A stretch of 63,457 nucleotides of DNA from NCBI GenBank assembly GCA_024642005.1, contig JAHECA010000021.1, positions 1 through 63,457 of the forward strand, read 5' to 3'. Of the stretch, positions 1 through 63,457 are shown piece by piece. This DNA is from Robiginitalea sp. Its GTDB lineage: Bacteria > Bacteroidota > Bacteroidia > Flavobacteriales > Flavobacteriaceae. Numbering within the stretch: position 1 is the stretch's first letter; the number at the start of each line of letters is the position of its first letter. The notes below the pieces were generated by a model. The model was not told the DNA's origin and searched no databases. It worked only from the letters and a program-made list of their open reading frames with translations. The translations under genes were made by a program, and so were the position numbers.

Positions 1-30
1 AAAGTCGGTGGGCAACAAGATCGTTTTCAT
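1..30 (-). CDS. Universal stress protein, N-terminal fragment (partial at window edge)
   Basis: Only ten codons lie inside the window. Read leftward from 30 they give MKTILLPTDF, the first beta strand and ATP-site Asp typical of the UspA fold and almost the same as MNTILIPTDF at the start of the next gene upstream. The stop codon of that gene lies 10 bp away on the same strand, so the two are very likely co-transcribed tandem paralogues. The rest of the protein is outside the window, so completeness cannot be judged. Confidence 0.75.
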   Translation of the reverse strand, partial: MKTILLPTDF

Positions 31-40
31 GGGGTTGCGA

Positions 41-895
41 CTATGAAACAGGTTCGGTACTGTCTGGCACTACCAGGAAAGGCACTTTAACATGAAAGCC
101 GATCTGGTCTACGTTCTGGCGGACCAGCAGGCGTTCCAGGAAAGAATGCCGCCGGTTCATCATCACCAGCAGGTCTATGGGGTGCTGCTCGGTGTATTTC
201 AGCACGGCTTCGGGCATGAGTTCCCCGCTTTCCTCCACAGTCTCGTAATCGAGTTCTTCCAGGCAGCGTTCCAAATGGGCCTTGTTGTCTTTCTGCGCTT
301 CGGAAAGGCCGCTGTTTTCGCGCACGTGCAACAAGATGATCCGCGACTGGTGCATGCGGGCGATATGCAGTACGGGCTCTAGCTCCCCGGGCTTGTAGCG
401 GCTCAGGTAATCGCTCGGAAAAAGGATGGTGCGCAGGGGGTGGTAGGGTACCTCTTCAGGCACCACCAGCACGGGTACCCTGGCTTTGCGCAGCACAAAC
501 ACCGTATTGGATCCGAGGAAAAGCTGCTTGGCCCCGCTGGCTCCCTTGGTGCCCATTACCACCAGGTCGATGCCTTTTTTGCGGGTGAGCTCCTGCACCT
601 CGTCTGTGAGGGTATTGAAAGCCGAGAGGGTCTCGAAACGGTGCCGGCGGTTGGGGAATTCCTTCTTCACCTCAGCCAGGGTAGTCTCCAGGCCCATCAG
701 GGATATGTCTACTCCCACATCGGGGATGGCGCTTACCGCGGGCCCTCCCATCATGTAATCCATGCGGTAGAAGGCCGGGGAATAGGTATGCAGCAGGTAA
801 AAGGTGCTGGTTTCGTCTTTGAAGAACATCAGGGCATAGGAGATGGCATGCCAGGCGTTCCGGGAAAAATCGGTGGGTATCAGTATGGTGTTCAT
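41..895 (-). CDS. Tandem-domain universal stress protein (UspA family)
   Basis: A 284-residue cytoplasmic protein with two Usp domains in tandem, the common two-domain architecture of about 280 residues. The first half starts with MNTILIPTDFS and carries the ATP-binding signature GTKGASG followed by GSNT. The second half begins near LRTILFPSDY but its nucleotide loop is degenerate (MNRRHSF), so probably only one half binds ATP. I prefer the ATG at 895 over an in-frame ATG at 907, because the paralogue at 1-30 also starts MKTIL and the predicted transcript begins near 915. The gene sits behind the Crp/Fnr-type promoter at 919-961 and precedes a second Usp gene. Usp genes are frequent members of anaerobic and stationary-phase regulons; the exact role is not deducible. 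Confidence 0.9.
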   Translation of the reverse strand: MNTILIPTDFSRNAWHAISYALMFFKDETSTFYLLHTYSPAFYRMDYMMGGPAVSAIPDVGVDISLMGLETTLAEVKKEFPNRRHRFETLSAFNTLTDEVQELTRKKGIDLVVMGTKGASGAKQLFLGSNTVFVLRKARVPVLVVPEEVPYHPLRTILFPSDYLSRYKPGELEPVLHIARMHQSRIILLHVRENSGLSEAQKDNKAHLERCLEELDYETVEESGELMPEAVLKYTEQHPIDLLVMMNRRHSFLERLLVRQNVDQIGFHVKVPFLVVPDSTEPVS

Positions 896-918
896 CACAC
901 GGCGCATTTAGGCTTGTC

Positions 919-961
919 TAAAGGTAACCCAGCCCCTTTCCCTTCCCTATGATATAGGTCA
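919..961 (-). promoter_or_regulatory. Composite Crp/Fnr-type promoter, stress protein operon
   Basis: The plus strand shows TGATATAGGTCA at 950-961 (TGACCTATATCA in the direction of transcription). A minus-strand -7 box TACCTTTA lies at 926-919. The centres are exactly 33 bp apart, as in eight other promoters of this window. Predicted transcription start near 915. Confidence 0.7.
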
Positions 962-1014
962 GTTCTCAGGGCGTGAAGAAGGCCATTTACCTTCCGTTTC
1001 TGGGGCAAGTTCGC

Positions 1015-1022
1015 TACCTTTA
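1015..1022 (+). promoter_or_regulatory. Candidate -7 box for deoC-deoD
   Basis: TACCTTTA matches the Bacteroidetes TAnnTTTG element and ends only 4 bp before the ATG at 1027, so a start site at the usual distance would fall on or next to the initiation codon and give a leaderless mRNA. No clear -33 TTG is visible. The shared TGAY-N4-RTCA site at 950-961 is not at the 33 bp distance for this gene. Confidence 0.4.
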
Positions 1023-1026
1023 CCCC

Positions 1027-1725
1027 ATGCCTTCCGCAGAAACATCCGGAAGCCGGCTGCCCCACCGGCCGCTTGCCTCCTACATCGACCACACTTTGCT
1101 GAGCCCGGTGGCTACAGAGGCAGAAATCGTGCAGCTGTGCCAGGAAGCCCTCGAGCACCGTTTCAGGGCCGTATGCGTAAACGGCTGCAACCTGGAAACG
1201 GCCCGCGGGGTGCTGCAGGGCAGCGCTGTTTCCCTGGCCGCCGTGGTCGGTTTCCCGCTGGGGGCCATGGCTACCGAGGCCAAGCTGTGCGAGGCCGAAG
1301 CCTGCCTGCTGGGCGGGGCCGAAGAACTCGATATGGTGCTGAACCTCGGCTGGATGAAAGCAGGCAACCTGAAAGCCATCGCCACGGAACTCCGCATGGT
1401 GCGCGATGCCGCCCCAGATACCACCCTAAAGCTGATCCTGGAGACCTGTTTTCTCGACGAGGCACAAAAAACGACCGCCTGCCGCCTGGCCCTCGAAGCG
1501 GGCTGGGACTTTGTCAAAACCTCGACCGGCTTCGGCAAGGGCGGGGCTACCCTGGCCGATGTACGGCTGATGAAGCGCCTGGCCGACAACCGGATGCAGG
1601 TGAAGGCTTCGGGGGGCATACGCGATCTCGAGGCTGCCCTGGACTTTATCGAGGCAGGGGCAGACCGCCTGGGCACTTCTTCAGGGCTGGCCCTGATGGA
1701 GGCCTTTAAAAAAAGATTCCCATGA
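1027..1725 (+). CDS. deoC: Deoxyribose-phosphate aldolase
   Basis: A 232-residue class I aldolase that cleaves 2-deoxyribose-5-phosphate to glyceraldehyde-3-phosphate and acetaldehyde in deoxynucleoside salvage. The Schiff-base lysine is K164 in DFVKTSTGF; the second active-site lysine is K193 in VKASGG; D102 in LDMVLN matches the E. coli catalytic Asp. The reading frame is open from a GTG at 973, but the 18 extra residues do not resemble the family, and a -7 box just before 1027 supports the ATG there. Its stop overlaps the deoD start (ATGA), showing translational coupling with the phosphorylase that supplies deoxyribose-1-phosphate. No phosphopentomutase is seen in the window. Confidence 0.95.
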   Translation: MPSAETSGSRLPHRPLASYIDHTLLSPVATEAEIVQLCQEALEHRFRAVCVNGCNLETARGVLQGSAVSLAAVVGFPLGAMATEAKLCEAEACLLGGAEELDMVLNLGWMKAGNLKAIATELRMVRDAAPDTTLKLILETCFLDEAQKTTACRLALEAGWDFVKTSTGFGKGGATLADVRLMKRLADNRMQVKASGGIRDLEAALDFIEAGADRLGTSSGLALMEAFKKRFP

Positions 1726-2420
1726 GTGTACACCTCGCTGCCAAACCGGGCGACATAGCCGAAACCGTTTTGCTGCCGGGCGACCCGTTGCGGGCCCAGT
1801 GGATAGCCGAAAGTTACCTGGAAGAACCCGTATGTTACAACCGTGTTCGGGGCATGCTGGGCTATACCGGACGGTACAGGGGGCAGCGCGTCTCGGTACA
1901 GGGCAGCGGCATGGGCATACCCTCGGCCCTGATCTACGGCCACGAACTCGTTGCAGAATACGGCGTAAAACGCCTGATCCGGACCGGGACAGCCGGGGCC
2001 CTGCAGCCCGGCCTGGCCCTGCGGGAGGTGGTGCTGGCCCTGTCGGCCTCGACCACCTCGGCCATTAACCAGGCCGAGTTCCCCTTTGCCGATTTTGCCC
2101 CTACGGCCACGGCTTCCCTTTTCCTGAAGGCAGCCGACTATGCCCGCAAACACCAGTTGCCCTTCCGGGCCGGCAACGTGCTCTCGGCCGACGCCTTTTA
2201 CCCGCCCGACCCGGATGCCTATGCCAAATGGACCCGGTACGGGGTACTCTGCGTGGAGATGGAGACCGCCGGCCTGTATACCCTGGCCGCCCGGCATGGC
2301 ATTGAAGCCCTCTCGATTCTCACGGTGGCCGATTCCCTGATTACCGGTGAGCACACCAGTGCGCAGGAACGCGAACGTTCCTTTGCCGCCATGGCCGAGC
2401 TGGCCCTGAACCTGCTCTGA
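1722..2420 (+). CDS. deoD: Purine nucleoside phosphorylase, DeoD type
   Basis: A 232-residue hexameric-type purine nucleoside phosphorylase, about the usual length. It aligns with E. coli DeoD along its whole length: LPGDPLRA (phosphate-binding Arg), RVRGMLG, the central GSGMGIPS, ADAFYPPD for SADLFYSPD, VEMETAGLY for the ribose-binding VEMEAAG motif, and TVADSL, which holds the catalytic Asp of the family motif TVSD. It phosphorolyses purine (deoxy)nucleosides; the deoxyribose-1-phosphate then enters the DeoC pathway. It is translationally coupled to deoC through a 4-base overlap. No further gene follows before the DUF2267 promoter. Confidence 0.95.
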   Translation: MSVHLAAKPGDIAETVLLPGDPLRAQWIAESYLEEPVCYNRVRGMLGYTGRYRGQRVSVQGSGMGIPSALIYGHELVAEYGVKRLIRTGTAGALQPGLALREVVLALSASTTSAINQAEFPFADFAPTATASLFLKAADYARKHQLPFRAGNVLSADAFYPPDPDAYAKWTRYGVLCVEMETAGLYTLAARHGIEALSILTVADSLITGEHTSAQERERSFAAMAELALNLL

Positions 2421-2456
2421 GGCAGGTGTCGCGCGCGGCAAACCCGGGGCCCGGGC

Positions 2457-2499
2457 TGATGCAGATCATTTCAGAAACCGACTGCATGGCAGACCTTGC
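2457..2499 (+). promoter_or_regulatory. Composite Crp/Fnr-type promoter, DUF2267 gene
   Basis: TGATGCAGATCA at 2457-2468 is followed after 23 bp by the -7-like box GACCTTGC at 2492-2499. The operator is identical to that of nrdJ when both are read in the direction of transcription. Predicted start near 2503, giving a leader of about 20 bases. Confidence 0.7.
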
Positions 2500-2523
2500 A
2501 GGGGTAATCCTAAACCCTGTATC

Positions 2524-2976
2524 ATGGCCTTACATTTCGATCAATTTGCCCGTGAAGGGAACGCCTTTTTGAAGGAATACGCCAAGCACATGGCTTTTGG
2601 CGGCGACACTGACAAGGCGGGCCGGGTTTTTACGGCAATCATGCACGCCCTGCGCGATATTATCCCGGTCAATGAATCCCTGCAAATGATTGCGCAGTTT
2701 CCGATGTTCCTCAAAGCGGTTTACGTGAACGGCTGGACCACCCGCAGGTCTCCCACCGACATCCGGCGTACGGAAGACTTCCTGGAACTGGTCCGCAAAC
2801 ACGGGGGCGTTGCCGCCCCGAACGATCTCGGGGAAGACGACGACCGCGTGGAGCAGTACGTGCAACTCACCTTCATCTACCTGCGGAAGTACGTTTCCCT
2901 GGGCGAGATGGAAGATGTGCGCGATACCCTGCCCAAAGACCTGAAACACATGATTTATTCCAACCTCATGTTTTAG
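2524..2976 (+). CDS. DUF2267 family protein
   Basis: A 150-residue soluble, helical protein without signal peptide or membrane segment. The block AGRVFTAIMHALRDIIPV, followed by an AQFP motif and VNGW, matches the DUF2267 pattern (ALxxLxxRLPxxEAxxLAxQLPxxLRxxYxxGW). Members often lie near universal stress proteins and other low-oxygen or dormancy genes; their molecular function is not established. The gene stands alone between its own promoter and a terminator hairpin at 3000-3032. The nearby Usp and ribonucleotide reductase genes under the same type of promoter suggest a role in the same response. Confidence 0.75.
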   Translation: MALHFDQFAREGNAFLKEYAKHMAFGGDTDKAGRVFTAIMHALRDIIPVNESLQMIAQFPMFLKAVYVNGWTTRRSPTDIRRTEDFLELVRKHGGVAAPNDLGEDDDRVEQYVQLTFIYLRKYVSLGEMEDVRDTLPKDLKHMIYSNLMF

Positions 2977-2999
2977 GCGATTCGCGCTTTTTACACTCG

Positions 3000-3032
3000 A
3001 AGCCTGACGGCCAAAAGGCCATCGGGCTTTCA
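3000..3032 (+). terminator. Intrinsic terminator after DUF2267 gene
   Basis: A 13-bp imperfect stem (AAGCCTGACGGCC paired with GGCCATCGGGCTT, one wobble and one mismatch) closes an AAAA loop and runs into a short T tract. Confidence 0.6.
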
Positions 3033-3065
3033 GTCCTGTAATACACCCATCAAAATGGCATACTC

Positions 3066-3728
3066 ATGAAACAACTACGATTATTGCTGGTGCTGCTGCT
3101 TGGGCTGCCCTGCACAGGCTGGTCGCAGTCGGTACGCGAACTCAATGTGGCATCCGTCAAAGACCTGGATCAGGTTACCGAATTCCACGAAGGCCTGGCA
3201 GCGGTCAGAAAAGGGAATACCTGGGGCTTTATCGATGCCTCGGGAACTCTCGTAATCGACTTCCGCGACGACCTGGTCTGGAATAAAACCCCCGACCCCA
3301 ACACCACCGGGGTGAATGGCATGGCCTATCCCCGATTCAGTGCGGGGCGCTGCCCCTTCAGGGCCTTTCGGGAAGAAGAAGGCGATATCCCCTTCTACGG
3401 CTTTATCGACGGGAAGGGAAATACGGTAATCGAGCCCGAATTCCTGAACGTTTCCGAATTCCGGGACGGCCTTGCGCTGGGCATCTACTTCAAAAAGACC
3501 TTCAGGGGCAAGAACAATTTTCAGCTGAACATCTACGACTACGCCTTCACGGAAGTGGTGCTGAACCCCGCCGGGGAAATGATCTGGCCCCTGGCCGAGC
3601 GGATGAACATCCTCATGCAGGCCCGTCGGTACGAGACACCGGCCCTGCTGTCGCACATCGTCGGATCAAACCTGCTCGCCGTGGAAACGACCCCCGGAAA
3701 GTGGGAGGTTCGGAAGATCAATCGCTGA
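3066..3728 (+). CDS. Exported WG-repeat protein
   Basis: A 220-residue protein with a signal peptide (MKQLRLLLVLLLGLPCTGWSQ). The mature part contains WG (KWG) repeats, seen as GLAAVRKGNTWGFIDASG followed by VIDFRDDL, then FYGFIDGKGN followed by VIEPEFL and FRDGLALG. Such repeats form beta-sheet units in exported proteins of Bacteroidetes and are commonly annotated only as WG-containing; no enzymatic motif is visible. The protein has only two or three units, fewer than many relatives. It converges with nrdJ, whose stop lies 7 bp away. No operator of the TGAY-N4-RTCA type precedes it. Confidence 0.8.
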   Translation: MKQLRLLLVLLLGLPCTGWSQSVRELNVASVKDLDQVTEFHEGLAAVRKGNTWGFIDASGTLVIDFRDDLVWNKTPDPNTTGVNGMAYPRFSAGRCPFRAFREEEGDIPFYGFIDGKGNTVIEPEFLNVSEFRDGLALGIYFKKTFRGKNNFQLNIYDYAFTEVVLNPAGEMIWPLAERMNILMQARRYETPALLSHIVGSNLLAVETTPGKWEVRKINR

Positions 3729-3735
3729 CCGTACC

Positions 3736-5451
3736 CTAAAGCTGACAGGACGCCGCACCCTTGCAATGCTGGAGCACCTGGTCGGCCCTGGAGCCATCGC
3801 GGTATACCGTCACCCCTTTAAGCCCCATTTTCCAGGCTTGGAGGAAGAGGCCTGAAACTTCCTTTTGCGCGGTATGCCCGGGCAGGTTGATGGTCTTGGC
3901 CACCGCATTGTCGGTGTGCTGCTGAAAGGCCTGTTGGTGCTTCAAATGGTATGGCCAGGGTATTTCATGGGCCGTCGCGAACAGCTCCCTCAAGGAGCCC
4001 GGCAGGTTTTTCAGGGAGGCAAGGCTTCCCGTTTCCCGTATGGCTGCCTCTGTCTGCGCATTCCAGTAACCGAGTTGCCCGAGCACCTCCCGGGCCACCG
4101 GGTCGGTTTCGAGCTGCACCCTGCCGCCGAGTATGCCCACCCGCCTGTAAGCTAAAGCGTACAGGGGTTCAATGGAATAGGAAGTGCCCGCCAAAATGGA
4201 AATGCTCCCTGTCGGGGCAATGCTGTTGCAACTGGCATTGCGCATGGGTCGGGCCGGGGCGTAAACGCTGCGGGGCCAGTTTGGAAAAGTACCCCGTTCT
4301 GCAGCCAGGCTTTCAGAAGCCGCGTAGCTGGCCTCCCTGACCAAGGCCATAACCTGCCCGGCCAGGGCCACGGCCTCCTCAGAGGCATAGGGCAGCCCGA
4401 GGCGGAGCAGCGCCTGCCCCCACCCCATTACCCCCAGGCCCACTTTCCGGTTGCCCCGGGTTATGGCTTCGACCTCCGGAAGGAGGTAATGGTTTACCGT
4501 AATGACATCATCGAGGAAACGGATGCCCGTTTGGACGCAATCACGGAGTTTTGGCCAATCAAAAACAGCCTTTCCGGGAGCCTCCTCCTTGAGCATGCGC
4601 GCGAGGTTTACCGAACCCAGGTTGCAGCTTTCAAAGGGCAGCAGCGGCAATTCCCCGCAGGGGTTGGTGGCCTCGAGCCTGCCCAGCCCGGGCACCGGGT
4701 TGCCCCGGTTAACCGCATCGAGGAAGAGCAGGCCGGGGTCGCCCCCGTGCCAGGCCTCCCCGCAGAGGGCCTCCCATACCTCCCGGGCCGGCAGCCGGCC
4801 TGCCGCTTTCTTGTTCCGGGGGTTTACAAGCTCCCAGGCTTCCTCGTTTTCAAGGGCCGTCATAAAGCGGTCGCTCACCCCTACCGAAAGGTTGAAGTTG
4901 TGCAGGTTCCCGTCGGGGTGCTTGGCCCGGATGAACTCCATAATATCGGGATGGTCGGCATTGAGGATTCCCATATTGGCCCCCCTGCGCCGGCCGCCCT
5001 GCTTGATCTGCTCGGTGGCCGCATCGAAGACGCGGATAAAGCCCACCGGGCCCGAGGCAGCCCCCTGCCCTCCGCCAACCGGATCGCCTCTGGGCCTTAG
5101 GCTTGAAAAGTTGAAGCCGGTGCCCCCGCCACTCTGGTGGATCAGGGCCGTACTGGTCAGGGCGCCAAAAATGTCTTCGAGCCGGTCGGGTACCGGCAGT
5201 ACGAAGCAGGCGCTCAACTGGCCTCCCGGCAGCCCGGCATTCATCAGCGTGGGCGAATTGGGCAGAAATTCGAGCGCGCGCATAGCCGCGTAAAACCGCG
5301 CTTCCCAGGCCGGTTGACTGGTGCCCTCTGCGGCTGCCACGGCCCGTGCCACGCGCCCGAAGAGGCCGTCGGCGTCTTCGGCTACCTGCCCGTCGGGGCC
5401 CCGTCTCAGGTAGCGGGCCTTGAGTATTTCCAGGGCGTTATCGGTAAGCAT
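3736..5451 (-). CDS. nrdJ: Adenosylcobalamin-dependent ribonucleotide reductase (class II)
   Basis: A 571-residue oxygen-independent ribonucleotide reductase. The radical-site motif NPCGE gives N263, C265 (thiyl radical) and E267. C82 (LSACFVLP) and C276 (ESCNLGSVNL) form the expected active-site disulfide pair, and the C-terminus ends with a reducible pair C563/C569 (HCKGAASC). The protein lacks an N-terminal ATP cone, so it should not be switched off by dATP at that site, and it is at the short end of the class. There is no NrdR-box-like repeat and no cobalamin riboswitch in its leader; instead it has a Crp/Fnr-type promoter at 5501-5543. It probably supplies dNTPs when an aerobic class I enzyme, presumably encoded elsewhere, cannot work. 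It needs cobalamin made or imported by genes outside this window. Confidence 0.93.
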   Translation of the reverse strand: MLTDNALEILKARYLRRGPDGQVAEDADGLFGRVARAVAAAEGTSQPAWEARFYAAMRALEFLPNSPTLMNAGLPGGQLSACFVLPVPDRLEDIFGALTSTALIHQSGGGTGFNFSSLRPRGDPVGGGQGAASGPVGFIRVFDAATEQIKQGGRRRGANMGILNADHPDIMEFIRAKHPDGNLHNFNLSVGVSDRFMTALENEEAWELVNPRNKKAAGRLPAREVWEALCGEAWHGGDPGLLFLDAVNRGNPVPGLGRLEATNPCGELPLLPFESCNLGSVNLARMLKEEAPGKAVFDWPKLRDCVQTGIRFLDDVITVNHYLLPEVEAITRGNRKVGLGVMGWGQALLRLGLPYASEEAVALAGQVMALVREASYAASESLAAERGTFPNWPRSVYAPARPMRNASCNSIAPTGSISILAGTSYSIEPLYALAYRRVGILGGRVQLETDPVAREVLGQLGYWNAQTEAAIRETGSLASLKNLPGSLRELFATAHEIPWPYHLKHQQAFQQHTDNAVAKTINLPGHTAQKEVSGLFLQAWKMGLKGVTVYRDGSRADQVLQHCKGAASCQL

Positions 5452-5500
5452 GGCCTGCAGGGTTTAGGAGCCTGGCAAGAGCCGGCCCCGCTTGCACCGC

Positions 5501-5543
5501 CCAAACTACAAAACGGGCACTTGCCCCCCACTGATCTGCATCA
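5501..5543 (-). promoter_or_regulatory. Composite Crp/Fnr-type promoter, nrdJ
   Basis: Read leftward, the operator is TGATGCAGATCA (5543-5532) and the -7 box is TAGTTTGG (5508-5501), centre spacing exactly 33 bp. Predicted start near 5497, leader about 46 bases. Between this promoter and the rightward one at 5665-5707 lies about 120 bp of AT-richer sequence without a gene. Confidence 0.75.
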
Positions 5544-5664
5544 GGCCGGCTAAAGGCAACAGAACAGTTGTCTCGGCTTGAATTAACCCTATTTGATTGA
5601 TTTACTGCGTTTTGAAATCTATTCCATGCAGAAGCCCTTCCCTGAAAGGCTGCGGAATGCCCAC

Positions 5665-5707
5665 TGATTCAGGTCATTGCTCACCCCTGTGTCGCAGGGT
5701 AACTTGG
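5665..5707 (+). promoter_or_regulatory. Composite Crp/Fnr-type promoter, PepSY-like gene
   Basis: TGATTCAGGTCA at 5665-5676 and -7 box TAACTTGG at 5700-5707, centre spacing exactly 33 bp. A TTG directly follows the operator. Predicted start near 5711. Confidence 0.7.
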
Positions 5708-5758
5708 GGCATAAGGCTGCAGATGGCCTTACTTGTTTAGTAACCAAAATCCGAAGCC

Positions 5759-6268
5759 ATGAAAAAAATCCTAGCCGGCCTTTTGTGTATTGGGTTGACC
5801 GCCCCGGCACTGGCCCAAATCGTTAAAACGGAACAGCTTTCCGAAGTGACTGTGTATGCGACCAACTACAAGTACCTCAACAGCATAGGTTCTGAGGAAC
5901 CGGCAGCTATTCCGGTAGAAATGCTGGAGCGGAAGGTGGCTGCGTTTGACCTGTTGAATTCAGAATTCTACAGCGATGAGTACGACCTGTACCAGATCAG
6001 TTTTTACATCCCCGAGGGAAAAATCCTGGCAGCTTATGACGCCGACGGAAAAATCATCCGCACCGTGGAACGCTACGAAGACATCGCCCTCCCGCCGTCT
6101 GTACGCGAAGCCGTGGCAGACCGTTTTCCGGGCTGGACTATTGAAAAAGACGTTTTTGCCGTGAGCTATCACGACCAAAAAGGAGTTACCAAAAAGTACA
6201 AACTGGTACTTTCCAACGGCGACAAAAAAGTCCGCGTAAAATTGGACGAGACAGGAAATTTCCTGTAA
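5759..6268 (+). CDS. Exported PepSY-like (DUF2874-type) protein
   Basis: A 169-residue protein with a clear signal peptide (MKKILAGLLCIGLTAPALAQ). The mature part has the fold pattern of small periplasmic PepSY-like proteins of Bacteroidetes: alternating strands with DADGKIIRTVERYEDIALPP, then VREAVADRFPGW followed by a strand, and a C-terminal YKLVLSNGDKKVRVKLDETG. Relatives are often misnamed as nicotinate-nucleotide adenylyltransferase; no nucleotidyltransferase motif is present. The function is unknown. It is driven by its own Crp/Fnr-type promoter, back to back with nrdJ, and is closed by the strong hairpin at 6335-6371. Confidence 0.65.
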   Translation: MKKILAGLLCIGLTAPALAQIVKTEQLSEVTVYATNYKYLNSIGSEEPAAIPVEMLERKVAAFDLLNSEFYSDEYDLYQISFYIPEGKILAAYDADGKIIRTVERYEDIALPPSVREAVADRFPGWTIEKDVFAVSYHDQKGVTKKYKLVLSNGDKKVRVKLDETGNFL

Positions 6269-6334
6269 AGCCGGTCGCTCTATCGAACCGATTTTAATTG
6301 CGGAGCCTCTGCGCTCTGCGGGCGCTGAGTGATG

Positions 6335-6371
6335 GACCGCCCCGGATCTGATGCCGGGGCGGTCTTTCTTT
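6335..6371 (+). terminator. Intrinsic terminator after PepSY-like gene
   Basis: Perfect 11-bp stem GACCGCCCCGG / CCGGGGCGGTC around an 8-base loop, followed by TTTCTTT. It separates the rightward gene from the converging Mla operon. Confidence 0.85.
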
Positions 6372-6397
6372 GGCTTGTTGGGAAGACCGGCCCGTCC

Positions 6398-7363
6398 CTA
6401 TTGCTGCTGCCGCTCCAGTTTGCGGAAGTACCCCCGGGTAAGCCAATTGTGTTTGAGCGCCTCCATATTCTGGTCGAACTTCTGCAGCCCTGAATCGAGG
6501 TGCTGCAGGCTGCTCTGCAGGTTGCGGGCTGCGGTGCTGTCGCGCAGGAGTACCCCTAGCGTCCCTTCCCCGGCCTCCAGGGAACCGGCAAGGCCGTCGA
6601 GCCGCCGGGTGAGCCTGCGGATGTCCTGGCCTGAACTGTCGAGGCCCGAAACCAAACTCCTGATCTGCTCACTGAATTCGGGGTCGTCGAGCAGCAGGGC
6701 CAGGGCGCTATCCTCGAACCGGAGTTCGGAGATCTTCCTGTTGAGGCGGGTTAGCGCCTCGTTCGACTGGGCGGTGGTCAGCTTCAGGTTGCGCACGCTT
6801 TCCTGCAGGTCGCGCGCCAGGGTACTGTCGTTCAGCAGCTTGCCCAATACCCCAGACCCGGTGCGGATCGACTGGGTAATGGTCAGCAGATCGGCAGTGA
6901 GCAGGGCGGCATTCTCGTTGGTCACATTCAGGGTGGTGAGCATGTCCTGGGTGCTGATGCGGCTGAAACTGCGTATCTCGTCGCCCGAATCCACAGGTTG
7001 TGCCGGGCCATTGCCGGGAATGATGTTGATGAGCATGCTGCCCACCAGGCCGTCGGAACCCACCATGGCCAGGGCGTCCTTTTTAATGTGCGACTGCAGT
7101 TCGGTATCGATGCGCATGTACACCCTTATGGTGGTATCGGTTTCCATGGTAATGGCCCGTACCGTGCCGGCATTGATCCCGGCATAGCGCACATTGTTGC
7201 CCACCTGCAGCCCGCCCACGTTGTTGAAAACGGTGGTCAGTTCAAAGGTGCGGCTGAACATTTTCTGTTCGCTCCCGATCAGGTAGGCTGCCAGAATAAG
7301 CAGTACGCTGCCCGTTACCACGAAGAGCCCGAGTTTGACGAAAGAGAGTTTAGGGGTTCCCAT
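6398..7363 (-). CDS. MCE/MlaD family substrate-binding protein
   Basis: A 321-residue protein with one N-terminal membrane anchor (LGLFVVTGSVLLILAAYLIG) followed by an MCE domain (FELTTVFNNVGGLQVGNNVR, then VGSDGLVGSMLINIIPG) and a long helical, probably coiled-coil, C-terminal half, typical of MlaD-like proteins that form hexameric rings in the periplasm. The frame is open 20 codons further upstream, but the ATG at 7363 is 4 bp after the ATPase stop and precedes the membrane segment. It is the last gene of the three-gene lipid transport operon. MlaB, MlaC and MlaA homologues are not adjacent, as is usual in Bacteroidetes. Confidence 0.9.
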   Translation of the reverse strand: MGTPKLSFVKLGLFVVTGSVLLILAAYLIGSEQKMFSRTFELTTVFNNVGGLQVGNNVRYAGINAGTVRAITMETDTTIRVYMRIDTELQSHIKKDALAMVGSDGLVGSMLINIIPGNGPAQPVDSGDEIRSFSRISTQDMLTTLNVTNENAALLTADLLTITQSIRTGSGVLGKLLNDSTLARDLQESVRNLKLTTAQSNEALTRLNRKISELRFEDSALALLLDDPEFSEQIRSLVSGLDSSGQDIRRLTRRLDGLAGSLEAGEGTLGVLLRDSTAARNLQSSLQHLDSGLQKFDQNMEALKHNWLTRGYFRKLERQQQ

Positions 7364-7367
7364 AACG

Positions 7368-8150
7368 TTACTTTTTAAAGAAGGCTTCCACCTTCGGATC
7401 GGCATTGCCGGCCAATTCGGCATAGCTGCCCTCTGCGTAATTCACCCCGTCTACCAGCAGCAGGATGCGCTCCGATACCACCCGGGCGCAGTCTACGTCG
7501 TGGGTGATAATCAGGGAGGCGGTGCCATATTTTTGCTGAATACGCCTCATCAGGCCGATAATTTCCTTGGCCGTAATGGGGTCGAGCCCGCTGGTGGGCT
7601 CGTCGTAGAGGATTACCCTGGGCTTCAGAATAAGGGTGCGCGCCAGGGCGATCCGCCGCTTCATCCCCCCCGAGAGTTCGGCCGGCATCATGTCGATGGC
7701 ATGGGCCAGGCCCACATTTTCGAGGGCTTCTTCCACAAGCGGGAGGGTGTCTTTCGGGTTGCCCAGTTTTTCGCGGTGCCGGCGCAGGGGGAATTCGAGG
7801 TTTTCGCGCACGGTCATCGAATCGTACAGGGCGCTGCCCTGGAACAGGAAGCCGATGTCGGAACGCAGCTGGTCGAGCTGTTGCCGGCCCAGGCCCGAAA
7901 TTTCCTGCCCAAGCACTTCCACATAGCCGCTGTCGGGGTCCATCAGGCCCACCAGGCACTTGATCATTACCGATTTGCCGCTGCCCGATTTGCCCATCAC
8001 CACCAGGTTTTCCCGCTCGTACAGGGTCAGGTTAAAGCCGCGCAGCACCTGCACCGGGCCAAAGCTCTTGTACAGGTCGCGGATGCGGATGACGGCTTCC
8101 TTGCCCTTGCGGGTTTCGTCGGTTTTCGGATATGTTTCGGGTTGGGTCAT
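7368..8150 (-). CDS. mlaF: ABC transporter ATP-binding protein, MlaF type
   Basis: A 260-residue ABC ATPase with Walker A GKSGSGKS, signature LSGGM, Walker B VILYDEPTSG and the switch His in ITHDVD. Its place between an MlaE permease and an MCE protein, and the RDLYKSFG and MKRRIALAR sequences, fit the MlaF/Mkl group that energises phospholipid movement between inner and outer membranes. Two ATG codons are possible, at 8165 (overlapping the permease gene) and 8150 (4 bp after it); I chose 8150 because MTQPE starts just before the conserved part. Transport direction is not deducible from sequence. Confidence 0.92.
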   Translation of the reverse strand: MTQPETYPKTDETRKGKEAVIRIRDLYKSFGPVQVLRGFNLTLYERENLVVMGKSGSGKSVMIKCLVGLMDPDSGYVEVLGQEISGLGRQQLDQLRSDIGFLFQGSALYDSMTVRENLEFPLRRHREKLGNPKDTLPLVEEALENVGLAHAIDMMPAELSGGMKRRIALARTLILKPRVILYDEPTSGLDPITAKEIIGLMRRIQQKYGTASLIITHDVDCARVVSERILLLVDGVNYAEGSYAELAGNADPKVEAFFKK

Positions 8151-8154
8151 GGGC

Positions 8155-8937
8155 TCAGAGGTCATAGAAAATATCGGAAACAAAAACAGCGACGAAGTCG
8201 ACAAAGAACAGCAGCAGGGAAGCGATCACCACGGCCGTGTTGGCGGCCTTGCCCACCCCGGCGGTGCCCTTTTTGCAGTAATACCCCTTATAGGTGCCCA
8301 CCAGGCCGATCACGAAGCCGAAAAAGAACGACTTGACGGTGGCGGGAATCAGGTCTCCGTACGACAGCGCCTCGAACACCGTATTGAAGTACAGGCGAAA
8401 ACTCACGGCCCCTTTCAGGTTTTCGACCAGGGCTGAGCCGAAGAGGGCGATCAGGTCGCCGAAGACCACCAGCAGGGGCAGCATGAGGGTGGTGGCCAGA
8501 ATGCGGGTGGCCACCAGGTATTTAAAAGGGTTGGTGCCCGAAACTTCCATGGCGTCGATCTGTTCGGTAACCCGCATCGACCCCAGTTCGGCCCCCATGC
8601 CCGAGGCAATGCGCCCGGCACAGATCAGGGCCGTAATGACCGGGCCAATTTCCCTGACAATGGAGATGCCCACCATATTGGGCATCCAGGACACCGCTCC
8701 GAATTCGATGAGGGTGGGCCGCGACTGCAGGGTAAGCACCAGGCCGATAATGAAGCCTGTTACCAGCACCAGGGTCAGGGAGCGGTTGCCCACCTGGTAA
8801 CACTGCCGCAAGAGTTCCCGGAATTCGTAGGGCGGGCGGGCCACTTCCCTGAAAAACCGACCGGCAAAGGCCGCCAGCTCGCCAATTTCGGCCAGAAAGA
8901 GGTACACCCGGTCTTTTATGGATGCCACGTTGTTCAT
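8155..8937 (-). CDS. mlaE: MlaE family lipid ABC transporter permease
   Basis: A 260-residue inner-membrane protein with about five or six membrane segments and the MlaE hallmarks GFIIGLVLTLQS, REIGPVITALICAGRIASGM, GAELGSMRVTEQIDAMEV and the late FFFGFVIGLVGTYKGYY. It is the first gene of the mlaE-mlaF-mlaD operon. A composite Crp/Fnr-type promoter at 8946-8988 ends 8 bp before the ATG, leaving a leader of only about five bases. This places phospholipid trafficking under the same control as the class II ribonucleotide reductase. Confidence 0.92.
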   Translation of the reverse strand: MNNVASIKDRVYLFLAEIGELAAFAGRFFREVARPPYEFRELLRQCYQVGNRSLTLVLVTGFIIGLVLTLQSRPTLIEFGAVSWMPNMVGISIVREIGPVITALICAGRIASGMGAELGSMRVTEQIDAMEVSGTNPFKYLVATRILATTLMLPLLVVFGDLIALFGSALVENLKGAVSFRLYFNTVFEALSYGDLIPATVKSFFFGFVIGLVGTYKGYYCKKGTAGVGKAANTAVVIASLLLFFVDFVAVFVSDIFYDL

Positions 8938-8945
8938 ACCATCTG

Positions 8946-8988
8946 TAAAAGTAGGTCAGACCGCGTAGGATCGCTATGACGAATGTCA
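8946..8988 (-). promoter_or_regulatory. Composite Crp/Fnr-type promoter, Mla operon
   Basis: Read leftward, TGACATTCGTCA (8988-8977) and -7 box TACTTTTA (8953-8946), centre spacing exactly 33 bp. Predicted start near 8942. No -33 TTG is visible, which fits activator dependence. Confidence 0.65.
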
Positions 8989-9033
8989 GCCGCAAAAGCG
9001 GGGGCGAGCGCCGGTAAACAGGGGAGTCGGGCC

Positions 9034-10620
9034 TTATCGGGCTGCTGCTTCCCCCTGCCAGATCGAATCGAGGCCGTACACCTTGCCGTCTTGCAGTACC
9101 CATTTGCCGCCCCGGGTCCAGAGCCTCATGCGGGTATACGGGCTTTGGGGGAAGAATATCTCCGTCAGGTTCAGCCGCCCGCCATCGGCGAAAAGCTCGG
9201 CCGAAGCCCGGTCGAAGAAGATGCGCAGGTCAAGCCCTGCCCGGCTGAAATCAAGGGGGGCCGTGTGGGGCCCTTTATAAAATTCATCTGAAAATCCGCG
9301 GGGGCCCGAATTGCTGCGGTCTACCACCACCTTGTTCTCCAGGCGGTGGAAGGCAATCACCAGGTGTTCCCCGGCTTCGTTGCTTAAGGTGCAACCGAAA
9401 ATTTCGGCGGTGGTCTGCTCCAGGTCCATATCGAGGGCCAGCTCGCATTGAGACGGGCTGAAAGCCCCGGTTACTTCGAGGCCGTCGTCTATTTCGGCCG
9501 GAAGGGTCGTTTCGGAACTCCAGAGGCTGCTCACCGCCGGTACCGGCAGCGCCTTCAGGAAATAGGTGTCGCCGTTTTGCCCGAGTTCGAGCATCCTGGG
9601 CAGGGTCATGGCCGAACGCCAGGGGTGGGTGGGTACCTGCTGGGCGTACTGCCAGTTCGACATCCAGCCTATGCCCAGGCGCTGCCCCCAGCCCACCTGG
9701 GCATGGTCAAAGGTAACAAAGGCGTAGTTGTCGGCCCCGTAATCGAGCCATTGCTGGGCGGCCGGGTTGGCGCGGAAGGTGGTCCCGTCAAAGTCGCCCA
9801 CAAAATAGGAAGTGCCCGTGCCCCCTGTGGGCCCGTCTTTCTGGATGCTCACCAGGAGCACCCATTTGAGTTCCCTGCTACCCGGCATCCGCAGGGGAAA
9901 CAGGTCGGGGCACTCCCACAGGCGGGTGTCGCCCGGAATGCCGAATTCGGAGAGGTAGGCCCAGTCTTTCAGGTTGGGCGAGCCGTAAAACCTGACCCGG
10001 TCGTACACGGCCAGGGCCATCACCCATTGGTTGCTCTCGCCGTGCCAGATTACCTTGGGGTCGCGAAAGTCCTGTATGCCCGTGTCGTTGCGCAGCACCG
10101 GGTTGCCGGCGTATTTCTGCCAGCTCCGGCCCTGGTCGGGGCTGTAGGCCAGGCTCTGGTTCTGGAAGTCGGTGCGGCCGGCCTCCAGCGCCAGGGGGTC
10201 GTGCTGGGTGAAGACGGCCACCACCGGCGGAACCGAATCGCGGCCGAACCCGGAGGTATTGCGCGTATCGACCACGGCGCTGCCCGAGAAGATGTAGCCC
10301 AGCGAATCGGGGTAGATGGCGATGGGTTGCTCCTGCCAGTGCACCAGGTCGGTAGAGGTGGCATGGCCCCAGTGCATGGGGCCCCATACAGTGCTGTCGG
10401 GGTAGTACTGGTAGCTCATGTGGTATACCCCGTCGAGGTAATACAGCCCGTTCGGGTCGTTCATCCAGGCCTCGGCCGGGGTAAAGTGGAACTGGGGGCG
10501 GTGGGGTTCGTCATAGGAGGGTTTCGCAGAGGCCAAGGCTTCTGCCCCAGGCTTCGGGGTTTCCGTGCAGGCCGCCAGCAACAGGGTAACGGTGAGAATG
10601 AAGGGATGCGTTTTAGTCAT
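9034..10620 (-). CDS. Glycoside hydrolase family 32, surface or periplasmic lipoprotein
   Basis: A 528-residue beta-fructosidase-type enzyme. The signal peptide ends in a lipobox LLAAC (C18), so the enzyme should be lipid anchored. The five-bladed propeller domain has all three GH32 catalytic motifs: WMNDPNG (nucleophile D55), FRDPK (transition-state Asp) and ECPDLF (acid/base Glu). A C-terminal beta-sandwich is indicated by RIFFDRASAELFADGG. Substrate could be levan, inulin or sucrose. There is no SusC/SusD pair, fructokinase or hybrid two-component sensor beside it, so it stands alone. Two spaced GGAA-N3-TTCC-like sites lie upstream at 10696-10752. Confidence 0.93.
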   Translation of the reverse strand: MTKTHPFILTVTLLLAACTETPKPGAEALASAKPSYDEPHRPQFHFTPAEAWMNDPNGLYYLDGVYHMSYQYYPDSTVWGPMHWGHATSTDLVHWQEQPIAIYPDSLGYIFSGSAVVDTRNTSGFGRDSVPPVVAVFTQHDPLALEAGRTDFQNQSLAYSPDQGRSWQKYAGNPVLRNDTGIQDFRDPKVIWHGESNQWVMALAVYDRVRFYGSPNLKDWAYLSEFGIPGDTRLWECPDLFPLRMPGSRELKWVLLVSIQKDGPTGGTGTSYFVGDFDGTTFRANPAAQQWLDYGADNYAFVTFDHAQVGWGQRLGIGWMSNWQYAQQVPTHPWRSAMTLPRMLELGQNGDTYFLKALPVPAVSSLWSSETTLPAEIDDGLEVTGAFSPSQCELALDMDLEQTTAEIFGCTLSNEAGEHLVIAFHRLENKVVVDRSNSGPRGFSDEFYKGPHTAPLDFSRAGLDLRIFFDRASAELFADGGRLNLTEIFFPQSPYTRMRLWTRGGKWVLQDGKVYGLDSIWQGEAAAR

Positions 10621-10921
10621 GGTTCACGCTTACTGGTTCAATCGTATAGGTATTCGATGCGATGTCGGGGGTAAGGCCATAGGTCCCGGCACTTACCGGA
10701 ATGTTTCCCCCCTTGAAGGCGGCCTTTCCCGGTGCTCCCGGAATGTATCCCCAATTGCATAAGCCAGGTAACGGGTCGCCTGGCTCTGGGCCAAAAAACG
10801 CTTGCGGAGTTTTCGGAAAAACAGGATCATCGGCCGATATTCTTCCCCCTAAAATACGGTTAATTCCGATAGGACGGGACGCGTGTTGCCGGCCCGAGGT
10901 GGTGGCCGTGCAACCCAGGGT
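10621..10921. other. Gene-free region between GH32 and giant-protein gene
   Basis: About 300 bp with no credible gene. Its right part runs into the terminator of the giant gene. Its left part should hold the leftward GH32 promoter: read leftward, TACCTATA near 10653-10646 is a weak -7 candidate. The two short repeats at 10696-10752 are the only other structure seen. Confidence 0.5.
10696..10752. promoter_or_regulatory. Pair of short direct repeats upstream of GH32
   Basis: CCGGAATGTTTCCCC (10696-10710) recurs as CCGGAATGTATCCCC (10738-10752), one mismatch, offset 42 bp, which is four DNA turns. Each copy holds an imperfect inverted repeat GGAA-N3-TTCC. They may be paired binding sites of a regulator of the fructosidase gene. 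Confidence 0.35.
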
Positions 10922-10963
10922 GCTTCAAAAGAAACAGGGCCGCGATATGCTCGCGGCCCTGTT
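10922..10963 (-). terminator. Intrinsic terminator of the giant-protein gene
   Basis: A perfect 13-bp stem (AACAGGGCCGCGA at 10933-10945, complement at 10951-10963) with a 5-base loop. On the minus strand it is followed by a T-rich stretch (TCTTTTG). It begins about 30 bp after the stop codon of the giant gene. Confidence 0.8.
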
Positions 10964-10991
10964 GCCTTTAGATTTCAATTAAAACTACCGG

Positions 10992-13900
10992 CTACTGCTT
11001 GATGATCTGGATGGGCGGGGCACTGCCCACCTTGACAAAGTAGAAGCCCGGGTTGAGCGCACTGATGTCGAGCTGCACCTCCTGCAGGCCGGTTACCCCG
11101 TAATCCCTGGAGATAAGCATACGGCCCGAGGTGTCGAACACCTGTACGTCGATCTGCCCTTCCTGGTCGCCCACGAAAAGGTTAACGTAGTCGACGGCCG
11201 GGTTCGGGTAAGCCACGCTCTGCACTTCCTCGATTCCCAGTACCTGCGCATCGAGGTCCATGCTGGCCTCAAGGTTCACCGGACAGGGGTTGGCGTTGGA
11301 GCCGTTGGACGATTTGAAGGAGCTGTTGCATCCCGGGGTGGTTATTTCCCACTGGATGTTGCCATCGTTCGTATAAACCGAGAACTGGTGTATCCCCGGT
11401 TCAAACCACGAAGGAGCTTCCCCGATTACAACAGTGCCGCCTGTCGTTTTAAAGTAGTTGTCAGCATTATTAGTATTGGCTACAAACTTGACGTAGATCG
11501 GCACGTTGAGCCTGTTTTCATAGGTAAAGGTGAGCTTGGTGGTGATCCGCGGATCGGGGTATGAACCGGGTGCCAGGGTTACTTTGCACATATCCACTGC
11601 CTTGATCCGGTCGTTACAGCTCACAGCAGGGTTTACATACAGCTTGCCATAGGTCTGTGATCCCAAGGTATAATTTGCATAAACTGTTGGCAAAGCCCCT
11701 ACAAAGCGCACCTCATAGGTGCCGGAAGACAACGTACTGGCAGTTACTTTACTGCCGTTTTGCCAGATCTCAAAGTTAGCCTTTGGGAGGCTGATCGGGC
11801 TGGTGGGATCCGAGCAGACTACCGTGTTGTTAATGGGCGTAACACTGAAACTTTGGGGGATCGCCGCTCCGTAATTGATAGCCGCATCCGCTACCTTCAA
11901 GTCGAGAAAGGCCTTTGTCACCGTAAGGGTTCCTGATTGGTAATCGACCGTGTAGTTCGGAGTAGCAACCGGAACTGCCGCGGCCTCGAGCGGAGTGAGA
12001 AGCCCGCATCCATCATCAGGAGTGAAATCTAGGGAGCCAAAAATCGCTGCACGGGTTTCCCCGTAGGGCAGGTTGGCTTCCGTCCAGGCCGCATCGGCCG
12101 TGCTCAGCGTATAGTTGAACGTGAAGGGGCCAGCAGCTCCATAGGTAATAGGCTGTCCATCTGTAACTTTCAGGGTCAGGGCGAAAGGATCCACCTTGAA
12201 TTTGCCGATCTGCGTCGGGTCTTCCGTAAAGGAGATAATATAATTTCCGGCAGCTTCTGAAGTAAGATTCTCCAGGTTGGCCAGGATATTATATCCCGTG
12301 GAAGTTGCCGGGTACTTACCTGTCGGGCAAACCGTACACTCAGCATAAAGCGAAATTCCGGCCAAGACATCTTCTTTGGTATCCCCGTTCTCCAGACCGA
12401 TAACGTCAAACTGGAAATCAGGCTGTTCGGCTATAGCCCCGCCATCGCCATAATCCCCGTAGACCACAGGAGCTTCGGTTGTGCCGAAGTCTGATGTGGT
12501 CACGGTCAGCTCTTTGGCTGTGACCGTATAATTGAACAGCTTGATGTACACCCTGTAGTTCGTATTCATCACGGCAGGGGCTATAATCACATGGTTCCCT
12601 GTGTTCAGACCAGACAAGACGGTGGCAGCTTTAAAGAATACGGGCAGGTTATCAGGAGCATCGCCGTATTCCGTATTTAATTCTGCATCCACATTGTTCA
12701 GCAGCAACAGGGGCTCTTCCACGGCTGTGGGCGGGTTGCCAACTGTTTCTCCTTCTGCTGAGGGCGGGCTGCTGTTGCGCAAGTTAAACGCATTGGTCAG
12801 GTTGAAGGCATTAGCCAGGCTGAACCCGTTGGAGAGGCTGAAACCGTTGCGCAGGTTGAATGCGTTGCGCAAATTGAACGCATTGGTCAGGTTAAAGCCG
12901 TTGGTGAGGCTGAAACCGTTCATCAGGTTGAACCCGTTGGTGAGCGAAAATGCATTCACCTGGTAGTTATTGTTCGCCAGGCTGAAACCATTGCGCAGGT
13001 TAAAGCCGTTGCGCAGGTTGAAGCCGTTCGGGTCTGCCTCTTGGGGTACATATGGATAAGGGCTGGCTATAGCTGCCTCATCGCGGGTGTTACCTGTTTC
13101 ATCCTCCAGTACCATGGTAAACAACATGGCATCAATCGGAATGAGTTTGGGCATATTTTCACCGGTAGCAGGGTTGGGGATTCCAACGGTCTCCGCGTTC
13201 CGCAAATTAAAAGCGTTGCGCAGGTTGAAGCCGTTGCGCAGGTTAAAGCCGTTTGCCTCGGCATCGAGGGCGGCGACTTCCGAAACCTCAGAAACCCAGA
13301 ACGAACGGTTGGTCAGGTTAAAGCCGTTCACAAACGGGTCTCCGGTGCCGTCGTAGGGGTCGCCCTCGCTGTTGCGCAGGTTAAAGCCATTGCGCAGGTT
13401 AAAGCCGTTTCGCAGGTTGAAGCCATTGAGCAGGTTGAACCCGTTCATCAGGTTGAAGGCGCTGGTGTGATTCAGAGCGAATTCTTCCTGTACTGCCTGG
13501 ACCGGCACGTCTGAGCCGCTACCGTCAGGCGTCTCACCGAAGAAATACCGGTACTCGATAGATGGTACCCCCGAGCCATATTCCAATGTAGTTACAGGGG
13601 CACCGGCATCATCCACAAAAACCGCCTGTATGGTCACCGGCATGGGGTCGACGAACAGTTTGCCGTTCTGGATCTCGATCGTGTATAATTCGGTTAGGCC
13701 CGCATCTATCTGGTCAATGGTCAGATCGATATCGTAAGTGCCCACATCGGAGGTGGTGGTCGCCAGGGTCGAATAGCTTACCTGGAACAGCTCAGCATCT
13801 GCAAACAGGGCGAGTTCTTCAGGGGTCAGTTCTTCCGTGGTGGTCTCGTCTATTTTTTTAACAATGGTATAGGTATACGTTGCCGGGTTGTCCTGCCCGT

Positions 13901-16900
13901 ACAGGCGGGTGGCATTAACCGGTTTGATGACGAGGTCTTCAGGCTGTACTTCCAGAATGTTGAGGGTATCCGAGGAGCCCCCGTCTGTTCCGTTGGTAAG
14001 GGCCCCTGAGGGGTTAACCACGTAAAAGGAGGGTGCCCCGATAAAAGGCCCGAGGTAGATCTCGATGGTGGTGCTGCTGGTTACCCGATAGCTGTCAGGG
14101 GTGTCAAGGGCCCCGTCCGTATCCTGATCCATGAGCTCTCCCCTGAAATACACCTGGGTTTGCTGATTGAAATATTCCCCGATAAGGGTGATGTAGGCAG
14201 GCGACTGACCAGGGACAAAATCTGGATTGGCCGCAATAAAGTCAGGGTCTGAATACGAAGGATCAAAGTTGTTGAATTCCGGGACCGGATTCGCAAACGA
14301 CCATATGGCTGCATCGACCGAGATATACCCCGCCCCATTTTTGTAGTCATACCCCCCGGGGAAAGCATTGGTCATGGGTACTGTGTTGTTCAGCAGAAGG
14401 TTTTTAGCTGTATAATCTGCTGGATTGATACCCGTCAGCCAATCACCGGTAATGGTATCCTTTAAATACTTGTTTACGGCCTCGTCTACCAGGGCTGCTG
14501 CTGCCGCCACGTGAGGGGCTGCCGCGGAGGTACCAAAAAAGTTCGGGGAGCCTGAACCATCCGAATCACCCACGCCTCCTAAGGGCACTGAGGTATCCAC
14601 CCCTGTTGGGGCCATCAGCTCAGGTTTGTTCCGAACCGCACCATTGGTTGTGGTTCCTCCCCGGGAAGATGAATTCTGGGGAATGGGGTCTGCCCCATTG
14701 TAATTCGGTGAGTTTTGATAGGCAACGGCTCCGACAACCATATTTCTGGCGGCATTGGCGTGGCCCACGATGGTAGAGCCATCCAGGGCGGGTTCTGCCT
14801 GGAACTCTCCAAAATTTCCGGCCCGGAAGACCACATACTTAAAGGGTACCGAGGTTGACCCGGAGGCACTTTCGATCATCAGGTAGGTAGTTGTGGTATA
14901 AGCGTCATTGCCCGGGTCGTTGTCTTTAACCCTGAAGTACATGAGCTCGATCGGGTCGGCCCCGATGTTGTTCCAGTTGTACCCGAATTGCTTATTCCCT
15001 GCCCCGTCGGTCAGGTAGATGTCAAGGTCGACCGATGCTCCTGCTTCCCCGAGGGAATAATAAGGGTTGTCCCACTGAAGGCCGATCACATACAGCCCGG
15101 GCTTCAGGGTAAGTTTCTGCAGGAAATCATCGTCAAACTGATGGCGATAAACCGTACCATCCGGGGAGGGTACCCCAGAAAAATCAGCTTCGTACGAGAG
15201 ATTGCCGAAATTGCCTGCCGAAGTGTAGAATTGCTTGCCAGCCTGAACAGCCAGATCAACGGCCTGGGCTATATACCCATCCTTGTAATAGGGTTCTTTC
15301 AGGTAGGTAAGGTCGTCCACGATAATGTCGATCTCAGGCATGGCGGCTAACTCGTCAATCCGGGCAGCCATGTTGTATTCGGAGATGAACCCGGTACGGA
15401 AATAAAGTTGTGCGTCCGGGGAGACGTCATGCACAATCTGCAGCATGGCCCTTCCCTCGTCGCTGCCGCCCCCGGGCAGGTCGGCTCCCGTTGGAACATT
15501 TACTTCCAGATTATAGCCATCTTCGTTGGCAGCCCCGGGCAGGTCTTCCTGTTCAACATCCTGGGATGCTTTAACCTTATTGTCGTAACTATCCGAAATC
15601 ACTGCGATATGCGCTCCCTCTCCCGATACATTCCAGCCCAATTTGGCTGCTTTTGATCCCTGGGCAAAATCGCCCTGGTTGATAACCTTGTTGTTCAACC
15701 TTGCGGGTTCCATAACCCGGTTCAGGGAGGATTCCTCATTGAAATTCAGCAGTTTGTTTATCGGAACATACAGGGTGGCGATACGCTCGGTGGCCGACCG
15801 GGCAAAAACCGTTATCAGGTCGGCTTCCTGAATGCCTTGTGTTCCCAGGAATGTGATGAATTGTTGGTAGACGGCTTTGGTAACCACGATATCCACCAAA
15901 ACCTCGTCGTCGTCAATACCATTGTCCTTGGTGTTTATGGTATATATGAATGGATCCGGGGTTTCATCTAAAGGATCGTTAGGATCTTTTGGATCGCCGG
16001 GATACTCATAGTACAAGGACAAAAGAGCGGGGCTCAGCTTGCCTTCGGTCTTGAATTCGCAATTAAAGGCACATTCGACATCGCAGTTGTTTACGGTCAG
16101 CGTGCCAGACGCTTCAGTGGAACAACCCGTGGCGGTGTTGGTCACCACCACCTTGTACACGCCTTTATTGTTATCCTCGGCTGTGGCTTCAGTTTCGGTA
16201 AAGGAAGCCGATGTTGCGCCTAAGAGCGGCACATCATTCAAATACCACTGGAAGCTGTAATCCGCAGGATCGCCATCGAATATGGCTGTAAAGGTCGCAT
16301 CCCCATTCGAAGCGGGGGCGCCTGTGCCAAACGCACAGGTTTCCTGGTCGGCCACGGTAACTGTGGGCAGTGCATTAACGGTCAGGGTAAAGGAATCTTC
16401 CGTGGTACAATTCGGGTCATCCGCACTGATCGCGCGAACATATATTGTGGCGCCAGTGGTGCTGTAAGCCGAAATGGCATTGCCTGTAATTGGACTTGAA
16501 TAGCCAGGGTCACTGTAAAACTCAAGCGCCCCATCCCAGTTTACACCGTTGTTCAGGTCGAAGACCGCCGAGCCGTCAATACCCGCATCACATTGCTCCA
16601 GGGCAGTTACCGTAATGTCAGGGCGGTCAGTAACGTTCAGCGCAAACTGTGCATCTGTGTAACAATTCGCATCCGTTTGATTGAAAGCGCGTACGTAAAC
16701 CATGGTGCCGTCAGCAGCCGCATAGGTAGGCGTGGTGATCTCGTTTTGGTAATTGCTGTCGGAGTAGAACTTAATATCCCCGCCGTCGGCATTGGTGACC
16801 GCACCGGCAAGGGTAAAGGTTGCCTGTTCCGTTATTCCTTCCTCGCAAAGGGTAAGGTCCTGAACTACCACATCGGGGTTGTCGGTTACCGTCAGGCTAA

Positions 16901-18119
16901 ACTGTGAATCGGCGTAGCAATTGGCATCCGTTTGATTGAAGGCACGAACATAGACTATGGTGCCGTCGGCTGCCGCATAGGTAGTCGAAGTAATCTCCGT
17001 GGAGTAGGTGCCATCGGTATAAAACTTAATATCCCCGCCGTCGGCATTAATAATCGCTTCGGCAAGGGTAAAGGTCGCCTGAGTGGTGGTGCCTTCCTCA
17101 CACAGCACAAGGTCCTGGAGTTCTGCATTCGGGAGCAAATTAACCGTAATGACCAACTCAACCGCAGGGCTCACACAGTTGTTCAGCGTATCGTAAAAGG
17201 ACCCGTAATAGGAAGTCCCCGGGGTTGGCACTGGGTTTCCAGCAATAGCTGCCCCCCCTGCACTCAGGCTCCATCTGAACTCCGTACCGGCCGGTGCCGC
17301 GCCATTCCAATAGCTGGAAAGGGCCAGCGGCGTTTCACCTTCGCAGAATTCCGTCGGAATCGTAGCAATCAGGACCGGGGCTGTCTGCCCGACGTTGCTC
17401 TGGGCACACAAGCAGGTTTCCGTTACCTGGGCCTCAGTACTGGGCGCTCCGGGAAGCCCGCTGCCGTTGCCTGAATAGTAATAATCCACATCGGCACTCC
17501 AGGTCCCGGGAGTCGTATTGTAGTTGTTCAGGTTGCCGGCAAGCACCTTTATCCCGCCAAATCCCGACAGGGTGCCGTAGTTGTTGAAATTCCCCGAACC
17601 CAGGGTAAAGCAGGCATTCGTCAGGGAGATGTCTGCATTGTTCACCACATTCCCATTCTTTGTCAGGATGGAATTGGTCAGCTTCAGGGAGGGTGGATCC
17701 CCCAGGGAGCCATTGATGTTGAGCACCCCCGGGCCGATGTCGATGGTGGCTCCAATACCCTCTACCCTTCCGCCTGCCTCGATATTCAGGTTGCTGTCGT
17801 TAAGCAGGGCGGCCCTGCCTCCTTGCGGTGGAACTGCATATGAAGCAAGGGTTTCAACCTTCAGGTATCCGCCATTCTCAACGCTTAAGGGCGGGTTGCC
17901 CTGGTAAGTTACACGGTGGTTGATGTTAATGGTCCCGCGAATTCTCGTATTCGGAACCTTATTATTCGACCAGGTACTAGCACTTTCCCATGGACCGTTT
18001 TGTCGGGTAGACACCGTCTGCTGGGCAGACAACGATACGGAAAAGATTAAAAAGAGTCCAATAAGAAAGCTCTTCGGAGCAGGGATTTTTCCAAAGGAAG
18101 CGAGTAAAAGTGTTTTCAT
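10992..18119 (-). CDS. Giant T9SS-exported protein with S8/S53-like, MBG and hexapeptide-repeat regions
   Basis: A 2375-residue protein with a signal peptide (cleaved near SLSAQ) and a C-terminal type A sorting domain of the type IX secretion system (YPNPAVDYVNL, DTSGRML, LNPGFYFVKV). In order: a short G8-like stretch; Ig-like repeats, two nearly identical (TLCEEG, ADGGDIKFY, YVRAFNQTDANCY); a subtilisin/sedolisin-like domain, about residues 830-1220, with Asp in VISDSYD, oxyanion Asn in SAGNFG and Ser in FGTSAAAPH; a TIG-like domain near 1300-1370; MBG domains near 1400-1550; hexapeptide repeats near 1554-1781; more MBG domains near 1800-2160; the sorting domain. The peptidase part has DEGRAML where subtilisins have HGTHVAG. 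The start at 18119 was chosen over an earlier ATG at 18176 because it opens the signal peptide. Base composition is more AT-rich than in neighbours. Confidence 0.88.
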   Translation of the reverse strand: MKTLLLASFGKIPAPKSFLIGLFLIFSVSLSAQQTVSTRQNGPWESASTWSNNKVPNTRIRGTININHRVTYQGNPPLSVENGGYLKVETLASYAVPPQGGRAALLNDSNLNIEAGGRVEGIGATIDIGPGVLNINGSLGDPPSLKLTNSILTKNGNVVNNADISLTNACFTLGSGNFNNYGTLSGFGGIKVLAGNLNNYNTTPGTWSADVDYYYSGNGSGLPGAPSTEAQVTETCLCAQSNVGQTAPVLIATIPTEFCEGETPLALSSYWNGAAPAGTEFRWSLSAGGAAIAGNPVPTPGTSYYGSFYDTLNNCVSPAVELVITVNLLPNAELQDLVLCEEGTTTQATFTLAEAIINADGGDIKFYTDGTYSTEITSTTYAAADGTIVYVRAFNQTDANCYADSQFSLTVTDNPDVVVQDLTLCEEGITEQATFTLAGAVTNADGGDIKFYSDSNYQNEITTPTYAAADGTMVYVRAFNQTDANCYTDAQFALNVTDRPDITVTALEQCDAGIDGSAVFDLNNGVNWDGALEFYSDPGYSSPITGNAISAYSTTGATIYVRAISADDPNCTTEDSFTLTVNALPTVTVADQETCAFGTGAPASNGDATFTAIFDGDPADYSFQWYLNDVPLLGATSASFTETEATAEDNNKGVYKVVVTNTATGCSTEASGTLTVNNCDVECAFNCEFKTEGKLSPALLSLYYEYPGDPKDPNDPLDETPDPFIYTINTKDNGIDDDEVLVDIVVTKAVYQQFITFLGTQGIQEADLITVFARSATERIATLYVPINKLLNFNEESSLNRVMEPARLNNKVINQGDFAQGSKAAKLGWNVSGEGAHIAVISDSYDNKVKASQDVEQEDLPGAANEDGYNLEVNVPTGADLPGGGSDEGRAMLQIVHDVSPDAQLYFRTGFISEYNMAARIDELAAMPEIDIIVDDLTYLKEPYYKDGYIAQAVDLAVQAGKQFYTSAGNFGNLSYEADFSGVPSPDGTVYRHQFDDDFLQKLTLKPGLYVIGLQWDNPYYSLGEAGASVDLDIYLTDGAGNKQFGYNWNNIGADPIELMYFRVKDNDPGNDAYTTTTYLMIESASGSTSVPFKYVVFRAGNFGEFQAEPALDGSTIVGHANAARNMVVGAVAYQNSPNYNGADPIPQNSSSRGGTTTNGAVRNKPELMAPTGVDTSVPLGGVGDSDGSGSPNFFGTSAAAPHVAAAAALVDEAVNKYLKDTITGDWLTGINPADYTAKNLLLNNTVPMTNAFPGGYDYKNGAGYISVDAAIWSFANPVPEFNNFDPSYSDPDFIAANPDFVPGQSPAYITLIGEYFNQQTQVYFRGELMDQDTDGALDTPDSYRVTSSTTIEIYLGPFIGAPSFYVVNPSGALTNGTDGGSSDTLNILEVQPEDLVIKPVNATRLYGQDNPATYTYTIVKKIDETTTEELTPEELALFADAELFQVSYSTLATTTSDVGTYDIDLTIDQIDAGLTELYTIEIQNGKLFVDPMPVTIQAVFVDDAGAPVTTLEYGSGVPSIEYRYFFGETPDGSGSDVPVQAVQEEFALNHTSAFNLMNGFNLLNGFNLRNGFNLRNGFNLRNSEGDPYDGTGDPFVNGFNLTNRSFWVSEVSEVAALDAEANGFNLRNGFNLRNAFNLRNAETVGIPNPATGENMPKLIPIDAMLFTMVLEDETGNTRDEAAIASPYPYVPQEADPNGFNLRNGFNLRNGFSLANNNYQVNAFSLTNGFNLMNGFSLTNGFNLTNAFNLRNAFNLRNGFSLSNGFSLANAFNLTNAFNLRNSSPPSAEGETVGNPPTAVEEPLLLLNNVDAELNTEYGDAPDNLPVFFKAATVLSGLNTGNHVIIAPAVMNTNYRVYIKLFNYTVTAKELTVTTSDFGTTEAPVVYGDYGDGGAIAEQPDFQFDVIGLENGDTKEDVLAGISLYAECTVCPTGKYPATSTGYNILANLENLTSEAAGNYIISFTEDPTQIGKFKVDPFALTLKVTDGQPITYGAAGPFTFNYTLSTADAAWTEANLPYGETRAAIFGSLDFTPDDGCGLLTPLEAAAVPVATPNYTVDYQSGTLTVTKAFLDLKVADAAINYGAAIPQSFSVTPINNTVVCSDPTSPISLPKANFEIWQNGSKVTASTLSSGTYEVRFVGALPTVYANYTLGSQTYGKLYVNPAVSCNDRIKAVDMCKVTLAPGSYPDPRITTKLTFTYENRLNVPIYVKFVANTNNADNYFKTTGGTVVIGEAPSWFEPGIHQFSVYTNDGNIQWEITTPGCNSSFKSSNGSNANPCPVNLEASMDLDAQVLGIEEVQSVAYPNPAVDYVNLFVGDQEGQIDVQVFDTSGRMLISRDYGVTGLQEVQLDISALNPGFYFVKVGSAPPIQIIKQ
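12774..13460 (-). repeat. In-frame 18-bp repeats encoding [GA]-F-[NS]-L-x-N hexapeptides
   Basis: Within the giant gene the hexapeptide occurs 22 times plus one degenerate copy (NNYQVN), in clusters of 5 (13460-13371), 1 (near 13310-13330), 3 (near 13200-13257) and 14 units counting the degenerate one (near 13029-12774). Many DNA units are nearly identical (TTGCGCAGGTTRAAGCCG on the plus strand), so copy number could change without frameshift. The clusters interrupt an MBG domain region. Confidence 0.9.
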
Positions 18120-18527
18120 AGTGAGGTTATTTGAATACCAAGCACAAGCAGAAATCCACTTCAGAAAATAAAACAACTAAAAAAGCAAGCGTAAATTCGG
18201 GTAAGGATTGGGGTCTTAACCACTATACAAGAAGAAAAAGCGCCTCTGTTATTTAGATTACATAGACTATCTGTGGGCCGCTTATTTCCTAAGATAATAG
18301 TACAAGATAGGCAAAAGTATGCAAAAAAACCAGTCAGATCTATGTTACTTCTTAGATGGTTACATATATTGGTTAATCGGTATAAAATCGGAGTTAAACC
18401 GCAAACATCCGTTAAAGTGGGTCGCAATCTGATGCCTGCGATCGAACTTTACCGGGCTAACAGGCCGTTGAATTGCATAGGTGCAATTTGATAATTTACT
18501 ACCTTTAGGCCGTAACCCACGCTTAAT
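18120..18527. other. AT-rich divergent intergenic region
   Basis: About 400 bp between two divergent genes, clearly lower in GC than the window in general. I see no gene in it. It must hold the leftward promoter of the giant gene, which I cannot place, and near its right end TACCTTTA at 18500-18507, a good -7 box for the gene starting at 18528 (predicted leader about 16 bases). No TGAY-N4-RTCA operator is present. Confidence 0.5.
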
Positions 18528-19073
18528 ATGCCAGCCAGAGAAAAGGTAAAATTAACCCCGGAAGAGAAAATAATCGTCTACTGGGAAACCATTAAGCACA
18601 TTACCGACCTCAACCGGACTGCCGAATTAAAAGCAGGGCTTATTCTGTCGTTTTACGGACTGGTGCTCGGGGTGATATTCGAGATGGCCACCAGCATTGA
18701 AACAAGCTTTAAATTCAATGTCCCGATAATTATCGTGATTGTTGCCTACTTCTTTTTTGTGTCGCGTTCCCTCTTCTACAGTTTCAAATGCTTCCTGCCC
18801 CAGATCGAAACCAAGTACGACAACAACATGTTCTTCTTTTTTGATGTTATTACGCACTTTGGGGATATCCGGGCCTTTTCAAAAAAGTTTCACGGGTTGC
18901 TGGAGAATGATCAGGCCCTTTACGACCAACTGGGGCAGCAAATCTACGTGCATTCCCTGATTGCTTCCCGAAAATTGGGGAATGTGAACAAATCGGTCCG
19001 AAACCTGGTGTACAGCTTTATTCCGATGATGCTCGCAGTAGTTGCCGTCCTGGCAATGGTATTCGTATTTTAG
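18528..19073 (+). CDS. PycTM-like (DUF5706-like) membrane effector protein
   Basis: A 181-residue membrane protein. The N-terminal helix ends in LNRTAELKAGLILSFYGL, which resembles the hallmark (ADxKAxxLLxxxG) of Pycsar transmembrane effectors of the DUF5706/PycTM group. Membrane segments are predicted near residues 37-54, 66-88 and 160-181, with a helical cytoplasmic part (FGDIRAFSKKFHGLLEND) between the last two. In Pycsar systems such proteins are triggered by cyclic pyrimidine mononucleotides and damage the membrane. Here the neighbours are an HD phosphohydrolase, converging with overlapping stop codons (19070-19073), and a TPR-linked nucleotide cyclase beyond it. The family call rests on motif and topology; it could be a housekeeping relative without defence function. 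Confidence 0.65.
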   Translation: MPAREKVKLTPEEKIIVYWETIKHITDLNRTAELKAGLILSFYGLVLGVIFEMATSIETSFKFNVPIIIVIVAYFFFVSRSLFYSFKCFLPQIETKYDNNMFFFFDVITHFGDIRAFSKKFHGLLENDQALYDQLGQQIYVHSLIASRKLGNVNKSVRNLVYSFIPMMLAVVAVLAMVFVF

Positions 19074-19687
19074 GAAGCCTTTCTCGCAGGGTCCTTGGCG
19101 TTCAGCGTCTCGTGAAGGCGCTGCAGCACCTGCTGCTTGCCGGGTGAGCGGTGCGTTCTCGCCCACTCTGTGTGGAAGGTGTGGTTTTCCAGGAACTTGA
19201 TTTGAAGCCGCAACCAGTCCAATTCAGTTTTCACAACTCCGTAGTGCAGGAATTCTTTGTACAATCCTTCACTGATGGTGCCATAATCATCCCTGCCGAG
19301 ATAGTCCAGATCGGCATCTGCCAGGATATCCTCATACAGGTTTCCGGGTTTTTGGGGTACCCGGGTCGCCCTGATCATGCCATCGATCAGCGCAATTTCA
19401 GAATTGGAATAGTTCTTGAGCATGGGGCGCACCTCTAAAATGCTCCTTTCTTCATGATCCACAGGCGTATAGATATAGCCGTAGTCATGAGCTACGGCCG
19501 CTATGCGGATCAGTTCGCCCACGCGGTCAGAAACCATGTAGTAATCAATGTAGTGGTTGCATACATTTGCCACATCGATAATATGGTTCAGGCTATGATA
19601 CGTTAAATGGTCCGGAAGTTTCCGGGAAAGGTCGTCAAGTATCTTATGACAAATTTCCGGGTAGGCACTGCTATTTTCTAGTTCCAT
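19070..19687 (-). CDS. HD domain phosphohydrolase
   Basis: A 205-residue soluble protein with the metal-binding HD signature: H31/H35 in TYHSLNHI, H67-D68 in VAHDYGY and D124/D126 in LADADLDYLG. HD proteins hydrolyse phosphodiesters or nucleotides, including cyclic nucleotides and dNTPs; the substrate cannot be read from sequence. HD and PycTM-like domains occur fused in single proteins in other Bacteroidetes (recalled, not checked here), so their adjacency as separate genes suggests a shared signal. The stop codon overlaps that of the membrane protein. The gene follows the adenylate cyclase on the same strand after a 162-bp AT-rich gap without any other gene, so it may have its own promoter. 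Confidence 0.85.
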   Translation of the reverse strand: MELENSSAYPEICHKILDDLSRKLPDHLTYHSLNHIIDVANVCNHYIDYYMVSDRVGELIRIAAVAHDYGYIYTPVDHEERSILEVRPMLKNYSNSEIALIDGMIRATRVPQKPGNLYEDILADADLDYLGRDDYGTISEGLYKEFLHYGVVKTELDWLRLQIKFLENHTFHTEWARTHRSPGKQQVLQRLHETLNAKDPARKAS

Positions 19688-19849
19688 AAAAATTGACGTG
19701 AATCTCCAGGGAATACTTAAAAATTAAACTAAATCAAAGGGAAATTATTGTGTTTTTGCCTTCGGGAGTATTTCATTACGCACTTTAAAGGCCTTTCACA
19801 CAATAATACCACAATATTTTTGAAGTGTTAGCAATTATTTAACATTTGT

Positions 19850-21826
19850 TCAGGCCGGGGCCAATTCCGGCGTCTCGGCAAAATACATCTTGAATACCTG
19901 GCTTTTTACCTGCAGTTCGCCCCGATAGCTAAACTCATAGTCATCTTTCAATTCTTCATAGATATGCTCCGACACATTGATGCGGCCCGGAACGGAGCCT
20001 GATTCCATGCGCGCGGCTATGTTTACCGTATTGCCCCAGATATCGTAGGCAAATTTCTTGGTGCCCACCACACCGGCTACCACCGGTCCGGAACTCAAAC
20101 CGATCCGAATTTGGAAGGGATAAATATCCTTGGGCGGATTGATCTCGGTTTCCTTGACAAATTTCAGGATATCAAGGGCGGCCTCAAAGGCATCCCGGGC
20201 ATGCGTACGGTTCGGGGTGGGGAGACCGCCGGCGCACATATACGCATCGCCAATGGTCTTGATCTTTTCCAGGTTATGGCGCTCGGTAATTTCATCGAAG
20301 TTCTTGAAATAGTAATCCACGCTTTTCACGAGCTTCTCGGCAGACACGCGTTCGGCTACCAGGCTGAAGCCCTTGAAATCGGTAAACATCACCGTAATAT
20401 TATCAAACTCCTTCGCCTGGGTAAACCCGTTCTCCTTGAGCTCTTCTGCCACCTCTTCCGGTAGGATGTTCAGCAGGATCTGATCGGATCGGTTCCGTTC
20501 GAAATCGAGGCGCCGGTTGGTGCGGCGCATGTAGAAAAACTGGAACACGAAGCCGGCGAAAATGGCCAGAAGCAGCAATACAATAATAGAAAGCGTCTGC
20601 TTGTCGCGTGCGTCTCTTTCGATCTGCAGGGCGTTGAGTTCGTTCTCGGTGTTGAGCAGTTCGATTTCCTGTTCTTTCCGCTCCAGGTCAAAAACAGTTC
20701 TGAGTTCAGACATCTCATTTGCATAGTCGCTCTTCCGGAGCAAGTCTGCAACCTCAGCCAAGCTTTGTTGCGCAAGGAAGGCGTTCGCATAGTCGTTCTG
20801 ACTGGAGTAAGCTTTGGAGAGCCCCGCAAATGCCTCACTAGATTCCCGAAGCAGCTGCGTTTCATCGGCTACTTCCTGCGCTTTCTTAAAATATTCAATG
20901 GCTGCAGAGGCGTTCGAAAGCTGTAAACTGGTGTTCCCTAAACCGAGATACGCCTTGGCCTCCTCGCCCTTCGATTCTTTTTCGATGGCAGAAGCCAGTG
21001 CCTGCTGATAATAATTCCGAGCCCTGGCATAATCCTTCTGGTCAAGATATGCCTGTCCTAGAAAATTAAGGGGTGTAGCGGGGTCAATTCCAATTTCCCG
21101 GAATCCTTTGAGGGCATCATTTAAAAAGGGCAGCGCAAGTGCGGGCTTGCCCTGTTTAAGGTACAGATCACCTAGGTTTACATTGGCTACGGCAACCCCT
21201 AAGTCGTAGTTAATTTCCTCAAAATACGGAATGGATTTTTGATAGTTTTCAATGGCCTGGTCGTACGTCAGTTCATCATTGGAATACACCGTGCCGATGT
21301 TAACATATGCAGTCCCTATCCGTAGCGGGTCGTCGACGATCTCTCCATTCTTCAGGCTTTCGAAAAAATACTGAAGGGCCTTGGGGTCGTCTCCCATCGT
21401 CTGGTAAACAGAGCCAAAGTTATTCTGAATACTGCTGATGCCAATGGTATCATTGGCTAATTGGTAGACTACCAGCGAGCGATTGAAATAATCCAGGGCA
21501 TCGCTGAAATTACTCTTGTCGCTATAAACCAGTCCGATTATCTTAAACCCTTCGGCCTTGCCTATTTCGTATTTTATGTTTCCCGCAAGCTCAATGGCCT
21601 GGCGCGCACAGATTATTGCAGAATCCGGATTCGAAAACCGGAAATCCTCTGAGCGTTTCAGCAATGCCTTGATTTCCGTAGAATCTTTACGCGCCTGCTC
21701 CTGCAAGCGGCCAGACCCCTGTTTTTGATTATTAGCCTGAGCCCCCACCAAACCCGGGAGCAAAAAAACGCCCAGCAATAAGAAGAGAAACGATTTACCT
21801 AAGTTGAAGATTTGTACACCCATCAT
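19850..21826 (-). CDS. TPR-containing class III adenylate cyclase, membrane bound
   Basis: A 658-residue protein: signal peptide (ending GLVGAQA), about six TPR-type helical repeats in the periplasm (residues about 45-350), a coiled coil with repeated Glu/Leu (ERKEQEIELLNTENEL), one membrane helix near 407-430, a short linker, and a cytoplasmic class III cyclase domain from about 470. Both metal aspartates are present (MFTDFKGFS; KTIGDAYM). The base-selecting pair is Lys in EKIKTIGD and Asp in YDIWGN, the combination of adenylate cyclases, and NTVNIAARM supplies the transition-state Asn and Arg. It probably makes cAMP in response to a periplasmic cue. It lies upstream of the HD gene. The start could equally be the second ATG at 21823. 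Confidence 0.9.
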   Translation of the reverse strand: MMGVQIFNLGKSFLFLLLGVFLLPGLVGAQANNQKQGSGRLQEQARKDSTEIKALLKRSEDFRFSNPDSAIICARQAIELAGNIKYEIGKAEGFKIIGLVYSDKSNFSDALDYFNRSLVVYQLANDTIGISSIQNNFGSVYQTMGDDPKALQYFFESLKNGEIVDDPLRIGTAYVNIGTVYSNDELTYDQAIENYQKSIPYFEEINYDLGVAVANVNLGDLYLKQGKPALALPFLNDALKGFREIGIDPATPLNFLGQAYLDQKDYARARNYYQQALASAIEKESKGEEAKAYLGLGNTSLQLSNASAAIEYFKKAQEVADETQLLRESSEAFAGLSKAYSSQNDYANAFLAQQSLAEVADLLRKSDYANEMSELRTVFDLERKEQEIELLNTENELNALQIERDARDKQTLSIIVLLLLAIFAGFVFQFFYMRRTNRRLDFERNRSDQILLNILPEEVAEELKENGFTQAKEFDNITVMFTDFKGFSLVAERVSAEKLVKSVDYYFKNFDEITERHNLEKIKTIGDAYMCAGGLPTPNRTHARDAFEAALDILKFVKETEINPPKDIYPFQIRIGLSSGPVVAGVVGTKKFAYDIWGNTVNIAARMESGSVPGRINVSEHIYEELKDDYEFSYRGELQVKSQVFKMYFAETPELAPA

Positions 21827-22032
21827 ACGGCTAAATGTAAAAAGAAATATGAAGTTAACCAGCTATATGCGTTTAAATCATGGGGAAACGGCATTGATTT
21901 TAAAGAAGACAGTCACAACCTGAATTTCAGGAGGGGTCTGCCGCTTCGGGAAGCGCTTCGGCCCGATGCAGGATAGCGCCCCAGGTCTAACTGCCGGCTT
22001 TTGGGAGGCCGCTCCCGGACCGAAGCCTCAGG

Positions 22033-22680
22033 TCAGCGGTGGCTGAGCCGCGACAGGGCCCGGTCGAGCCAGGCGAACCAGCCAATAAAACTCAGAAAAG
22101 TAACCTTCTGGATCAGGGGCAATGCCCTGGGGCAGCTCCCCGTCTCGTACAGGGCGTAGTTGAGCATTAATACGGTGAGGCACCAGGCCCCGAATAGTGC
22201 CGTGCCGCGGCGGCGGCCCTGCCAGAACCCGGCAATGGCGCTCAGCAGGGCAAGCCCCCCAAAGCCCCCGGCCACCCGCACGGTGATGTCGTGGGTGCCT
22301 GCGCTTAAAAAAGCCGTGGTGCCCAGGGCCACAAGGGCACTGACGCGCATCAGTTGCCGGTTCCACGCAGGCCCGCCGGCCAGGGCGGGGAGATAGGCCC
22401 ACAGGTAAGCCAGCCCGGCGCAAAGCACCCCCAGGGAGAGCCTGGCCCAGTGGCGGCCTGTATTGAGGGCGCCGCCAACAGCCCGGGTATCGAGCAGGTC
22501 GCAGAGGTAGTTGTAGCGAAAACTGAAGCCTTCCTGCCCGGGTTCTACCCATGAGCCGCCGGGGTACTGCCAGGCTGCGAGAAGGTAGAACAAAACGAAT
22601 AGCCCCATGCCGGCCAGGGGCAGGAGCCCGCGGTAAAACTTCAGTGGGCCGGGTATCGGGTATTCAGGCATTTCAGGCAT
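22033..22680 (-). CDS. DUF998-like integral membrane protein
   Basis: About 215 residues with six or seven hydrophobic segments, among them LAGMGLFVLFYLLAAWQYPG, LSLGVLCAGLAYLWAY and VSALVALGTTAFLSAG. The pattern FRYNYLCDLLDTRAVGGALN near the N-terminus and the THDI before a helix resemble DUF998 proteins, whose function is unknown. The open frame extends 40 codons further upstream to 22800, but the -7 box at 22691-22684 places the transcript start at about 22680, so translation begins at the ATG at 22680 or the one at 22671. It is divergent from the DUF2953 gene, each with its own operator of the same type. Confidence 0.65.
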   Translation of the reverse strand: MPEMPEYPIPGPLKFYRGLLPLAGMGLFVLFYLLAAWQYPGGSWVEPGQEGFSFRYNYLCDLLDTRAVGGALNTGRHWARLSLGVLCAGLAYLWAYLPALAGGPAWNRQLMRVSALVALGTTAFLSAGTHDITVRVAGGFGGLALLSAIAGFWQGRRRGTALFGAWCLTVLMLNYALYETGSCPRALPLIQKVTFLSFIGWFAWLDRALSRLSHR

Positions 22681-22683
22681 GTC

Positions 22684-22726
22684 GCAAAATAACCCCGGTG
22701 GGCCAGGCCCCAAATGATCCGGATCA
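22684..22726 (-). promoter_or_regulatory. Composite Crp/Fnr-type promoter, DUF998 gene
   Basis: The operator TGATCCGGATCA (22715-22726) is a perfect palindrome. Read leftward, the -7 box TATTTTGC lies at 22691-22684, centre spacing exactly 33 bp. The predicted start is at the ATG itself or within ten bases of it. Confidence 0.7.
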
Positions 22727-22753
22727 ACCCTTTTTGGCCAATCCCCTGCCGAC

Positions 22754-22796
22754 TGACCCAGGTCATGGCCCGGGCGGCAGCCGGTGACGACCTTTG
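22754..22796 (+). promoter_or_regulatory. Composite Crp/Fnr-type promoter, DUF2953-GerW operon
   Basis: TGACCCAGGTCA at 22754-22765 and -7 box GACCTTTG at 22789-22796, centre spacing exactly 33 bp. The predicted start near 22800 lies downstream of an in-frame GTG at 22784, which therefore cannot initiate this protein from this promoter. Confidence 0.7.
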
Positions 22797-22813
22797 CCAA
22801 AAATTCAGATGCC

Positions 22814-23308
22814 GTGTGGTACGCATTGCCTTTCCTGCTGCTGGCCGCCCTTTTGGCCTACCTGCTCTGGATGCCGCTGGAATTGCGGATAGACAGTTCC
22901 AGCAGGCTGTTTTACCTGCGCGCAGGCGTTCTGGCCCGGGCCAGCCTGGAACCCGAGCCCGAACAGTTGCTGCAACTGCACCTCAGGGCAGGGTTCTGGC
23001 ACTTTTACTGGCGCCCAACCGATTTTCGGGAGGGAGGCAGGCCAAAAAAGGCGCCCGGAAAGCGCAAAAGCAAGAGGAACCTCACGGCCCCGCAGCTGCT
23101 CAGGCTCATCAGGAGTTTCAGGGTACGGCGCTTCCGCTGGGAGCTCGATTCGGGAAACCCGGTGCTCAATGCCCGGCTCTACCCGGTGTTTTGCCTGCTC
23201 GACCATACCCTGGGCGGGTTCGGTATCAATTTCCAGGACCGCAACCAGCTGGAGCTGCGCCTTGTAAACCGGCCGGTTCGCATCCTGCTCGCACTTGTTA
23301 AACGTTAA
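22814..23308 (+). CDS. DUF2953-like membrane-anchored protein (YtfI type)
   Basis: About 165 residues: an N-terminal membrane helix (PFLLLAALLAYLLWMPLELR), then a beta-rich soluble part ending with the conserved block RRFRWELDSGNPVLNARLYP, followed by GGFGINFQDRNQ and LVNRPVR. This fits DUF2953, whose Bacillus member YtfI is encoded beside the GerW-like YtfJ; the same pairing occurs here, 11 bp apart. I place the start at GTG 22814 because the predicted transcript begins near 22800; the frame is open back to GTG 22784. The basic stretch KKAPGKRKSKR lies in a loop. The function in a non-sporulating bacterium is unknown. Confidence 0.65.
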   Translation: MWYALPFLLLAALLAYLLWMPLELRIDSSSRLFYLRAGVLARASLEPEPEQLLQLHLRAGFWHFYWRPTDFREGGRPKKAPGKRKSKRNLTAPQLLRLIRSFRVRRFRWELDSGNPVLNARLYPVFCLLDHTLGGFGINFQDRNQLELRLVNRPVRILLALVKR

Positions 23309-23319
23309 AACTCTATATC

Positions 23320-23685
23320 ATGGAAATGCAATTTGAACACATGCTGGAAAAAATCACGGACTTTATCCGCGCTGAAGCGAAAACAGAGACCATTATGGGG
23401 GAACCCTTTGAATTGGGCGCCTTCAAATGCGTTCCGGTCATTAAGGTCGGCATGGGGTTCGGCTCAGGCGGAGGCCAGGGCGACGACCCCAAGAAAGGCA
23501 AGGGAACCGGAGGCGGAGCCGGGGCCGGAGTGGGCATTGAGCCCATCGGCTTTCTGGTGACCAAAGACGACCACATCTCCTTTGTGCCTGCCAACAAAGC
23601 ACACGGTTTATCGGCCGTATTTGAAAAAGTTCCCGACCTGATCGAGAAGCTGGCCAAAAAGCAGCGGGAAACAGCGCCGGCCTGA
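23320..23685 (+). CDS. GerW/YtfJ family protein
   Basis: A 121-residue soluble protein. It carries the family features: an N-terminal helix (EHMLEKITDFIRAEAKTETI), MGEPFELGAFKCVPVIKVGMGFGSGGG, a Gly-rich segment near residues 45-70, then GIEPIGFLVTKDDHISFVP. In Bacillus GerW acts in spore germination, but homologues are widespread in bacteria that do not make spores and their role there is unknown. It is the second gene of an operon with the DUF2953 protein and ends at a terminator hairpin at 23712-23750. Control by the composite promoter upstream links the pair to the low-oxygen-type regulon of this window. Confidence 0.85.
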   Translation: MEMQFEHMLEKITDFIRAEAKTETIMGEPFELGAFKCVPVIKVGMGFGSGGGQGDDPKKGKGTGGGAGAGVGIEPIGFLVTKDDHISFVPANKAHGLSAVFEKVPDLIEKLAKKQRETAPA

Positions 23686-23711
23686 GAACCGGCCCTGGAA
23701 TGTAGGAAGGG

Positions 23712-23750
23712 TTCCCGTCCCGCCAGTCGGGGCGGGAATTCCTTTTCTCC
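23712..23750 (+). terminator. Intrinsic terminator after GerW-like gene
   Basis: An 11-bp stem TTCCCGTCCCG / CGGGGCGGGAA with one wobble pair and a 5-base loop, followed by TTCCTTTTCT. Confidence 0.75.
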
Positions 23751-23770
23751 CCGGGCGGGTTACCGGCAAT

Positions 23771-23813
23771 TGACCTGGGTCATTGTTGGCGCTGTAACTG
23801 CCCCATACCTTGG
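23771..23813 (+). promoter_or_regulatory. Composite Crp/Fnr-type promoter, flavodoxin gene
   Basis: TGACCTGGGTCA at 23771-23782 and -7 box TACCTTGG at 23806-23813, centre spacing exactly 33 bp. TTG directly follows the operator. Predicted start near 23817, leader about 18 bases. Confidence 0.75.
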
Positions 23814-23834
23814 TCTTACCAAACGTGAAATACC

Positions 23835-24398
23835 ATGGAAGCTGCCATCCTCTACAGCGGAAAATACGGGAGCACCGAGCAGTATGCCCAGTGGTTGCAG
23901 GAACTCACGGGTATTGCCGCCTACGATATACGCAAGCCGCTGCCCGACCTCTCAGCGACCGAGTTCCTGGTCCTTGGCAGCTCGATAATTCTGGGAGCGC
24001 CTACCTTTAAAAAATGGCTGTTCCGAAACTGGGAGCAATTCCGGAAAAAACCGGTCTTGCTGTTCACCGTTTCGGGTACGGCTCCCGACCACCCCAATCT
24101 GATTACCTGGCTCAATTTGCACCTGAGCCCCGAGATGCTGGCGCACCTGAAATATGTGCCGCTCCGGGGCCGGCTCGACCTTATGCAATTGCCCTGGTGG
24201 TTGCGCCCCCTGCTCAGGCTGGCTGCCCGTATGACCAAGGACCCCGAAGAAGCTCAGCGGATGCGGGAAGGGTTCGACTATATGGACCGCGACTCCCTGC
24301 AGCCCATTGTCGAATGGATTTTCCTCCGGCAGGTGAGTGCGATTGCGCCGAAACCCGTACCGGCTTCCCGGCCAATCCCAGAACACCTGGAAATCTGA
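23835..24398 (+). CDS. Flavodoxin-domain protein (HemG-like)
   Basis: A 187-residue cytoplasmic protein. The FMN phosphate loop is YSGKYGSTEQYA at residues 7-18, followed by LSATEFLVLGSSIILGAP (strand and second flavin loop) and PVLLFTVSGTAP. This is the long-chain single-domain type often annotated as flavodoxin or protoporphyrinogen oxidase HemG (Flavodoxin_5). HemG-type enzymes pass electrons from protoporphyrinogen to quinones and can work without oxygen; I cannot show that substrate from the sequence. The C-terminal third is helical and basic with no heme genes adjacent. Its own composite promoter fits an anoxic role. Confidence 0.8.
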   Translation: MEAAILYSGKYGSTEQYAQWLQELTGIAAYDIRKPLPDLSATEFLVLGSSIILGAPTFKKWLFRNWEQFRKKPVLLFTVSGTAPDHPNLITWLNLHLSPEMLAHLKYVPLRGRLDLMQLPWWLRPLLRLAARMTKDPEEAQRMREGFDYMDRDSLQPIVEWIFLRQVSAIAPKPVPASRPIPEHLEI

Positions 24399-24514
24399 CC
24401 CCAGACAGGTCCCATTTTCCGGTTACCCGGCTTCCCATGGGTTTCCGGGGGCACGAATAATTCCCTATCTTGTTGTTTTATGAACCCTTCCGCGAGAAAC
24501 TATTCCACTTCCCT

Positions 24515-25402
24515 ATGAAAAAATTGCGCAAAGAAGACATCAAACAAGAAGTATTCGACCTCTACGACGCCTATGCCCACAACCAGCTTGGCCGTCGCGA
24601 ATTCATGGACAAGCTTTCGACCTATGCCGTGGGGGGCATAACCGTAATGTCGCTGATGAGCTTTATCATGCCCGACTACAAAACCAAACTTCAGGTAACC
24701 CAAAACGACCCGCGCCTGGAAACCCGCTACATAACCTATGATTCCCCGAAGGGCGGGGGTACCATTCGCGGGCTCCTCGCCAAACCGGCCGGCGCTACGG
24801 GCAAACTCCCCGGCATTGTGGTGGTGCACGAAAACCGCGGGCTGAACCCCCATATCGAGGATGTGTGCCGGAGGGCGGCCCTGGCGGGCTTTATGGCACT
24901 GGCTCCAGACGCCCTGACCCCCCTGGGCGGGTACCCGGGCAACGACGACGACGGCCGGGCCATGCAGAGCAAGCGAGACCGCAACGAAATGCTGGAAGAC
25001 TTCACAGCTGCCTATGACTACCTGAACGGCCTGCCCGATTGCACGGGCAAGGTGGGGGTGGTCGGATTTTGTTTCGGGGGGTGGATATCCAACATGATGG
25101 CCGCCCGGATCCCCGGACTCGACGCAGCCGTCCCCTTTTACGGGGGGCAGCCTCCAGAAGAACTGGTACCCGACATACAGGCGCCCCTGCTGCTGCAATA
25201 TGCCGGCCTGGACGAGCGGGTAAATGCGGGTTGGCCGGCCTATGAAGCCGCCCTGAAAAAAGCCGGGAAGGCGTATACCGTTTACATCTACCCGGAGGTG
25301 AACCACGGGTTCCACAACGATACTACGCCCCGTTACGACGAGGCCGCCGCGAAACTCGCCTGGCAGCGAACCGTGGATTTCTTCAACGAGCACCTGCTGT
25401 AG
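24515..25402 (+). CDS. Dienelactone hydrolase family protein
   Basis: A 295-residue alpha/beta hydrolase with the Cys-Asp-His triad of dienelactone hydrolases: C186 in GFCFGGW, D233 in GLDERV and H264 in VNHGFHND, plus the conserved Glu in VVHENRG. The N-terminal 50 residues (helical, [15 protein letters not shown], then a hydrophobic stretch to IMPDYK) are typical of the YghX-like subgroup and resemble a twin-arginine-like export or membrane-anchor segment. The ATG at 24515 is preferred to an open frame from 24470 because a -7 box TATCTTGT lies at 24466-24473. It stands alone; the substrate is unknown. Confidence 0.88.
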
Positions 25403-25450
25403 GCCATGGGGCCGTTCGGGCAGGATGAAACACTGTGCTATAGCGCTTAA

Positions 25451-25521
25451 AGAAACTGCGGGGGGGGGTAAAGCCCCCCTCCCCTATGCTTCAAGGTACG
25501 GCCCAGTGCTGCAAATAGCAA
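25451..25521 (-). repeat. 3'-UTR repeat element, copy 1
   Basis: A G/C hairpin (nine or more G, TAAAG, six C; 25460-25480) is followed on the plus strand by CCTCCCCTATGCT at 25478-25490, AAGGTA and TGCAAATAGCAA (25510-25521). The whole arrangement recurs at 26464-26530. On the minus strand it lies about 37 bp after the slipin stop codon and may act as its terminator (hairpin followed by TTTCTTT). Confidence 0.5.
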
Positions 25522-25557
25522 TCGGACCGGCTGGGGTGCGAGATTCCATCAAACCAC

Positions 25558-26313
25558 TCAGCCCTTTTTGCCCTTGCGACCTTTTACTTTTTTGGGCAGG
25601 GCTTCCTCGGGGAAGGGGAACAGAATGGTCGAGTTTTTTTCTGCCGCGATATTGGACAGGGTCTGGTAGAGCCGCAGCTTGATGGCCGAGGGCGACTGGT
25701 CGATCATTTTTCCCGCCTTCAGCAAGGTGCCCGCCGCCTGTTCTTCGGCCTGGGCGAGGATAACGCGCGCCCGGCGCGACCGTTCGGCTTCTGCCTGGTT
25801 AGCCATCATGCGCCGCATGTTTTCGGGCAGCTGGATGTCTTTGATCTTCACGTCGATAATGTCGATACCCCATTCTGCTGTTTCCTTTTCGACTATGGTC
25901 TTGATATTCTTGCCCATTTCTTCCCGCTTCGACAGGATGGTATCGAGCTCCACCTTGCCGCACACATCGCGCAGGGCGGCCTGGGAGAGCTGGGTAATGG
26001 CAAAATGGTATTCTTCTACCTCCAAAACCGCCTTCTCGGCGTCGCTGATCCGGAAAAACACCACCCCGTCAATGCTGCAGGGCACGTTGTCTTCCGTCAT
26101 CACTTCCTGGGAAACGATGTTGATGGTGATCACCCGGATATCCACTTTCTGGATGGTTTCGACCAAAGGGATGATCCATCTAAAACCGGGGTTCAGGGTT
26201 GTAACATACTTCCCGAAGCGAAACTTCAGGGCGCGTTTATATTCATATACAATGCGGATGCCGGATAAAAAGAACGCCAGCAAGACGACGGAAAACAGGA
26301 ACAAGGGATTCAT
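25558..26313 (-). CDS. Slipin/stomatin-like SPFH (Band 7) protein
   Basis: A 251-residue membrane protein with an N-terminal hydrophobic segment (NPLFLFSVVLLAFFLSGIRI) and an SPFH domain (EYKRALKFRFGKYVTTLNPG, then RVITINIVSQEVMTEDN). A helical C-terminal region follows (MRRMMANQAEAERSRRARV) and the conserved LYQTLSNIAAEKNSTILFPF, which is typical of slipins. Such proteins oligomerise and organise membrane microdomains, often beside an NfeD protease, which is not present here. The frame is open 34 codons upstream, but ATG 26313 precedes the membrane segment directly. Its tail is very basic (KKVKGRKGKKG). Confidence 0.92.
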   Translation of the reverse strand: MNPLFLFSVVLLAFFLSGIRIVYEYKRALKFRFGKYVTTLNPGFRWIIPLVETIQKVDIRVITINIVSQEVMTEDNVPCSIDGVVFFRISDAEKAVLEVEEYHFAITQLSQAALRDVCGKVELDTILSKREEMGKNIKTIVEKETAEWGIDIIDVKIKDIQLPENMRRMMANQAEAERSRRARVILAQAEEQAAGTLLKAGKMIDQSPSAIKLRLYQTLSNIAAEKNSTILFPFPEEALPKKVKGRKGKKG

Positions 26314-26463
26314 AAGCGGGCTTTTAGGTTTACGGATGCCTTCGGGTCGTGTGAAACGCCCCGCCATACGGAGTAAATCAAACCCCTGAGGTCTGACTTC
26401 CTTAAATTTACGCATAACTTCCCGGAGAACCGCGAGATGGCAGGCAAGTTTATGCCCAATTGA

Positions 26464-26530
26464 AAGATTGGGGGAAAGAAACCCCGCCTCCCCTATGCTC
26501 TAAGGTAGCTTCGAACCCTGCAAAAAGCAA
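26464..26530 (-). repeat. 3'-UTR repeat element, copy 2
   Basis: Second copy: hairpin GGGGGAAAGAAACCCC, then CCTCCCCTATGCT (26487-26499), TAAGGTA and TGCAAAAAGCAA (26519-26530). It lies 20 bp after the GH127 stop codon on the minus strand, the same relative place as copy 1 after the slipin gene. Confidence 0.5.
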
Positions 26531-26549
26531 GCAGGCCATTCCTGCAGGG

Positions 26550-28763
26550 CTACTGCCACTGCCGGGCGTCGGCCCCCTCCCCGATTACCGGAAAGGCAGT
26601 GATGCGGATACGGGCGGCCCCCATGGGCACCAGTTCCACATTTTCCACGGCCTCGGCAGACCGCACCGGGCTGTCCTGCAATTCCCCCACCAGGCCTTCG
26701 GGCCCGAAGGTCCAGCCCGGGATCTTTTTGGCCCGGGCCCTGAGCAGGATCGGTGCCGAATCGGGCGTGAAGGGGAAGTCGTCTGCCGGCCAGGGCTTGC
26801 GCACCACCTCAAAGGAGGCTTCTGGCCGGGGAGCCAGCAGGAGGCCGTAATTCCACGGGGTGGTCGGCTCAATGGCAAAGGAAGGCCAGGCTTCCCGGTC
26901 TACCCCCTCCTGCCATTTGGAGTCATGGATAGCCGTATGGTCGCTGGGCATGCGCACATACTGTTCCCCCATTTTCAGAGAGAAGGTTAGCGGCCCGTAA
27001 TTGACGCTGGCGCTGTTGTGGTTCTGCTCCCAGCGCTTCACCCCGAGCTGCATGGGCAGGCGCAGGCTCACCTGGTCGCCTTCGGCCCACGTCCTGGTCA
27101 GTTTCAGGTAGCGCCCCGGCTCGGGGGCGGTCGGCAGCGCTTTGCCGTTTAGGGAAACCTCAGCCCCGGCCGCCCAGGCCGGGATGCGCAGGTAAAGCGG
27201 AAACGCCACGGGTGTTTCGGTATGCAGGGTAAAGCGGAGCTCCTCTTCAAAGGGGTAATGCGATTCGGTATGGATCTGCACCGTCTGGCCCGAGCCAACC
27301 TGGGCCTTCACGACAGAAGCAGCGTACAGGACAGCTGCCAGGCCGTTGTCGGGAGTAGCCATCCACAGGTTCTCGGCATAGTACGGCCAGCCCTGAGCAT
27401 GGTTGTGCTGACAGCAGCGCGAGCTGAAGGGATTGAACATGAAGAACGGCCCCCCGTTGCCGATGGCAGGCCGGTGGTTGTCGCCATCGCTGCGCACCAG
27501 GTTGGGGCTGGTTATGTAGCGGAGGCTTTTAAAGTCGGGCGAGACGGCAGCCGGATAGGTGTTGAAGGCCACTTCCTCGGCGTGGTCGGCCCAAAAGATA
27601 TCGCCGGTAATACGGAGCAGGTGCTCGTCTGAGTTCATTTGTTCCACGATGCCGCAGGTTTCGATCCCCTGGCGGGGGTCGTCGTAGCCGGGGCGGGCGT
27701 TTTCATCGGAAGCGAACATGCCCCCGGGCACCTGCCCGAAGTGCTCCCTCACAATCCGGAAGTTGTCGTATGTGGCCTGCAGGTCTGCAGGGTCACCGCT
27801 GAGCTGGTAGTACTGGGCCGGCTCCCGGAAGCCCTGGGCCACGTTCACGTTGTGCCAGTCTATGAGGTCGCCGTACCAGTCGGGCCACTCCAGGCCGGGC
27901 CTGATTTCTTTCTCGTTCCCGATCTCGTCGAGGGTGAAGCCCCGGCCTCCCCAGGGGGCCGCATTGCGGTGGATTTTCTCGGCCAGTTCGAGCAGCCAGG
28001 GCTCCCCGGTACGGTTGTAGAGCCACATTACGCTGTGCAGGTTGTCTCCGGCCCTGATGCGCTGCCAGTACTTCGAGGCCGCCAGGAACTGCTCGTCGGG
28101 CACGCCGAGTTCGTACCTGAAATAGTTGGTCATCAACTCGAGCACCCGGGCATCGGAGGTGTATTCGTAATACGATTGCAGGCAGTACAGCATAATCATG
28201 TTCGCCCAGAAATCCTGTACCTTCAATTCTTCCTGCAGGCGCGCATCGGTGCGCTGGTCTTCAGACAGGTAGCTGGCCCAGGCAAAACCGGGCCCGAAAT
28301 ACCCGTTTTCGCGCTGGCTGCCCAGGGCCCCTTCGATCCAGACCTTTGCTTCTTCGATCATGGCCGGGTCGTCCAGAATGTAGCCGATGTTGGCATATCC
28401 TTTCAGCCAGTAGGGTACCTCTTCCCAGCCCCACTTACCCTGTCCGTCGGGCGAAAGCCAGGCATTGTCCTCCTTTTGCAGCCAGGCGCTGATCTCGCCC
28501 AGGTGGCCGGTCAAACCCTTGCGCTGGCGGTCGAGGTAGGCGTACAGCCACCCCTCGGGCTTCACGGCACCCACGGGCAATTTTACCAGGGCTTCAGGCC
28601 TTAGGGGGGCGCGGTTGCTGGGATAATAGGCATTGCGCCCGGTGGTGTCGGGCAGGGAGACCACCACAGCCTCCACCTCAGGGGCTTCAGGCCCTGACTG
28701 GCAACCGCCAAGGGCCAGGGCAGACAGTAAAAGCGACAGGAATTGGGAAGGGATTCGTTTCAT
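26550..28763 (-). CDS. GH127-type beta-L-arabinofuranosidase lipoprotein
   Basis: A 737-residue enzyme with a lipoprotein signal (lipobox ALGGC). An (alpha/alpha)-barrel domain holds the zinc-thiolate active site of GH127/GH146: E368 and C370 in GIETCGI and C450-C451 in SSRCCQHN, the same spacing as Glu338/Cys340/Cys417/Cys418 of the Bifidobacterium enzyme. Beta-sandwich domains follow (YLRIPAWAAGAEVSLNGK, VNYGPLTFSL). It should release beta-linked L-arabinofuranose. It is the third gene of a leftward unit araR-GH2-GH127, 29 bp after the GH2 gene, and belongs to the arabinose locus. Exact linkage specificity is inference. Confidence 0.88.
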   Translation of the reverse strand: MKRIPSQFLSLLLSALALGGCQSGPEAPEVEAVVVSLPDTTGRNAYYPSNRAPLRPEALVKLPVGAVKPEGWLYAYLDRQRKGLTGHLGEISAWLQKEDNAWLSPDGQGKWGWEEVPYWLKGYANIGYILDDPAMIEEAKVWIEGALGSQRENGYFGPGFAWASYLSEDQRTDARLQEELKVQDFWANMIMLYCLQSYYEYTSDARVLELMTNYFRYELGVPDEQFLAASKYWQRIRAGDNLHSVMWLYNRTGEPWLLELAEKIHRNAAPWGGRGFTLDEIGNEKEIRPGLEWPDWYGDLIDWHNVNVAQGFREPAQYYQLSGDPADLQATYDNFRIVREHFGQVPGGMFASDENARPGYDDPRQGIETCGIVEQMNSDEHLLRITGDIFWADHAEEVAFNTYPAAVSPDFKSLRYITSPNLVRSDGDNHRPAIGNGGPFFMFNPFSSRCCQHNHAQGWPYYAENLWMATPDNGLAAVLYAASVVKAQVGSGQTVQIHTESHYPFEEELRFTLHTETPVAFPLYLRIPAWAAGAEVSLNGKALPTAPEPGRYLKLTRTWAEGDQVSLRLPMQLGVKRWEQNHNSASVNYGPLTFSLKMGEQYVRMPSDHTAIHDSKWQEGVDREAWPSFAIEPTTPWNYGLLLAPRPEASFEVVRKPWPADDFPFTPDSAPILLRARAKKIPGWTFGPEGLVGELQDSPVRSAEAVENVELVPMGAARIRITAFPVIGEGADARQWQ

Positions 28764-28792
28764 GGGTAGTGCACTGTGTTGCTGATGGACTA

Positions 28793-31519
28793 TTATTTCT
28801 CGTAAACCAGGCCAGGGTCGAGGGCATACCGCCCAAACTGCCTGCCGTAAACGGCAATCCCACCCCCGTTGGTGGCCTCCAGGCGGACGGCGATAGTTCG
28901 GTCGCCCTGCAGGGCCGCGCGAACGGCCGCCTCAGGCACCGGCACCTTCACCAGGTAGCCGTAAGAACCGGCCTCGCGCAATTTTCCGTCTCGGGGCTGG
29001 TAATGCCAGGAAAGCACCCCCCGGTGGTCGGCAGGGTCGTCCTGCAGGGTAACAATGGCGGTCTCTGCCCCGTTCATATGTACCCGCACCTCGGTAGGGA
29101 ACAGCACCTGGTCGGTCATGGGGTACGAATTCGGGTTGCTGGAAGGAGCCACCCGCGAACCCTTCATAAAATCCTGGGCCGATTCGTATTGTTCCTGGTC
29201 TTTGACGAACAGCTCCTTGGCAGAAAGTTCGGCCAGAAAATAAACCGTGCCTGCCTTTTCGCCCTGCAGTTCGGCAGGCAGGGCAAACCGGTATTCAAAA
29301 TAGCCGCTGCCAGCCCCGTTCACTTTTTTCCCGTCGAGCACCTCCCAGCCCCGCCCGCTCCATTCGGCTGCGCTGTACCGGAGGGGCGGCAGGGTAATGC
29401 GCCCCACCCCGGGCAGGTCGGCATCGGAGTGCACGATCAGGAACATAAAATTGCGGCTCAGGACTTTTCCCGTTGCATCCCGGAGCTCCAGGGCGAGCAG
29501 CCCCACCCCTTCCCGGTCGGGAACCTGCAGGGTGAGGGGCGGCAGGTCTTCCTGAATCCAGGGCCGGTACGGCAGGGCCAGCTGGCCTGAAGGCCCGGCC
29601 AGTTTTTTCCCCAGTTCGTCGGTAAGGCTCAGGGCATACGCCAGGGTGAGTTCGGGCCCCAGGTCGCGGCCGGTCATGGCCGAGAGGTGCAGCGGAATAG
29701 CAACCTGCTCGCCCCCGCGCGCCTCGCGGCTTATTTCCATGCCCGTGGAGAGGTACACCTCGGCATGTAGGTCTTTCAGCGACATACCGGGCACCAGGTC
29801 GCCCAGGCCCGTTTCCTTTTCACTCCGGTCGAAGCGCCAGTAGCCGTTCCACTCGTTTATCACGTCGTGGTGTTCGGTGTAGAGCCAGCCGGCCACCTTC
29901 GGGTATTTCCGGAAGGTGTTGAGCATGCGGTGGTAGTCCCAGCTCCAGTCTACGTCGCCCGTGCTGCCTTCGTACCCCCAGACGTTGCCGCATTCCGAAT
30001 TGATGTTGGGCTGCCGCCCCTGCGCGAATCCCTCCTCGAAATGGTGGGTGCTCCCCGGAAAGGTCTTTTCGCTGATTTCCTTCAGGTAGTCTTCCCACCC
30101 ATAACCGGGCAGGTACGAATGCCAGGAATTGATGTCGGTAACCGTGTGCCCGAAACCGCAGCAGATCGAATTGTCTTCGACCAGCCGGGTGCTGTCGAGC
30201 GATTTGGCCAGGTGGTACATCGAGGCCACCCACTGCTGGGTGTCCTTGCCGTAAACACCGTCGCGGGTAAGGCCCCAGGTTTCGTTGAAGACGATCCAGG
30301 AAAATACCGAGGGGTGGTTGTAGTCGCGGCTGATCATACCCCGCAGCGCCGTTTCGGATTCCTCCTGCATCCGGGCTTCGGGCCGGCCCCAGCTGTTGGG
30401 CAGGTCAGCCATCACCAGCAGGCCGAGCTTGTCGGCCCAGTAGAGCTTGCGCGGGATGTCAATCTTGATGTGGGTGCGGATGCCGTTGAGGCCAATGGCC
30501 TTGGAACGTTCGATTTCCTCCCGCATAAAGGCATCTGACGGGAAGGTGTAATACCCCTCGGGGTGGTACGACTGGTCCAGGGCCAGCTGCAGGTAAAGCG
30601 GCTTGTTGTTCAGGGCGATGTAGGGGTAGTCGGTGCCGGGCAGGTCGGCCACCGAGATTTTCCGCATGCCGAAATAGGAACGCACCGCATCGTTGCCCAG
30701 GGTGGCTTCCGCTTCGTAGAGGAAAGGGTCATCCAGGTTCCAGAGGTGCGCCCCGGGAATGGAGATGCGCACCGAGGCGCGGGTGTGCCCGGCCGGGATG
30801 GTCAGCTCGGCCTGGATGGGCACGCCGGACCCGCCCCTGATCTTCAGGCGAACCGACTGGTCGGCCGTTGTGGGTTCGGGCAACCGGGCTTCGGCCACCA
30901 CTTCGCCCCGGTCGATATCGGGGGTGAAGTGCAGGGCTTCCAGGTAGGTGTTGCCCCTGGCTTCCAGGTAAACCGTCTGCCAGATGCCCCGGGCGTTGCC
31001 GTACCCCTGCTTCCCGTAGAGGGTGAAGTCGCGGCGCACATCGTCGGCCCTGATTACCAATTGCTGGGCCTGGCCGTATTTCAGGTAGGGCGTGAGTTCC
31101 ATTTCGATGGGCAGGTACCCGCCCTGGTGGGTGCCGAGCAACTGCCCGTCGAGCCAGAGGCTGGTTTCCCAGTCTGAAGCCCCGATCACGACAAAGACAC
31201 GGCGCCCCTGCCAGGAGGGATCGACCCTGATCTCGCGCCGATACCAGCCAATGTCGGCCTCGTCTTCCAGGCCCGACAGTTCAGAACCCCAGGGAAACGG
31301 CACGCTTATGGTCCGGTTGAAGACTTCCGGGCGACCCGCCCAGCCTTCCTTCAGGCCACTGTTTTCGGTATCGAAAGCAAATTGCCAGGCCCCGTTCAGG
31401 TTTTCCCAGAGGGGGCGCTCAAAATCGGGGCGGGGATGTTCGGGCAGGGGAATGGCCTGGGCATTCAGGAGGGTGGCTGCCAACAGGGCCAGGCAGCCGA
31501 AAAGGAATTTCTGTATCAT
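28793..31519 (-). CDS. Glycoside hydrolase family 2, exported
   Basis: A 908-residue protein with a signal peptide (KFLFGCLALLAATLLNAQA). A jelly-roll sugar-binding domain (WENLNGAWQFAFD; WYRREIRVDPSWQGRRVFV), an Ig-like domain and a TIM barrel follow, with acid/base E413 in VFNETWG and nucleophile E509 in INSECGN. A C-terminal sandwich extends the protein beyond the GH2 core. The family includes beta-galactosidases, beta-glucuronidases, beta-mannosidases and arabinopyranosidases; the arabinose context suggests cutting side chains of arabinogalactan or similar polymers, without proof. The start at 31519 opens the signal peptide; an open frame reaches 31549. It lies 73 bp after araR. Confidence 0.9.
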   Translation of the reverse strand: MIQKFLFGCLALLAATLLNAQAIPLPEHPRPDFERPLWENLNGAWQFAFDTENSGLKEGWAGRPEVFNRTISVPFPWGSELSGLEDEADIGWYRREIRVDPSWQGRRVFVVIGASDWETSLWLDGQLLGTHQGGYLPIEMELTPYLKYGQAQQLVIRADDVRRDFTLYGKQGYGNARGIWQTVYLEARGNTYLEALHFTPDIDRGEVVAEARLPEPTTADQSVRLKIRGGSGVPIQAELTIPAGHTRASVRISIPGAHLWNLDDPFLYEAEATLGNDAVRSYFGMRKISVADLPGTDYPYIALNNKPLYLQLALDQSYHPEGYYTFPSDAFMREEIERSKAIGLNGIRTHIKIDIPRKLYWADKLGLLVMADLPNSWGRPEARMQEESETALRGMISRDYNHPSVFSWIVFNETWGLTRDGVYGKDTQQWVASMYHLAKSLDSTRLVEDNSICCGFGHTVTDINSWHSYLPGYGWEDYLKEISEKTFPGSTHHFEEGFAQGRQPNINSECGNVWGYEGSTGDVDWSWDYHRMLNTFRKYPKVAGWLYTEHHDVINEWNGYWRFDRSEKETGLGDLVPGMSLKDLHAEVYLSTGMEISREARGGEQVAIPLHLSAMTGRDLGPELTLAYALSLTDELGKKLAGPSGQLALPYRPWIQEDLPPLTLQVPDREGVGLLALELRDATGKVLSRNFMFLIVHSDADLPGVGRITLPPLRYSAAEWSGRGWEVLDGKKVNGAGSGYFEYRFALPAELQGEKAGTVYFLAELSAKELFVKDQEQYESAQDFMKGSRVAPSSNPNSYPMTDQVLFPTEVRVHMNGAETAIVTLQDDPADHRGVLSWHYQPRDGKLREAGSYGYLVKVPVPEAAVRAALQGDRTIAVRLEATNGGGIAVYGRQFGRYALDPGLVYEK

Positions 31520-31592
31520 AACTGGGCAGGTTGGCATCCGTTCTGCCATAGGGCTGAACGCATTGCCTAAAGATAACCCAATTCAGAAAAAC

Positions 31593-32285
31593 TCAGAGCT
31601 TGAAACTAAAGCCTTCTTCGACCTTGCGGTCGTATTTGTCTTTGTCGAACTGATAGAGGTAGGCGCCTTTCCGGGCTACGGTCATATCTTTCTCGTCCAG
31701 TTTGACCAAGACATCCAGGGAATTGAATTTGTTAACGAAGTTGCGCTTGTCGAGCTTCTTGTCGAGAATGGACTCATAAAGGGCCTGCAGCTGGCGCATC
31801 GTGAATTTCTCGGGCAGCAGTTCAAAGCCGATAGGCTTGGTAAGGGCCCTGCGGCGCAGCCTGGATACCGCCTTCTCCACCATCATCCCGTGATCGAAGA
31901 TAAGGGGTGGGGCTTTTTTCAGGTCAAACCAGCCGGCAGTGTCGAGCTGCACTCCCTCGAACTGGTGTGATTCGATGTCGATCAGGGCAAAATAAGCCAC
32001 GGAAATGGTGCGCTCGGCAGGGTCGCGGTCGACCATGCTGTAAGCATAGAGCTGCTCCATGTAGATGTTGTTCAGCCCGGTAAGGGTTTGCAACACCCGG
32101 GCAGCGGCTTCATCGAGGTTCTCATCCTTTTTCAGGAACCCCCCGATCAGGGACCAATTGCCTTTCTCGGGCTCGAAGTTCCGCTTGACGAGCAGCAGTT
32201 TCAGGTTTTTCTTGTCAAACCCGAAAATAATGCAGTCTACTGCCAGCAAGACCTTATCTTCCTTTTTGTAATAATTAAGCGCCAT
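31593..32285 (-). CDS. araR: Nudix-type arabinose regulator AraR
   Basis: A 230-residue protein with an N-terminal Nudix domain (CIIFGFDKKNLKLLLVKRN, GNWSLIGGFLKKDENLDEAA) and a C-terminal winged-helix region (LPEKFTMRQLQALYESILDK; RNFVNKFNSLDVLVKLDEK). The Nudix box lacks the full catalytic REUXEE pattern (LDEAAARVLQTLTGL), as in Nudix-derived regulators that bind a ligand instead of hydrolysing it. In Bacteroidetes this family includes AraR, the L-arabinose-responsive regulator of arabinose genes. It is divergent from the GH51-araBDA operon and leads the unit with GH2 and GH127. ATG 32285 is preferred to a TTG at 32291. Confidence 0.88.
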   Translation of the reverse strand: MALNYYKKEDKVLLAVDCIIFGFDKKNLKLLLVKRNFEPEKGNWSLIGGFLKKDENLDEAAARVLQTLTGLNNIYMEQLYAYSMVDRDPAERTISVAYFALIDIESHQFEGVQLDTAGWFDLKKAPPLIFDHGMMVEKAVSRLRRRALTKPIGFELLPEKFTMRQLQALYESILDKKLDKRNFVNKFNSLDVLVKLDEKDMTVARKGAYLYQFDKDKYDRKVEEGFSFKL

Positions 32286-32330
32286 ACTCAATAGGTACTG
32301 CTATACTGCCTTTTGCGCGGCAATTCTCGC

Positions 32331-32357
32331 ACAAGGTACTATAATTCGGGAAATTAT
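32331..32357 (-). promoter_or_regulatory. araR promoter with candidate operator palindrome
   Basis: Read leftward, TACCTTGT at 32338-32331 is a -7 box for araR. Immediately upstream lies a perfect inverted repeat ATAATT-CGGGA-AATTAT (32341-32357), placed between the -7 and -33 positions. A protein bound there would block araR transcription, so it is a candidate AraR autoregulatory site. Confidence 0.5.
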
Positions 32358-32486
32358 GGTTGCCAGGCCCGCAGGCTGCTGTTGATAAGTTTTTCGGCTG
32401 ATTTGAATTTTTTTTGTAAATTAGAAATGTGCAATCCACACTTTTAGGAACCGCAATCTCCGTAAGAGGTTGGATACCACGCTTAT

Positions 32487-32550
32487 TTGAGTTAGTATTT
32501 TTAGTTTAGTTAACTTTAGTAAGGCCGCGGTCTTACCGCGGCCTTTTCTA
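32487..32550 (+). promoter_or_regulatory. Arabinose operon promoter and 5' hairpin
   Basis: TTG at 32487-32489, 21 bp, then the -7 box TAACTTTA at 32511-32518 (an AGTTAACT palindrome overlaps it). A perfect 10-bp stem AAGGCCGCGG / CCGCGGCCTT with a TCTTA loop spans 32521-32545 and is followed by TTCTATT, 17 bp before the first ATG. If the start is near 32522, the mRNA begins with this hairpin; if it is further upstream, the hairpin is a terminator or attenuator. Confidence 0.6.
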
Positions 32551-32562
32551 TTCCAACCAGCC

Positions 32563-34122
32563 ATGAAGCCCACTCCACTCCGACTGCTTGCCTGGCTCAC
32601 CCTGTGTCTGATAGTTCATGTGCAGGCTCTCAGTCAGCCGGCTGTTACAGCCATCCACGTCATTCCCGATGCCGGGGCGCCGGTTATCAACAAACACCTT
32701 TACGGGCATTTTGCCGAACACCTGGGGCATTGCATCTACGGCGGGTTCTACGTGGGGGAAGGCAGCGTGATCCCCAATACGGAAGGGGTGCGCAACGACA
32801 TTATCGCCGCCCTTCGGGAGCTGAACATCCCGAACCTCCGCTGGCCGGGGGGCTGCTTTGCCGACACCTACCACTGGAAAGACGGCATTGGCCCCAAAGC
32901 CGATCGGCCCACCCTGGTAAATACCTGGTGGGGCGGGGTTACCGAAGACAACAGCTTCGGCACCCACGACTTCCTGAACCTCTGCGAGCAACTGGGCGCC
33001 GAGCCCTATATCTCGGGCAATGTAGGGAGCGGGGAGGTACAGGAGCTGGCCGACTGGGTACAGTACACGAATTTTGAGGGCACCAGCCCCATGTCTGACC
33101 TGCGCCGGGCCAACGGGCGCGAGGCCCCCTGGGCCGTTAAATTCTGGGGCATCGGTAACGAAGCCTGGGGATGCGGGGGCAACATGCGCCCGGAATACTA
33201 CGCCGACATCTACCGGAAATACGTCACTTTTATGTCGAACTCCGGTGTGGAGGGCGGTCTCTATAAAATCGCCTCCGGGGCCAGCGACGCCGACTACAAC
33301 TGGACGGAGGTGCTGATGAAAAACATCCCGCACCGCATGCTGCAGGGGGTGGCCCTGCACCACTACTCGATTATCGACTGGAACGCCAAAAGTTCGGCAA
33401 CCGGGTTCAGCGAGGCCGACTACTTCAAGACCATGAAGCAATCTTGGCTCATGGACGAGCTCATCGACAAGCACCTGGCCATCATGGACAAATACGACCC
33501 CCAGGGCAAGGTAGACCTGGTGGTCGACGAATGGGGCGGGTGGTACGATGTGGAACCGGGCACCAACCCCGGCTTCCTCTTCCAGCAGAACACCATGCGC
33601 GATGCCATGATTGCCGGGCTCATCCTGAACATTTTCAACAACCACGCCAAGCGGGTGAAAATGGCCAACCTGGCCCAGACCGTTAACGTGTTGCAGGCGG
33701 TGATCCTCACTGACCAGGAACGCCTGCTGCTTACCCCCACCTATCATGTCATGCACATGTACAGGGGGCATCAGGATGCGCAGCTGCTGCCGGTGGCGCT
33801 CACTTCTCCCGATTACGAACTCGACGGCCAGCGCCTGCCCGCCCTTTCGGTGTCGGCTTCACGCGACGCCTCGGGCAAGGTGCGCATCTCCCTGGTAAAC
33901 ATCGATGCCCGCAAAACCCACCCGGTAGAGATCGACCTCGGCAACCTGGGCCTTAAGGTCCTGCAAGGGCGCATCCTGTCTTCCGCCCGCCTCCAGGATC
34001 ACAACACCTTTGAGCAGCCCGAAAAGCTCAAACCGGCAACCTTCAACGCTTTTACCTTCCGCCAGGGAGTCTTCCGGGCCGAACTCCCCCCCTTTTCGGT
34101 CGTGGTGGTGGAGTCTGACTGA
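32563..34122 (+). CDS. Alpha-L-arabinofuranosidase GH51 (short form), exported
   Basis: A 519-residue GH51 enzyme with a signal peptide (LLAWLTLCLIVHVQALSQ). The TIM barrel carries acid/base E200 in GIGNEAWG and nucleophile E323 in VVDEWGGW; the N-terminal FAEHLGHCIYGG and NLRWPGGCFADTYHW are typical of the family, and a C-terminal beta-sandwich ends in FSVVVVE. It removes alpha-linked arabinofuranosyl side chains from arabinan or arabinoxylan. Many GH51 enzymes of this size are cytoplasmic, so the signal peptide indicates action in the periplasm or at the surface. It is the first gene of the arabinose operon. Confidence 0.93.
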   Translation: MKPTPLRLLAWLTLCLIVHVQALSQPAVTAIHVIPDAGAPVINKHLYGHFAEHLGHCIYGGFYVGEGSVIPNTEGVRNDIIAALRELNIPNLRWPGGCFADTYHWKDGIGPKADRPTLVNTWWGGVTEDNSFGTHDFLNLCEQLGAEPYISGNVGSGEVQELADWVQYTNFEGTSPMSDLRRANGREAPWAVKFWGIGNEAWGCGGNMRPEYYADIYRKYVTFMSNSGVEGGLYKIASGASDADYNWTEVLMKNIPHRMLQGVALHHYSIIDWNAKSSATGFSEADYFKTMKQSWLMDELIDKHLAIMDKYDPQGKVDLVVDEWGGWYDVEPGTNPGFLFQQNTMRDAMIAGLILNIFNNHAKRVKMANLAQTVNVLQAVILTDQERLLLTPTYHVMHMYRGHQDAQLLPVALTSPDYELDGQRLPALSVSASRDASGKVRISLVNIDARKTHPVEIDLGNLGLKVLQGRILSSARLQDHNTFEQPEKLKPATFNAFTFRQGVFRAELPPFSVVVVESD

Positions 34123-34132
34123 AACGGAACCC

Positions 34133-36142
34133 ATGCATCTGAACAAAGTGCTCATGAACCTCCGATCCCTGTCTGCCCAAGGCGCCTGGTTGCTCCTTTC
34201 GGGCCTGTGGGCCCCGGCAGGTGCCCAGGAGATGGTCCTGCAGGTAGACCCGGGCCACATTCGCTCGGAGGTGCAACCCACCATGTTCGGCATCTTTTTC
34301 GAGGATATCAACTTTGCAGCCGACGGGGGACTCTACGCCGAGCTGGTCAAAAACCGCTCTTTCGAATTTACCCTGCCCAAGACTGGTTGGCTGGAGCCCC
34401 ACAGCAACCCCTACGGTTTCAACCGCGAGTCGGGGTCTTCGTCTGTGCTGAAATACGGAGCCGAAGATGGCAACCAGACTTACCTGCGGGTGCAGGTGCA
34501 AAAACCCGAAGGCTACGAACTCATCAATGAAGGCTTCCGGGGAATGGGCATTCGCGCCGGGGCCGATTACCGGCTTTCCCTGAGGGCGGCCCGTGGCGAC
34601 GGGGCCGTGCGGGCCATTGTCGTGAACCTGGTCGACAGCACAGGCACCTCCCTGGGGGGTTCCCGCATTGCCCTCGATACACAGGGCTGGAAGGACTATC
34701 AGGCAACGTTTTCCGCCTCCCGAACCGAACCCAGAGCGCAACTCAGGATCACCTTCGAAGGCACAGGCAGCGTAGACCTCGACATGGTTTCCCTATTCCC
34801 TGCCGATACCTGGAAGGGCCGGCCCAACGGCCTGCGAAAAGACCTCGTACAATTGCTTTACGACCTTAAGCCGGGCTTTTTGCGCTTCCCGGGCGGGTGT
34901 ATCGTGGAAGGCCGCACCCTGGCCCGTCGCTACCAGTGGAAGAAAACGGTAGGCCCGGTGGCCGACCGCACCGCCCTGATCAACCGGTGGAATACCGAAT
35001 TTGCCCACCGGCCGGCCCCGGATTACTTCCAGAGTTTCGGCCTGGGCTTTTTTGAGTACTTCCAGCTGGCCGAAGACCTGGGGGCCGCCCCATTGCCCAT
35101 CCTGGGCTGCGGCATGGCCTGCCAGTTCAACACGGCAGAACTGGTGCCCCTCGACCAGCTCGACCCTTACATTCAGGATGCCCTCGACCTGATCGAATTC
35201 GCCAACGGCAGCACGGCAACCCCCTGGGGCCGGGTACGGGCCGAAATGGGGCACCCGGAGCCCTTTCATATGAAATACCTCGGCATCGGCAACGAACAGT
35301 GGGGGCCCGAATACGCCGAGCGCCTGGCGCTCTTTACCCGGGCGCTGCGCCAGGCCCACCCCGAAATTGAGCTCGTGGGCTCCAGCGGGCCCTTTGCAGC
35401 GGGCGATTTCTTTGAATACGGGTGGGAAAAGATGAAGGAACTGGGGGTAGACCTGGTAGATGAGCACTATTATATGTCGGCCGAATGGTTTCGCAAGAAT
35501 GCCGGCCGGTATGACTCCTATGACCGCAAGGGCCCGAAAGTGTTTGCCGGGGAATATGCGGCGCAAAGCGTGCGCACCGCCAGCCCCGAAAACAAGAACA
35601 ACTGGGAATGCGCCCTGGCCGAGGCGGCTTTTATCACGGGCCTGGAACGGAACGCCGACCTGGTGACCATGACCTCGTACGCTCCCCTCATGGCCCATGC
35701 CGAAGGCTGGCAATGGACCCCTGACCTGATCTGGTTCAACAACCTGGAATCGTACGGCACGGCCAACTATTACGTGCAGAAGCTATTTGCAAACAACAGC
35801 GGCACCCACCTGCTCGAAATCGGCTCGGAAGGCAAGCCCCTCTCCGGCCAGCAGGGGCTATACGCCTCTGCCGAACTCGACCGCAAGGCTGGCCAGCTCA
35901 TCGTGAAACTGGTCAATACCGAACCCCGGGCACGCGACCTGAAGCTGGAGGTAACCGGGGGCAAACTGGGGCGGAAAGCACAGCTCAGCATCTTGAGGGG
36001 CGAAGCCCCCGACGCCCTGAATTCCTTTGAGGCGCCCACGGCAGTTTCGCCCGTGGAAGAAACGATGAACCTCGGGCGCAGCGAAATCAGGCTGAGCCTG
36101 AGCCCCGGGTCGCTCACCGTGTTGCGGGCAGACCTGCGGTAA
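34133..36142 (+). CDS. Alpha-L-arabinofuranosidase GH51 (long form), exported
   Basis: A 669-residue GH51 enzyme with a signal peptide (LLLSGLWAPAGAQ). The start MFGIFFEDINFAADGG is followed by a carbohydrate-binding beta-sandwich (roughly residues 60-210), then the catalytic barrel with acid/base E388 in GIGNEQWG and nucleophile E474 in VFAGEYAAQ, and a C-terminal arabinofuranosidase domain. It resembles the large Araf51 enzymes that act on polymeric arabinan or arabinoxylan, so it probably complements the shorter paralogue upstream. The frame is open from 34010 inside the previous gene; ATG 34133, 10 bp after its stop, opens the signal peptide. Confidence 0.93.
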   Translation: MHLNKVLMNLRSLSAQGAWLLLSGLWAPAGAQEMVLQVDPGHIRSEVQPTMFGIFFEDINFAADGGLYAELVKNRSFEFTLPKTGWLEPHSNPYGFNRESGSSSVLKYGAEDGNQTYLRVQVQKPEGYELINEGFRGMGIRAGADYRLSLRAARGDGAVRAIVVNLVDSTGTSLGGSRIALDTQGWKDYQATFSASRTEPRAQLRITFEGTGSVDLDMVSLFPADTWKGRPNGLRKDLVQLLYDLKPGFLRFPGGCIVEGRTLARRYQWKKTVGPVADRTALINRWNTEFAHRPAPDYFQSFGLGFFEYFQLAEDLGAAPLPILGCGMACQFNTAELVPLDQLDPYIQDALDLIEFANGSTATPWGRVRAEMGHPEPFHMKYLGIGNEQWGPEYAERLALFTRALRQAHPEIELVGSSGPFAAGDFFEYGWEKMKELGVDLVDEHYYMSAEWFRKNAGRYDSYDRKGPKVFAGEYAAQSVRTASPENKNNWECALAEAAFITGLERNADLVTMTSYAPLMAHAEGWQWTPDLIWFNNLESYGTANYYVQKLFANNSGTHLLEIGSEGKPLSGQQGLYASAELDRKAGQLIVKLVNTEPRARDLKLEVTGGKLGRKAQLSILRGEAPDALNSFEAPTAVSPVEETMNLGRSEIRLSLSPGSLTVLRADLR

Positions 36143-36155
36143 CCAATACGGCAGC

Positions 36156-37844
36156 ATGGAACGAATTGTGAAGCAAGATGAATGGGTAATCGGCCTGGAT
36201 TACGGGACCGATTCGGTCAGGGCCGTGCTTATCGACACGGAAAACGGGGCCGAACGGGCATCGTCTGTATTCTGGTACCCCCGCTGGAAAGCAGGGCGGT
36301 ATTGCGATGCGGGCGCCAACCAATTCCGGCAACACCCCCTCGACCACCTGGAAGGACTGGAGCACACCGTAAGGGAAGTGATGCGCATCAGCGGGGCAGA
36401 CCCAACACGCGTAAAGGGGCTCTGCATAGATACCACCGGCTCCTCCCCCGTCCCCGTTACCCGGGATGGCACCCCCCTGGCCCTTTTACCGGGTTTTGAA
36501 GAAAACCCCAACGCCATGATGGTGCTGTGGAAAGACCACACGGCCGTGCGCGAGGCCGAGGAGATTAACACCCTGGCCCGAAGCTGGGGCGGGCCCGATT
36601 ACACCCGCTATGTAGGGGGCATCTATTCTTCCGAATGGTTCTGGGCGAAAATACTACATGTTGCCCGGGCCGACGCCGCCGTCAAAAAGGCGGCCTGGTC
36701 GTGGATGGAACATTGCGACCTGATGACCTGGCTGCTGGTGGGCGGAGACGACCTGGCCGGTTTCAGGAGAAGCCGCTGTGCCGCGGGGCATAAAGCCATG
36801 TGGCATGCCTCCTGGGGCGGGCTTCCTCCAGAAGCCTTCCTCTCGCGGCTTGACCCCTACCTGGGCAGCCTGCGCGACCGCCTTTATGAAAACACCTATA
36901 CCTCCGACCTGCCGGCCGGCACCCTGAGCCAGGCATGGGCCGGCAAGCTGGGCCTCAGCCCCGAGACCGTGGTGGCAGTAGGCACCTTCGATGCCCACGC
37001 CGGGGCAGTAGGGGCTAAAATTGAAGACCATACCCTGGTACGGGTCATGGGTACGTCTACCTGCGACATTCTGGTTTCCCCCGACCCGGCCCTTGCTTCG
37101 ACCACCGTGCGGGGCATTTGCGGACAGGTAGACGGTTCGGTTATACCGGGCATGACCGGCCTGGAGGCCGGGCAGTCGGCTTTCGGCGACCTGCTGGCCT
37201 GGTTTACAGACCTGCTCAGCTGGCCGCTCGAGGAACTGGTTTACGCCTCCCCCCTGCTCGGTTCCGAACAGCAAGAGGCGCTGCGCAGGGAAGTATCGGC
37301 GGGGCTCATTCCAAAGCTGACGGCCGCGGCCGAGCAAATCCCGCTAACGGAAAGCCTGCCGGTGGCCCTCGACTGGATCAACGGCCGCCGCACCCCCGAT
37401 GCCGACCAGGAGCTCAAAAGCGCCGTGGCCAACCTTTCCCTGGGGTCGGGAGCCCCCCATGTCTTCAAGGCCCTGGTGCACGCCATCTGCTTCGGCTCCA
37501 AAAAGATCGTCGACCGGTTTGAGGAAGAAGGGGTGGCTATCCGTTCGGTGACAGGCATAGGCGGGGTGGCCCGCAAGTCGCCCTTTATCATGCAGTCGCT
37601 GGCCAATGTGCTCAACCGCCCTATTGCTGTGGCCGCCTCAGACCAGGCGCCGGCCCTTGGGGCAGCCATCTACGCCTCGGTAGCGGCCGGCTGCCACCCC
37701 GATGTGCTTACCGCCGCCCGCCACATGGGCAGCCCTTCGGAAGCAGGGTACCAACCCCAGCCCCAAGCGGTTGCCCACCTGAAAAAGGAGATGGAAGTCT
37801 ATGAAAAACTGGGAGCCTTCGCGGCCTCCCTGACCAAAAACTGA
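36156..37844 (+). CDS. araB: Ribulokinase
   Basis: A 562-residue FGGY-family kinase that phosphorylates L-ribulose. Evidence includes the N-terminal phosphate loop IGLDYGTDSVRAVLID, the block CIDTTGSSPVPV, FDAHAGAVGA with the catalytic base Asp, VRVMGTSTCDIL and GQVDGSVIPGMTGLEAGQSA, and the C-terminal ATP-binding GGVARKSPF. Length is standard for AraB. It lies 13 bp after the long GH51 gene and 3 bp before araD. Confidence 0.96.
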   Translation: MERIVKQDEWVIGLDYGTDSVRAVLIDTENGAERASSVFWYPRWKAGRYCDAGANQFRQHPLDHLEGLEHTVREVMRISGADPTRVKGLCIDTTGSSPVPVTRDGTPLALLPGFEENPNAMMVLWKDHTAVREAEEINTLARSWGGPDYTRYVGGIYSSEWFWAKILHVARADAAVKKAAWSWMEHCDLMTWLLVGGDDLAGFRRSRCAAGHKAMWHASWGGLPPEAFLSRLDPYLGSLRDRLYENTYTSDLPAGTLSQAWAGKLGLSPETVVAVGTFDAHAGAVGAKIEDHTLVRVMGTSTCDILVSPDPALASTTVRGICGQVDGSVIPGMTGLEAGQSAFGDLLAWFTDLLSWPLEELVYASPLLGSEQQEALRREVSAGLIPKLTAAAEQIPLTESLPVALDWINGRRTPDADQELKSAVANLSLGSGAPHVFKALVHAICFGSKKIVDRFEEEGVAIRSVTGIGGVARKSPFIMQSLANVLNRPIAVAASDQAPALGAAIYASVAAGCHPDVLTAARHMGSPSEAGYQPQPQAVAHLKKEMEVYEKLGAFAASLTKN

Positions 37845-37847
37845 ACC

Positions 37848-38558
37848 ATGGGAACTTCGTACACCGCCCTGAAAGAAGAATGCTATTACGCCAATATGGA
37901 GCTGAACCGCCTCGGTTTGGTTATCTATACCTTCGGCAATGTGAGCGCGGCAGACCGGTCAAAGGGCGTATTCGCCATCAAGCCCAGCGGGGTGCCCTAT
38001 GAAGACCTCCAGCCGCACGACATGGTGGTGCTCGATTTCAACAACACCCTGGTGGAAGGCAAACTGCGGCCGTCTTCCGATACCCGCACCCACGCCCTGC
38101 TGTACAAACAGTGGGAGAGCATCGGGGGCATTGCCCACAGCCATGCCCTGTATTCGGTGGCCTGGGCCCAGGCCCAGCGCGACATTCCCATCCTGGGCAC
38201 CACGCACGCCGACCACCTTACCACCGATATCCCCTGTACCCCGCCCATGGCCGATGCACTGATCCAGGGGAATTACGAGCACAATACGGGAGTGCAGATC
38301 CTCGACTGCTTCCGCGAGCGCAGGCTTTCCCACCAGGAGGTGGAAATGGTGCTGCTCGGCAACCACGGGCCGTTTACCTGGGGCACCACAGCGGCAAAAG
38401 CGGTGTATAACAGCAAAGTCCTGGAAACGTTGGCCCAGATGGCCTGCCTGACCCTGCAAATAAACCCGCAGGCGCCCCGGCTCAAAGCATCACTGATCCA
38501 GAAACACTACGACCGCAAACACGGCAGCGATGCCTATTACGGTCAGGAACCCAACTGA
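37848..38558 (+). CDS. araD: L-ribulose-5-phosphate 4-epimerase
   Basis: A 236-residue class II aldolase-fold enzyme that converts L-ribulose-5-phosphate to D-xylulose-5-phosphate. The zinc ligands are in AHSHALYSVAWAQ and near LGNHGPF; other family blocks are FGNVSAADRSKG, KPSGVPYEDL and SSDTRTHALLYK. Length matches E. coli AraD (231). It is tightly packed between araB and araA, so the product can enter the pentose phosphate pathway. Confidence 0.96.
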   Translation: MGTSYTALKEECYYANMELNRLGLVIYTFGNVSAADRSKGVFAIKPSGVPYEDLQPHDMVVLDFNNTLVEGKLRPSSDTRTHALLYKQWESIGGIAHSHALYSVAWAQAQRDIPILGTTHADHLTTDIPCTPPMADALIQGNYEHNTGVQILDCFRERRLSHQEVEMVLLGNHGPFTWGTTAAKAVYNSKVLETLAQMACLTLQINPQAPRLKASLIQKHYDRKHGSDAYYGQEPN

Positions 38559-38570
38559 AAAAAGCTCCTC

Positions 38571-40076
38571 ATGGAAGCAACATCCCAAGAATTATGGCTG
38601 GTTACCGGCAGCCAGCACCTGTACGGACCCGAAACGCTGCAGCAAGTGGCCGGGCATTCCGAAACCATCGCCCGGGCCCTTACCGAATCGGGCCACCTGC
38701 CGGTGCGCGTGGTTTTCAAACCGGTGGTGAAAAGCCCCGACGAGATAACGAGCCTGTGCCGGGAGGCCAACAGCACCCCGGCCTGCCTGGGCCTCATTAC
38801 CTGGATGCACACCTTTTCGCCTGCCAAGATGTGGATCGCAGGTTTGGAGCTGCTGCAAAAACCCCTCTGCCACCTGCACACCCAGTTCAATGCCGAAATC
38901 CCCTGGGGGGAGATCGACATGGACTTCATGAACCTGAACCAGTCGGCCCATGGCGACCGCGAATTTGGCTTCCTGCTGGCCCGCATGCGCAAAAACCGCA
39001 AAGTGGTGGTTGGGCATTGGCGCGAGCCCCGGGTACAGGAAAAGCTGGGTATCTGGGCCCGGGTAGCCATGGGATGCGACGAGATGAGACGGCTGAAGGT
39101 AGCCCGCTTCGGCGACAACATGCGCGAAGTGGCCGTTACCGAGGGCGACAAGGTGTCGGCCCAGATGCGGTTTGGTTTTTCGGTAAACGGGTATGACTCC
39201 TCCGACATAACCGGCCGAATGGAGGCTGTTGCGGAAGAACAGGTAGACCGGTTGGTGGCGGTTTATGAAGATGCCTATACCCTGGCCCCTTCCCTGGCAT
39301 CTGGCGGGGCACAGCGGGCCTCCCTGCGCGAAGCGGCCCGGATCGAACTCGGGCTTCGCGACTTTCTGGAAGCAGGCGGCTTCAAAGCTTTTACCGACAC
39401 GTTTGAAAACCTGGGCCGCCTCAGGCAATTGCCCGGTATTGCCGTGCAGCGGCTCATGGCCGACGGCTATGGCTTCGGTGCCGAGGGCGACTGGAAAACC
39501 GCCGCCCTGCTACGCGCCATGAAGGTCATGGCCAACGGCCTTAAAGGCGGCACGTCCTTCATGGAAGACTATACCTACCACTTTTCCGGGTCGGGCGGCT
39601 ACGTGCTGGGCGCCCACATGCTTGAGATCTGCCCGTCCATTGCCGACGGCAGGCCGCGTTGCGAGGTACACCCCCTGGGTATCGGCGGGCGCGAAGACCC
39701 CGTTCGCCTGGTATTCGACTCCCCGGCCGGGCCGGCCCTGAACGCCTCCCTGATCGACCTGGGCAACCGGTTTCGCCTGGTTGTGAATGAGGTGACGGCT
39801 GCCAAACCCCCGAAAGACCTGCCCAAACTGCCCGTGGCCCGGGCCTTCTGGGAGCCTCAGCCCGACCTGGAGACAGGGGCCGCGGCCTGGATCCTGGCGG
39901 GCGGGTCGCACCACACCATCTACACCCAGGCCCTTACCACGGAATATCTGGAAGATTTTGCCGAACTTTTCGGCATTGAACTGTTGGTGATCGACGCCCA
40001 AACCCGGGTGCGCGATTTCAAAGACCGGCTGCGCGCCAATGAAAGCTATTACCACCTTTTCCAACACCGCATGTAA
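38571..40076 (+). CDS. araA: L-arabinose isomerase
   Basis: A 501-residue cytoplasmic isomerase converting L-arabinose to L-ribulose with Mn2+. It opens with the family start [19 protein letters not shown], has [45 protein letters not shown], the metal-binding segments around [18 protein letters not shown] and [10 protein letters not shown], and the His ligands in [16 protein letters not shown] and SHHTIY. Length matches E. coli AraA (500). Twelve bases separate it from araD. Confidence 0.97.
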
Positions 40077-40125
40077 CCGGGCTCACTTCTCCCGGGCACC
40101 GCTCACCTGAAAGCACCCCACACCT

Positions 40126-41307
40126 ATGAAACTTTTTAAATCAACCTCCATTTTCGTACTTTCCCTGCTCCTGGCCCAACTGGGCTGGCAGTGCAAAGGC
40201 GATTCCAAAGACGCCAAACCCGAAACCATGGAACAGTCTGCCCCCATTACCCGAATTGAAAAAAGCGCGTATGGGAATTTGCCCGACGGGAGCCATGTGG
40301 CCAAGTATACCCTGCGCAATGCCTCAGGCATGGAGGTAGACATCATTAGCCTGGGGGGTATCATTACCCGCTGGACCGCCCCCGACCGCAACGGGGTTTT
40401 CAAGGACATCGTGCTCGGCTTTGATTCCCTTCAGCCCTACGTGGAAGACAATCCCTTTTTCGGGGCCCTGGTGGGGCGGTATGGCAACCGTATAGCGGGC
40501 GGGCAATTCACCCTCGATGGGGAATCCTACTCCCTGGCCCGGAACAACGGCGCCAACCACCTCCACGGGGGCATCAAAGGCTTCGACAAAGTGCTCTGGG
40601 AGGCCTTTCCGGGTCGCGAAACGGACCGGGCCCGGCTCATGCTCGATTACCACAGCCCCGACGGGGAAGAAGGGTACCCGGGCAAGCTCGACGTGCGGGT
40701 GGTGTACACCCTGACTGACGACAATGCCCTGGAAATCGACTACCAGGCCGTTACCGACAAGCCTACCGTGGTGAACCTGACCAACCATTCCTATTTCAAC
40801 CTTTCGGGCGACTTTACCCACGACATCCTCGACACCGAATTGCAGCTTAATGCCGATGCCTACCTGCCGGTCGATACCGGCCTGATCCCCACCGGGGAAA
40901 TACGCCCCGTGGCCGGCACACCTTTTGACTTCACAACACCCAAGACCATAGGCCGCGACGTGGAAGCCGACGACCCTCAGCTGCGCGTGGGAGGCGGGTA
41001 CGACCACTGTTGGGTGCTGAAACGCGAGGGACCGGGCCTGGCACCGGCCGCCACGGCCTACCACCGTGAAAGCGGTCGCCTGCTGCAGGTTTCGACCGAT
41101 GAACCGGCCGTTCAGTTTTACATCGGCAATTTCCTGGACGGGCACCTGCCGGCCAAAGGGGGCGGCTCCTACGGGAAACGCGCCGGGTTCTGCCTGGAGA
41201 CCGAACATTACCCCGATTCCCCGAACCGGCCCGAATTCCCGTCGACCCGGCTCGACCCCGGCCAGATTTACCGCTCCCGCACCGTCTTTGCCTTTTCAAC
41301 CCGCTAA
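40126..41307 (+). CDS. galM: Aldose 1-epimerase (mutarotase), exported
   Basis: A 393-residue galactose-mutarotase-like protein with an N-terminal export signal (FVLSLLLAQLGWQC); the Cys could be lipidated, but GWQC is not a strong lipobox. Motifs: GNRIAGGQF, NNGANHLHGGIKGFDK (His), LTNHSYFNL (second catalytic His), GGYDHCWVL and FCLETEHYPDSPN (catalytic Glu). It equilibrates sugar anomers outside the cytoplasm before uptake. It lies between araA and the symporter gene and completes an arabinose uptake module. Confidence 0.93.
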   Translation: MKLFKSTSIFVLSLLLAQLGWQCKGDSKDAKPETMEQSAPITRIEKSAYGNLPDGSHVAKYTLRNASGMEVDIISLGGIITRWTAPDRNGVFKDIVLGFDSLQPYVEDNPFFGALVGRYGNRIAGGQFTLDGESYSLARNNGANHLHGGIKGFDKVLWEAFPGRETDRARLMLDYHSPDGEEGYPGKLDVRVVYTLTDDNALEIDYQAVTDKPTVVNLTNHSYFNLSGDFTHDILDTELQLNADAYLPVDTGLIPTGEIRPVAGTPFDFTTPKTIGRDVEADDPQLRVGGGYDHCWVLKREGPGLAPAATAYHRESGRLLQVSTDEPAVQFYIGNFLDGHLPAKGGGSYGKRAGFCLETEHYPDSPNRPEFPSTRLDPGQIYRSRTVFAFSTR

Positions 41308-41316
41308 CACCCCCGC

Positions 41317-42936
41317 ATGAAAACACTTGACTTCCTCGACTGGATTACCATATCCCTGTACTTCCTGATTTTGCTTGGCATTGCCGTATGGGTAATCAGG
41401 CGGAAAAAGGAAAATACGGAAGACTACTTCCTGGCAGGGCGCAATGTGGGCTGGTTTGTGGTGGGCGCCTCCATTTTCGCCTCCAACATCGGCTCTGAGC
41501 ACGTGGTGGGCCTGGCCGGCACCGGGGCCAGCAACAAGCTGCCCCTGCTGATCTATGAGATCCACGCCTGGATCGTGCTCTTGCTGGGCTGGGTGTTTTT
41601 GCCCTTCTATGCCCGCTCGGGGGTCTTTACCATGCCCGAGTTCCTCGAGAAGCGGTTCGACGCCCGCTCGAGGTGGATCCTTTCCATCTTTTCGATTGTG
41701 GCCTACGTGCTCACCAAAATATCGGTTACCATCTACGCCGGGGGCATTGTGGTTTCTGCCCTGCTCGGCATCGATTTCTGGACCGGGGCCATTGCAACGG
41801 TGGTGCTAACCGGCCTTTACACGGTGCTTGGCGGCATGCGCGCAGTGGTATACACCGAGGCCCTGCAAGCCGTGGTCCTGGTTGTCGGGGCCGCCACCCT
41901 CACCCTAATCGGCCTCGACCATGTGGGCGGCTGGAACAGCATGCGCGAAACGGTTTCCCCGGAATACCTGAACATGTGGCGATCGCTCTCCGATGCCGAC
42001 TTCCCCTGGTTGCCCCTGGTAATTACCAGCACCATTGTCGGCATCTGGTACTGGTGCACCGACCAGTACATCGTGCAGCGCGCCCTCACGGCCAAATCCA
42101 TCAAGGAAGGCCGGCGCGGCACCATCTTCGGGGCCCTGCTCAAGCTGATGCCGGTATTCCTGTTCCTCATCCCTGGCGTGATAGCGCTGACCCTTAAAAT
42201 GCGGGGCGAACTGGAGTGGGAGACCCCCGACCAGGCCTTCCCCGTGCTGATGAGCAACCTGTTGCCTTCCGGCCTGCGCGGGCTGGTGGCCGCCGGCCTG
42301 CTGGCCGCCCTGATGAGCTCGCTGGCCTCCGTCTTCAACTCCTGCTCTACCCTGTTCACCGTAGACATTTACAAGAAGCTCAAACCCAATACCCCTGAGA
42401 AGAAGCTGGTGCGTACCGGGCAGATCGCCACGGTGATCGTGGTCATCATCGGCATTATCTGGATCCCCATCATGGCGAATATCTCCGGGGTGCTTTACGA
42501 GTACCTGCAGAGCGTGCAGTCGTACATTGCCCCGCCCATTGCGGCGGTATTCCTGCTGGGCATCTTCCACAAGCGCATCAACGCCCAGGGTGCCTTCGTT
42601 ACCCTGATCACCGGTTTTGTGGTGGGTGCCCTGCGCATCGTTCTCGAACTGGTCAAGGGGTCCCTGGAGCCGGGCAGTATCTGGCATACCCTGGGGGCCA
42701 CCAATTTCCTGACTTTCGCCGCCTGGTTCTTCCTGTTCTGCATCGTGCTGATCGTGGTGGTGAGCTGGCTCACCCCGGCCCCGGCCCCCGAAAAGGTGGC
42801 CAACCTCACCTTTGCTACCATTTCGCCGGAAGAAAAGGCCCGGAACAAGAACAGCTACAATTGGAAGGATATCACCTTTTCGGTCCTGATCGTGGCGGTG
42901 GTGGTCTGGATCATGATCTGGTTCAACGGGAAGTAG
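41317..42936 (+). CDS. Sodium/solute symporter (SSS family), probable arabinose transporter
   Basis: A 539-residue polytopic membrane protein with about 14 helices. SSS motifs include NVGWFVVGASIFASNIGSEH (substrate and sodium site), VFTMPEFLEKRFDARSRW, TGLYTVLGGMRAVVYTEALQ, WYWCTDQYIVQRALTAKS, GLRGLVAAGLLAALMSSLAS and FNSCSTLFTVDIYKKL. This is the SGLT/VSGLT-like sugar branch. As the last gene of the arabinose operon it most likely carries L-arabinose across the inner membrane. No SusC/SusD outer-membrane pair is in the locus. Confidence 0.92.
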   Translation: MKTLDFLDWITISLYFLILLGIAVWVIRRKKENTEDYFLAGRNVGWFVVGASIFASNIGSEHVVGLAGTGASNKLPLLIYEIHAWIVLLLGWVFLPFYARSGVFTMPEFLEKRFDARSRWILSIFSIVAYVLTKISVTIYAGGIVVSALLGIDFWTGAIATVVLTGLYTVLGGMRAVVYTEALQAVVLVVGAATLTLIGLDHVGGWNSMRETVSPEYLNMWRSLSDADFPWLPLVITSTIVGIWYWCTDQYIVQRALTAKSIKEGRRGTIFGALLKLMPVFLFLIPGVIALTLKMRGELEWETPDQAFPVLMSNLLPSGLRGLVAAGLLAALMSSLASVFNSCSTLFTVDIYKKLKPNTPEKKLVRTGQIATVIVVIIGIIWIPIMANISGVLYEYLQSVQSYIAPPIAAVFLLGIFHKRINAQGAFVTLITGFVVGALRIVLELVKGSLEPGSIWHTLGATNFLTFAAWFFLFCIVLIVVVSWLTPAPAPEKVANLTFATISPEEKARNKNSYNWKDITFSVLIVAVVVWIMIWFNGK

Positions 42937-42953
42937 TCCGGGGCGACCTGCCC

Positions 42954-42984
42954 TTGACAGGAGTTTCCGTATTTGCTACCTTTC
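42954..42984 (+). promoter_or_regulatory. Candidate promoter of the NAD epimerase gene
   Basis: TTG at 42954-42956, a 20-bp spacer and TACCTTTC at 42977-42984 form a standard Bacteroidetes-type promoter. Leader about 11 bases to ATG 43000. Confidence 0.5.
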
Positions 42985-42999
42985 GGTAAACCATTCGCC

Positions 43000-43929
43000 A
43001 TGCAGACCATCTTAGGCGCCGGGGGGGCCATCGGACAGGCCCTGGCCCGGGAATTGCGCACCTTTTCGTCCCACATCCGGCTGGTGAGCCGGCATCCCGA
43101 AAAAACAGACTCCGACAATGAGTGCTTCCCCGCCGACCTGACCGACAAGGAGGCGGTACGCCATGCCGTGGCCGGGTCAGAAGTGGCCTATCTCACGGCA
43201 GGCCTTCCCTACGACCACAAGGTATGGGCATCTGACTGGCCCGTGATCATGGACAATGCGATTGCGGCCTGTGCGGAAGCCGGTACCCGCCTGGTCTTCT
43301 TCGACAATGTTTATATGTACGATCCGGCGTCCCTCGATCCGATGACCGAAGACACCCCGGTGGCACCAACCAGCCGGAAAGGCAAAATCCGGGCGGCCAT
43401 CGCCCACGCCCTGCTGGAGGCTCACCGGGCGGGAAAGCTGCAAGCCCTGGTTGCCCGTTCGGCCGACTTTTATGGCCCTGGGGTGCGCAACGTAAGCATC
43501 CTGACCGAGACCGTATTCAAACCCCTGAGCCAGGGCAAAAAAGCGAACTGGCTCGGGCGTGACGACAAGAAGCACTCCTTTACCTATGTGCCCGATGCCG
43601 CCCGGGCCACCGCCCTGCTGGGAAATACCCCTTCTGCCTACGGGCAGGTCTGGCACCTGCCCACGGCTGCCGACCCCTGCACAGGTCGTGAGTGGATCGC
43701 GCACATTGCGGCTGCCCTGAAGACTCAACCCCGCTACCGGGTTGCCGGCAGTGGCCTGGTGCGCCTGCTTGGGGTTTTTATGCCGATCATGCGGGAAACC
43801 GTGGAGATGCTCTACCAGTACGACCGCGACTATATCTTTGACAGCCGCAAGTTCGAAGCGGCCTTCAACATCGCCCCCACGCCCTACGAGGAAGGGATCC
43901 GAAGCGTCGTGGAGGCGGGCTTCAACTGA
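43000..43929 (+). CDS. NAD-dependent epimerase/dehydratase family protein
   Basis: A 309-residue short-chain dehydrogenase-fold protein. The nucleotide-binding loop is near the very start (MQTILGAGGAIGQALAREL), then SRHPEKTDSD, AVAGSEVAYLTAGLPYD and RLVFFDNVYMYDP. The typical YxxxK is not evident; RKGKIRAAIAHALLEAH follows the position where it is usually found, so it may be an atypical or non-catalytic member. The start at 43000 is preferred to 42973 because the glycine loop must be close to the N-terminus and a promoter lies just upstream. Substrate unknown. It is separate from the arabinose operon. Confidence 0.82.
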   Translation: MQTILGAGGAIGQALARELRTFSSHIRLVSRHPEKTDSDNECFPADLTDKEAVRHAVAGSEVAYLTAGLPYDHKVWASDWPVIMDNAIAACAEAGTRLVFFDNVYMYDPASLDPMTEDTPVAPTSRKGKIRAAIAHALLEAHRAGKLQALVARSADFYGPGVRNVSILTETVFKPLSQGKKANWLGRDDKKHSFTYVPDAARATALLGNTPSAYGQVWHLPTAADPCTGREWIAHIAAALKTQPRYRVAGSGLVRLLGVFMPIMRETVEMLYQYDRDYIFDSRKFEAAFNIAPTPYEEGIRSVVEAGFN

Positions 43930-43945
43930 CCTTCCGGCCCCTGAC

Positions 43946-43974
43946 ACAGGGGCGTTAAACCCCTGTTCCCTTTA
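43946..43974 (+). terminator. Intrinsic terminator after NAD epimerase gene
   Basis: A 7-bp stem ACAGGGG / CCCCTGT with a 7-base loop, followed by TCCCTTTAC. Modest strength. Confidence 0.5.
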
Positions 43975-44090
43975 CAGGCACCAACACCTTCGGAATATTA
44001 TATTACATTTAAGAGCCGGAAGGGCCGACCAAATGAACAAAATCGTCTGCTTCGCAGCCCTGCCAGTTTGATTAAATTGCCCAGCATACC

Positions 44091-46550
44091 ATGCAAACCA
44101 CCGACAGCCGCCTGAATGTTCTTCTTTCGATCTTGCTCTTTTTGCCCTTGCTGGCCTTTTCCTTCCAGACAGGGGGAACGCCTTCACAGGATTCTTTAGC
44201 CGTAAAGAAACCCGAGCCGATCTCGGTAGACCGGCTCGTGGCGGAAATGGAAGACCTCCGCAGCCTGATCAACCTGAATTCCAAAAAGATCATTCCCAGC
44301 GCCCGGCTGCAACGCATCGACTCCCTGTATCCCATATACAAGGAACTGATTTCGAACGAAGAAACGAAGGCGCGGGAATTCATGGTTTCCAACCCCAACC
44401 AGCAGAAGATCAACTACCTGATCAAACGATGGGAAGAATATCAGGTGCAGCTCACCGGGTGGGAAACGGAAATCACCAGCTATGTGGAACGAAACCTGCG
44501 CCTGCTCGAAGTTTTTCAATCTGAGTCAGAGGTTTGGAATCTCACCTATGAACGGGCCGTGGAAAACCAGGTCCCCACGGAATTGCTCAGCAACGTTAGC
44601 AGTGCAACCGACAATCTGAATACCATTGAAAAACAGATCAAGGACTATAATTTCGGCTTTCTGCGCCTTCAAACCCGGATCAACCGTCTTCGGCAAACCG
44701 TGGTGGAAATCGTGCAGGCCCTGTATGACAAAAGGGGGTCTGAAACATACGATCTCCTTTACCATAGGCACCCCCCCATCTGGCAGGTGACCCCAAAGGC
44801 AGAACCCGCCGGGCAGGAAACCGGCATCGGACAGGAATCCTTGGCCGATAATGGGATGAGGATATCGGAGCTGTTCCAGACCTACCGGGAAAAGCTCTAT
44901 TTACTCCTGATTTTCGGCCTGGTCCTGGGCTTTTTTATACGCTATCTGAAAAGGCAGTTGGTCAGGACCATCGGGCAGGAAGCAGCCGGCAAAACGACCG
45001 CCGAGTCATATCTCCTGTTCCGGTCACCCGCCCTGGTGATTGCGTTCATCCTGATCTTTACGGGCATGCTTCAGTTGCTGGGAGGCGCACGGTTCCTGGA
45101 GGATATCCTGATCCTAACCCTTCTTTTCCTGTCCATCCTCCTGATCAACTACCAGATCCCAGGACGGTTCAAGGGGCTTATTTACTCGTCCATCCTCTTC
45201 TTCGCCCTCGATTCGGTCAAGACCTACCTCTGGTTCGAATCGCTGCATTACCGGATTTACATGCTTACAGAAGCCCTGATCCTAGCGGGGGTTGTCTTCT
45301 ACTTTACCCGGCCGTACCTGAAGACACGCGAGCAGATGATTTCCTCGATAGGCAGGTTCATGATCCGGTTGGTGCCCCTGGCCTACCTGCTGAGCGCCGT
45401 CTCGATTATCTCAAACATCCTCGGGTACTCCAACCTTTCAGACCTGGCGCTGAAAATCTCTACGAAATCGGGCATTTCCGCCATCATAGCCTATGCCATC
45501 TTCCTGGTCTTCCAAAGTGTTATCGTGAGCTGGCTGGAGCAGCGTTTCCTGAACTCTGCGAATCCTGACCTGAGCCAGATGGAATTCCTTAAAAAACGTA
45601 TCATCCTGTTCTTGCGCTACGGGGTGCTTTTTTTCTTTCTGCTCGGGTTCCTCAATGTGATTGACGAACTGCGCAATATGATGGAATTCCTGAGCAGCCT
45701 GTTGACTGAGCCTTTTGTGGTGGGCAATCTCAAATTTACCCTGGGCTCCATCTTCATGTTTGTACTGATTTTGCTGTTGTCTTATGTGGTCTCCCGCCTG
45801 GTGGCCTTCCTGATCGGCGACCAATACGGCCTCCTGCCTTTCTTCAAGCTCCCGAAAGGGATCCCGGCAGCCATTTCCCTGGTGTTGCGATATTCCATTA
45901 TGGTCTTCGGGGTTGTTATTGCCCTGTCCTACCTCAATGTAGACCTCAGCGAGTTCAACCTGATGGCCGGCGCACTGGGGCTGGGGATCGGGTTCGGCCT
46001 GCAGACCGTTATCGCCAACTTCGTTTCGGGGCTTATCCTCGTCTTTGAACGGCCCATCCTGCCCGGGGATACCATAGAAGTAAACAACCTGATGGGCAAG
46101 GTTTCAAAAATTGGCGTGAGGGCTTCGAGCATCAGCACCTATGACGGGGCAGAGGTGGTCGTCCCCAATATGAACCTCGTCTCGAATGACCTGATCAACT
46201 GGACCCTTTCCGACAGCATCAAGCGGGTGGAAATCCTGGTTGGGACCACCTACGATGCCGATCCGAACCAGGTATTGGCCATCCTGAAGGAATGCGCCAC
46301 CGGGTTCGACTATGTGATCAAGGAGCGGGAACCCGTGGCGCTTTTTACGGCTTTCGGCGAGAGCTCCCTCGATTTCAGGCTGCTCTTCTGGGTACCCTTT
46401 GAAATAGGGCTCATGGCGAAAAGCGACGTATCGGTCTCCATTTACAACGCCTTCAGGGAGGCGGGTATCGAAATCCCCTTTCCGCAGCGCGATGTGCACA
46501 TCAAAAACCTGCCGCCGGGTACCGTTCCGCCAAAGGATGGAACAACATAA
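44091..46550 (+). CDS. Large MscS-family mechanosensitive channel
   Basis: An 819-residue membrane protein: signal peptide (SILLFLPLLAFSFQ), a helical periplasmic region (about residues 35-240), several membrane helices and a C-terminal MscS core. The pore helix is AGALGLGIGFGLQTVIANFV and the beta domain follows with RPILPGDTIEV, VGKV-like LMGKVSKIG, STYDGAEVVVPN and FPQRDVHI. The plan resembles the large KefA/MscK-type channels that release solutes on hypo-osmotic shock. No partner gene is obvious; the next gene is separated by a hairpin. Confidence 0.93.
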   Translation: MQTTDSRLNVLLSILLFLPLLAFSFQTGGTPSQDSLAVKKPEPISVDRLVAEMEDLRSLINLNSKKIIPSARLQRIDSLYPIYKELISNEETKAREFMVSNPNQQKINYLIKRWEEYQVQLTGWETEITSYVERNLRLLEVFQSESEVWNLTYERAVENQVPTELLSNVSSATDNLNTIEKQIKDYNFGFLRLQTRINRLRQTVVEIVQALYDKRGSETYDLLYHRHPPIWQVTPKAEPAGQETGIGQESLADNGMRISELFQTYREKLYLLLIFGLVLGFFIRYLKRQLVRTIGQEAAGKTTAESYLLFRSPALVIAFILIFTGMLQLLGGARFLEDILILTLLFLSILLINYQIPGRFKGLIYSSILFFALDSVKTYLWFESLHYRIYMLTEALILAGVVFYFTRPYLKTREQMISSIGRFMIRLVPLAYLLSAVSIISNILGYSNLSDLALKISTKSGISAIIAYAIFLVFQSVIVSWLEQRFLNSANPDLSQMEFLKKRIILFLRYGVLFFFLLGFLNVIDELRNMMEFLSSLLTEPFVVGNLKFTLGSIFMFVLILLLSYVVSRLVAFLIGDQYGLLPFFKLPKGIPAAISLVLRYSIMVFGVVIALSYLNVDLSEFNLMAGALGLGIGFGLQTVIANFVSGLILVFERPILPGDTIEVNNLMGKVSKIGVRASSISTYDGAEVVVPNMNLVSNDLINWTLSDSIKRVEILVGTTYDADPNQVLAILKECATGFDYVIKEREPVALFTAFGESSLDFRLLFWVPFEIGLMAKSDVSVSIYNAFREAGIEIPFPQRDVHIKNLPPGTVPPKDGTT

Positions 46551-46649
46551 TCCCTTCGCACGGCACGGCATAGGTTGGTTTACAATATCTTAATTCTGCG
46601 GGCAATTCACCGCTGAGAATAATTTGTATATTATCGCCACAAAAAAATA

Positions 46650-46676
46650 ATCGGGCTTCTTATAGCCCGATATCTC
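46650..46676. terminator. Hairpin between MscS and AsmA-like genes
   Basis: Stem ATCGGGCT / AGCCCGAT with a TCTTAT loop. It is preceded by A7 and followed by ATCTCTT, so its T tract is better on the minus strand, although both flanking genes read rightward. It may still stop transcription from the MscS gene. Confidence 0.5.
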
Positions 46677-46706
46677 TTCGATGGGCTCAACCAAAAAAGA
46701 CCGATC

Positions 46707-48875
46707 ATGGCCTCCCGGAAAAAAATACTGAAATACACAGGTATCAGTCTTTTGGTGGCGCTGATACTCTTGCTGATCTTCTTGCCAACCCTGGCCAAAA
46801 ACTACGCCATCAAAAACAGCAAAACCCTGGTGGGGCGCCAGATCGACATGGAAAGGCTGAGGCTGAATTATTTTACCGGCACGGTAAGGGTCTACGGCTT
46901 CAAGATGTTCGAAGCGAACGGGCAGGATGTTTTTGTGTCCTTTGACACGCTGGTGGTAAACACGGTCCCCTATAAATACCTCAGCAATGTGAAAGCCCTC
47001 GACCAGTTCTACCTCCAGGGCCTTGAGGTCAATCTTGCCAAAAGGGATTCCACCTTCAACTATGACGACCTGGTAGCCTTCCATAGCGCACCCGACAGCG
47101 CTGAAACCGAAGAAGCCGAAGCCTTTAAATACCTGCTCAATAACATTGAACTGAAAGATGCCACATTCCGCTTTTACGATGCCGATGTGGACCACACCAC
47201 GGAAATAGCCGATTTTTCCCTGTTCATCCCTTCCATCGCCTGGGACCAGGCGCATGAAAGCGATGCCGACATTGCATTCAACCTCGGCGAAACTGCCGAG
47301 GTCAGGGTTAAATCCAACGTTCACCCGGGCACGGGCAATTTCAAGAGCAGCGTGGAGATCGACAGCCTGCAGTTGAGTTCCTTTTACAACTATATCCTTG
47401 AATACGCCAATATCAATAGCCTGGAAGGTACGGTCAATGCCGTGATCGAATTGAGAGGGAACATTAACAGTCCCATGGAGACCCTTGTCTCCGGGGAAGT
47501 GGAGGCCCTGAATCCACTTATGACGGATCAGAAAGACGTCGCTTTCCTGTCGGGTAAAAAAGTCCTTTGCACCCTGGGCGAGATCAATTATGCAAAGGAT
47601 TCCTATATCATAGACGACCTGGTTTTTGAACAACCCTACGTGAAATTCGAGCTCGATTCGGTTTCGAACAACTTTTTCCGGATTTTCAACTACGATCCGG
47701 AAGCCCCTGGAGACGACAGCGATTCGCTGTACTATGCCATCAACAGGGTGGAGGTACTACAGGGACGCATGGACTATACCGACAACCTGACCGGTGCCCC
47801 GTTCAATTATGCCCTGAGCGAAATTGCCATGGACGCCGACAGCATCCAAAGCGACAGTGAATGGGTAGACCTGCTGGCCACCATGGTGCTCAACGAGCGC
47901 GGCAAGCTCAAAGCCGAGGTAGGGTATAACCCGTCAGACCCCATGTTTGCCACCATCGACATCGCTATCGAGGAATTCCAGCTCTCAGACCTCAACATCT
48001 ATTCCAATTACTATATGGGGCATTCCATCCTGACCGGCGATATGTTCTACTTTTCAGACACGAAGATCACGGGAGGCCAGCTGGAGAGCGAAAACCACCT
48101 GCTCATCAAGCAGGTTGCCGTCGAGAATATCAAAGGGGGGCTTTTTGCCATCCCCCTGAAACTGGCCGTATGGCTGCTCAAAGACCGGAACGGGGATATT
48201 GAGCTGGACGTGCCCGTGAGAGGAAACCTGGATGACCCCACCGTGGACGCCTGGGCCCTGGTGGGTACAACCCTGAAGAAAAAGATCTTCAATGCCACCG
48301 ATAATCCCATTTTGCCCCTGGCCCGCTATATTGACGCCGACCCTGATGACCTGAAAAGCATTGCCGTGCATTATCCCGACACGGCCCTGACCGCAGACCA
48401 GACCCGGCAGCTCGACCTGATTCTGCAACTCGAGCGCGAAAAGGAAGGATTGAAGGTGGAAATGAACTTCGTGGGGGAAGATTCCCTTCAGCTCGGAATT
48501 GCCCTGTCTCATGCACGCCAGCGGTACGGCGATGCTACACGCCGCGACCCCGACCTCGCATCTGAGGAATTTCAAACCTTCATGAGGGAACAAACCGCGG
48601 CAGACTCCCTGGGAGGTGAGGGTTCCCTCCGCCAGTACGCCTTGGCCATCGGGGCCGATTCCCTGGCTACGGAGTACATGGACACCATGATTTCCAGGGT
48701 AGATGCTTTCCTGAAGGCCAGGCAACCCGATACCCGTATAGAAGTGCGAAAAGCCAAAGTGAGCGACAAGGAGAACATAGACGCCCCCCCCCAATTCAGC
48801 ATGAAATATACGCTCAGGGAGAAGGAAGAAGAAGCCGCACCGGCACCCCTCCCGGAAAGCACTCCTGAAGGTTGA
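46707..48875 (+). CDS. AsmA-like / DUF748 domain protein
   Basis: A 722-residue protein with one N-terminal membrane anchor (TGISLLVALILLLIFLPTLA) and a long beta-rich periplasmic region. Features of DUF748 and AsmA-like proteins are RLRLNYFTGTVRVYGFKMFE near the start, VNTVPYKYL, and the C-terminal PLKLAVWLLKDRNGDIELDV followed by PVRGNLDDP. Such bridge-like proteins are thought to carry lipids from inner to outer membrane. The last 120 residues are acidic and probably disordered. It is followed by a CDP-alcohol phosphatidyltransferase gene under a separate promoter. Confidence 0.85.
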   Translation: MASRKKILKYTGISLLVALILLLIFLPTLAKNYAIKNSKTLVGRQIDMERLRLNYFTGTVRVYGFKMFEANGQDVFVSFDTLVVNTVPYKYLSNVKALDQFYLQGLEVNLAKRDSTFNYDDLVAFHSAPDSAETEEAEAFKYLLNNIELKDATFRFYDADVDHTTEIADFSLFIPSIAWDQAHESDADIAFNLGETAEVRVKSNVHPGTGNFKSSVEIDSLQLSSFYNYILEYANINSLEGTVNAVIELRGNINSPMETLVSGEVEALNPLMTDQKDVAFLSGKKVLCTLGEINYAKDSYIIDDLVFEQPYVKFELDSVSNNFFRIFNYDPEAPGDDSDSLYYAINRVEVLQGRMDYTDNLTGAPFNYALSEIAMDADSIQSDSEWVDLLATMVLNERGKLKAEVGYNPSDPMFATIDIAIEEFQLSDLNIYSNYYMGHSILTGDMFYFSDTKITGGQLESENHLLIKQVAVENIKGGLFAIPLKLAVWLLKDRNGDIELDVPVRGNLDDPTVDAWALVGTTLKKKIFNATDNPILPLARYIDADPDDLKSIAVHYPDTALTADQTRQLDLILQLEREKEGLKVEMNFVGEDSLQLGIALSHARQRYGDATRRDPDLASEEFQTFMREQTAADSLGGEGSLRQYALAIGADSLATEYMDTMISRVDAFLKARQPDTRIEVRKAKVSDKENIDAPPQFSMKYTLREKEEEAAPAPLPESTPEG

Positions 48876-48892
48876 CCCACCGCGCACTGCGC

Positions 48893-48935
48893 TGATGAAA
48901 ATCATTTGTATGGCGGCGGCATTACCGTAAATTGG
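48893..48935 (+). promoter_or_regulatory. Composite Crp/Fnr-type promoter, phosphatidyltransferase gene
   Basis: TGATGAAAATCA at 48893-48904 and -7 box TAAATTGG at 48928-48935, centre spacing exactly 33 bp. Predicted start near 48939, so translation should begin at ATG 48953 and not at the in-frame TTG at 48932. Confidence 0.65.
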
Positions 48936-48952
48936 AAACAGAATTCACCGGC

Positions 48953-49552
48953 ATGAACCCGTTCAAAGACTTCAATATTGCCGATTGGTTCTCCTTCTAC
49001 AGGGTCCTGGCCTTTCCAGTGCTGGTTGCCGTGCTGGTATGGGGTACGCGTGATGTTTTTACCTGGCTGCTGCTGATCAGCTACAGTACCGACGCCATAG
49101 ACGGGCAGCTGGCCCGCCGCCTGAACCTCTGCAGTGCCCGCGGTGCCCAGCTCGACTCCATCGGCGACCAGCTTACCCTGGCTGTCGGCCTTGTCGGGCT
49201 GTGGGTTTTCGAAGCTGATTTTGTCTACCATTACCTCTGGCCAATCGGCCTGGCCCTTTTCCTCTATATGCTGCAGATGGTAATTGCCTTTTTTAAATAC
49301 GGCAAAGCAACTGCCTTCCACACTTACATGGCCAAGACCTCCGCATTGCTGCAGGGTATTTTCGTGCTCTGGGCGCTTTTCTTCGGCCCCGAAACCTGGT
49401 TGTTCTGGCTGGTGATTGTAATGGGGGTGCTCGAAACAGCCGAGGAAATCACCCTGATCTTCCTTTACGACAACTGGGTAAAGGACGTAAAAAGCTACTT
49501 CTGGGCGCTGAGCGACCCAAGGCGCAAAAACCGACCGGAGCATTCCATCTGA
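48953..49552 (+). CDS. CDP-alcohol phosphatidyltransferase family protein
   Basis: A 199-residue membrane protein with about six helices. The catalytic signature D-x2-D-G-x2-A-R-x8-G-x3-D-x3-D is complete: DAIDGQLAR, eight residues to ARGAQLD, then SIGDQ, giving the four metal Asp residues. The family transfers a phospho-group from a CDP-alcohol to an alcohol, for example in phosphatidylglycerol-phosphate, cardiolipin or phosphatidylserine synthesis; the acceptor cannot be assigned. The composite promoter upstream places it with the Mla operon in the same predicted regulon, hinting at phospholipid remodelling. It converges with the sulfatase gene. Confidence 0.9.
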   Translation: MNPFKDFNIADWFSFYRVLAFPVLVAVLVWGTRDVFTWLLLISYSTDAIDGQLARRLNLCSARGAQLDSIGDQLTLAVGLVGLWVFEADFVYHYLWPIGLALFLYMLQMVIAFFKYGKATAFHTYMAKTSALLQGIFVLWALFFGPETWLFWLVIVMGVLETAEEITLIFLYDNWVKDVKSYFWALSDPRRKNRPEHSI

Positions 49553-49586
49553 ACGTTCCGTCAGGAGGTAAGGCAGGGGTTGTCCC

Positions 49587-51263
49587 CTACTCCTTTTTTC
49601 GCTTGGCGAGGATTTCGTCCAGCCTTGCCTGGTTCACCCCGAAAATGCCATCGCGCTCCACATCGTCCAGAAATACGTCGATGTAATGCCGGTTCAGGGA
49701 ATCGCTGTCGCCGTATTTTTCGCGGAGCTGCTCCAGTTCGCGGTGCAGCCGTTCCTGTACGTCGGCATAGGCCGGGTCGTCGTACACGTTATGCCGTTCC
49801 TGCGGGTCTTTTTTCCGGTCTATAAGCTCCCAGTAGTCGAGGTCGAAGTAGTAGTGGATGAGCTTGTAGTCTTTGGTAACGATGGCGTAGTGCCGGTTCA
49901 CCATATGCTCGGCCGGGTATTCGTAATAGTGGTAATACACCGCCTCCCTGTTCCAGTCTTCCAGTTTCCCGGTAAGGACGGGCAGCAGGCTCTCGCCCTG
50001 CATGTCGCCCGGCTGGGCCACCCCGGCCGCATCGAGGAAGGTCTGGGCGAAATCGAGGTTCTGCACCATTTCATCTGATGTGCTCCCCGGCGCCACCTGG
50101 CCCGGCCAGGATACCAGCAGGGGGGTCTTGAACGACTCGTCGTAGACGAAGCGCTTGTCGAACCAGCCGTGCTCGCCCAGGTAGAAGCCCTGGTCGGAGG
50201 TGTAGACGATAATGGTGTTTTCCATTAAGTTGTTGGCTTCCAAATAGTCGAGCAGCCGCCCGACATTCTCATCAACTGCCTGAATGGTGCCCAGATAGTC
50301 CTGCAGGTAGCGCTGGTATTTCCACTTCATGATTTCCTCTTCCGTCATATTCGGGTAGGCGGCCCTGAATGCTTCGTTTATGGGGCCGTAGTATTTGTCG
50401 AAGGTGGCGCGCTGTTCAGCATCCATCCGCCCCACGCTGAAATTGAACCGCAGCGTGTCGATGCCGATCTCGGCCAGGCCCATTTCCTTCATGACCCGGG
50501 GGTAAATCTTATTGTCTCCCGACCAGTTCATATGCCGGCGCACGCTCATCTCGGCCACGGCAGCGGCCGGGCGAGTGGCGTAATCGTCAAAGAGGGTGGC
50601 CGGCTCGGGGAAGGTGCGGGTCGTGTAATCTGCCATGTGTCGTTCGGCCATGAGCCAGGAGCGGTGGGGAGCCTTATGCAGGTACATGAGCAGGAAAGGC
50701 TCGTCGGGGTTGCGCTCCTTCTCCAGCCAGTCGAGGGTCATGTCGGTAACCACATCGGTTACATAGCCGGGCACGGTAACCTTCCCTTCATTCTTGGTAA
50801 TGAATTCGGGGTTGTAATACGCCCCCTGCCCGGGCAGGATCTTGAACTGGTCAAAACCCCTGGGGTTGTTCCCGAAGTGGAGCTTCCCGAACATGGCCGT
50901 CTGGTATCCCGCTTTCTGAAGCAGTTGCGGGAAGGTCACATTGGTGCTGTCGAAGGGGAAATGGTTGTCGATCTTGCCATTGAGGTGCGAATGCTTCCCG
51001 GTCAGGATTGTGGCCCGCGAGGGGGCACAGATCGAATTGGTGACGCTGGCGTTGGTGAACAGCATGCCCATCGCAGCGATGCGGTCGATGTTCGGCGTCT
51101 GTATCAAGTGGCTGCCATATGCCGATATGGCCTGATAGGCATGGTCGTCGGCCATGATAAAGACGATGTTCGGGCGCCTGGCGGGCACTTCCTTTTCACT
51201 GCCGCAGCTCAGGGCCAGCAGGCCGGCCAATCCGAATATCAGGTACCAGAAAGGGCGTTTCAT
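49587..51263 (-). CDS. Sulfatase lipoprotein (formylglycine type)
   Basis: A 558-residue type I sulfatase. The signal peptide ends in a lipobox (LLALSC). The formylglycine motif is C79-A-P-S-R followed by ATILTGKH; metal ligands are in VFIMADDH near the start and YTSDQGFYLGEHGW later. The C-terminal part includes DYWELIDRKKDPQERHNVYD, the block that contacts substrate in polysaccharide sulfatases. It needs an anaerobic or FGE-type maturase, not present here. The target may be a sulfated algal glycan, but no glycan locus surrounds it. ATG 51263 begins the signal peptide; an earlier ATG at 51278 adds five residues. Confidence 0.93.
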   Translation of the reverse strand: MKRPFWYLIFGLAGLLALSCGSEKEVPARRPNIVFIMADDHAYQAISAYGSHLIQTPNIDRIAAMGMLFTNASVTNSICAPSRATILTGKHSHLNGKIDNHFPFDSTNVTFPQLLQKAGYQTAMFGKLHFGNNPRGFDQFKILPGQGAYYNPEFITKNEGKVTVPGYVTDVVTDMTLDWLEKERNPDEPFLLMYLHKAPHRSWLMAERHMADYTTRTFPEPATLFDDYATRPAAAVAEMSVRRHMNWSGDNKIYPRVMKEMGLAEIGIDTLRFNFSVGRMDAEQRATFDKYYGPINEAFRAAYPNMTEEEIMKWKYQRYLQDYLGTIQAVDENVGRLLDYLEANNLMENTIIVYTSDQGFYLGEHGWFDKRFVYDESFKTPLLVSWPGQVAPGSTSDEMVQNLDFAQTFLDAAGVAQPGDMQGESLLPVLTGKLEDWNREAVYYHYYEYPAEHMVNRHYAIVTKDYKLIHYYFDLDYWELIDRKKDPQERHNVYDDPAYADVQERLHRELEQLREKYGDSDSLNRHYIDVFLDDVERDGIFGVNQARLDEILAKRKKE

Positions 51264-51426
51264 GTCTGTTGGTTTCAAGTGGTTAAGCCAGGAAGTTACG
51301 GAAATTAAGCGGACCTATTTGCTCCTGCTCTGTATCAAACCGGCGAACTGGCCCGATACGGGAACACGGCGTTTTCTATTGGCTGCTTTTCCTCCCAAGT
51401 TTACTTACGGCGCGGTTGTTCAGGGC

Positions 51427-52098
51427 TTATGCATTGCCGGGAGAATCGTCTGAAATACGCAGCCACACCGCCAGGGCGACCAGTATGTGCGCCCCGTAAT
51501 AAGTGGGCAAGATCAGGAAATCCCAGCGGGTGTAGCTCATAAACTCCCGGAAGGCGATCAGGGTATCAGAAAACAGGACAAGGCCGATACCCAACAGGTA
51601 GAAGGTGCGCGACGGGCCCCTGGGTGTTATGCCCCAGGCGGCTCCCATGGAAAAGCAGGAAACAAACAAATAGGCCAGGGCCGCCCACATCAGTACCGGG
51701 TCTGAAATGCCCCCGTAGAGTGAGGTAAAAAAGAAAATGAGGTAACCGCCACAGAACAGGGCTGTAACGGGCAAATGCAGCCTCCCGTGGCAAAGGGCAT
51801 AGCCCAGGTAGCCCAGGTGCGCCAAAAAGAAGAAACCGATGCCGTACACGAACATCAGGGCGTCGCCCCCCCGGTTGGAAAGGAAATAGTCCCCGACAAT
51901 GGAAAAGGCGAAAGCCCCGATCACCATCCAAAGGTCAGACCTTCGTAAGCCCTTCCTGCCCATAAGCCACAGGATGGCCACGATGCCGAGGCCTGCTGAG
52001 CCGGATTGGAACAAAAAACCCCCGACGGTGAGGGCCAATGCGGCGAACACCACCTGCCCGAGCAGCAGGGTAAGCAAGATGGTCTTGTTTGGCTTCAT
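51427..52098 (-). CDS. Lysoplasmalogenase (YhhN family)
   Basis: A 223-residue protein with about eight membrane helices. The YhhN/TMEM86 pattern is present: WMVIGAFAFSIVGDYFLS with the conserved Asp, a central GYLGYAL segment, LGIGLVLFSDTLIAFREF with the second Asp, and LILPTYYGAHILVALAV with the His. Enzymes of this family cleave the vinyl-ether bond of lysoplasmalogens; for bacterial members the true substrate is often unclear. Downstream gene of a leftward run after the PhnA gene (50 bp gap). Confidence 0.88.
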   Translation of the reverse strand: MKPNKTILLTLLLGQVVFAALALTVGGFLFQSGSAGLGIVAILWLMGRKGLRRSDLWMVIGAFAFSIVGDYFLSNRGGDALMFVYGIGFFFLAHLGYLGYALCHGRLHLPVTALFCGGYLIFFFTSLYGGISDPVLMWAALAYLFVSCFSMGAAWGITPRGPSRTFYLLGIGLVLFSDTLIAFREFMSYTRWDFLILPTYYGAHILVALAVWLRISDDSPGNA

Positions 52099-52148
52099 GC
52101 GATACAGATCAGGGGCTGCCGCCAGTTTGCGGAAAACCCGGTTAGTGC

Positions 52149-52487
52149 TTAGGCCTTCCTGACAAATTCGGACTTCAGCCCCATCGAGCCAAAACCCTCT
52201 ATTCTACAGTCGATATTGTGATCCCCTTCGACCAGGCGGATATTTTTCACCTTGGTGCCCACCTTGATGGGGCCCGAAGCCCCCTTTACCGGGAGGTCTT
52301 TGATTACAATAACCGTGTCGCCGTCTGACAGGCGGTTCCCGTTGGCATCCACTACCCGAAGACCGGCCTCGACCACTTCGGCCGGGTTCCATTCGTGCCC
52401 GCATTCGGGGCAGGCATACAGGTCTTCGCGCGAAAAATACCCGTAGGGCGATTCACAGCGCGGGCAGGATTTTAGTTTGTCAGGCAT
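52149..52487 (-). CDS. yjdM: PhnA/YjdM-type zinc-ribbon protein
   Basis: A 112-residue cytoplasmic protein. The N-terminal zinc ribbon has two Cys pairs (CPRCES and CPECGHEW) and the C-terminal PhnA domain shows [14 protein letters not shown] and [19 protein letters not shown] followed by [10 protein letters not shown]. Despite the old name, there is no phosphonoacetate hydrolase activity in this group and the function is unknown. It follows the P1 peptidase on the same strand after 79 bp. Confidence 0.92.
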
Positions 52488-52566
52488 TGCGTTCCACTCA
52501 GTTCTTTAACGGGCTTCCGACAAGCGGAAACCCTGGCGGCCAAGGTATGAAATTTGCCGGGAAGGG

Positions 52567-53742
52567 TCATTCCTGCAGGCGGTTGTACTTGCTGAGCGTC
52601 TCCCTGAGCAGGTCGTGGGGCAGCGCATGGGCCTTATTCCCGTTAATGCCTTCCATGGTTTCTGCAGCTACCATCGCATTGATTATGGCTTCCTCCACGG
52701 CCTGGACTGTAGCCTCCAGCAGCGGGGTAATCTGGTCATTAGACACGGTTTCCACCCGGGTATTGGCGTCGCGGTTAAAGGCGTCTTCATTCGCCGTTGA
52801 AAAGGCCAGGAAAATATCTCCCGAGCCATTCGAGCCGCGGCCCCCAACCAGGCCAATCCCCAGCGGGACCCGCTGTGCGAGGCGCTTGAGCTGGTGGGGC
52901 AAGAGGGGGGCGTCGGTAGCCACGATCACGATAATAGAGCCGTCCCCTTCCTGTCGTCGCGATTGGGGCGGGGCATTGAACACATTATTCAGCGTATCCA
53001 TCAACTCCATACCTACCGGCACACCTGCTACGGCAAGGTTGCGCCTGGAACCGAAATTGGATTGCACAAGCACTCCCAAAGTATAGGTGATGTCCTTGAG
53101 ACGCACCAAACGGGAAGCGGTACCGGTACCGCCTTTAAAACCGAGGCACATCATGCCGGTGCCTCCCCCCACATTGCCTTCGGCCAGGGGCCCGGATGCC
53201 GCTTTCGCAATGGCCTCGCGCGCATGGGCCTCGGTAACGTGAAACCCGTAGATGTCATTGAGGAAGCCGTCATAGGTCTCGGCCACCACCGGGTAGGTGT
53301 ACCACCAGTCTTCCCCCCGGTACCAGTCGGTTTCCACGAACCACTTGAGCACGGCATCGCGCACCACCCCCACGCTGTTGGTGTTGGTGATCATGATCGG
53401 GGTCTCGAGAAAGCCCGATTCGGTTACCCAGGTGGTGCCGGTCATTTCCCCGTTGCCGTTCAGGCTGTACCAGTTGGCATAGACGGGGCTGAACTGCCGG
53501 GCCTTTCCCCGGGGAAAAAGGGCGGTAACCCCGGTGCGCACAGGCCCCTTTCCAGCCTTGTTTTCACCAGAACCCGAAATAAGGGTGCTGTAGCCCACCT
53601 CCACCCCCTTCACGTCGGTGATGGCGTTCCAGGGGCCGGGGGTGCCTTCAAATGGCACGCCCAGGTCGCGGGCACGGGGTTTTTGGGCGAAGGCGACAAC
53701 GCCAATTAATAAGGCAAAGGGAAGTAAAACCAGTTTCTTCAT
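52567..53742 (-). CDS. P1 family peptidase (DmpA-like aminopeptidase), exported
   Basis: A 391-residue N-terminal-nucleophile hydrolase with a signal peptide (LLPFALLIGVVAFAQ). The self-cleavage site is before S232 in SNFGSRRNL, matching the Gly-Ser cut of DmpA. Other conserved parts are GPWNAITDVKGVEVGYST, GGGTGMMCLGFKGGTGTASR and IIVIVATDAPLLPHQLKRLA. DmpA-type enzymes release N-terminal residues or D- and beta-amino acids from peptides. It starts 9 bp after the amidohydrolase gene and is the third gene of a leftward unit with the BNR protein. Confidence 0.92.
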   Translation of the reverse strand: MKKLVLLPFALLIGVVAFAQKPRARDLGVPFEGTPGPWNAITDVKGVEVGYSTLISGSGENKAGKGPVRTGVTALFPRGKARQFSPVYANWYSLNGNGEMTGTTWVTESGFLETPIMITNTNSVGVVRDAVLKWFVETDWYRGEDWWYTYPVVAETYDGFLNDIYGFHVTEAHAREAIAKAASGPLAEGNVGGGTGMMCLGFKGGTGTASRLVRLKDITYTLGVLVQSNFGSRRNLAVAGVPVGMELMDTLNNVFNAPPQSRRQEGDGSIIVIVATDAPLLPHQLKRLAQRVPLGIGLVGGRGSNGSGDIFLAFSTANEDAFNRDANTRVETVSNDQITPLLEATVQAVEEAIINAMVAAETMEGINGNKAHALPHDLLRETLSKYNRLQE

Positions 53743-53751
53743 GACAATGAT

Positions 53752-54690
53752 TTAATTATTCCGCTTTGGGGTGTCAAGGCGCAGGAAGCGGGCTGCGTTG
53801 TCGTAAAAAATGCCTGCCTTTTCGGCCTCGGTCAGAAAGTCGAGGCTGTTCAGGAAATCGACCGACATGCCTATGGCATAGGGCCAGATCATCTGGTCAG
53901 ATCCGAATAGCACGCGGTCGAGGTACCCGGCTTCCTTGATGTTTCTAAGAAGTTCGGAGGTATACCGCTGGGTGTTGGGTTCCACCCAGAGCATCACGCC
54001 AAGGTCGATATAAAGGTGCTTGTAGTAGGCCATCAGGCGCAGGGCGTGTTCGGGCCAGTCTTCCCCCCCGGCGTGCATCAGGTAGAGGCGCAGTTTCGGA
54101 TAGCGCACCAGCACCTCTTCGACCAGGTAGGGGTCTCCCAGGGCCAGCCGGGCCTTGGGGGCCCAGGAATAGGTTCCACCCGGGTCGCCGCCCCCGGTGT
54201 GGACAGCCACCGGGATGTCGTATTTTTCACAGATCCTCAGGTAGGGCTGCCAAACGGCATCACTCAGGGTGGTGCCGCTGTAATAGGGGCCCAGTTCGCC
54301 GAAGACCTCGATCTTTCCTTCCCGTATCAGCCGTTCAAAGCGCAGGGTGTCCATGCCGTAATCATCGGGGTGGAACATGAGGATGCCCCGTATTATGCGT
54401 TGGTGTGCATCTGCGGCCGCCCAGGCCTCCACGCTTTCGGGGTTCCCGCTCACCATGGCTTTCTCAATACGGTATTGCTCAAAAGCCGCAAAGGATTCAA
54501 GGCGGTGCGTTTCCGCATCGGGGGCGCCCTTTACCCCGTAATGGTCAGTCGCCGGTTCGCGCTCCCCGAAATCGGCACCCGAGTAGGAATGAATGTGCAT
54601 GTCTATAACCCGCATCTGGGCCTGGGCGCCCGCCCCGGTCAGAGCCCAGACTGTCAGACAGCCAAGAACCAATTGTAAAGAAGCTTTCAC
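53752..54690 (-). CDS. Exported amidohydrolase-family protein
   Basis: A 312-residue protein with a signal peptide (LVLGCLTVWALTGAGAQA). The metal-dependent barrel begins with IDMHIHSYSG (HxH ligands), continues with VAVHTGGGDP and LMHAGGEDW (further His ligands) and ends with LFGSDQMIWP, the catalytic Asp of the Amidohydro_2 group. Members of this group include decarboxylases such as ACMSD and lactonases; the substrate is not evident. The start overlaps the stop of the BNR-repeat gene by 4 bp (ATGA), so the two are translationally coupled. Confidence 0.88.
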   Translation of the reverse strand: MKASLQLVLGCLTVWALTGAGAQAQMRVIDMHIHSYSGADFGEREPATDHYGVKGAPDAETHRLESFAAFEQYRIEKAMVSGNPESVEAWAAADAHQRIIRGILMFHPDDYGMDTLRFERLIREGKIEVFGELGPYYSGTTLSDAVWQPYLRICEKYDIPVAVHTGGGDPGGTYSWAPKARLALGDPYLVEEVLVRYPKLRLYLMHAGGEDWPEHALRLMAYYKHLYIDLGVMLWVEPNTQRYTSELLRNIKEAGYLDRVLFGSDQMIWPYAIGMSVDFLNSLDFLTEAEKAGIFYDNAARFLRLDTPKRNN

Positions 54691-57600
54691 TGCTCTCCGG
54701 AGATTGGTTCCATTCCGACCCTGTTCAGGACCTGATTCACCCCGGGCAAACCGGCCTGCAAGGTTTCCTGCAAGGCTCCCAGGTGCGTGTCCAATTCGTT
54801 TGACAATTCTCCGAACACCTTATAGGCCCCTGCCGTGGGCCGGGCATCTCCTGTTTCCACGCTGCGCCTCAGGGAGGCCAGGCGGTTGTTCAGCCTGATG
54901 GGGAAATTCAGCGGGTCTTGGCCCGACTGGTTCCGCACCTGATAGAGCTCCTCTTCTATAGCGGCCAGTTTCCCGAGGAAGGGCTTCAGGGTGGCTTCGT
55001 AATCCGCGGCGGGCACTATTGTCTGAGCCGAGTCGATTTGCCTTCGTACCTCTCGAATCCGGATCACAGCCTCATTGGCGGCGCTGGTTTTCCCGACAAT
55101 TTGGGAGGCCAGGTCGAACTGTTCCTGCAGGTCGGCTTCCGAGACGCCCTTGAGGTTGGGGTCCATCGCGATGGAGAAGGAATGGGTCTGTTCCACCCCG
55201 CCGGCTTTCATCCGCACCTTGTAGTTGCCGGGAGGCGCTTTGGGGCCCCGCTGCGGACGTCCGCTCCAGATAATCATGCCTTTGAAGACCGTGGCGCCGG
55301 GGTACCGTAGGTCCCAGGTAAAGCGGTTCAGCCCCTTGGCCGTGGTGGGCTTGCCCACCGGGTCGCGCTCCCAGCGGGGCACATTAGGGTCTTCCTTGTA
55401 CTCGGGCTGGCTGCCGGTAAAGGTATGTACCACCTGGTCCCGGGCGTCCAGGATCTCCACGGTAATGGTGTCGAGCTGCGCCTGGAGGTAGTACTGAAAA
55501 GATGCGTTGGTAAGGCCGCGCAGGGCCTCTCCCGGCTCGTAGAGCACGGCCGCCATGGAAGCAAATTCAGGCCGGTGCTGCCGCAGGGGCTGAATGTCGT
55601 CCAAAATCCAGAAGCCGCGGCCGTGTGAACCCAGTACCACATCGTTGTCTTTCACCACCAGGTCGCGGATGGGGGTGTCGGGCAGGTTCAGCTGCAGGGA
55701 TTGCCAAAGGCCCCCGTCGTCCATGGAAAAATAGACGCCGTGCTCGGTCGCCAAAAAGAGCAGCCCCTGGCGTACCGGGTCTTCGCGCACGGCGCGGGCA
55801 AAATGGCCGTCGGCTATGCCATTGGTTATCTTCGTCCAGGTTTTGCCGTAGTCGTGGGTCTTGAATACATAGGGCTGGCGGTCGTCTACCTGGTAGCGAT
55901 TGGCGGCCAGGAACAGGGTGCCGGGGCGGTGCCGCGACTCGTCGATGATGCTCACCCTTGAAAATTTGGGCAGGCCCTTAGGGGTAATGTCTTCCCAGTT
56001 TTTGCCCCCGTCGCGGGTAATGTGCACCTTCCCGTCGTCTGAACCGGCCCAGATGGTGTTGATGTCGTGGAAGGAAGGCGCAAGGGCGAACACCGTGGCG
56101 TAGATCTCAGGCCCGTTCATGTCCATGGTAATTACCCCGCCCGTTTTGCCCAGGGTCTCCGGGTCGGCGTAGGTGAGGTCGGGGCTTATTTTTTCCCAGG
56201 ATTGCCCATCGTCGGTGGTCTTCCATACGTGTTGCGAGCAGGTGTACATGATGGTAGGGTCCTGAGGGGCAAACATAATGGGGAAGGTCCATTGCCAGCG
56301 CTCAGGCAGGGCCTCGGCCGGCTCCCCGGAAAAGAACCGCGGGTATACCTGTATATCCCGAATTTGCCCGTTGCTGCGATCGTAGCGGGTGAGCAGGGCC
56401 CCCTGGCTCCCGGCGTAAAAGATGTTGGGGTCTACGGGGTGCTGGGTAATCCAGCCGCTCTCGCCCCCGCCCACCTCGTAATACCAGCCGTGGTTCGGTC
56501 CGCCAGCCTGCATGTTGTCCCATCCCTCGCTGGGCATGGCCAGGGTACTGTTGTCTTGCTGGGCGCCCGCCACATGGTAGGGTACGTCGCTGGTGGTCAT
56601 AACGTGGTAGAATTGGGAAGTCGGGTAATCCTGCTCGGTCCAGGTTTTTCCGCCGTTGATGCTCACATTGGCCCCTCCGTCGTTGCTGTTGATCATGCGC
56701 AGCGGGTTGTTGGGGTCTATCCAAAGGTCGTGGTTGTCGCCGTGGGGCACTTCTATGGTGGTGTCGAAGGTCTTGCCCCCGTCGGTAGATTTGTAAAACC
56801 CGGTATTCAGGCAATATACCGTTTCCCGGTCCCAGGGATCGGCATAGATGCGGGAATAGTAAAAAGCCCGCTGCCGCAACTTGCGCTCCTCATTGGTGCG
56901 TGTCCAGGTTTGGCCCGCATCGTCGGAGCGGAACACGCCCCCTTCGGCGGCCTCCACAATAGCCCAGACCCGGTTGGGGTCTGCCGGGGAAACCGTAACC
57001 CCGATCTTCCCGACCGGGCCGGGTGGCATGCCGGGGTTGGCGGTAAGGTCGGTCCAGGTATCTCCCCCGTCGACTGACTTCCACAATTTGCTGTCGCCCC
57101 CGCCGCCCCACATCTTCCAGGCTTTGCGGTATACTTCCCAGGTACTGGCGTACAACACTTTCGGATTGGTGCGGTCGATAATCAGGTCGACAGCCCCGGC
57201 CTTCGGGCTCACAAAGAGCACCCGCTGCCAGGTGCTGCCCCCGTCGGTGCTGCGGAACACCCCGCGCTCCTCGTTTGCCCCGTACGGATGGCCCAGGGCA
57301 GCCACGTAGACAATATCAGGGTTGGTGGGGTGGATGCGGATGCGCGCAATGGCCTGGGTTTCTTTCAGCCCCAGGTGCCGCCAGGTCTTGCCGCCGTCGA
57401 CCGATTTGTAGACCCCGTCGCCCTGGGTAATACTGCCCCTGAGCTGCACCTCCCCCATGCCGATATAGACCACATCGGGGTTGGTTTCGGCCACGGCCAC
57501 AGCCCCAACCGAAGAACTGGTCACCTGCCCGTCGGTTACCGCGGCCCACTCCTGGCCCCCGTCGGTAGTCTTCCAGAGCCCGCCTCCGGTGGCTCCGAAA

Positions 57601-57812
57601 TAGTATTCGTCGGGCCTGCCCGGGCTGCCGGTTGACCCCAGGGAACGCCCGCCCCGGTTCGGGCCGATGTTGCGCCATTTCAGGCCTTCGTAAAAGCTTT
57701 TGTCGGGAAGTTGTGAAGGGGTAGCCTGGGAGGTTGTTTTTTTCTGGGCAACGGCCGTAGCGGGAAGCCCCAGCAAGCCCAGTAGCAGGGCGGCGGCTAA
57801 AGTACGTCTCAT
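54687..57812 (-). CDS. Exported BNR/sortilin-like repeat protein
   Basis: A 1041-residue protein with a signal peptide (LAAALLLGLLGLPATAVAQ). Two beta-propellers are built from Asp-box repeats: TTDGGQEW, SVDGGKTW, STDGGSTW, SVDGGDTW, SDDAGQTW, STDGGKTF, TTDDGQSW, TRDGGKNW. The C-terminal 300 residues hold an Ig-like strand set (GNYKVRMKAGGVEQTHSF) and a helical tail. These VPS10/BNR-type proteins are common in Bacteroidetes and are called glycosyl hydrolase by tradition; no catalytic residues of a sialidase were identified. It is the first gene of the unit with the amidohydrolase and the P1 peptidase. A role in peptide or glycan processing is possible but unproven. Confidence 0.9.
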   Translation of the reverse strand: MRRTLAAALLLGLLGLPATAVAQKKTTSQATPSQLPDKSFYEGLKWRNIGPNRGGRSLGSTGSPGRPDEYYFGATGGGLWKTTDGGQEWAAVTDGQVTSSSVGAVAVAETNPDVVYIGMGEVQLRGSITQGDGVYKSVDGGKTWRHLGLKETQAIARIRIHPTNPDIVYVAALGHPYGANEERGVFRSTDGGSTWQRVLFVSPKAGAVDLIIDRTNPKVLYASTWEVYRKAWKMWGGGGDSKLWKSVDGGDTWTDLTANPGMPPGPVGKIGVTVSPADPNRVWAIVEAAEGGVFRSDDAGQTWTRTNEERKLRQRAFYYSRIYADPWDRETVYCLNTGFYKSTDGGKTFDTTIEVPHGDNHDLWIDPNNPLRMINSNDGGANVSINGGKTWTEQDYPTSQFYHVMTTSDVPYHVAGAQQDNSTLAMPSEGWDNMQAGGPNHGWYYEVGGGESGWITQHPVDPNIFYAGSQGALLTRYDRSNGQIRDIQVYPRFFSGEPAEALPERWQWTFPIMFAPQDPTIMYTCSQHVWKTTDDGQSWEKISPDLTYADPETLGKTGGVITMDMNGPEIYATVFALAPSFHDINTIWAGSDDGKVHITRDGGKNWEDITPKGLPKFSRVSIIDESRHRPGTLFLAANRYQVDDRQPYVFKTHDYGKTWTKITNGIADGHFARAVREDPVRQGLLFLATEHGVYFSMDDGGLWQSLQLNLPDTPIRDLVVKDNDVVLGSHGRGFWILDDIQPLRQHRPEFASMAAVLYEPGEALRGLTNASFQYYLQAQLDTITVEILDARDQVVHTFTGSQPEYKEDPNVPRWERDPVGKPTTAKGLNRFTWDLRYPGATVFKGMIIWSGRPQRGPKAPPGNYKVRMKAGGVEQTHSFSIAMDPNLKGVSEADLQEQFDLASQIVGKTSAANEAVIRIREVRRQIDSAQTIVPAADYEATLKPFLGKLAAIEEELYQVRNQSGQDPLNFPIRLNNRLASLRRSVETGDARPTAGAYKVFGELSNELDTHLGALQETLQAGLPGVNQVLNRVGMEPISGEQ

Positions 57813-57921
57813 ATTCGGGTTGGTTTCAGGTTCACACCGGCCGGGGCCGGTTGCTTCCTAAATGTAGCGATTAATTGGAAATGTTCGGCACCGGCAAAAA
57901 ATACCCCGATGACTCAACCGG

Positions 57922-59007
57922 TCAGAAGCGATACACTGCCGCGTTGATGTGCATGCCCGCCCCAACCGAGGCGAAAACCACAATGTCGCCGGGGTTGATG
58001 CGATGCCCTTCCATTTTTTTGCTCAGCATGAGGTCGAGCAGCGTAGGCAGTGTGGCCACAGACGAATTGCCCAGCCAGCCGATGGTCATCGGCATTACCC
58101 CTTCAGGGGCCTCTGCCTGCCCGTACAGGCTGTAAAGCCTTTTCAGGATGGCATCGTCCATCTTGCCATTGGCCTGGTGAATGAGCACTTTTTTAATATC
58201 ATTCAGGTGCAGGTTGCACTTTTCCAGGCAGGCCATGATGGCCGACGGCACATTTTCAAGCGCGTACTGGTACAGCTTTCTGCCGTGCATTTTCAGGTAC
58301 AGGTTTTCCCTGAGCTCCTTTTCGCCCTGGTAAGACTTCCCCATAAACAGCATTTGGGAATGCAGCAAGGTGTCAGATCGCGATTTATGGGCCAGGATAC
58401 CCACGGGCGTATCGCTGGTGCGGCCTTCTACAACCACCGCCCCTGCCCCGTCGGCATAGAGCATCCCGTCGCGGTCGTGCGGGTCGTAAATCCGCGACAG
58501 TACTTCGGCACCGATAACCAGGACTTTACGGGCGTCTCCCGACCTGATGTAATAATCGGCCTGGATTAGCCCCTGCAACCACCCCGGGCACCCGAAGATG
58601 ATGTCGTACGCCACCGCATCAGGGTTTTCAATCCCCAACTGATGCTTTACGCGGGCAGCCAGGGCCGGCACAATATCGACCCGGTTGGCTCCTTTTTTTA
58701 CATCGCCGAAATTGTGTGCAAAAATCACATAATCCAGTTCTTCCGGGTTAACCCCCGATGCTGCCAGCGCCTCGCGGGCTGCCAGGGTGCCGATGTCGGA
58801 AGCGACCAGGTTATCGGTCACGTACCTCCTTTCGGCAATCGTTGTAATTTCCAGGAACTTATCCACGATTTCCTGATTCGATTTATCCAGCATCTTGCCA
58901 TGGGTGTCATGGAATTCGTGGTCCAGAAAATCTTTGTTTTTGACGCATTTGGAAGGGATGTAACTTCCGGTGCCGGTAATAACACTATAGATAGCCTTGT
59001 CTGTCAT
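57922..59007 (-). CDS. Beta-ketoacyl-ACP synthase III-like protein
   Basis: A 361-residue thiolase-fold enzyme. The KAS III triad is complete: C140 in FGCPGWLQG, H277 in LIHQAN and N314 in LGNSSVAT. It differs from housekeeping FabH by an N-terminal region with DKFLEITTIAERRYVTDN and by the lack of adjacent fab genes, so it is more likely a specialised condensing enzyme (for example for branched or secondary lipids) than the essential FabH. ATG 59007 (MTDKAIYSV) is preferred over 59034. It has its own upstream region and is not near a carrier protein gene. Confidence 0.9.
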   Translation of the reverse strand: MTDKAIYSVITGTGSYIPSKCVKNKDFLDHEFHDTHGKMLDKSNQEIVDKFLEITTIAERRYVTDNLVASDIGTLAAREALAASGVNPEELDYVIFAHNFGDVKKGANRVDIVPALAARVKHQLGIENPDAVAYDIIFGCPGWLQGLIQADYYIRSGDARKVLVIGAEVLSRIYDPHDRDGMLYADGAGAVVVEGRTSDTPVGILAHKSRSDTLLHSQMLFMGKSYQGEKELRENLYLKMHGRKLYQYALENVPSAIMACLEKCNLHLNDIKKVLIHQANGKMDDAILKRLYSLYGQAEAPEGVMPMTIGWLGNSSVATLPTLLDLMLSKKMEGHRINPGDIVVFASVGAGMHINAAVYRF

Positions 59008-59328
59008 TTGCTTATGGGTTATGCCCGTTACCATTGAGATGCAGCAGGCCGCTTTGCGTACCTCCCTGAATCAGGAAGGCACCGAAAAGGCCCGGTTTGC
59101 CGCTAAAATATGGTTCAGATAAAGGATCGGGGAACAATCGACGCTGGTTATCTTTCCTTGCTGGCAGTGCCTAAATGTAACGATTATGAGGCAGCCCGGC
59201 CCAATGCCGGCGCGAATTTCTTTGGTCTGGCCATTCGGGAAAAGGGAGCTACTTGCCTGAGGACCTCAAAATTGCTATCTTAATAATCCATTTACCAGGG
59301 TAGCTCCCCGGCACATATGGAAACCGCT
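59008..59328. other. Divergent intergenic region
   Basis: About 320 bp between the KAS III-like gene and the serine-hydrolase-like gene. I see no gene. TTG near 59270 with CTATCTTAATAA could serve the rightward gene. No repeat or composite operator was found. Confidence 0.4.
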
Positions 59329-60498
59329 ATGAAAAAGACAATGCACCTGGCGCTCTGGCTGCTGCTGGCGGCGTGCAGCCCATCTGACCTGCCAGAGGAT
59401 GCCGATGCCGGCACCCGGCCCGGCACGGCCTCCCCGACCACGCAAAACCCGGGTGGGGCGGCCCAGGCCCCTGCTGGAGGAGGCAGCTCACCGGCGGCAG
59501 ACCTGGAAGACATCACCCGCGATTTTAACGACCTATTGGCCGCCCTCGGCGTACCCGGAGCTCAGGTAGCCGTGGTTCGCGACGAGCAGCTGGTGTACCT
59601 GCGGTCGTTTGGCCTGGCCGATTTGTTCCAGAATATTCCGGTAAACGACAACTCCCTTATCCGTATCGGGGGCATTTCAAAGCCCCTCACCCTCATGGCC
59701 ATTTCCAGGCTGGCCGGGCAGGGGAGGTTGCACCCCGACGACCGGGTATTCGGGCCCGGCGGAATTCTGGGCACCCGATACGGACAGCGGCCCTACGAGC
59801 CCCTGGAAATGCAAATTACGGTAAGGCACCTGCTCGAGCACAGGGCCGGATTTACCGATAACCCCATCGACATCATGTTCGACGATCCGGCCCTGAGCCA
59901 GGCCGACCTGATCGCCAGGGTAATGGACGAGCGCTCCCTGGCCTTCGAACCCGGCACCGGATATCAATATTCCAATTTCGGCTATTGCCTGCTGGGACGC
60001 GTGATTGAAGCTGTCTCGGGCAAGCCCTACGAGCAATTTGTCTTTGAGGAAATACTTGCCCCCATGGGCATCACCGACATGCAGGTGAGCCGCGACGGAA
60101 AGGGCCAACGCGTCGTTGGAGAAGTGGACTACTACACCACCTGGGAAACCCCCTACCCCCTGAACGTAACCCGGATGGATTCGCACGGGGGGTGGCTGGG
60201 CACGGCCTACGACCTGGCCCGGCTGGCTGCCCAGTCAGACGGGGGCGGCCGCTTTCCCGACCTGCTCTCCCCCGACGAGGGGCTCGATTACCTCGGCAGC
60301 GGCATCTGGAACCACAACGGGGCCCTGCCGGGCACCATCGCCCTGCTCCGGGTAAGCCGCTCGCTTTCCTATGTGGTGCTTATGAACCGGGGCGACGCCA
60401 ATTACCCGGAGGTGATCCAGGTGGTTGCCAACTTTATGAACGGGAAAACCCTGAACCGGACCCAGTGGCCCCAGGTCGATTATTTCAGGCAGCTTTGA
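59329..60498 (+). CDS. Serine beta-lactamase-like lipoprotein lacking the nucleophile
   Basis: A 389-residue protein with a lipobox (LLLAAC), a low-complexity linker rich in Pro, Gly and Ala (residues about 20-60) and a class C beta-lactamase fold. The S-x-x-K motif reads G115-I-S-K118 in IRIGGISKPLTL; related enzymes have Ser where G115 stands. The second motif Y214-S-N216 and the third H329-N-G are intact. Loss of the nucleophile suggests a non-hydrolytic binding protein, unless S117 substitutes. An in-frame ATG at 59317 is an alternative start. Neighbours give no functional hint. Confidence 0.85.
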   Translation: MKKTMHLALWLLLAACSPSDLPEDADAGTRPGTASPTTQNPGGAAQAPAGGGSSPAADLEDITRDFNDLLAALGVPGAQVAVVRDEQLVYLRSFGLADLFQNIPVNDNSLIRIGGISKPLTLMAISRLAGQGRLHPDDRVFGPGGILGTRYGQRPYEPLEMQITVRHLLEHRAGFTDNPIDIMFDDPALSQADLIARVMDERSLAFEPGTGYQYSNFGYCLLGRVIEAVSGKPYEQFVFEEILAPMGITDMQVSRDGKGQRVVGEVDYYTTWETPYPLNVTRMDSHGGWLGTAYDLARLAAQSDGGGRFPDLLSPDEGLDYLGSGIWNHNGALPGTIALLRVSRSLSYVVLMNRGDANYPEVIQVVANFMNGKTLNRTQWPQVDYFRQL

Positions 60499-60512
60499 AA
60501 GTTGCACTCGGG

Positions 60513-60968
60513 CTACTTGCGATACTCCCACTCCCAGGCATCCCCGATTTCATGGTCCTGAACAATTCCGACCCGGGCAAAGCCGTGACCTTCCAGGATA
60601 TGCGTGGAGGCATTGAGTTCGGGCGCCGTTTTAGCGGTTATAACCAGCGACGGATCGGCTTTCCGGGCCAGGGAAAGCAAGGCCCCGCACGCATAGCCGG
60701 ACACCCCCTGCCCCTCGAATTCCGGAAAGGTCATGTACGCCAGCTCCACCCGACGCTCTGACGGTGGGCTCACAAAGCCACAAGTCCCCACAATACGGCC
60801 ACCCCTTTGCACGAAATAGCCGATCCAGGGCATGTGGAAGCCCACCTTTGGGTAGTATTGCGCATAGGCCTTCAGGATGTTCCGGCAGCCTTCCGAGGCA
60901 AACTCGGGCCGGTTTTGGTCGGCCGAGGGATCTATGGGTATCAGGGAGAATTTAGCAGGATTACTCAT
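60513..60968 (-). CDS. GNAT family N-acetyltransferase
   Basis: A 151-residue acetyltransferase. Strand beta 4 is RRVELAYMTFPEFEGQGVSG, with the acetyl-CoA loop Q/E-G-Q-G-V-S-G, and the C-terminal part is STHILEGHGFARVG. The substrate cannot be predicted. It converges with the serine-hydrolase-like gene and lies 59 bp after the oxidase gene on the same strand, so it could be its downstream partner. Confidence 0.88.
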   Translation of the reverse strand: MSNPAKFSLIPIDPSADQNRPEFASEGCRNILKAYAQYYPKVGFHMPWIGYFVQRGGRIVGTCGFVSPPSERRVELAYMTFPEFEGQGVSGYACGALLSLARKADPSLVITAKTAPELNASTHILEGHGFARVGIVQDHEIGDAWEWEYRK

Positions 60969-61027
60969 TTCTGGCAGGTTGATGCATTTGTAGATAAGAG
61001 GGCACCATACCGATTATCTCTCGGTTT

Positions 61028-62191
61028 TTATCGGAAACGACCGGCCCCAAGAAAACCAACCGGCATGTCGGTATGTCCGTCGAGAGCCAGGTCGGCCAGC
61101 ACCTCCCCTATGGCAGCGGCAAATTTAAACCCGTGACCGCTGAAGCCGCAGCCAACCACCACATCCCGGCCATGTCCAGGCAAAAAGTCAAGGATAAAAT
61201 CCCCATCAGGGGTATTGGTGTACAGGCAGATTTTTGTGCTGCCGATCTCCCCCTGCCCTGAAGGAAGGTAGGCTTGCAGGAACTCCGTTAAGGCATTTGT
61301 TTCAGCCAGGGTGGTCTCCCGGTTCACAAGGGCCGGGTCGCCTACTTCCATTCCGGGATAATGCAGGGCCAGTTTCAGGCCTGCAGGCAGGTCCGCCCCG
61401 CTATCGGGGAGCATCGGAAAACCATAATAACATTTGCCGTCTTCCTCATACATCCAGCAGGGAAACTTGCCCAGGGCAAAGCCGGCTGCTTTGGGGGGGC
61501 GAACCCAGGCCAGTACCTGGCGCGTAACCTGGAGTTGATCAGACAGGGCAGGTAGGAGCTTCCCGGCCCAGGGCCCGGCGGTTACCACCAGTTTATGTGC
61601 GCGGTACGTGCCCCGGTTTGTGGTAACGGTTATCCCGCCCGCATCGCGCTGCCATTCCAGCACCGCTTCCCGGCTGCGAATGTCGGCCCCGTGCTTTTTG
61701 GCCTGTTCGGCCAGCAGGCGGATGCAGCGTTCAGGCACCAAAAATCCGGCTTCGGGCTCTTCCAGCATGAGGAAACCCTCTGGCAGTGCGAATTGCGGGA
61801 AGCGGCGGGCCCGTTCCCCGGCTTCCAGGCGGTTTACGGGAATGCCGAACCGGGCTGAAGACTCCAATACAGTTTGCAGGAAAAGGCTTTCGGGGGCTCC
61901 GAAATAAACCAGGCCGGTTTGGTAATATACCTGTGAACCGGTTTCCCGCTCCAGGGTCTTCCAGTTCTCATAGGCACGCTGCAACAGGGGCACGTACCGG
62001 GGGCTTTCCCCGTAAGCCTTGCGAATAATACGGGTCTGGCCGTTGTGGGAGCCAAGCTCGTTGGGAATGTCGAATTGCTCGAGGCCCAACACCCGTACCC
62101 CCCGTTTGGCCAGGTGGTAACAGGCGGCAGCGCCCATGCTGCCCACGCCGATAACAAGAACATCAAAGGCATTCGTTTCGGTGGTCTCCAT
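61028..62191 (-). CDS. solA: SolA-like FAD-dependent N-methyl amino acid oxidase
   Basis: A 387-residue flavoenzyme of the monomeric sarcosine oxidase/N-methyltryptophan oxidase family. The dinucleotide loop is VIGVGSMGAAACYHLAKRG; SHNGQTRIIRKAYGE matches the family block; C322 in KICLYTN is at the covalent FAD position and GFSGHGFKFAAAIGEVLADL is near the end. It oxidises an N-methyl group to formaldehyde and H2O2. The frame is open to 62293, but METTETNAFDVLVIG at 62191 places the FAD loop correctly. It lies 11 bp after the DUF4287 gene. Confidence 0.92.
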   Translation of the reverse strand: METTETNAFDVLVIGVGSMGAAACYHLAKRGVRVLGLEQFDIPNELGSHNGQTRIIRKAYGESPRYVPLLQRAYENWKTLERETGSQVYYQTGLVYFGAPESLFLQTVLESSARFGIPVNRLEAGERARRFPQFALPEGFLMLEEPEAGFLVPERCIRLLAEQAKKHGADIRSREAVLEWQRDAGGITVTTNRGTYRAHKLVVTAGPWAGKLLPALSDQLQVTRQVLAWVRPPKAAGFALGKFPCWMYEEDGKCYYGFPMLPDSGADLPAGLKLALHYPGMEVGDPALVNRETTLAETNALTEFLQAYLPSGQGEIGSTKICLYTNTPDGDFILDFLPGHGRDVVVGCGFSGHGFKFAAAIGEVLADLALDGHTDMPVGFLGAGRFR

Positions 62192-62202
62192 CGGAAAAGA
62201 GG

Positions 62203-62745
62203 TTATTGCGATTGCCGGTACGCCTCCTTCAGCCAGGCTGTTAACTCGGCGTCGACCTCCCCGGCGGCCGAAAGCTGCACCCGGTGGGTACACATGGTGC
62301 CGAAGGGGCCCGAATTCAACAATCGCCCGGTAAAGGGCACTTCCCTGAGCTTCAAGCCGAGATCGATACGGGTTTTGGTGGCCGGCTTAATGAGGGCAAA
62401 CTGCCGCTTGCGAATAACGCTTACCGTGCCTTTTTTGGGTACCACCCTTACATCGGCACCAAAGCCCTGCAGCAGGGCCAGCAGTTTTTCATAGATCGGC
62501 AGCAAGGCCTCCTTGCCGGCATACTGGTTGGCCACCAGGTCTGCTTCTGCAGGCTGTTCGTCACTGCTAAGCTTCACGATGCTATTGGCAAAGCCGTGGG
62601 TTACCCCGTATTCCGCTTTGAGGAAATTCACCGCTTCCATATGTTTGTCAAACGCTTTCTTTTGCAGCAGCGCCTTCCATTCGGCCAGCGACTTGCCAGT
62701 CTTGGCCGGCAAGTTGTCGATGAGGGTTTGCCATCCTTGCTCCAT
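62203..62745 (-). CDS. DUF4287/DUF5655 domain protein
   Basis: A 180-residue soluble protein with two parts: an N-terminal helical DUF4287-like domain (LPAKTGKSLAEWKALL, VNFLKAEYGVTHGFAN) and a C-terminal DUF5655-like domain (KGTVSVIRKRQFALIKPAT, DLGLKLREVP). Proteins of this make-up are often encoded near DNA-binding or acetyltransferase genes; the function is unknown. Start ATG 62745. It is close upstream of the SolA-like oxidase and probably co-transcribed with it. Confidence 0.8.
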   Translation of the reverse strand: MEQGWQTLIDNLPAKTGKSLAEWKALLQKKAFDKHMEAVNFLKAEYGVTHGFANSIVKLSSDEQPAEADLVANQYAGKEALLPIYEKLLALLQGFGADVRVVPKKGTVSVIRKRQFALIKPATKTRIDLGLKLREVPFTGRLLNSGPFGTMCTHRVQLSAAGEVDAELTAWLKEAYRQSQ

Positions 62746-62797
62746 GTTCAGGTCGTTTTAGCGTCGCACCCGGCGGGGCACTCTTTAAAGATACGAT

Positions 62798-63457
62798 TTA
62801 TCCCCTCACCTGGCCCGGGGCCAGCCCTTCCAGATACGAAACAAGTTCGCTATGCCCTTCGCGCCGGGCGATAATCAGGGCGGTGTCCCCATTCTCCATT
62901 TTGAGGGCGGGGTCGGCCCCGTGCTCGACCAGCAGCCGGGTGAGTTCCTTATTGCCCTGGTGAACGGCTGCGTGCAGGGGGGTAACGTTTTGCATTTGCA
63001 CGGCGTTAACCTGGGCTCCGCGGTCTATCAGGAATCGGCAAAGCTCCAGGTTTTTGCGCGCCACCGCTGCGTGGAGGGCATTCACCTTCATGGCATTGGC
63101 CGCTGCCCGGTTCGGGTCGGCCCCGTGTTCAATTAACAGCGTGGCCACTTCGGTATGTCCGAAAAAAGCCGCCAGCGACACGGGGGTGAACCCATCGCTG
63201 GCCAAGGTATTGACCAAATCAGCCGGCCCTTCGTCCAGGAATCTTTTAACCGCCGAAGCCTGGCCCGCCAGTATGGCCTCGTGAAAGCCGAGGCGCTTTT
63301 TAAGGGTCACGGCTTCGCGGAATACCTCCGGTAGGCTGCTGTAGGCCAGCAGCATGAAACCTGTGGCACCGCTCTCATCGGGCTGGTCGAGCACCTCAGG
63401 ATTTTGGCGGATGTAGTCCAGGAGCTGGGCAACGTCCCGCTTTTGCAGGTGGGTTTT
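62798..63457 (-). CDS. Ankyrin repeat protein (partial, start beyond window)
   Basis: The frame is open to the right edge of the window, so the N-terminus is missing; a GTG at 63394 need not be the start because 21 further in-frame codons read KTHLQKRDVAQLLDYIRQ and onward. The visible 219 residues hold five or so ankyrin units: GFTPVSLAAFFGHTEVATLL, NALHAAVARKNLELCRFL, TPLHAAVHQGNKELTRLL and GDTALIIARREGHSELVSYL. A cytoplasmic protein-binding role is usual. It is followed at 52 bp by the DUF4287 gene on the same strand. Confidence 0.88.
   Translation of the reverse strand, partial: KTHLQKRDVAQLLDYIRQNPEVLDQPDESGATGFMLLAYSSLPEVFREAVTLKKRLGFHEAILAGQASAVKRFLDEGPADLVNTLASDGFTPVSLAAFFGHTEVATLLIEHGADPNRAAANAMKVNALHAAVARKNLELCRFLIDRGAQVNAVQMQNVTPLHAAVHQGNKELTRLLVEHGADPALKMENGDTALIIARREGHSELVSYLEGLAPGQVRG

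Follow-up and report, generated by a model that had tools for sequence, protein, structure and literature searches.

Low-oxygen and stress genes of a marine flavobacterium appear to be switched on from an activator site at one fixed promoter distance, apparently read by two kinds of sensor protein in its relatives

The Escherichia coli regulator FNR acts from Class II sites centred near -41.5 and has hemN among its targets. In rhizobia, the FixLJ-FixK system passes a two-component input to a Crp/Fnr-type output acting on the cbb3 oxidase and hemN, and in mycobacteria the DosR dormancy regulon places Usp, Hsp20 and class II ribonucleotide reductase (RNR) genes under two-component control at low oxygen by means of a LuxR-type output with its own operator. 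From the Bacteroidota themselves, one study gives the motif GTAACnnnnGTTAC for HcpR2 of Bacteroides and predicts a regulon of hcp only in most Bacteroides (PMC1274295). In the open-access literature we recognised no paper that deals with a TGAY-N4-RTCA operator or describes an FNR regulon in Bacteroidota.

The promoters described here, found in a window of 63,457 nucleotides (the whole stretch of DNA that was analysed), have two candidate regulators: an FNR-like protein, P0002, and RR-CRP, in which a response regulator and a CRP-type DNA-binding module are fused. As with E. coli FNR, there is a Crp/Fnr fold, a TGA-N6-TCA core, a predicted centre near -41.5 and hemN as a target; unlike it, the half-site is (A/C)TGAY rather than TTGAT, the recognition-helix serine of FNR is an isoleucine, P0002 lacks the third cluster cysteine and has an invariant cysteine at residue 54, and the promoters carry a Bacteroidota -7 box. 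The likeness to FixLJ-FixK lies in a two-component input feeding a Crp/Fnr-type output, but here receiver and Crp module are joined in a single polypeptide, and the operator frame seems to serve a separate FNR-like protein as well. Usp, Hsp20 and class II RNR recur among the predicted targets as in the DosR regulon, although the output is of CRP type and the operator is different. HcpR2 is likewise a Crp/Fnr regulator of the same phylum, but the operator here is TGAY-N4-RTCA and not GTAACnnnnGTTAC.

A sequence-only reading of the window had described nine TGAY-N4-RTCA operators, each followed in the direction of its gene by a box after exactly 23 bp. All nine were recovered at the same coordinates, with the spacing exact in 9/9 and a centre distance of 33.0 bp:

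950..961, (-): Usp promoter operator TGACCTATATCA
919..926, (-): Usp -7 box TACCTTTA, 23 bp from operator 950..961
41..907, (-): universal stress protein (Usp) gene, Pfam PF00582
2457..2468, (+): DUF2267 promoter operator TGATGCAGATCA
2492..2499, (+): DUF2267 box, weak, GACCTTGC (3/6 letters)
2524..2976, (+): DUF2267 gene, PF10025
5532..5543, (-): class II RNR promoter operator TGATGCAGATCA, next base G instead of T
5501..5508, (-): class II RNR box TAGTTTGG
3736..5451, (-): adenosylcobalamin-dependent RNR (NrdJ) gene, TIGR02504, above cut-off
5665..5676, (+): operator TGATTCAGGTCA, 5' of the 169-aa protein gene
5700..5707, (+): box TAACTTGG, 5' of the 169-aa protein gene
5759..6268, (+): 169-aa protein, earlier "PepSY-like", no Pfam match
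8977..8988, (-): MlaE promoter operator TGACATTCGTCA
8946..8953, (-): MlaE box TACTTTTA
8155..8937, (-): MlaE permease gene, PF02405
22715..22726, (-): operator TGATCCGGATCA, 5' of the 215-aa protein gene
22684..22691, (-): box TATTTTGC, 5' of the 215-aa protein gene
22033..22680, (-): 215-aa protein, earlier "DUF998", no Pfam or NCBIfam match
22754..22765, (+): operator TGACCCAGGTCA, ahead of ORF 22784..23308
22789..22796, (+): box GACCTTTG, ORF 22784..23308
22784..23308, (+): ORF, earlier "DUF2953", no Pfam match
23320-23685: Spore_YtfJ gene, next after ORF 22784..23308
23771..23782, (+): flavodoxin promoter operator TGACCTGGGTCA
23806..23813, (+): flavodoxin box TACCTTGG
23835..24398, (+): flavodoxin-domain gene, PF12724
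48893..48904, (+): operator TGATGAAAATCA, CDP-alcohol phosphatidyltransferase
48928..48935, (+): box TAAATTGG, CDP-alcohol phosphatidyltransferase
48932..49552, (+): CDP-alcohol phosphatidyltransferase gene, PF01066

The first TTG of the CDP-alcohol phosphatidyltransferase ORF lies inside the box, and an ATG further in is the likelier start. Three earlier gene names found no support: neither the supposed DUF998 nor the supposed PepSY protein has a Pfam match at E 0.001, and the ORF called DUF2953 has none either.

The window contains 14 TGAY-N4-RTCA palindromes, and the composites (operator plus box) account for nine of them. At none of the remaining five (14426, 22341, 26121, 36379 and 42434) does a KANNTTKS box stand at spacing 23, the best box among them being that of 14426 in the minus direction with 3/6 TAnnTTTG letters. 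First-order Markov simulations of the window (n=100) averaged 2.1 palindromes (maximum 6) and 0.08 composites (maximum 2), where the window itself has 14 and, counting boxes with 4/6 letters or more, eight. After the window operators, KANNTTKS boxes occur seven times at spacing 23 and once over all other spacings from 5 to 59, and 20,000 random draws reached at most three. Strict KANNTTKS fits 7/9 boxes, those of 950 and 8977 ending in A, and a T directly follows the operator in 8/9 sites. The absence of a conserved -33 TTG, also noted earlier, is essentially right, as TTTG stands there in 2/9 window sites and 4/351 related ones.

The spacing rule extends beyond the window. In 763 kb of the same genome outside it we found 13 boxes at spacing 23 and three or fewer elsewhere; 80 related RR-CRP loci gave 368 boxes at 23 versus 4-31 at other spacings, and 20 Fnr loci (280 kb) gave 55 composites at 23 versus 1.6 on average, and never more than 10, elsewhere. 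The box peak at spacing 23 recovers the TAnnTTTG -7 box of the Bacteroidota primary sigma promoter; the sequence logo of 351 RR-CRP-locus sites is no evidence for it in itself, as its box letters were preselected. In these 351 sites T directly follows the operator in 97% and precedes TGA in 9%, so the TTGAT half-site of FNR is not what is found; C or A precedes TGA in 55/55 sites of the Fnr loci. Random 20-kb stretches (one only 240 bases long) held 0 composites in 400 kb from RR-only genomes, 4 in 400 kb from Fnr-only genomes and 1 in 380 kb from genomes with neither; they are too site-poor to separate the classes, and this scarcity indicates that the sites are clustered.

Among orthologues in the genus, the own genome excluded, the expected retention of the spacing held for some genes and in part for others: MlaE keeps operator, spacing and box in 5/5, and DUF2267, whose window box GACCTTGC has just 3/6 letters, keeps operator and spacing in 6/6 orthologues found, with flavodoxin at 1/3 and NrdJ at 1/2. 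Composites at window orthologues are kept despite diverged spacers. That the elements are chance palindromes near ordinary promoters, the -7 box being a general promoter element and hence common 5' of genes, is extremely improbable in view of this conservation, of the 20,000-draw null and the own-genome and 80-locus counts, and of a peak at 23 both in the own genome and in sets gathered around candidate sites.

Promoter data of Flavobacterium psychrophilum locate the box at -12 to -5 (PMC9723704), which together with the 33.0 bp centre distance would place the operator centre at -41.5. Carried over in this way from F. psychrophilum start sites, the operators would occupy the Class II position. 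A site so centred could also block polymerase if a repressor bound there, over the -35 region, but we regard this as quite improbable: a TTTG -33 element is absent in 347/351 sites (a count covering the N19 place only), as activator-dependent promoters would have it, and -41.5 is the classical activating, Class II position of Crp/Fnr proteins.

P0002 combines a cNMP-binding-like domain with a Crp-type HTH and scores 101.8 bits against the NCBI Fnr cut-off of 228. Its cysteines 5, 8, 54 and 107 are invariant in 25/25 Fnr sequences. On alignment to Aliivibrio FNR chains three of four cluster cysteines match and the third is absent; the enterobacterial four-cysteine arrangement is thus not found in Fnr, which has an invariant cysteine at residue 54. 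AlphaFold models of four Fnr orthologues (mean pLDDT 47) are too poor for placing the cysteines. RR-CRP has a receiver domain (PF00072) with the phospho-acceptor D52 and the conserved K104 in 81/81 sequences, and directly upstream lies a gene for a 1200-aa PAS-HisKA-HATPase kinase. The recognition helix reads E-x-x-I-R in 25/25 Fnr and in 74/75 RR-CRP sequences with the helix listed, of 81 in all. A composite with a box of 4/6 letters precedes the kinase-RR-CRP operon, which RR-CRP probably controls, and in the own genome fnr adjoins a heavy-metal ATPase gene and ccoS, with composites. L003 and the weak L004, which are also Crp-like, may be further binders.

Genomes of the family were classed by hand (RR-CRP at 220 bits or more; Fnr at E <=1e-50) into 49 with both regulators, 36 with RR-CRP only, 69 with Fnr only and 45 with neither. 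The hemN gene was found in 27/36 RR-only genomes (all 36 searched), 29/34 Fnr-only genomes (34 of 69 searched, hand-picked and non-random), 40/40 with both (40 of 49 searched) and 5/43 with neither (43 of 45, without G020 and G194). An exact composite lies 5' of hemN in 26/27 RR-only, 28/29 Fnr-only and 20/20 genomes with both (20 of the 40 upstream regions examined), so that the exact spacing is seen in 74/76 family genomes that were examined and carry one or both candidates, related genomes being non-independent samples; it is found in 0/5 genomes with neither, just two of these five being clear full-length orthologues. That RR-CRP alone reads every site while Fnr works elsewhere would suit the density of composites in the 80 RR-CRP loci and the one 5' of its own operon, but is very improbable given the 28 Fnr-only genomes that keep the hemN composite and the 55 composites across the 20 Fnr loci.

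The central four bases of the operator correlate with the regulators of the genome. Any central G/C occurs in 0/28 Fnr-only versus 9/26 RR-only hemN sites (p = 0.0008 on counts) and, matching a prior prediction, in 1/20 sites from genomes with both. The centre is A/T-only in 17/26 RR-only sites and so never excludes RR-CRP. Base composition was weighed as a cause of the difference; locus G+C is 0.376 in RR-only versus 0.365 in Fnr-only genomes. All nine window operators have at least one central G/C. Within the own genome, with sites restricted to a box score of 4 or more and a T following the operator, the six sites of the contig that carries fnr (C9) have central G/C counts of 0, 1, 0, 0, 0 and 0, and those of the window and of C21, C4 and C63, 19 in all, have 1 to 4; this filter drops window sites 2457 and 5532, with three central G/C each, and one C3 site, also with G/C. 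The window G+C of 57% alone favours central G/C, and the same-genome C9 sites do not follow it.

Synteny also links the window genes to RR-CRP. A Usp gene with a composite stands in 5/5 genus islands, as does a gene similar to 5759..6268 (matched by eye at the protein start). In 10/14 gene-genome pairs of relatives the window gene shares a contig with RR-CRP, at a distance of 7 to 33 kb; three of the four other pairs come from G204 (430 contigs), the fourth being the flavodoxin in G200. G191 and G201, without RR-CRP, also lack all four tested genes, yet G206 (280 contigs), one of three such genus members, has no RR-CRP match and retains MlaE and DUF2267. Against this background, control of every site by P0002 alone, with another role for RR-CRP, is unlikely. 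The composites at the genes adjoining fnr, the E-x-x-I-R helix of P0002-type Fnr and the hemN composite kept in G191, which has Fnr without RR-CRP, would fit it, but 26/27 genomes with RR-CRP and without Fnr keep the hemN composite, the central G/C of the window is never met in the 28 Fnr-only hemN sites, and the window genes track RR-CRP in synteny and in shared absence from two of the three genus members without it.

We therefore consider it probable, from these sequence comparisons, that the nine elements act as activator-dependent promoters of the Class II kind, read by two regulators, the window being mainly RR-CRP's. A Crp/Fnr-fold dimer would sit on (A/C)TGAY-N4-RTCAT centred at -41.5 and activate the main Bacteroidota sigma factor at the TAnnTTTG -7 box, compensating for the missing -33 element. 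The FNR-like protein, with its four invariant cysteines, would need an A/T centre (hemN, ccoS, heavy-metal ATPase). RR-CRP, driven by the multi-PAS histidine kinase, would tolerate central G/C too and would act on Usp, Hsp20, YtxH, MlaE, class II RNR and DUF2267; the nine window sites, within a stress island, would be mainly its own, since all nine have central G/C and synteny agrees. Binding and activation by these proteins, oxygen as the signal of the FNR-like protein and a signal for the kinase are what we infer.

The earlier proposal of one Crp/Fnr-family activator is thus supported in its Crp/Fnr-type operator, with Class II placement, but not in its single activator, as two regulators fit the site. 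Its low-oxygen or energy-stress regulon suits the composite targets, which include hemN, ccoS, heavy-metal ATPase, nrdJ, Usp, Hsp20 and BON genes, with the low-oxygen signal for the window genes deduced from gene content only. More tentatively, and with somewhat less than even confidence, we envisage a merged Flavobacteriaceae regulon with a single operator frame fixed at -41.5, for which two proteins compete or which one hands over to the other: an FNR-like protein whose cluster cysteine has been relocated, and a receiver-CRP fusion. The four bases at the operator centre would then decide whether a promoter answers to both sensors or to the two-component one only.

Little was found in print on activator action at promoters of the Bacteroidota, a major phylum in the sea and the gut. 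With so exact a spacing, genes for low oxygen and stress can readily be predicted in Flavobacteriaceae genomes, and the natural occurrence of RR-CRP-only, Fnr-only and both-regulator genomes provides a route to asking how two sensors share one operator.

We found all nine operators (TGAY-N4-RTCA palindromes) and TAnnTTTG-like -7 boxes of the sequence-only reading where it had placed them, with a gap of exactly 23 bp in each of these composites. When strict boxes (KANNTTKS) were counted in both directions after all 14 palindromes in the window, seven lay at spacing 23 and one in the rest of the spacings from 5 to 59; in 20,000 draws of 28 random window positions the maximum at any one spacing was three. 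The box at site 2457, the DUF2267 promoter, is weak (3/6 consensus letters). In six genomes (window 8937-8953 and the orthologous loci L250-L254) the start codon of MlaE follows the box by 7-8 bp, so the predicted MlaE leader would have only about 3-4 bases. Other genes of the window include:

10995-18176, minus strand: 2394-aa protein with S8 peptidase, MBG and secretion-tail domains
18528-19073, plus strand: 181-aa protein with a PycTM (Pycsar effector) domain
19853-21826, minus strand: 658-aa protein with TPR repeats and a class III adenylate/guanylate cyclase domain
26553-42933: cluster for arabinose use (GH127, GH2, ASD1, FGGY kinase, AraA, SSF transporter)

Neither of the arabinose cluster's two palindromes (36379 and 42434) has a box.

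The spacing rule also extends to other parts of the assembly: 763 kb outside the window hold 62 palindromes, and boxes with at least 5/6 letters peak at spacing 23 (13, versus at most three at any other spacing). Lowering the box threshold to at least 4/6 letters yields 21 matches, some of them one operator counted in both directions and some with doubtful targets, which are clustered rather than evenly spread.

Composite matches on other contigs of the same assembly
C4, first 20 kb: seven matches at five operators
C9, 313 kb: six matches
C21, 37 kb: four matches
C63: three matches at two operators
C3, a 120-kb part: one match

A 180-kb part of C59 has no composite match. The composites at the start of C4 (locus L044, first 20 kb) are densely packed, with Usp, BON, archease and hydrolase genes. 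Targets outside the window identified by Pfam or NCBIfam include hemN, ccoS, a heavy-metal ATPase, Hsp20, YtxH, BON, archease and two Usp genes; PEP carboxykinase was identified by eye only.

Two HTH_Crp_2 proteins, of four matches in the assembly (three above the cut-off), fit best as regulators. P0001 (RR-CRP) is a fusion of a response regulator receiver to a CRP-type module, with the gene for a 1200-residue PAS histidine kinase directly upstream and a composite (box 4/6 letters) upstream of the operon; it shows 65-69% identity to three Robiginitalea sequences, 42% to a fourth (a MAG) and 53% to two from Maribacter, which places the window in Robiginitalea or a close relative. P0002 is FNR-like, and its gene (fnr) adjoins those for the heavy-metal ATPase and CcoS. 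The recognition helix is TATETTIR in P0001 and TATESCIR in P0002. In an alignment of P0002 with Aliivibrio FNR, three of the four cluster cysteines are matched and the third in order is not; in 25/25 orthologues examined one customary FNR cluster cysteine is lost and cysteine 54 (L002, 1486-2175) is invariant together with the other three, and our guess is that it may be a relocated ligand. In L120, L093 and L086 (about 10001-12700) about 1 kb separates fnr from the RR-CRP gene upstream of it, and coordinates place the two genes near each other in several further genomes.

The 80 RR-CRP loci (1.59 Mb) contain 553 palindromes, where equal base use predicts about 97, and 368 boxes at spacing 23 versus 4-31 at other spacings, though the genomes are relatives and such counts overstate independence. 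A logo built from 351 distinct sites lacks symmetry, with T next after the operator in 97% and C or A just before it in 86%, and TTTG occupies the -33 place in just four of them, in keeping with the proposed lack of a conserved -33 TTG. In five genus islands (280 kb), spacing 23 accounts for 46 composites and no other spacing for more than 10; where T comes after the operator, 40/41 contain G or C in the centre, the four bases between half-sites. As for the spacing expected upstream of genus orthologues (own genome excluded), it was retained for MlaE (operator, spacing and box, 5/5) and DUF2267 (operator and spacing, 6/6, with weak boxes) but in only 1/2 for NrdJ and 1/3 for flavodoxin; the 23-bp spacer sequences have diverged despite their fixed length.

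The TAnnTTTG box of F. psychrophilum spans -12 to -5 according to the text of PMC9723704; subtracting 33 from its centre at -8.5 gives an operator centre at -41.5, a Class II position that would apply here with the box position carried over from that species. According to the same paper, cbb3 oxidase is strongly up-regulated when oxygen is limiting, as are enzymes of heme biosynthesis; its main text contains neither the word Fnr nor Crp.

The idea of one activator for all sites was not supported by a comparison of 199 family genomes, own included, across which the two regulators are distributed independently (49 genomes with both, 36 with RR-CRP only, 69 with Fnr only, 45 with neither). hemN is present in 27/36 RR-only, 29/34 Fnr-only, 40/40 both and 5/43 neither genomes searched, the last five including two at 32% identity and one truncated by a contig end. 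Its upstream composite at exactly 23 bp occurs in RR-only (26/27) as well as Fnr-only (28/29) genomes and in 20/20 examined with both, versus 0/5 without either. G or C is found in the centre of 0/28 Fnr-only and 9/26 RR-only hemN sites; AT centres, predicted beforehand for genomes with both regulators, were found in 19/20. In the present assembly, the number of G/C bases in the centre is 0 or 1 at the six sites of C9, the contig with fnr (three lie within 15 kb of that gene), and 1 to 4 at 19 sites from the window, C21, C4 and C63. Random stretches of about 400 kb per class hold 0 (RR-only), 4 (Fnr-only) and 1 (neither) composites and do not separate the regulator classes.

In relatives, 10/14 gene-genome pairs for MlaE, DUF2267, NrdJ and flavodoxin put the gene on one contig with RR-CRP, 7 to 33 kb from it, three of the four exceptions belonging to one genome in 430 contigs (G204). 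An RR-CRP match is missing from three genus members; two of them, G191 and G201, contain none of the four genes, and the third, G206 (280 contigs), carries MlaE and DUF2267. Between RR-CRP and DUF2267, G202 carries two Usp genes with composites, which correspond to the Usp genes closing C21 and opening the window; gene order suggests that the window follows C21. Because of this contig linkage, and of at least one G or C in all nine window centres, we consider that the window sites probably belong mainly to RR-CRP.
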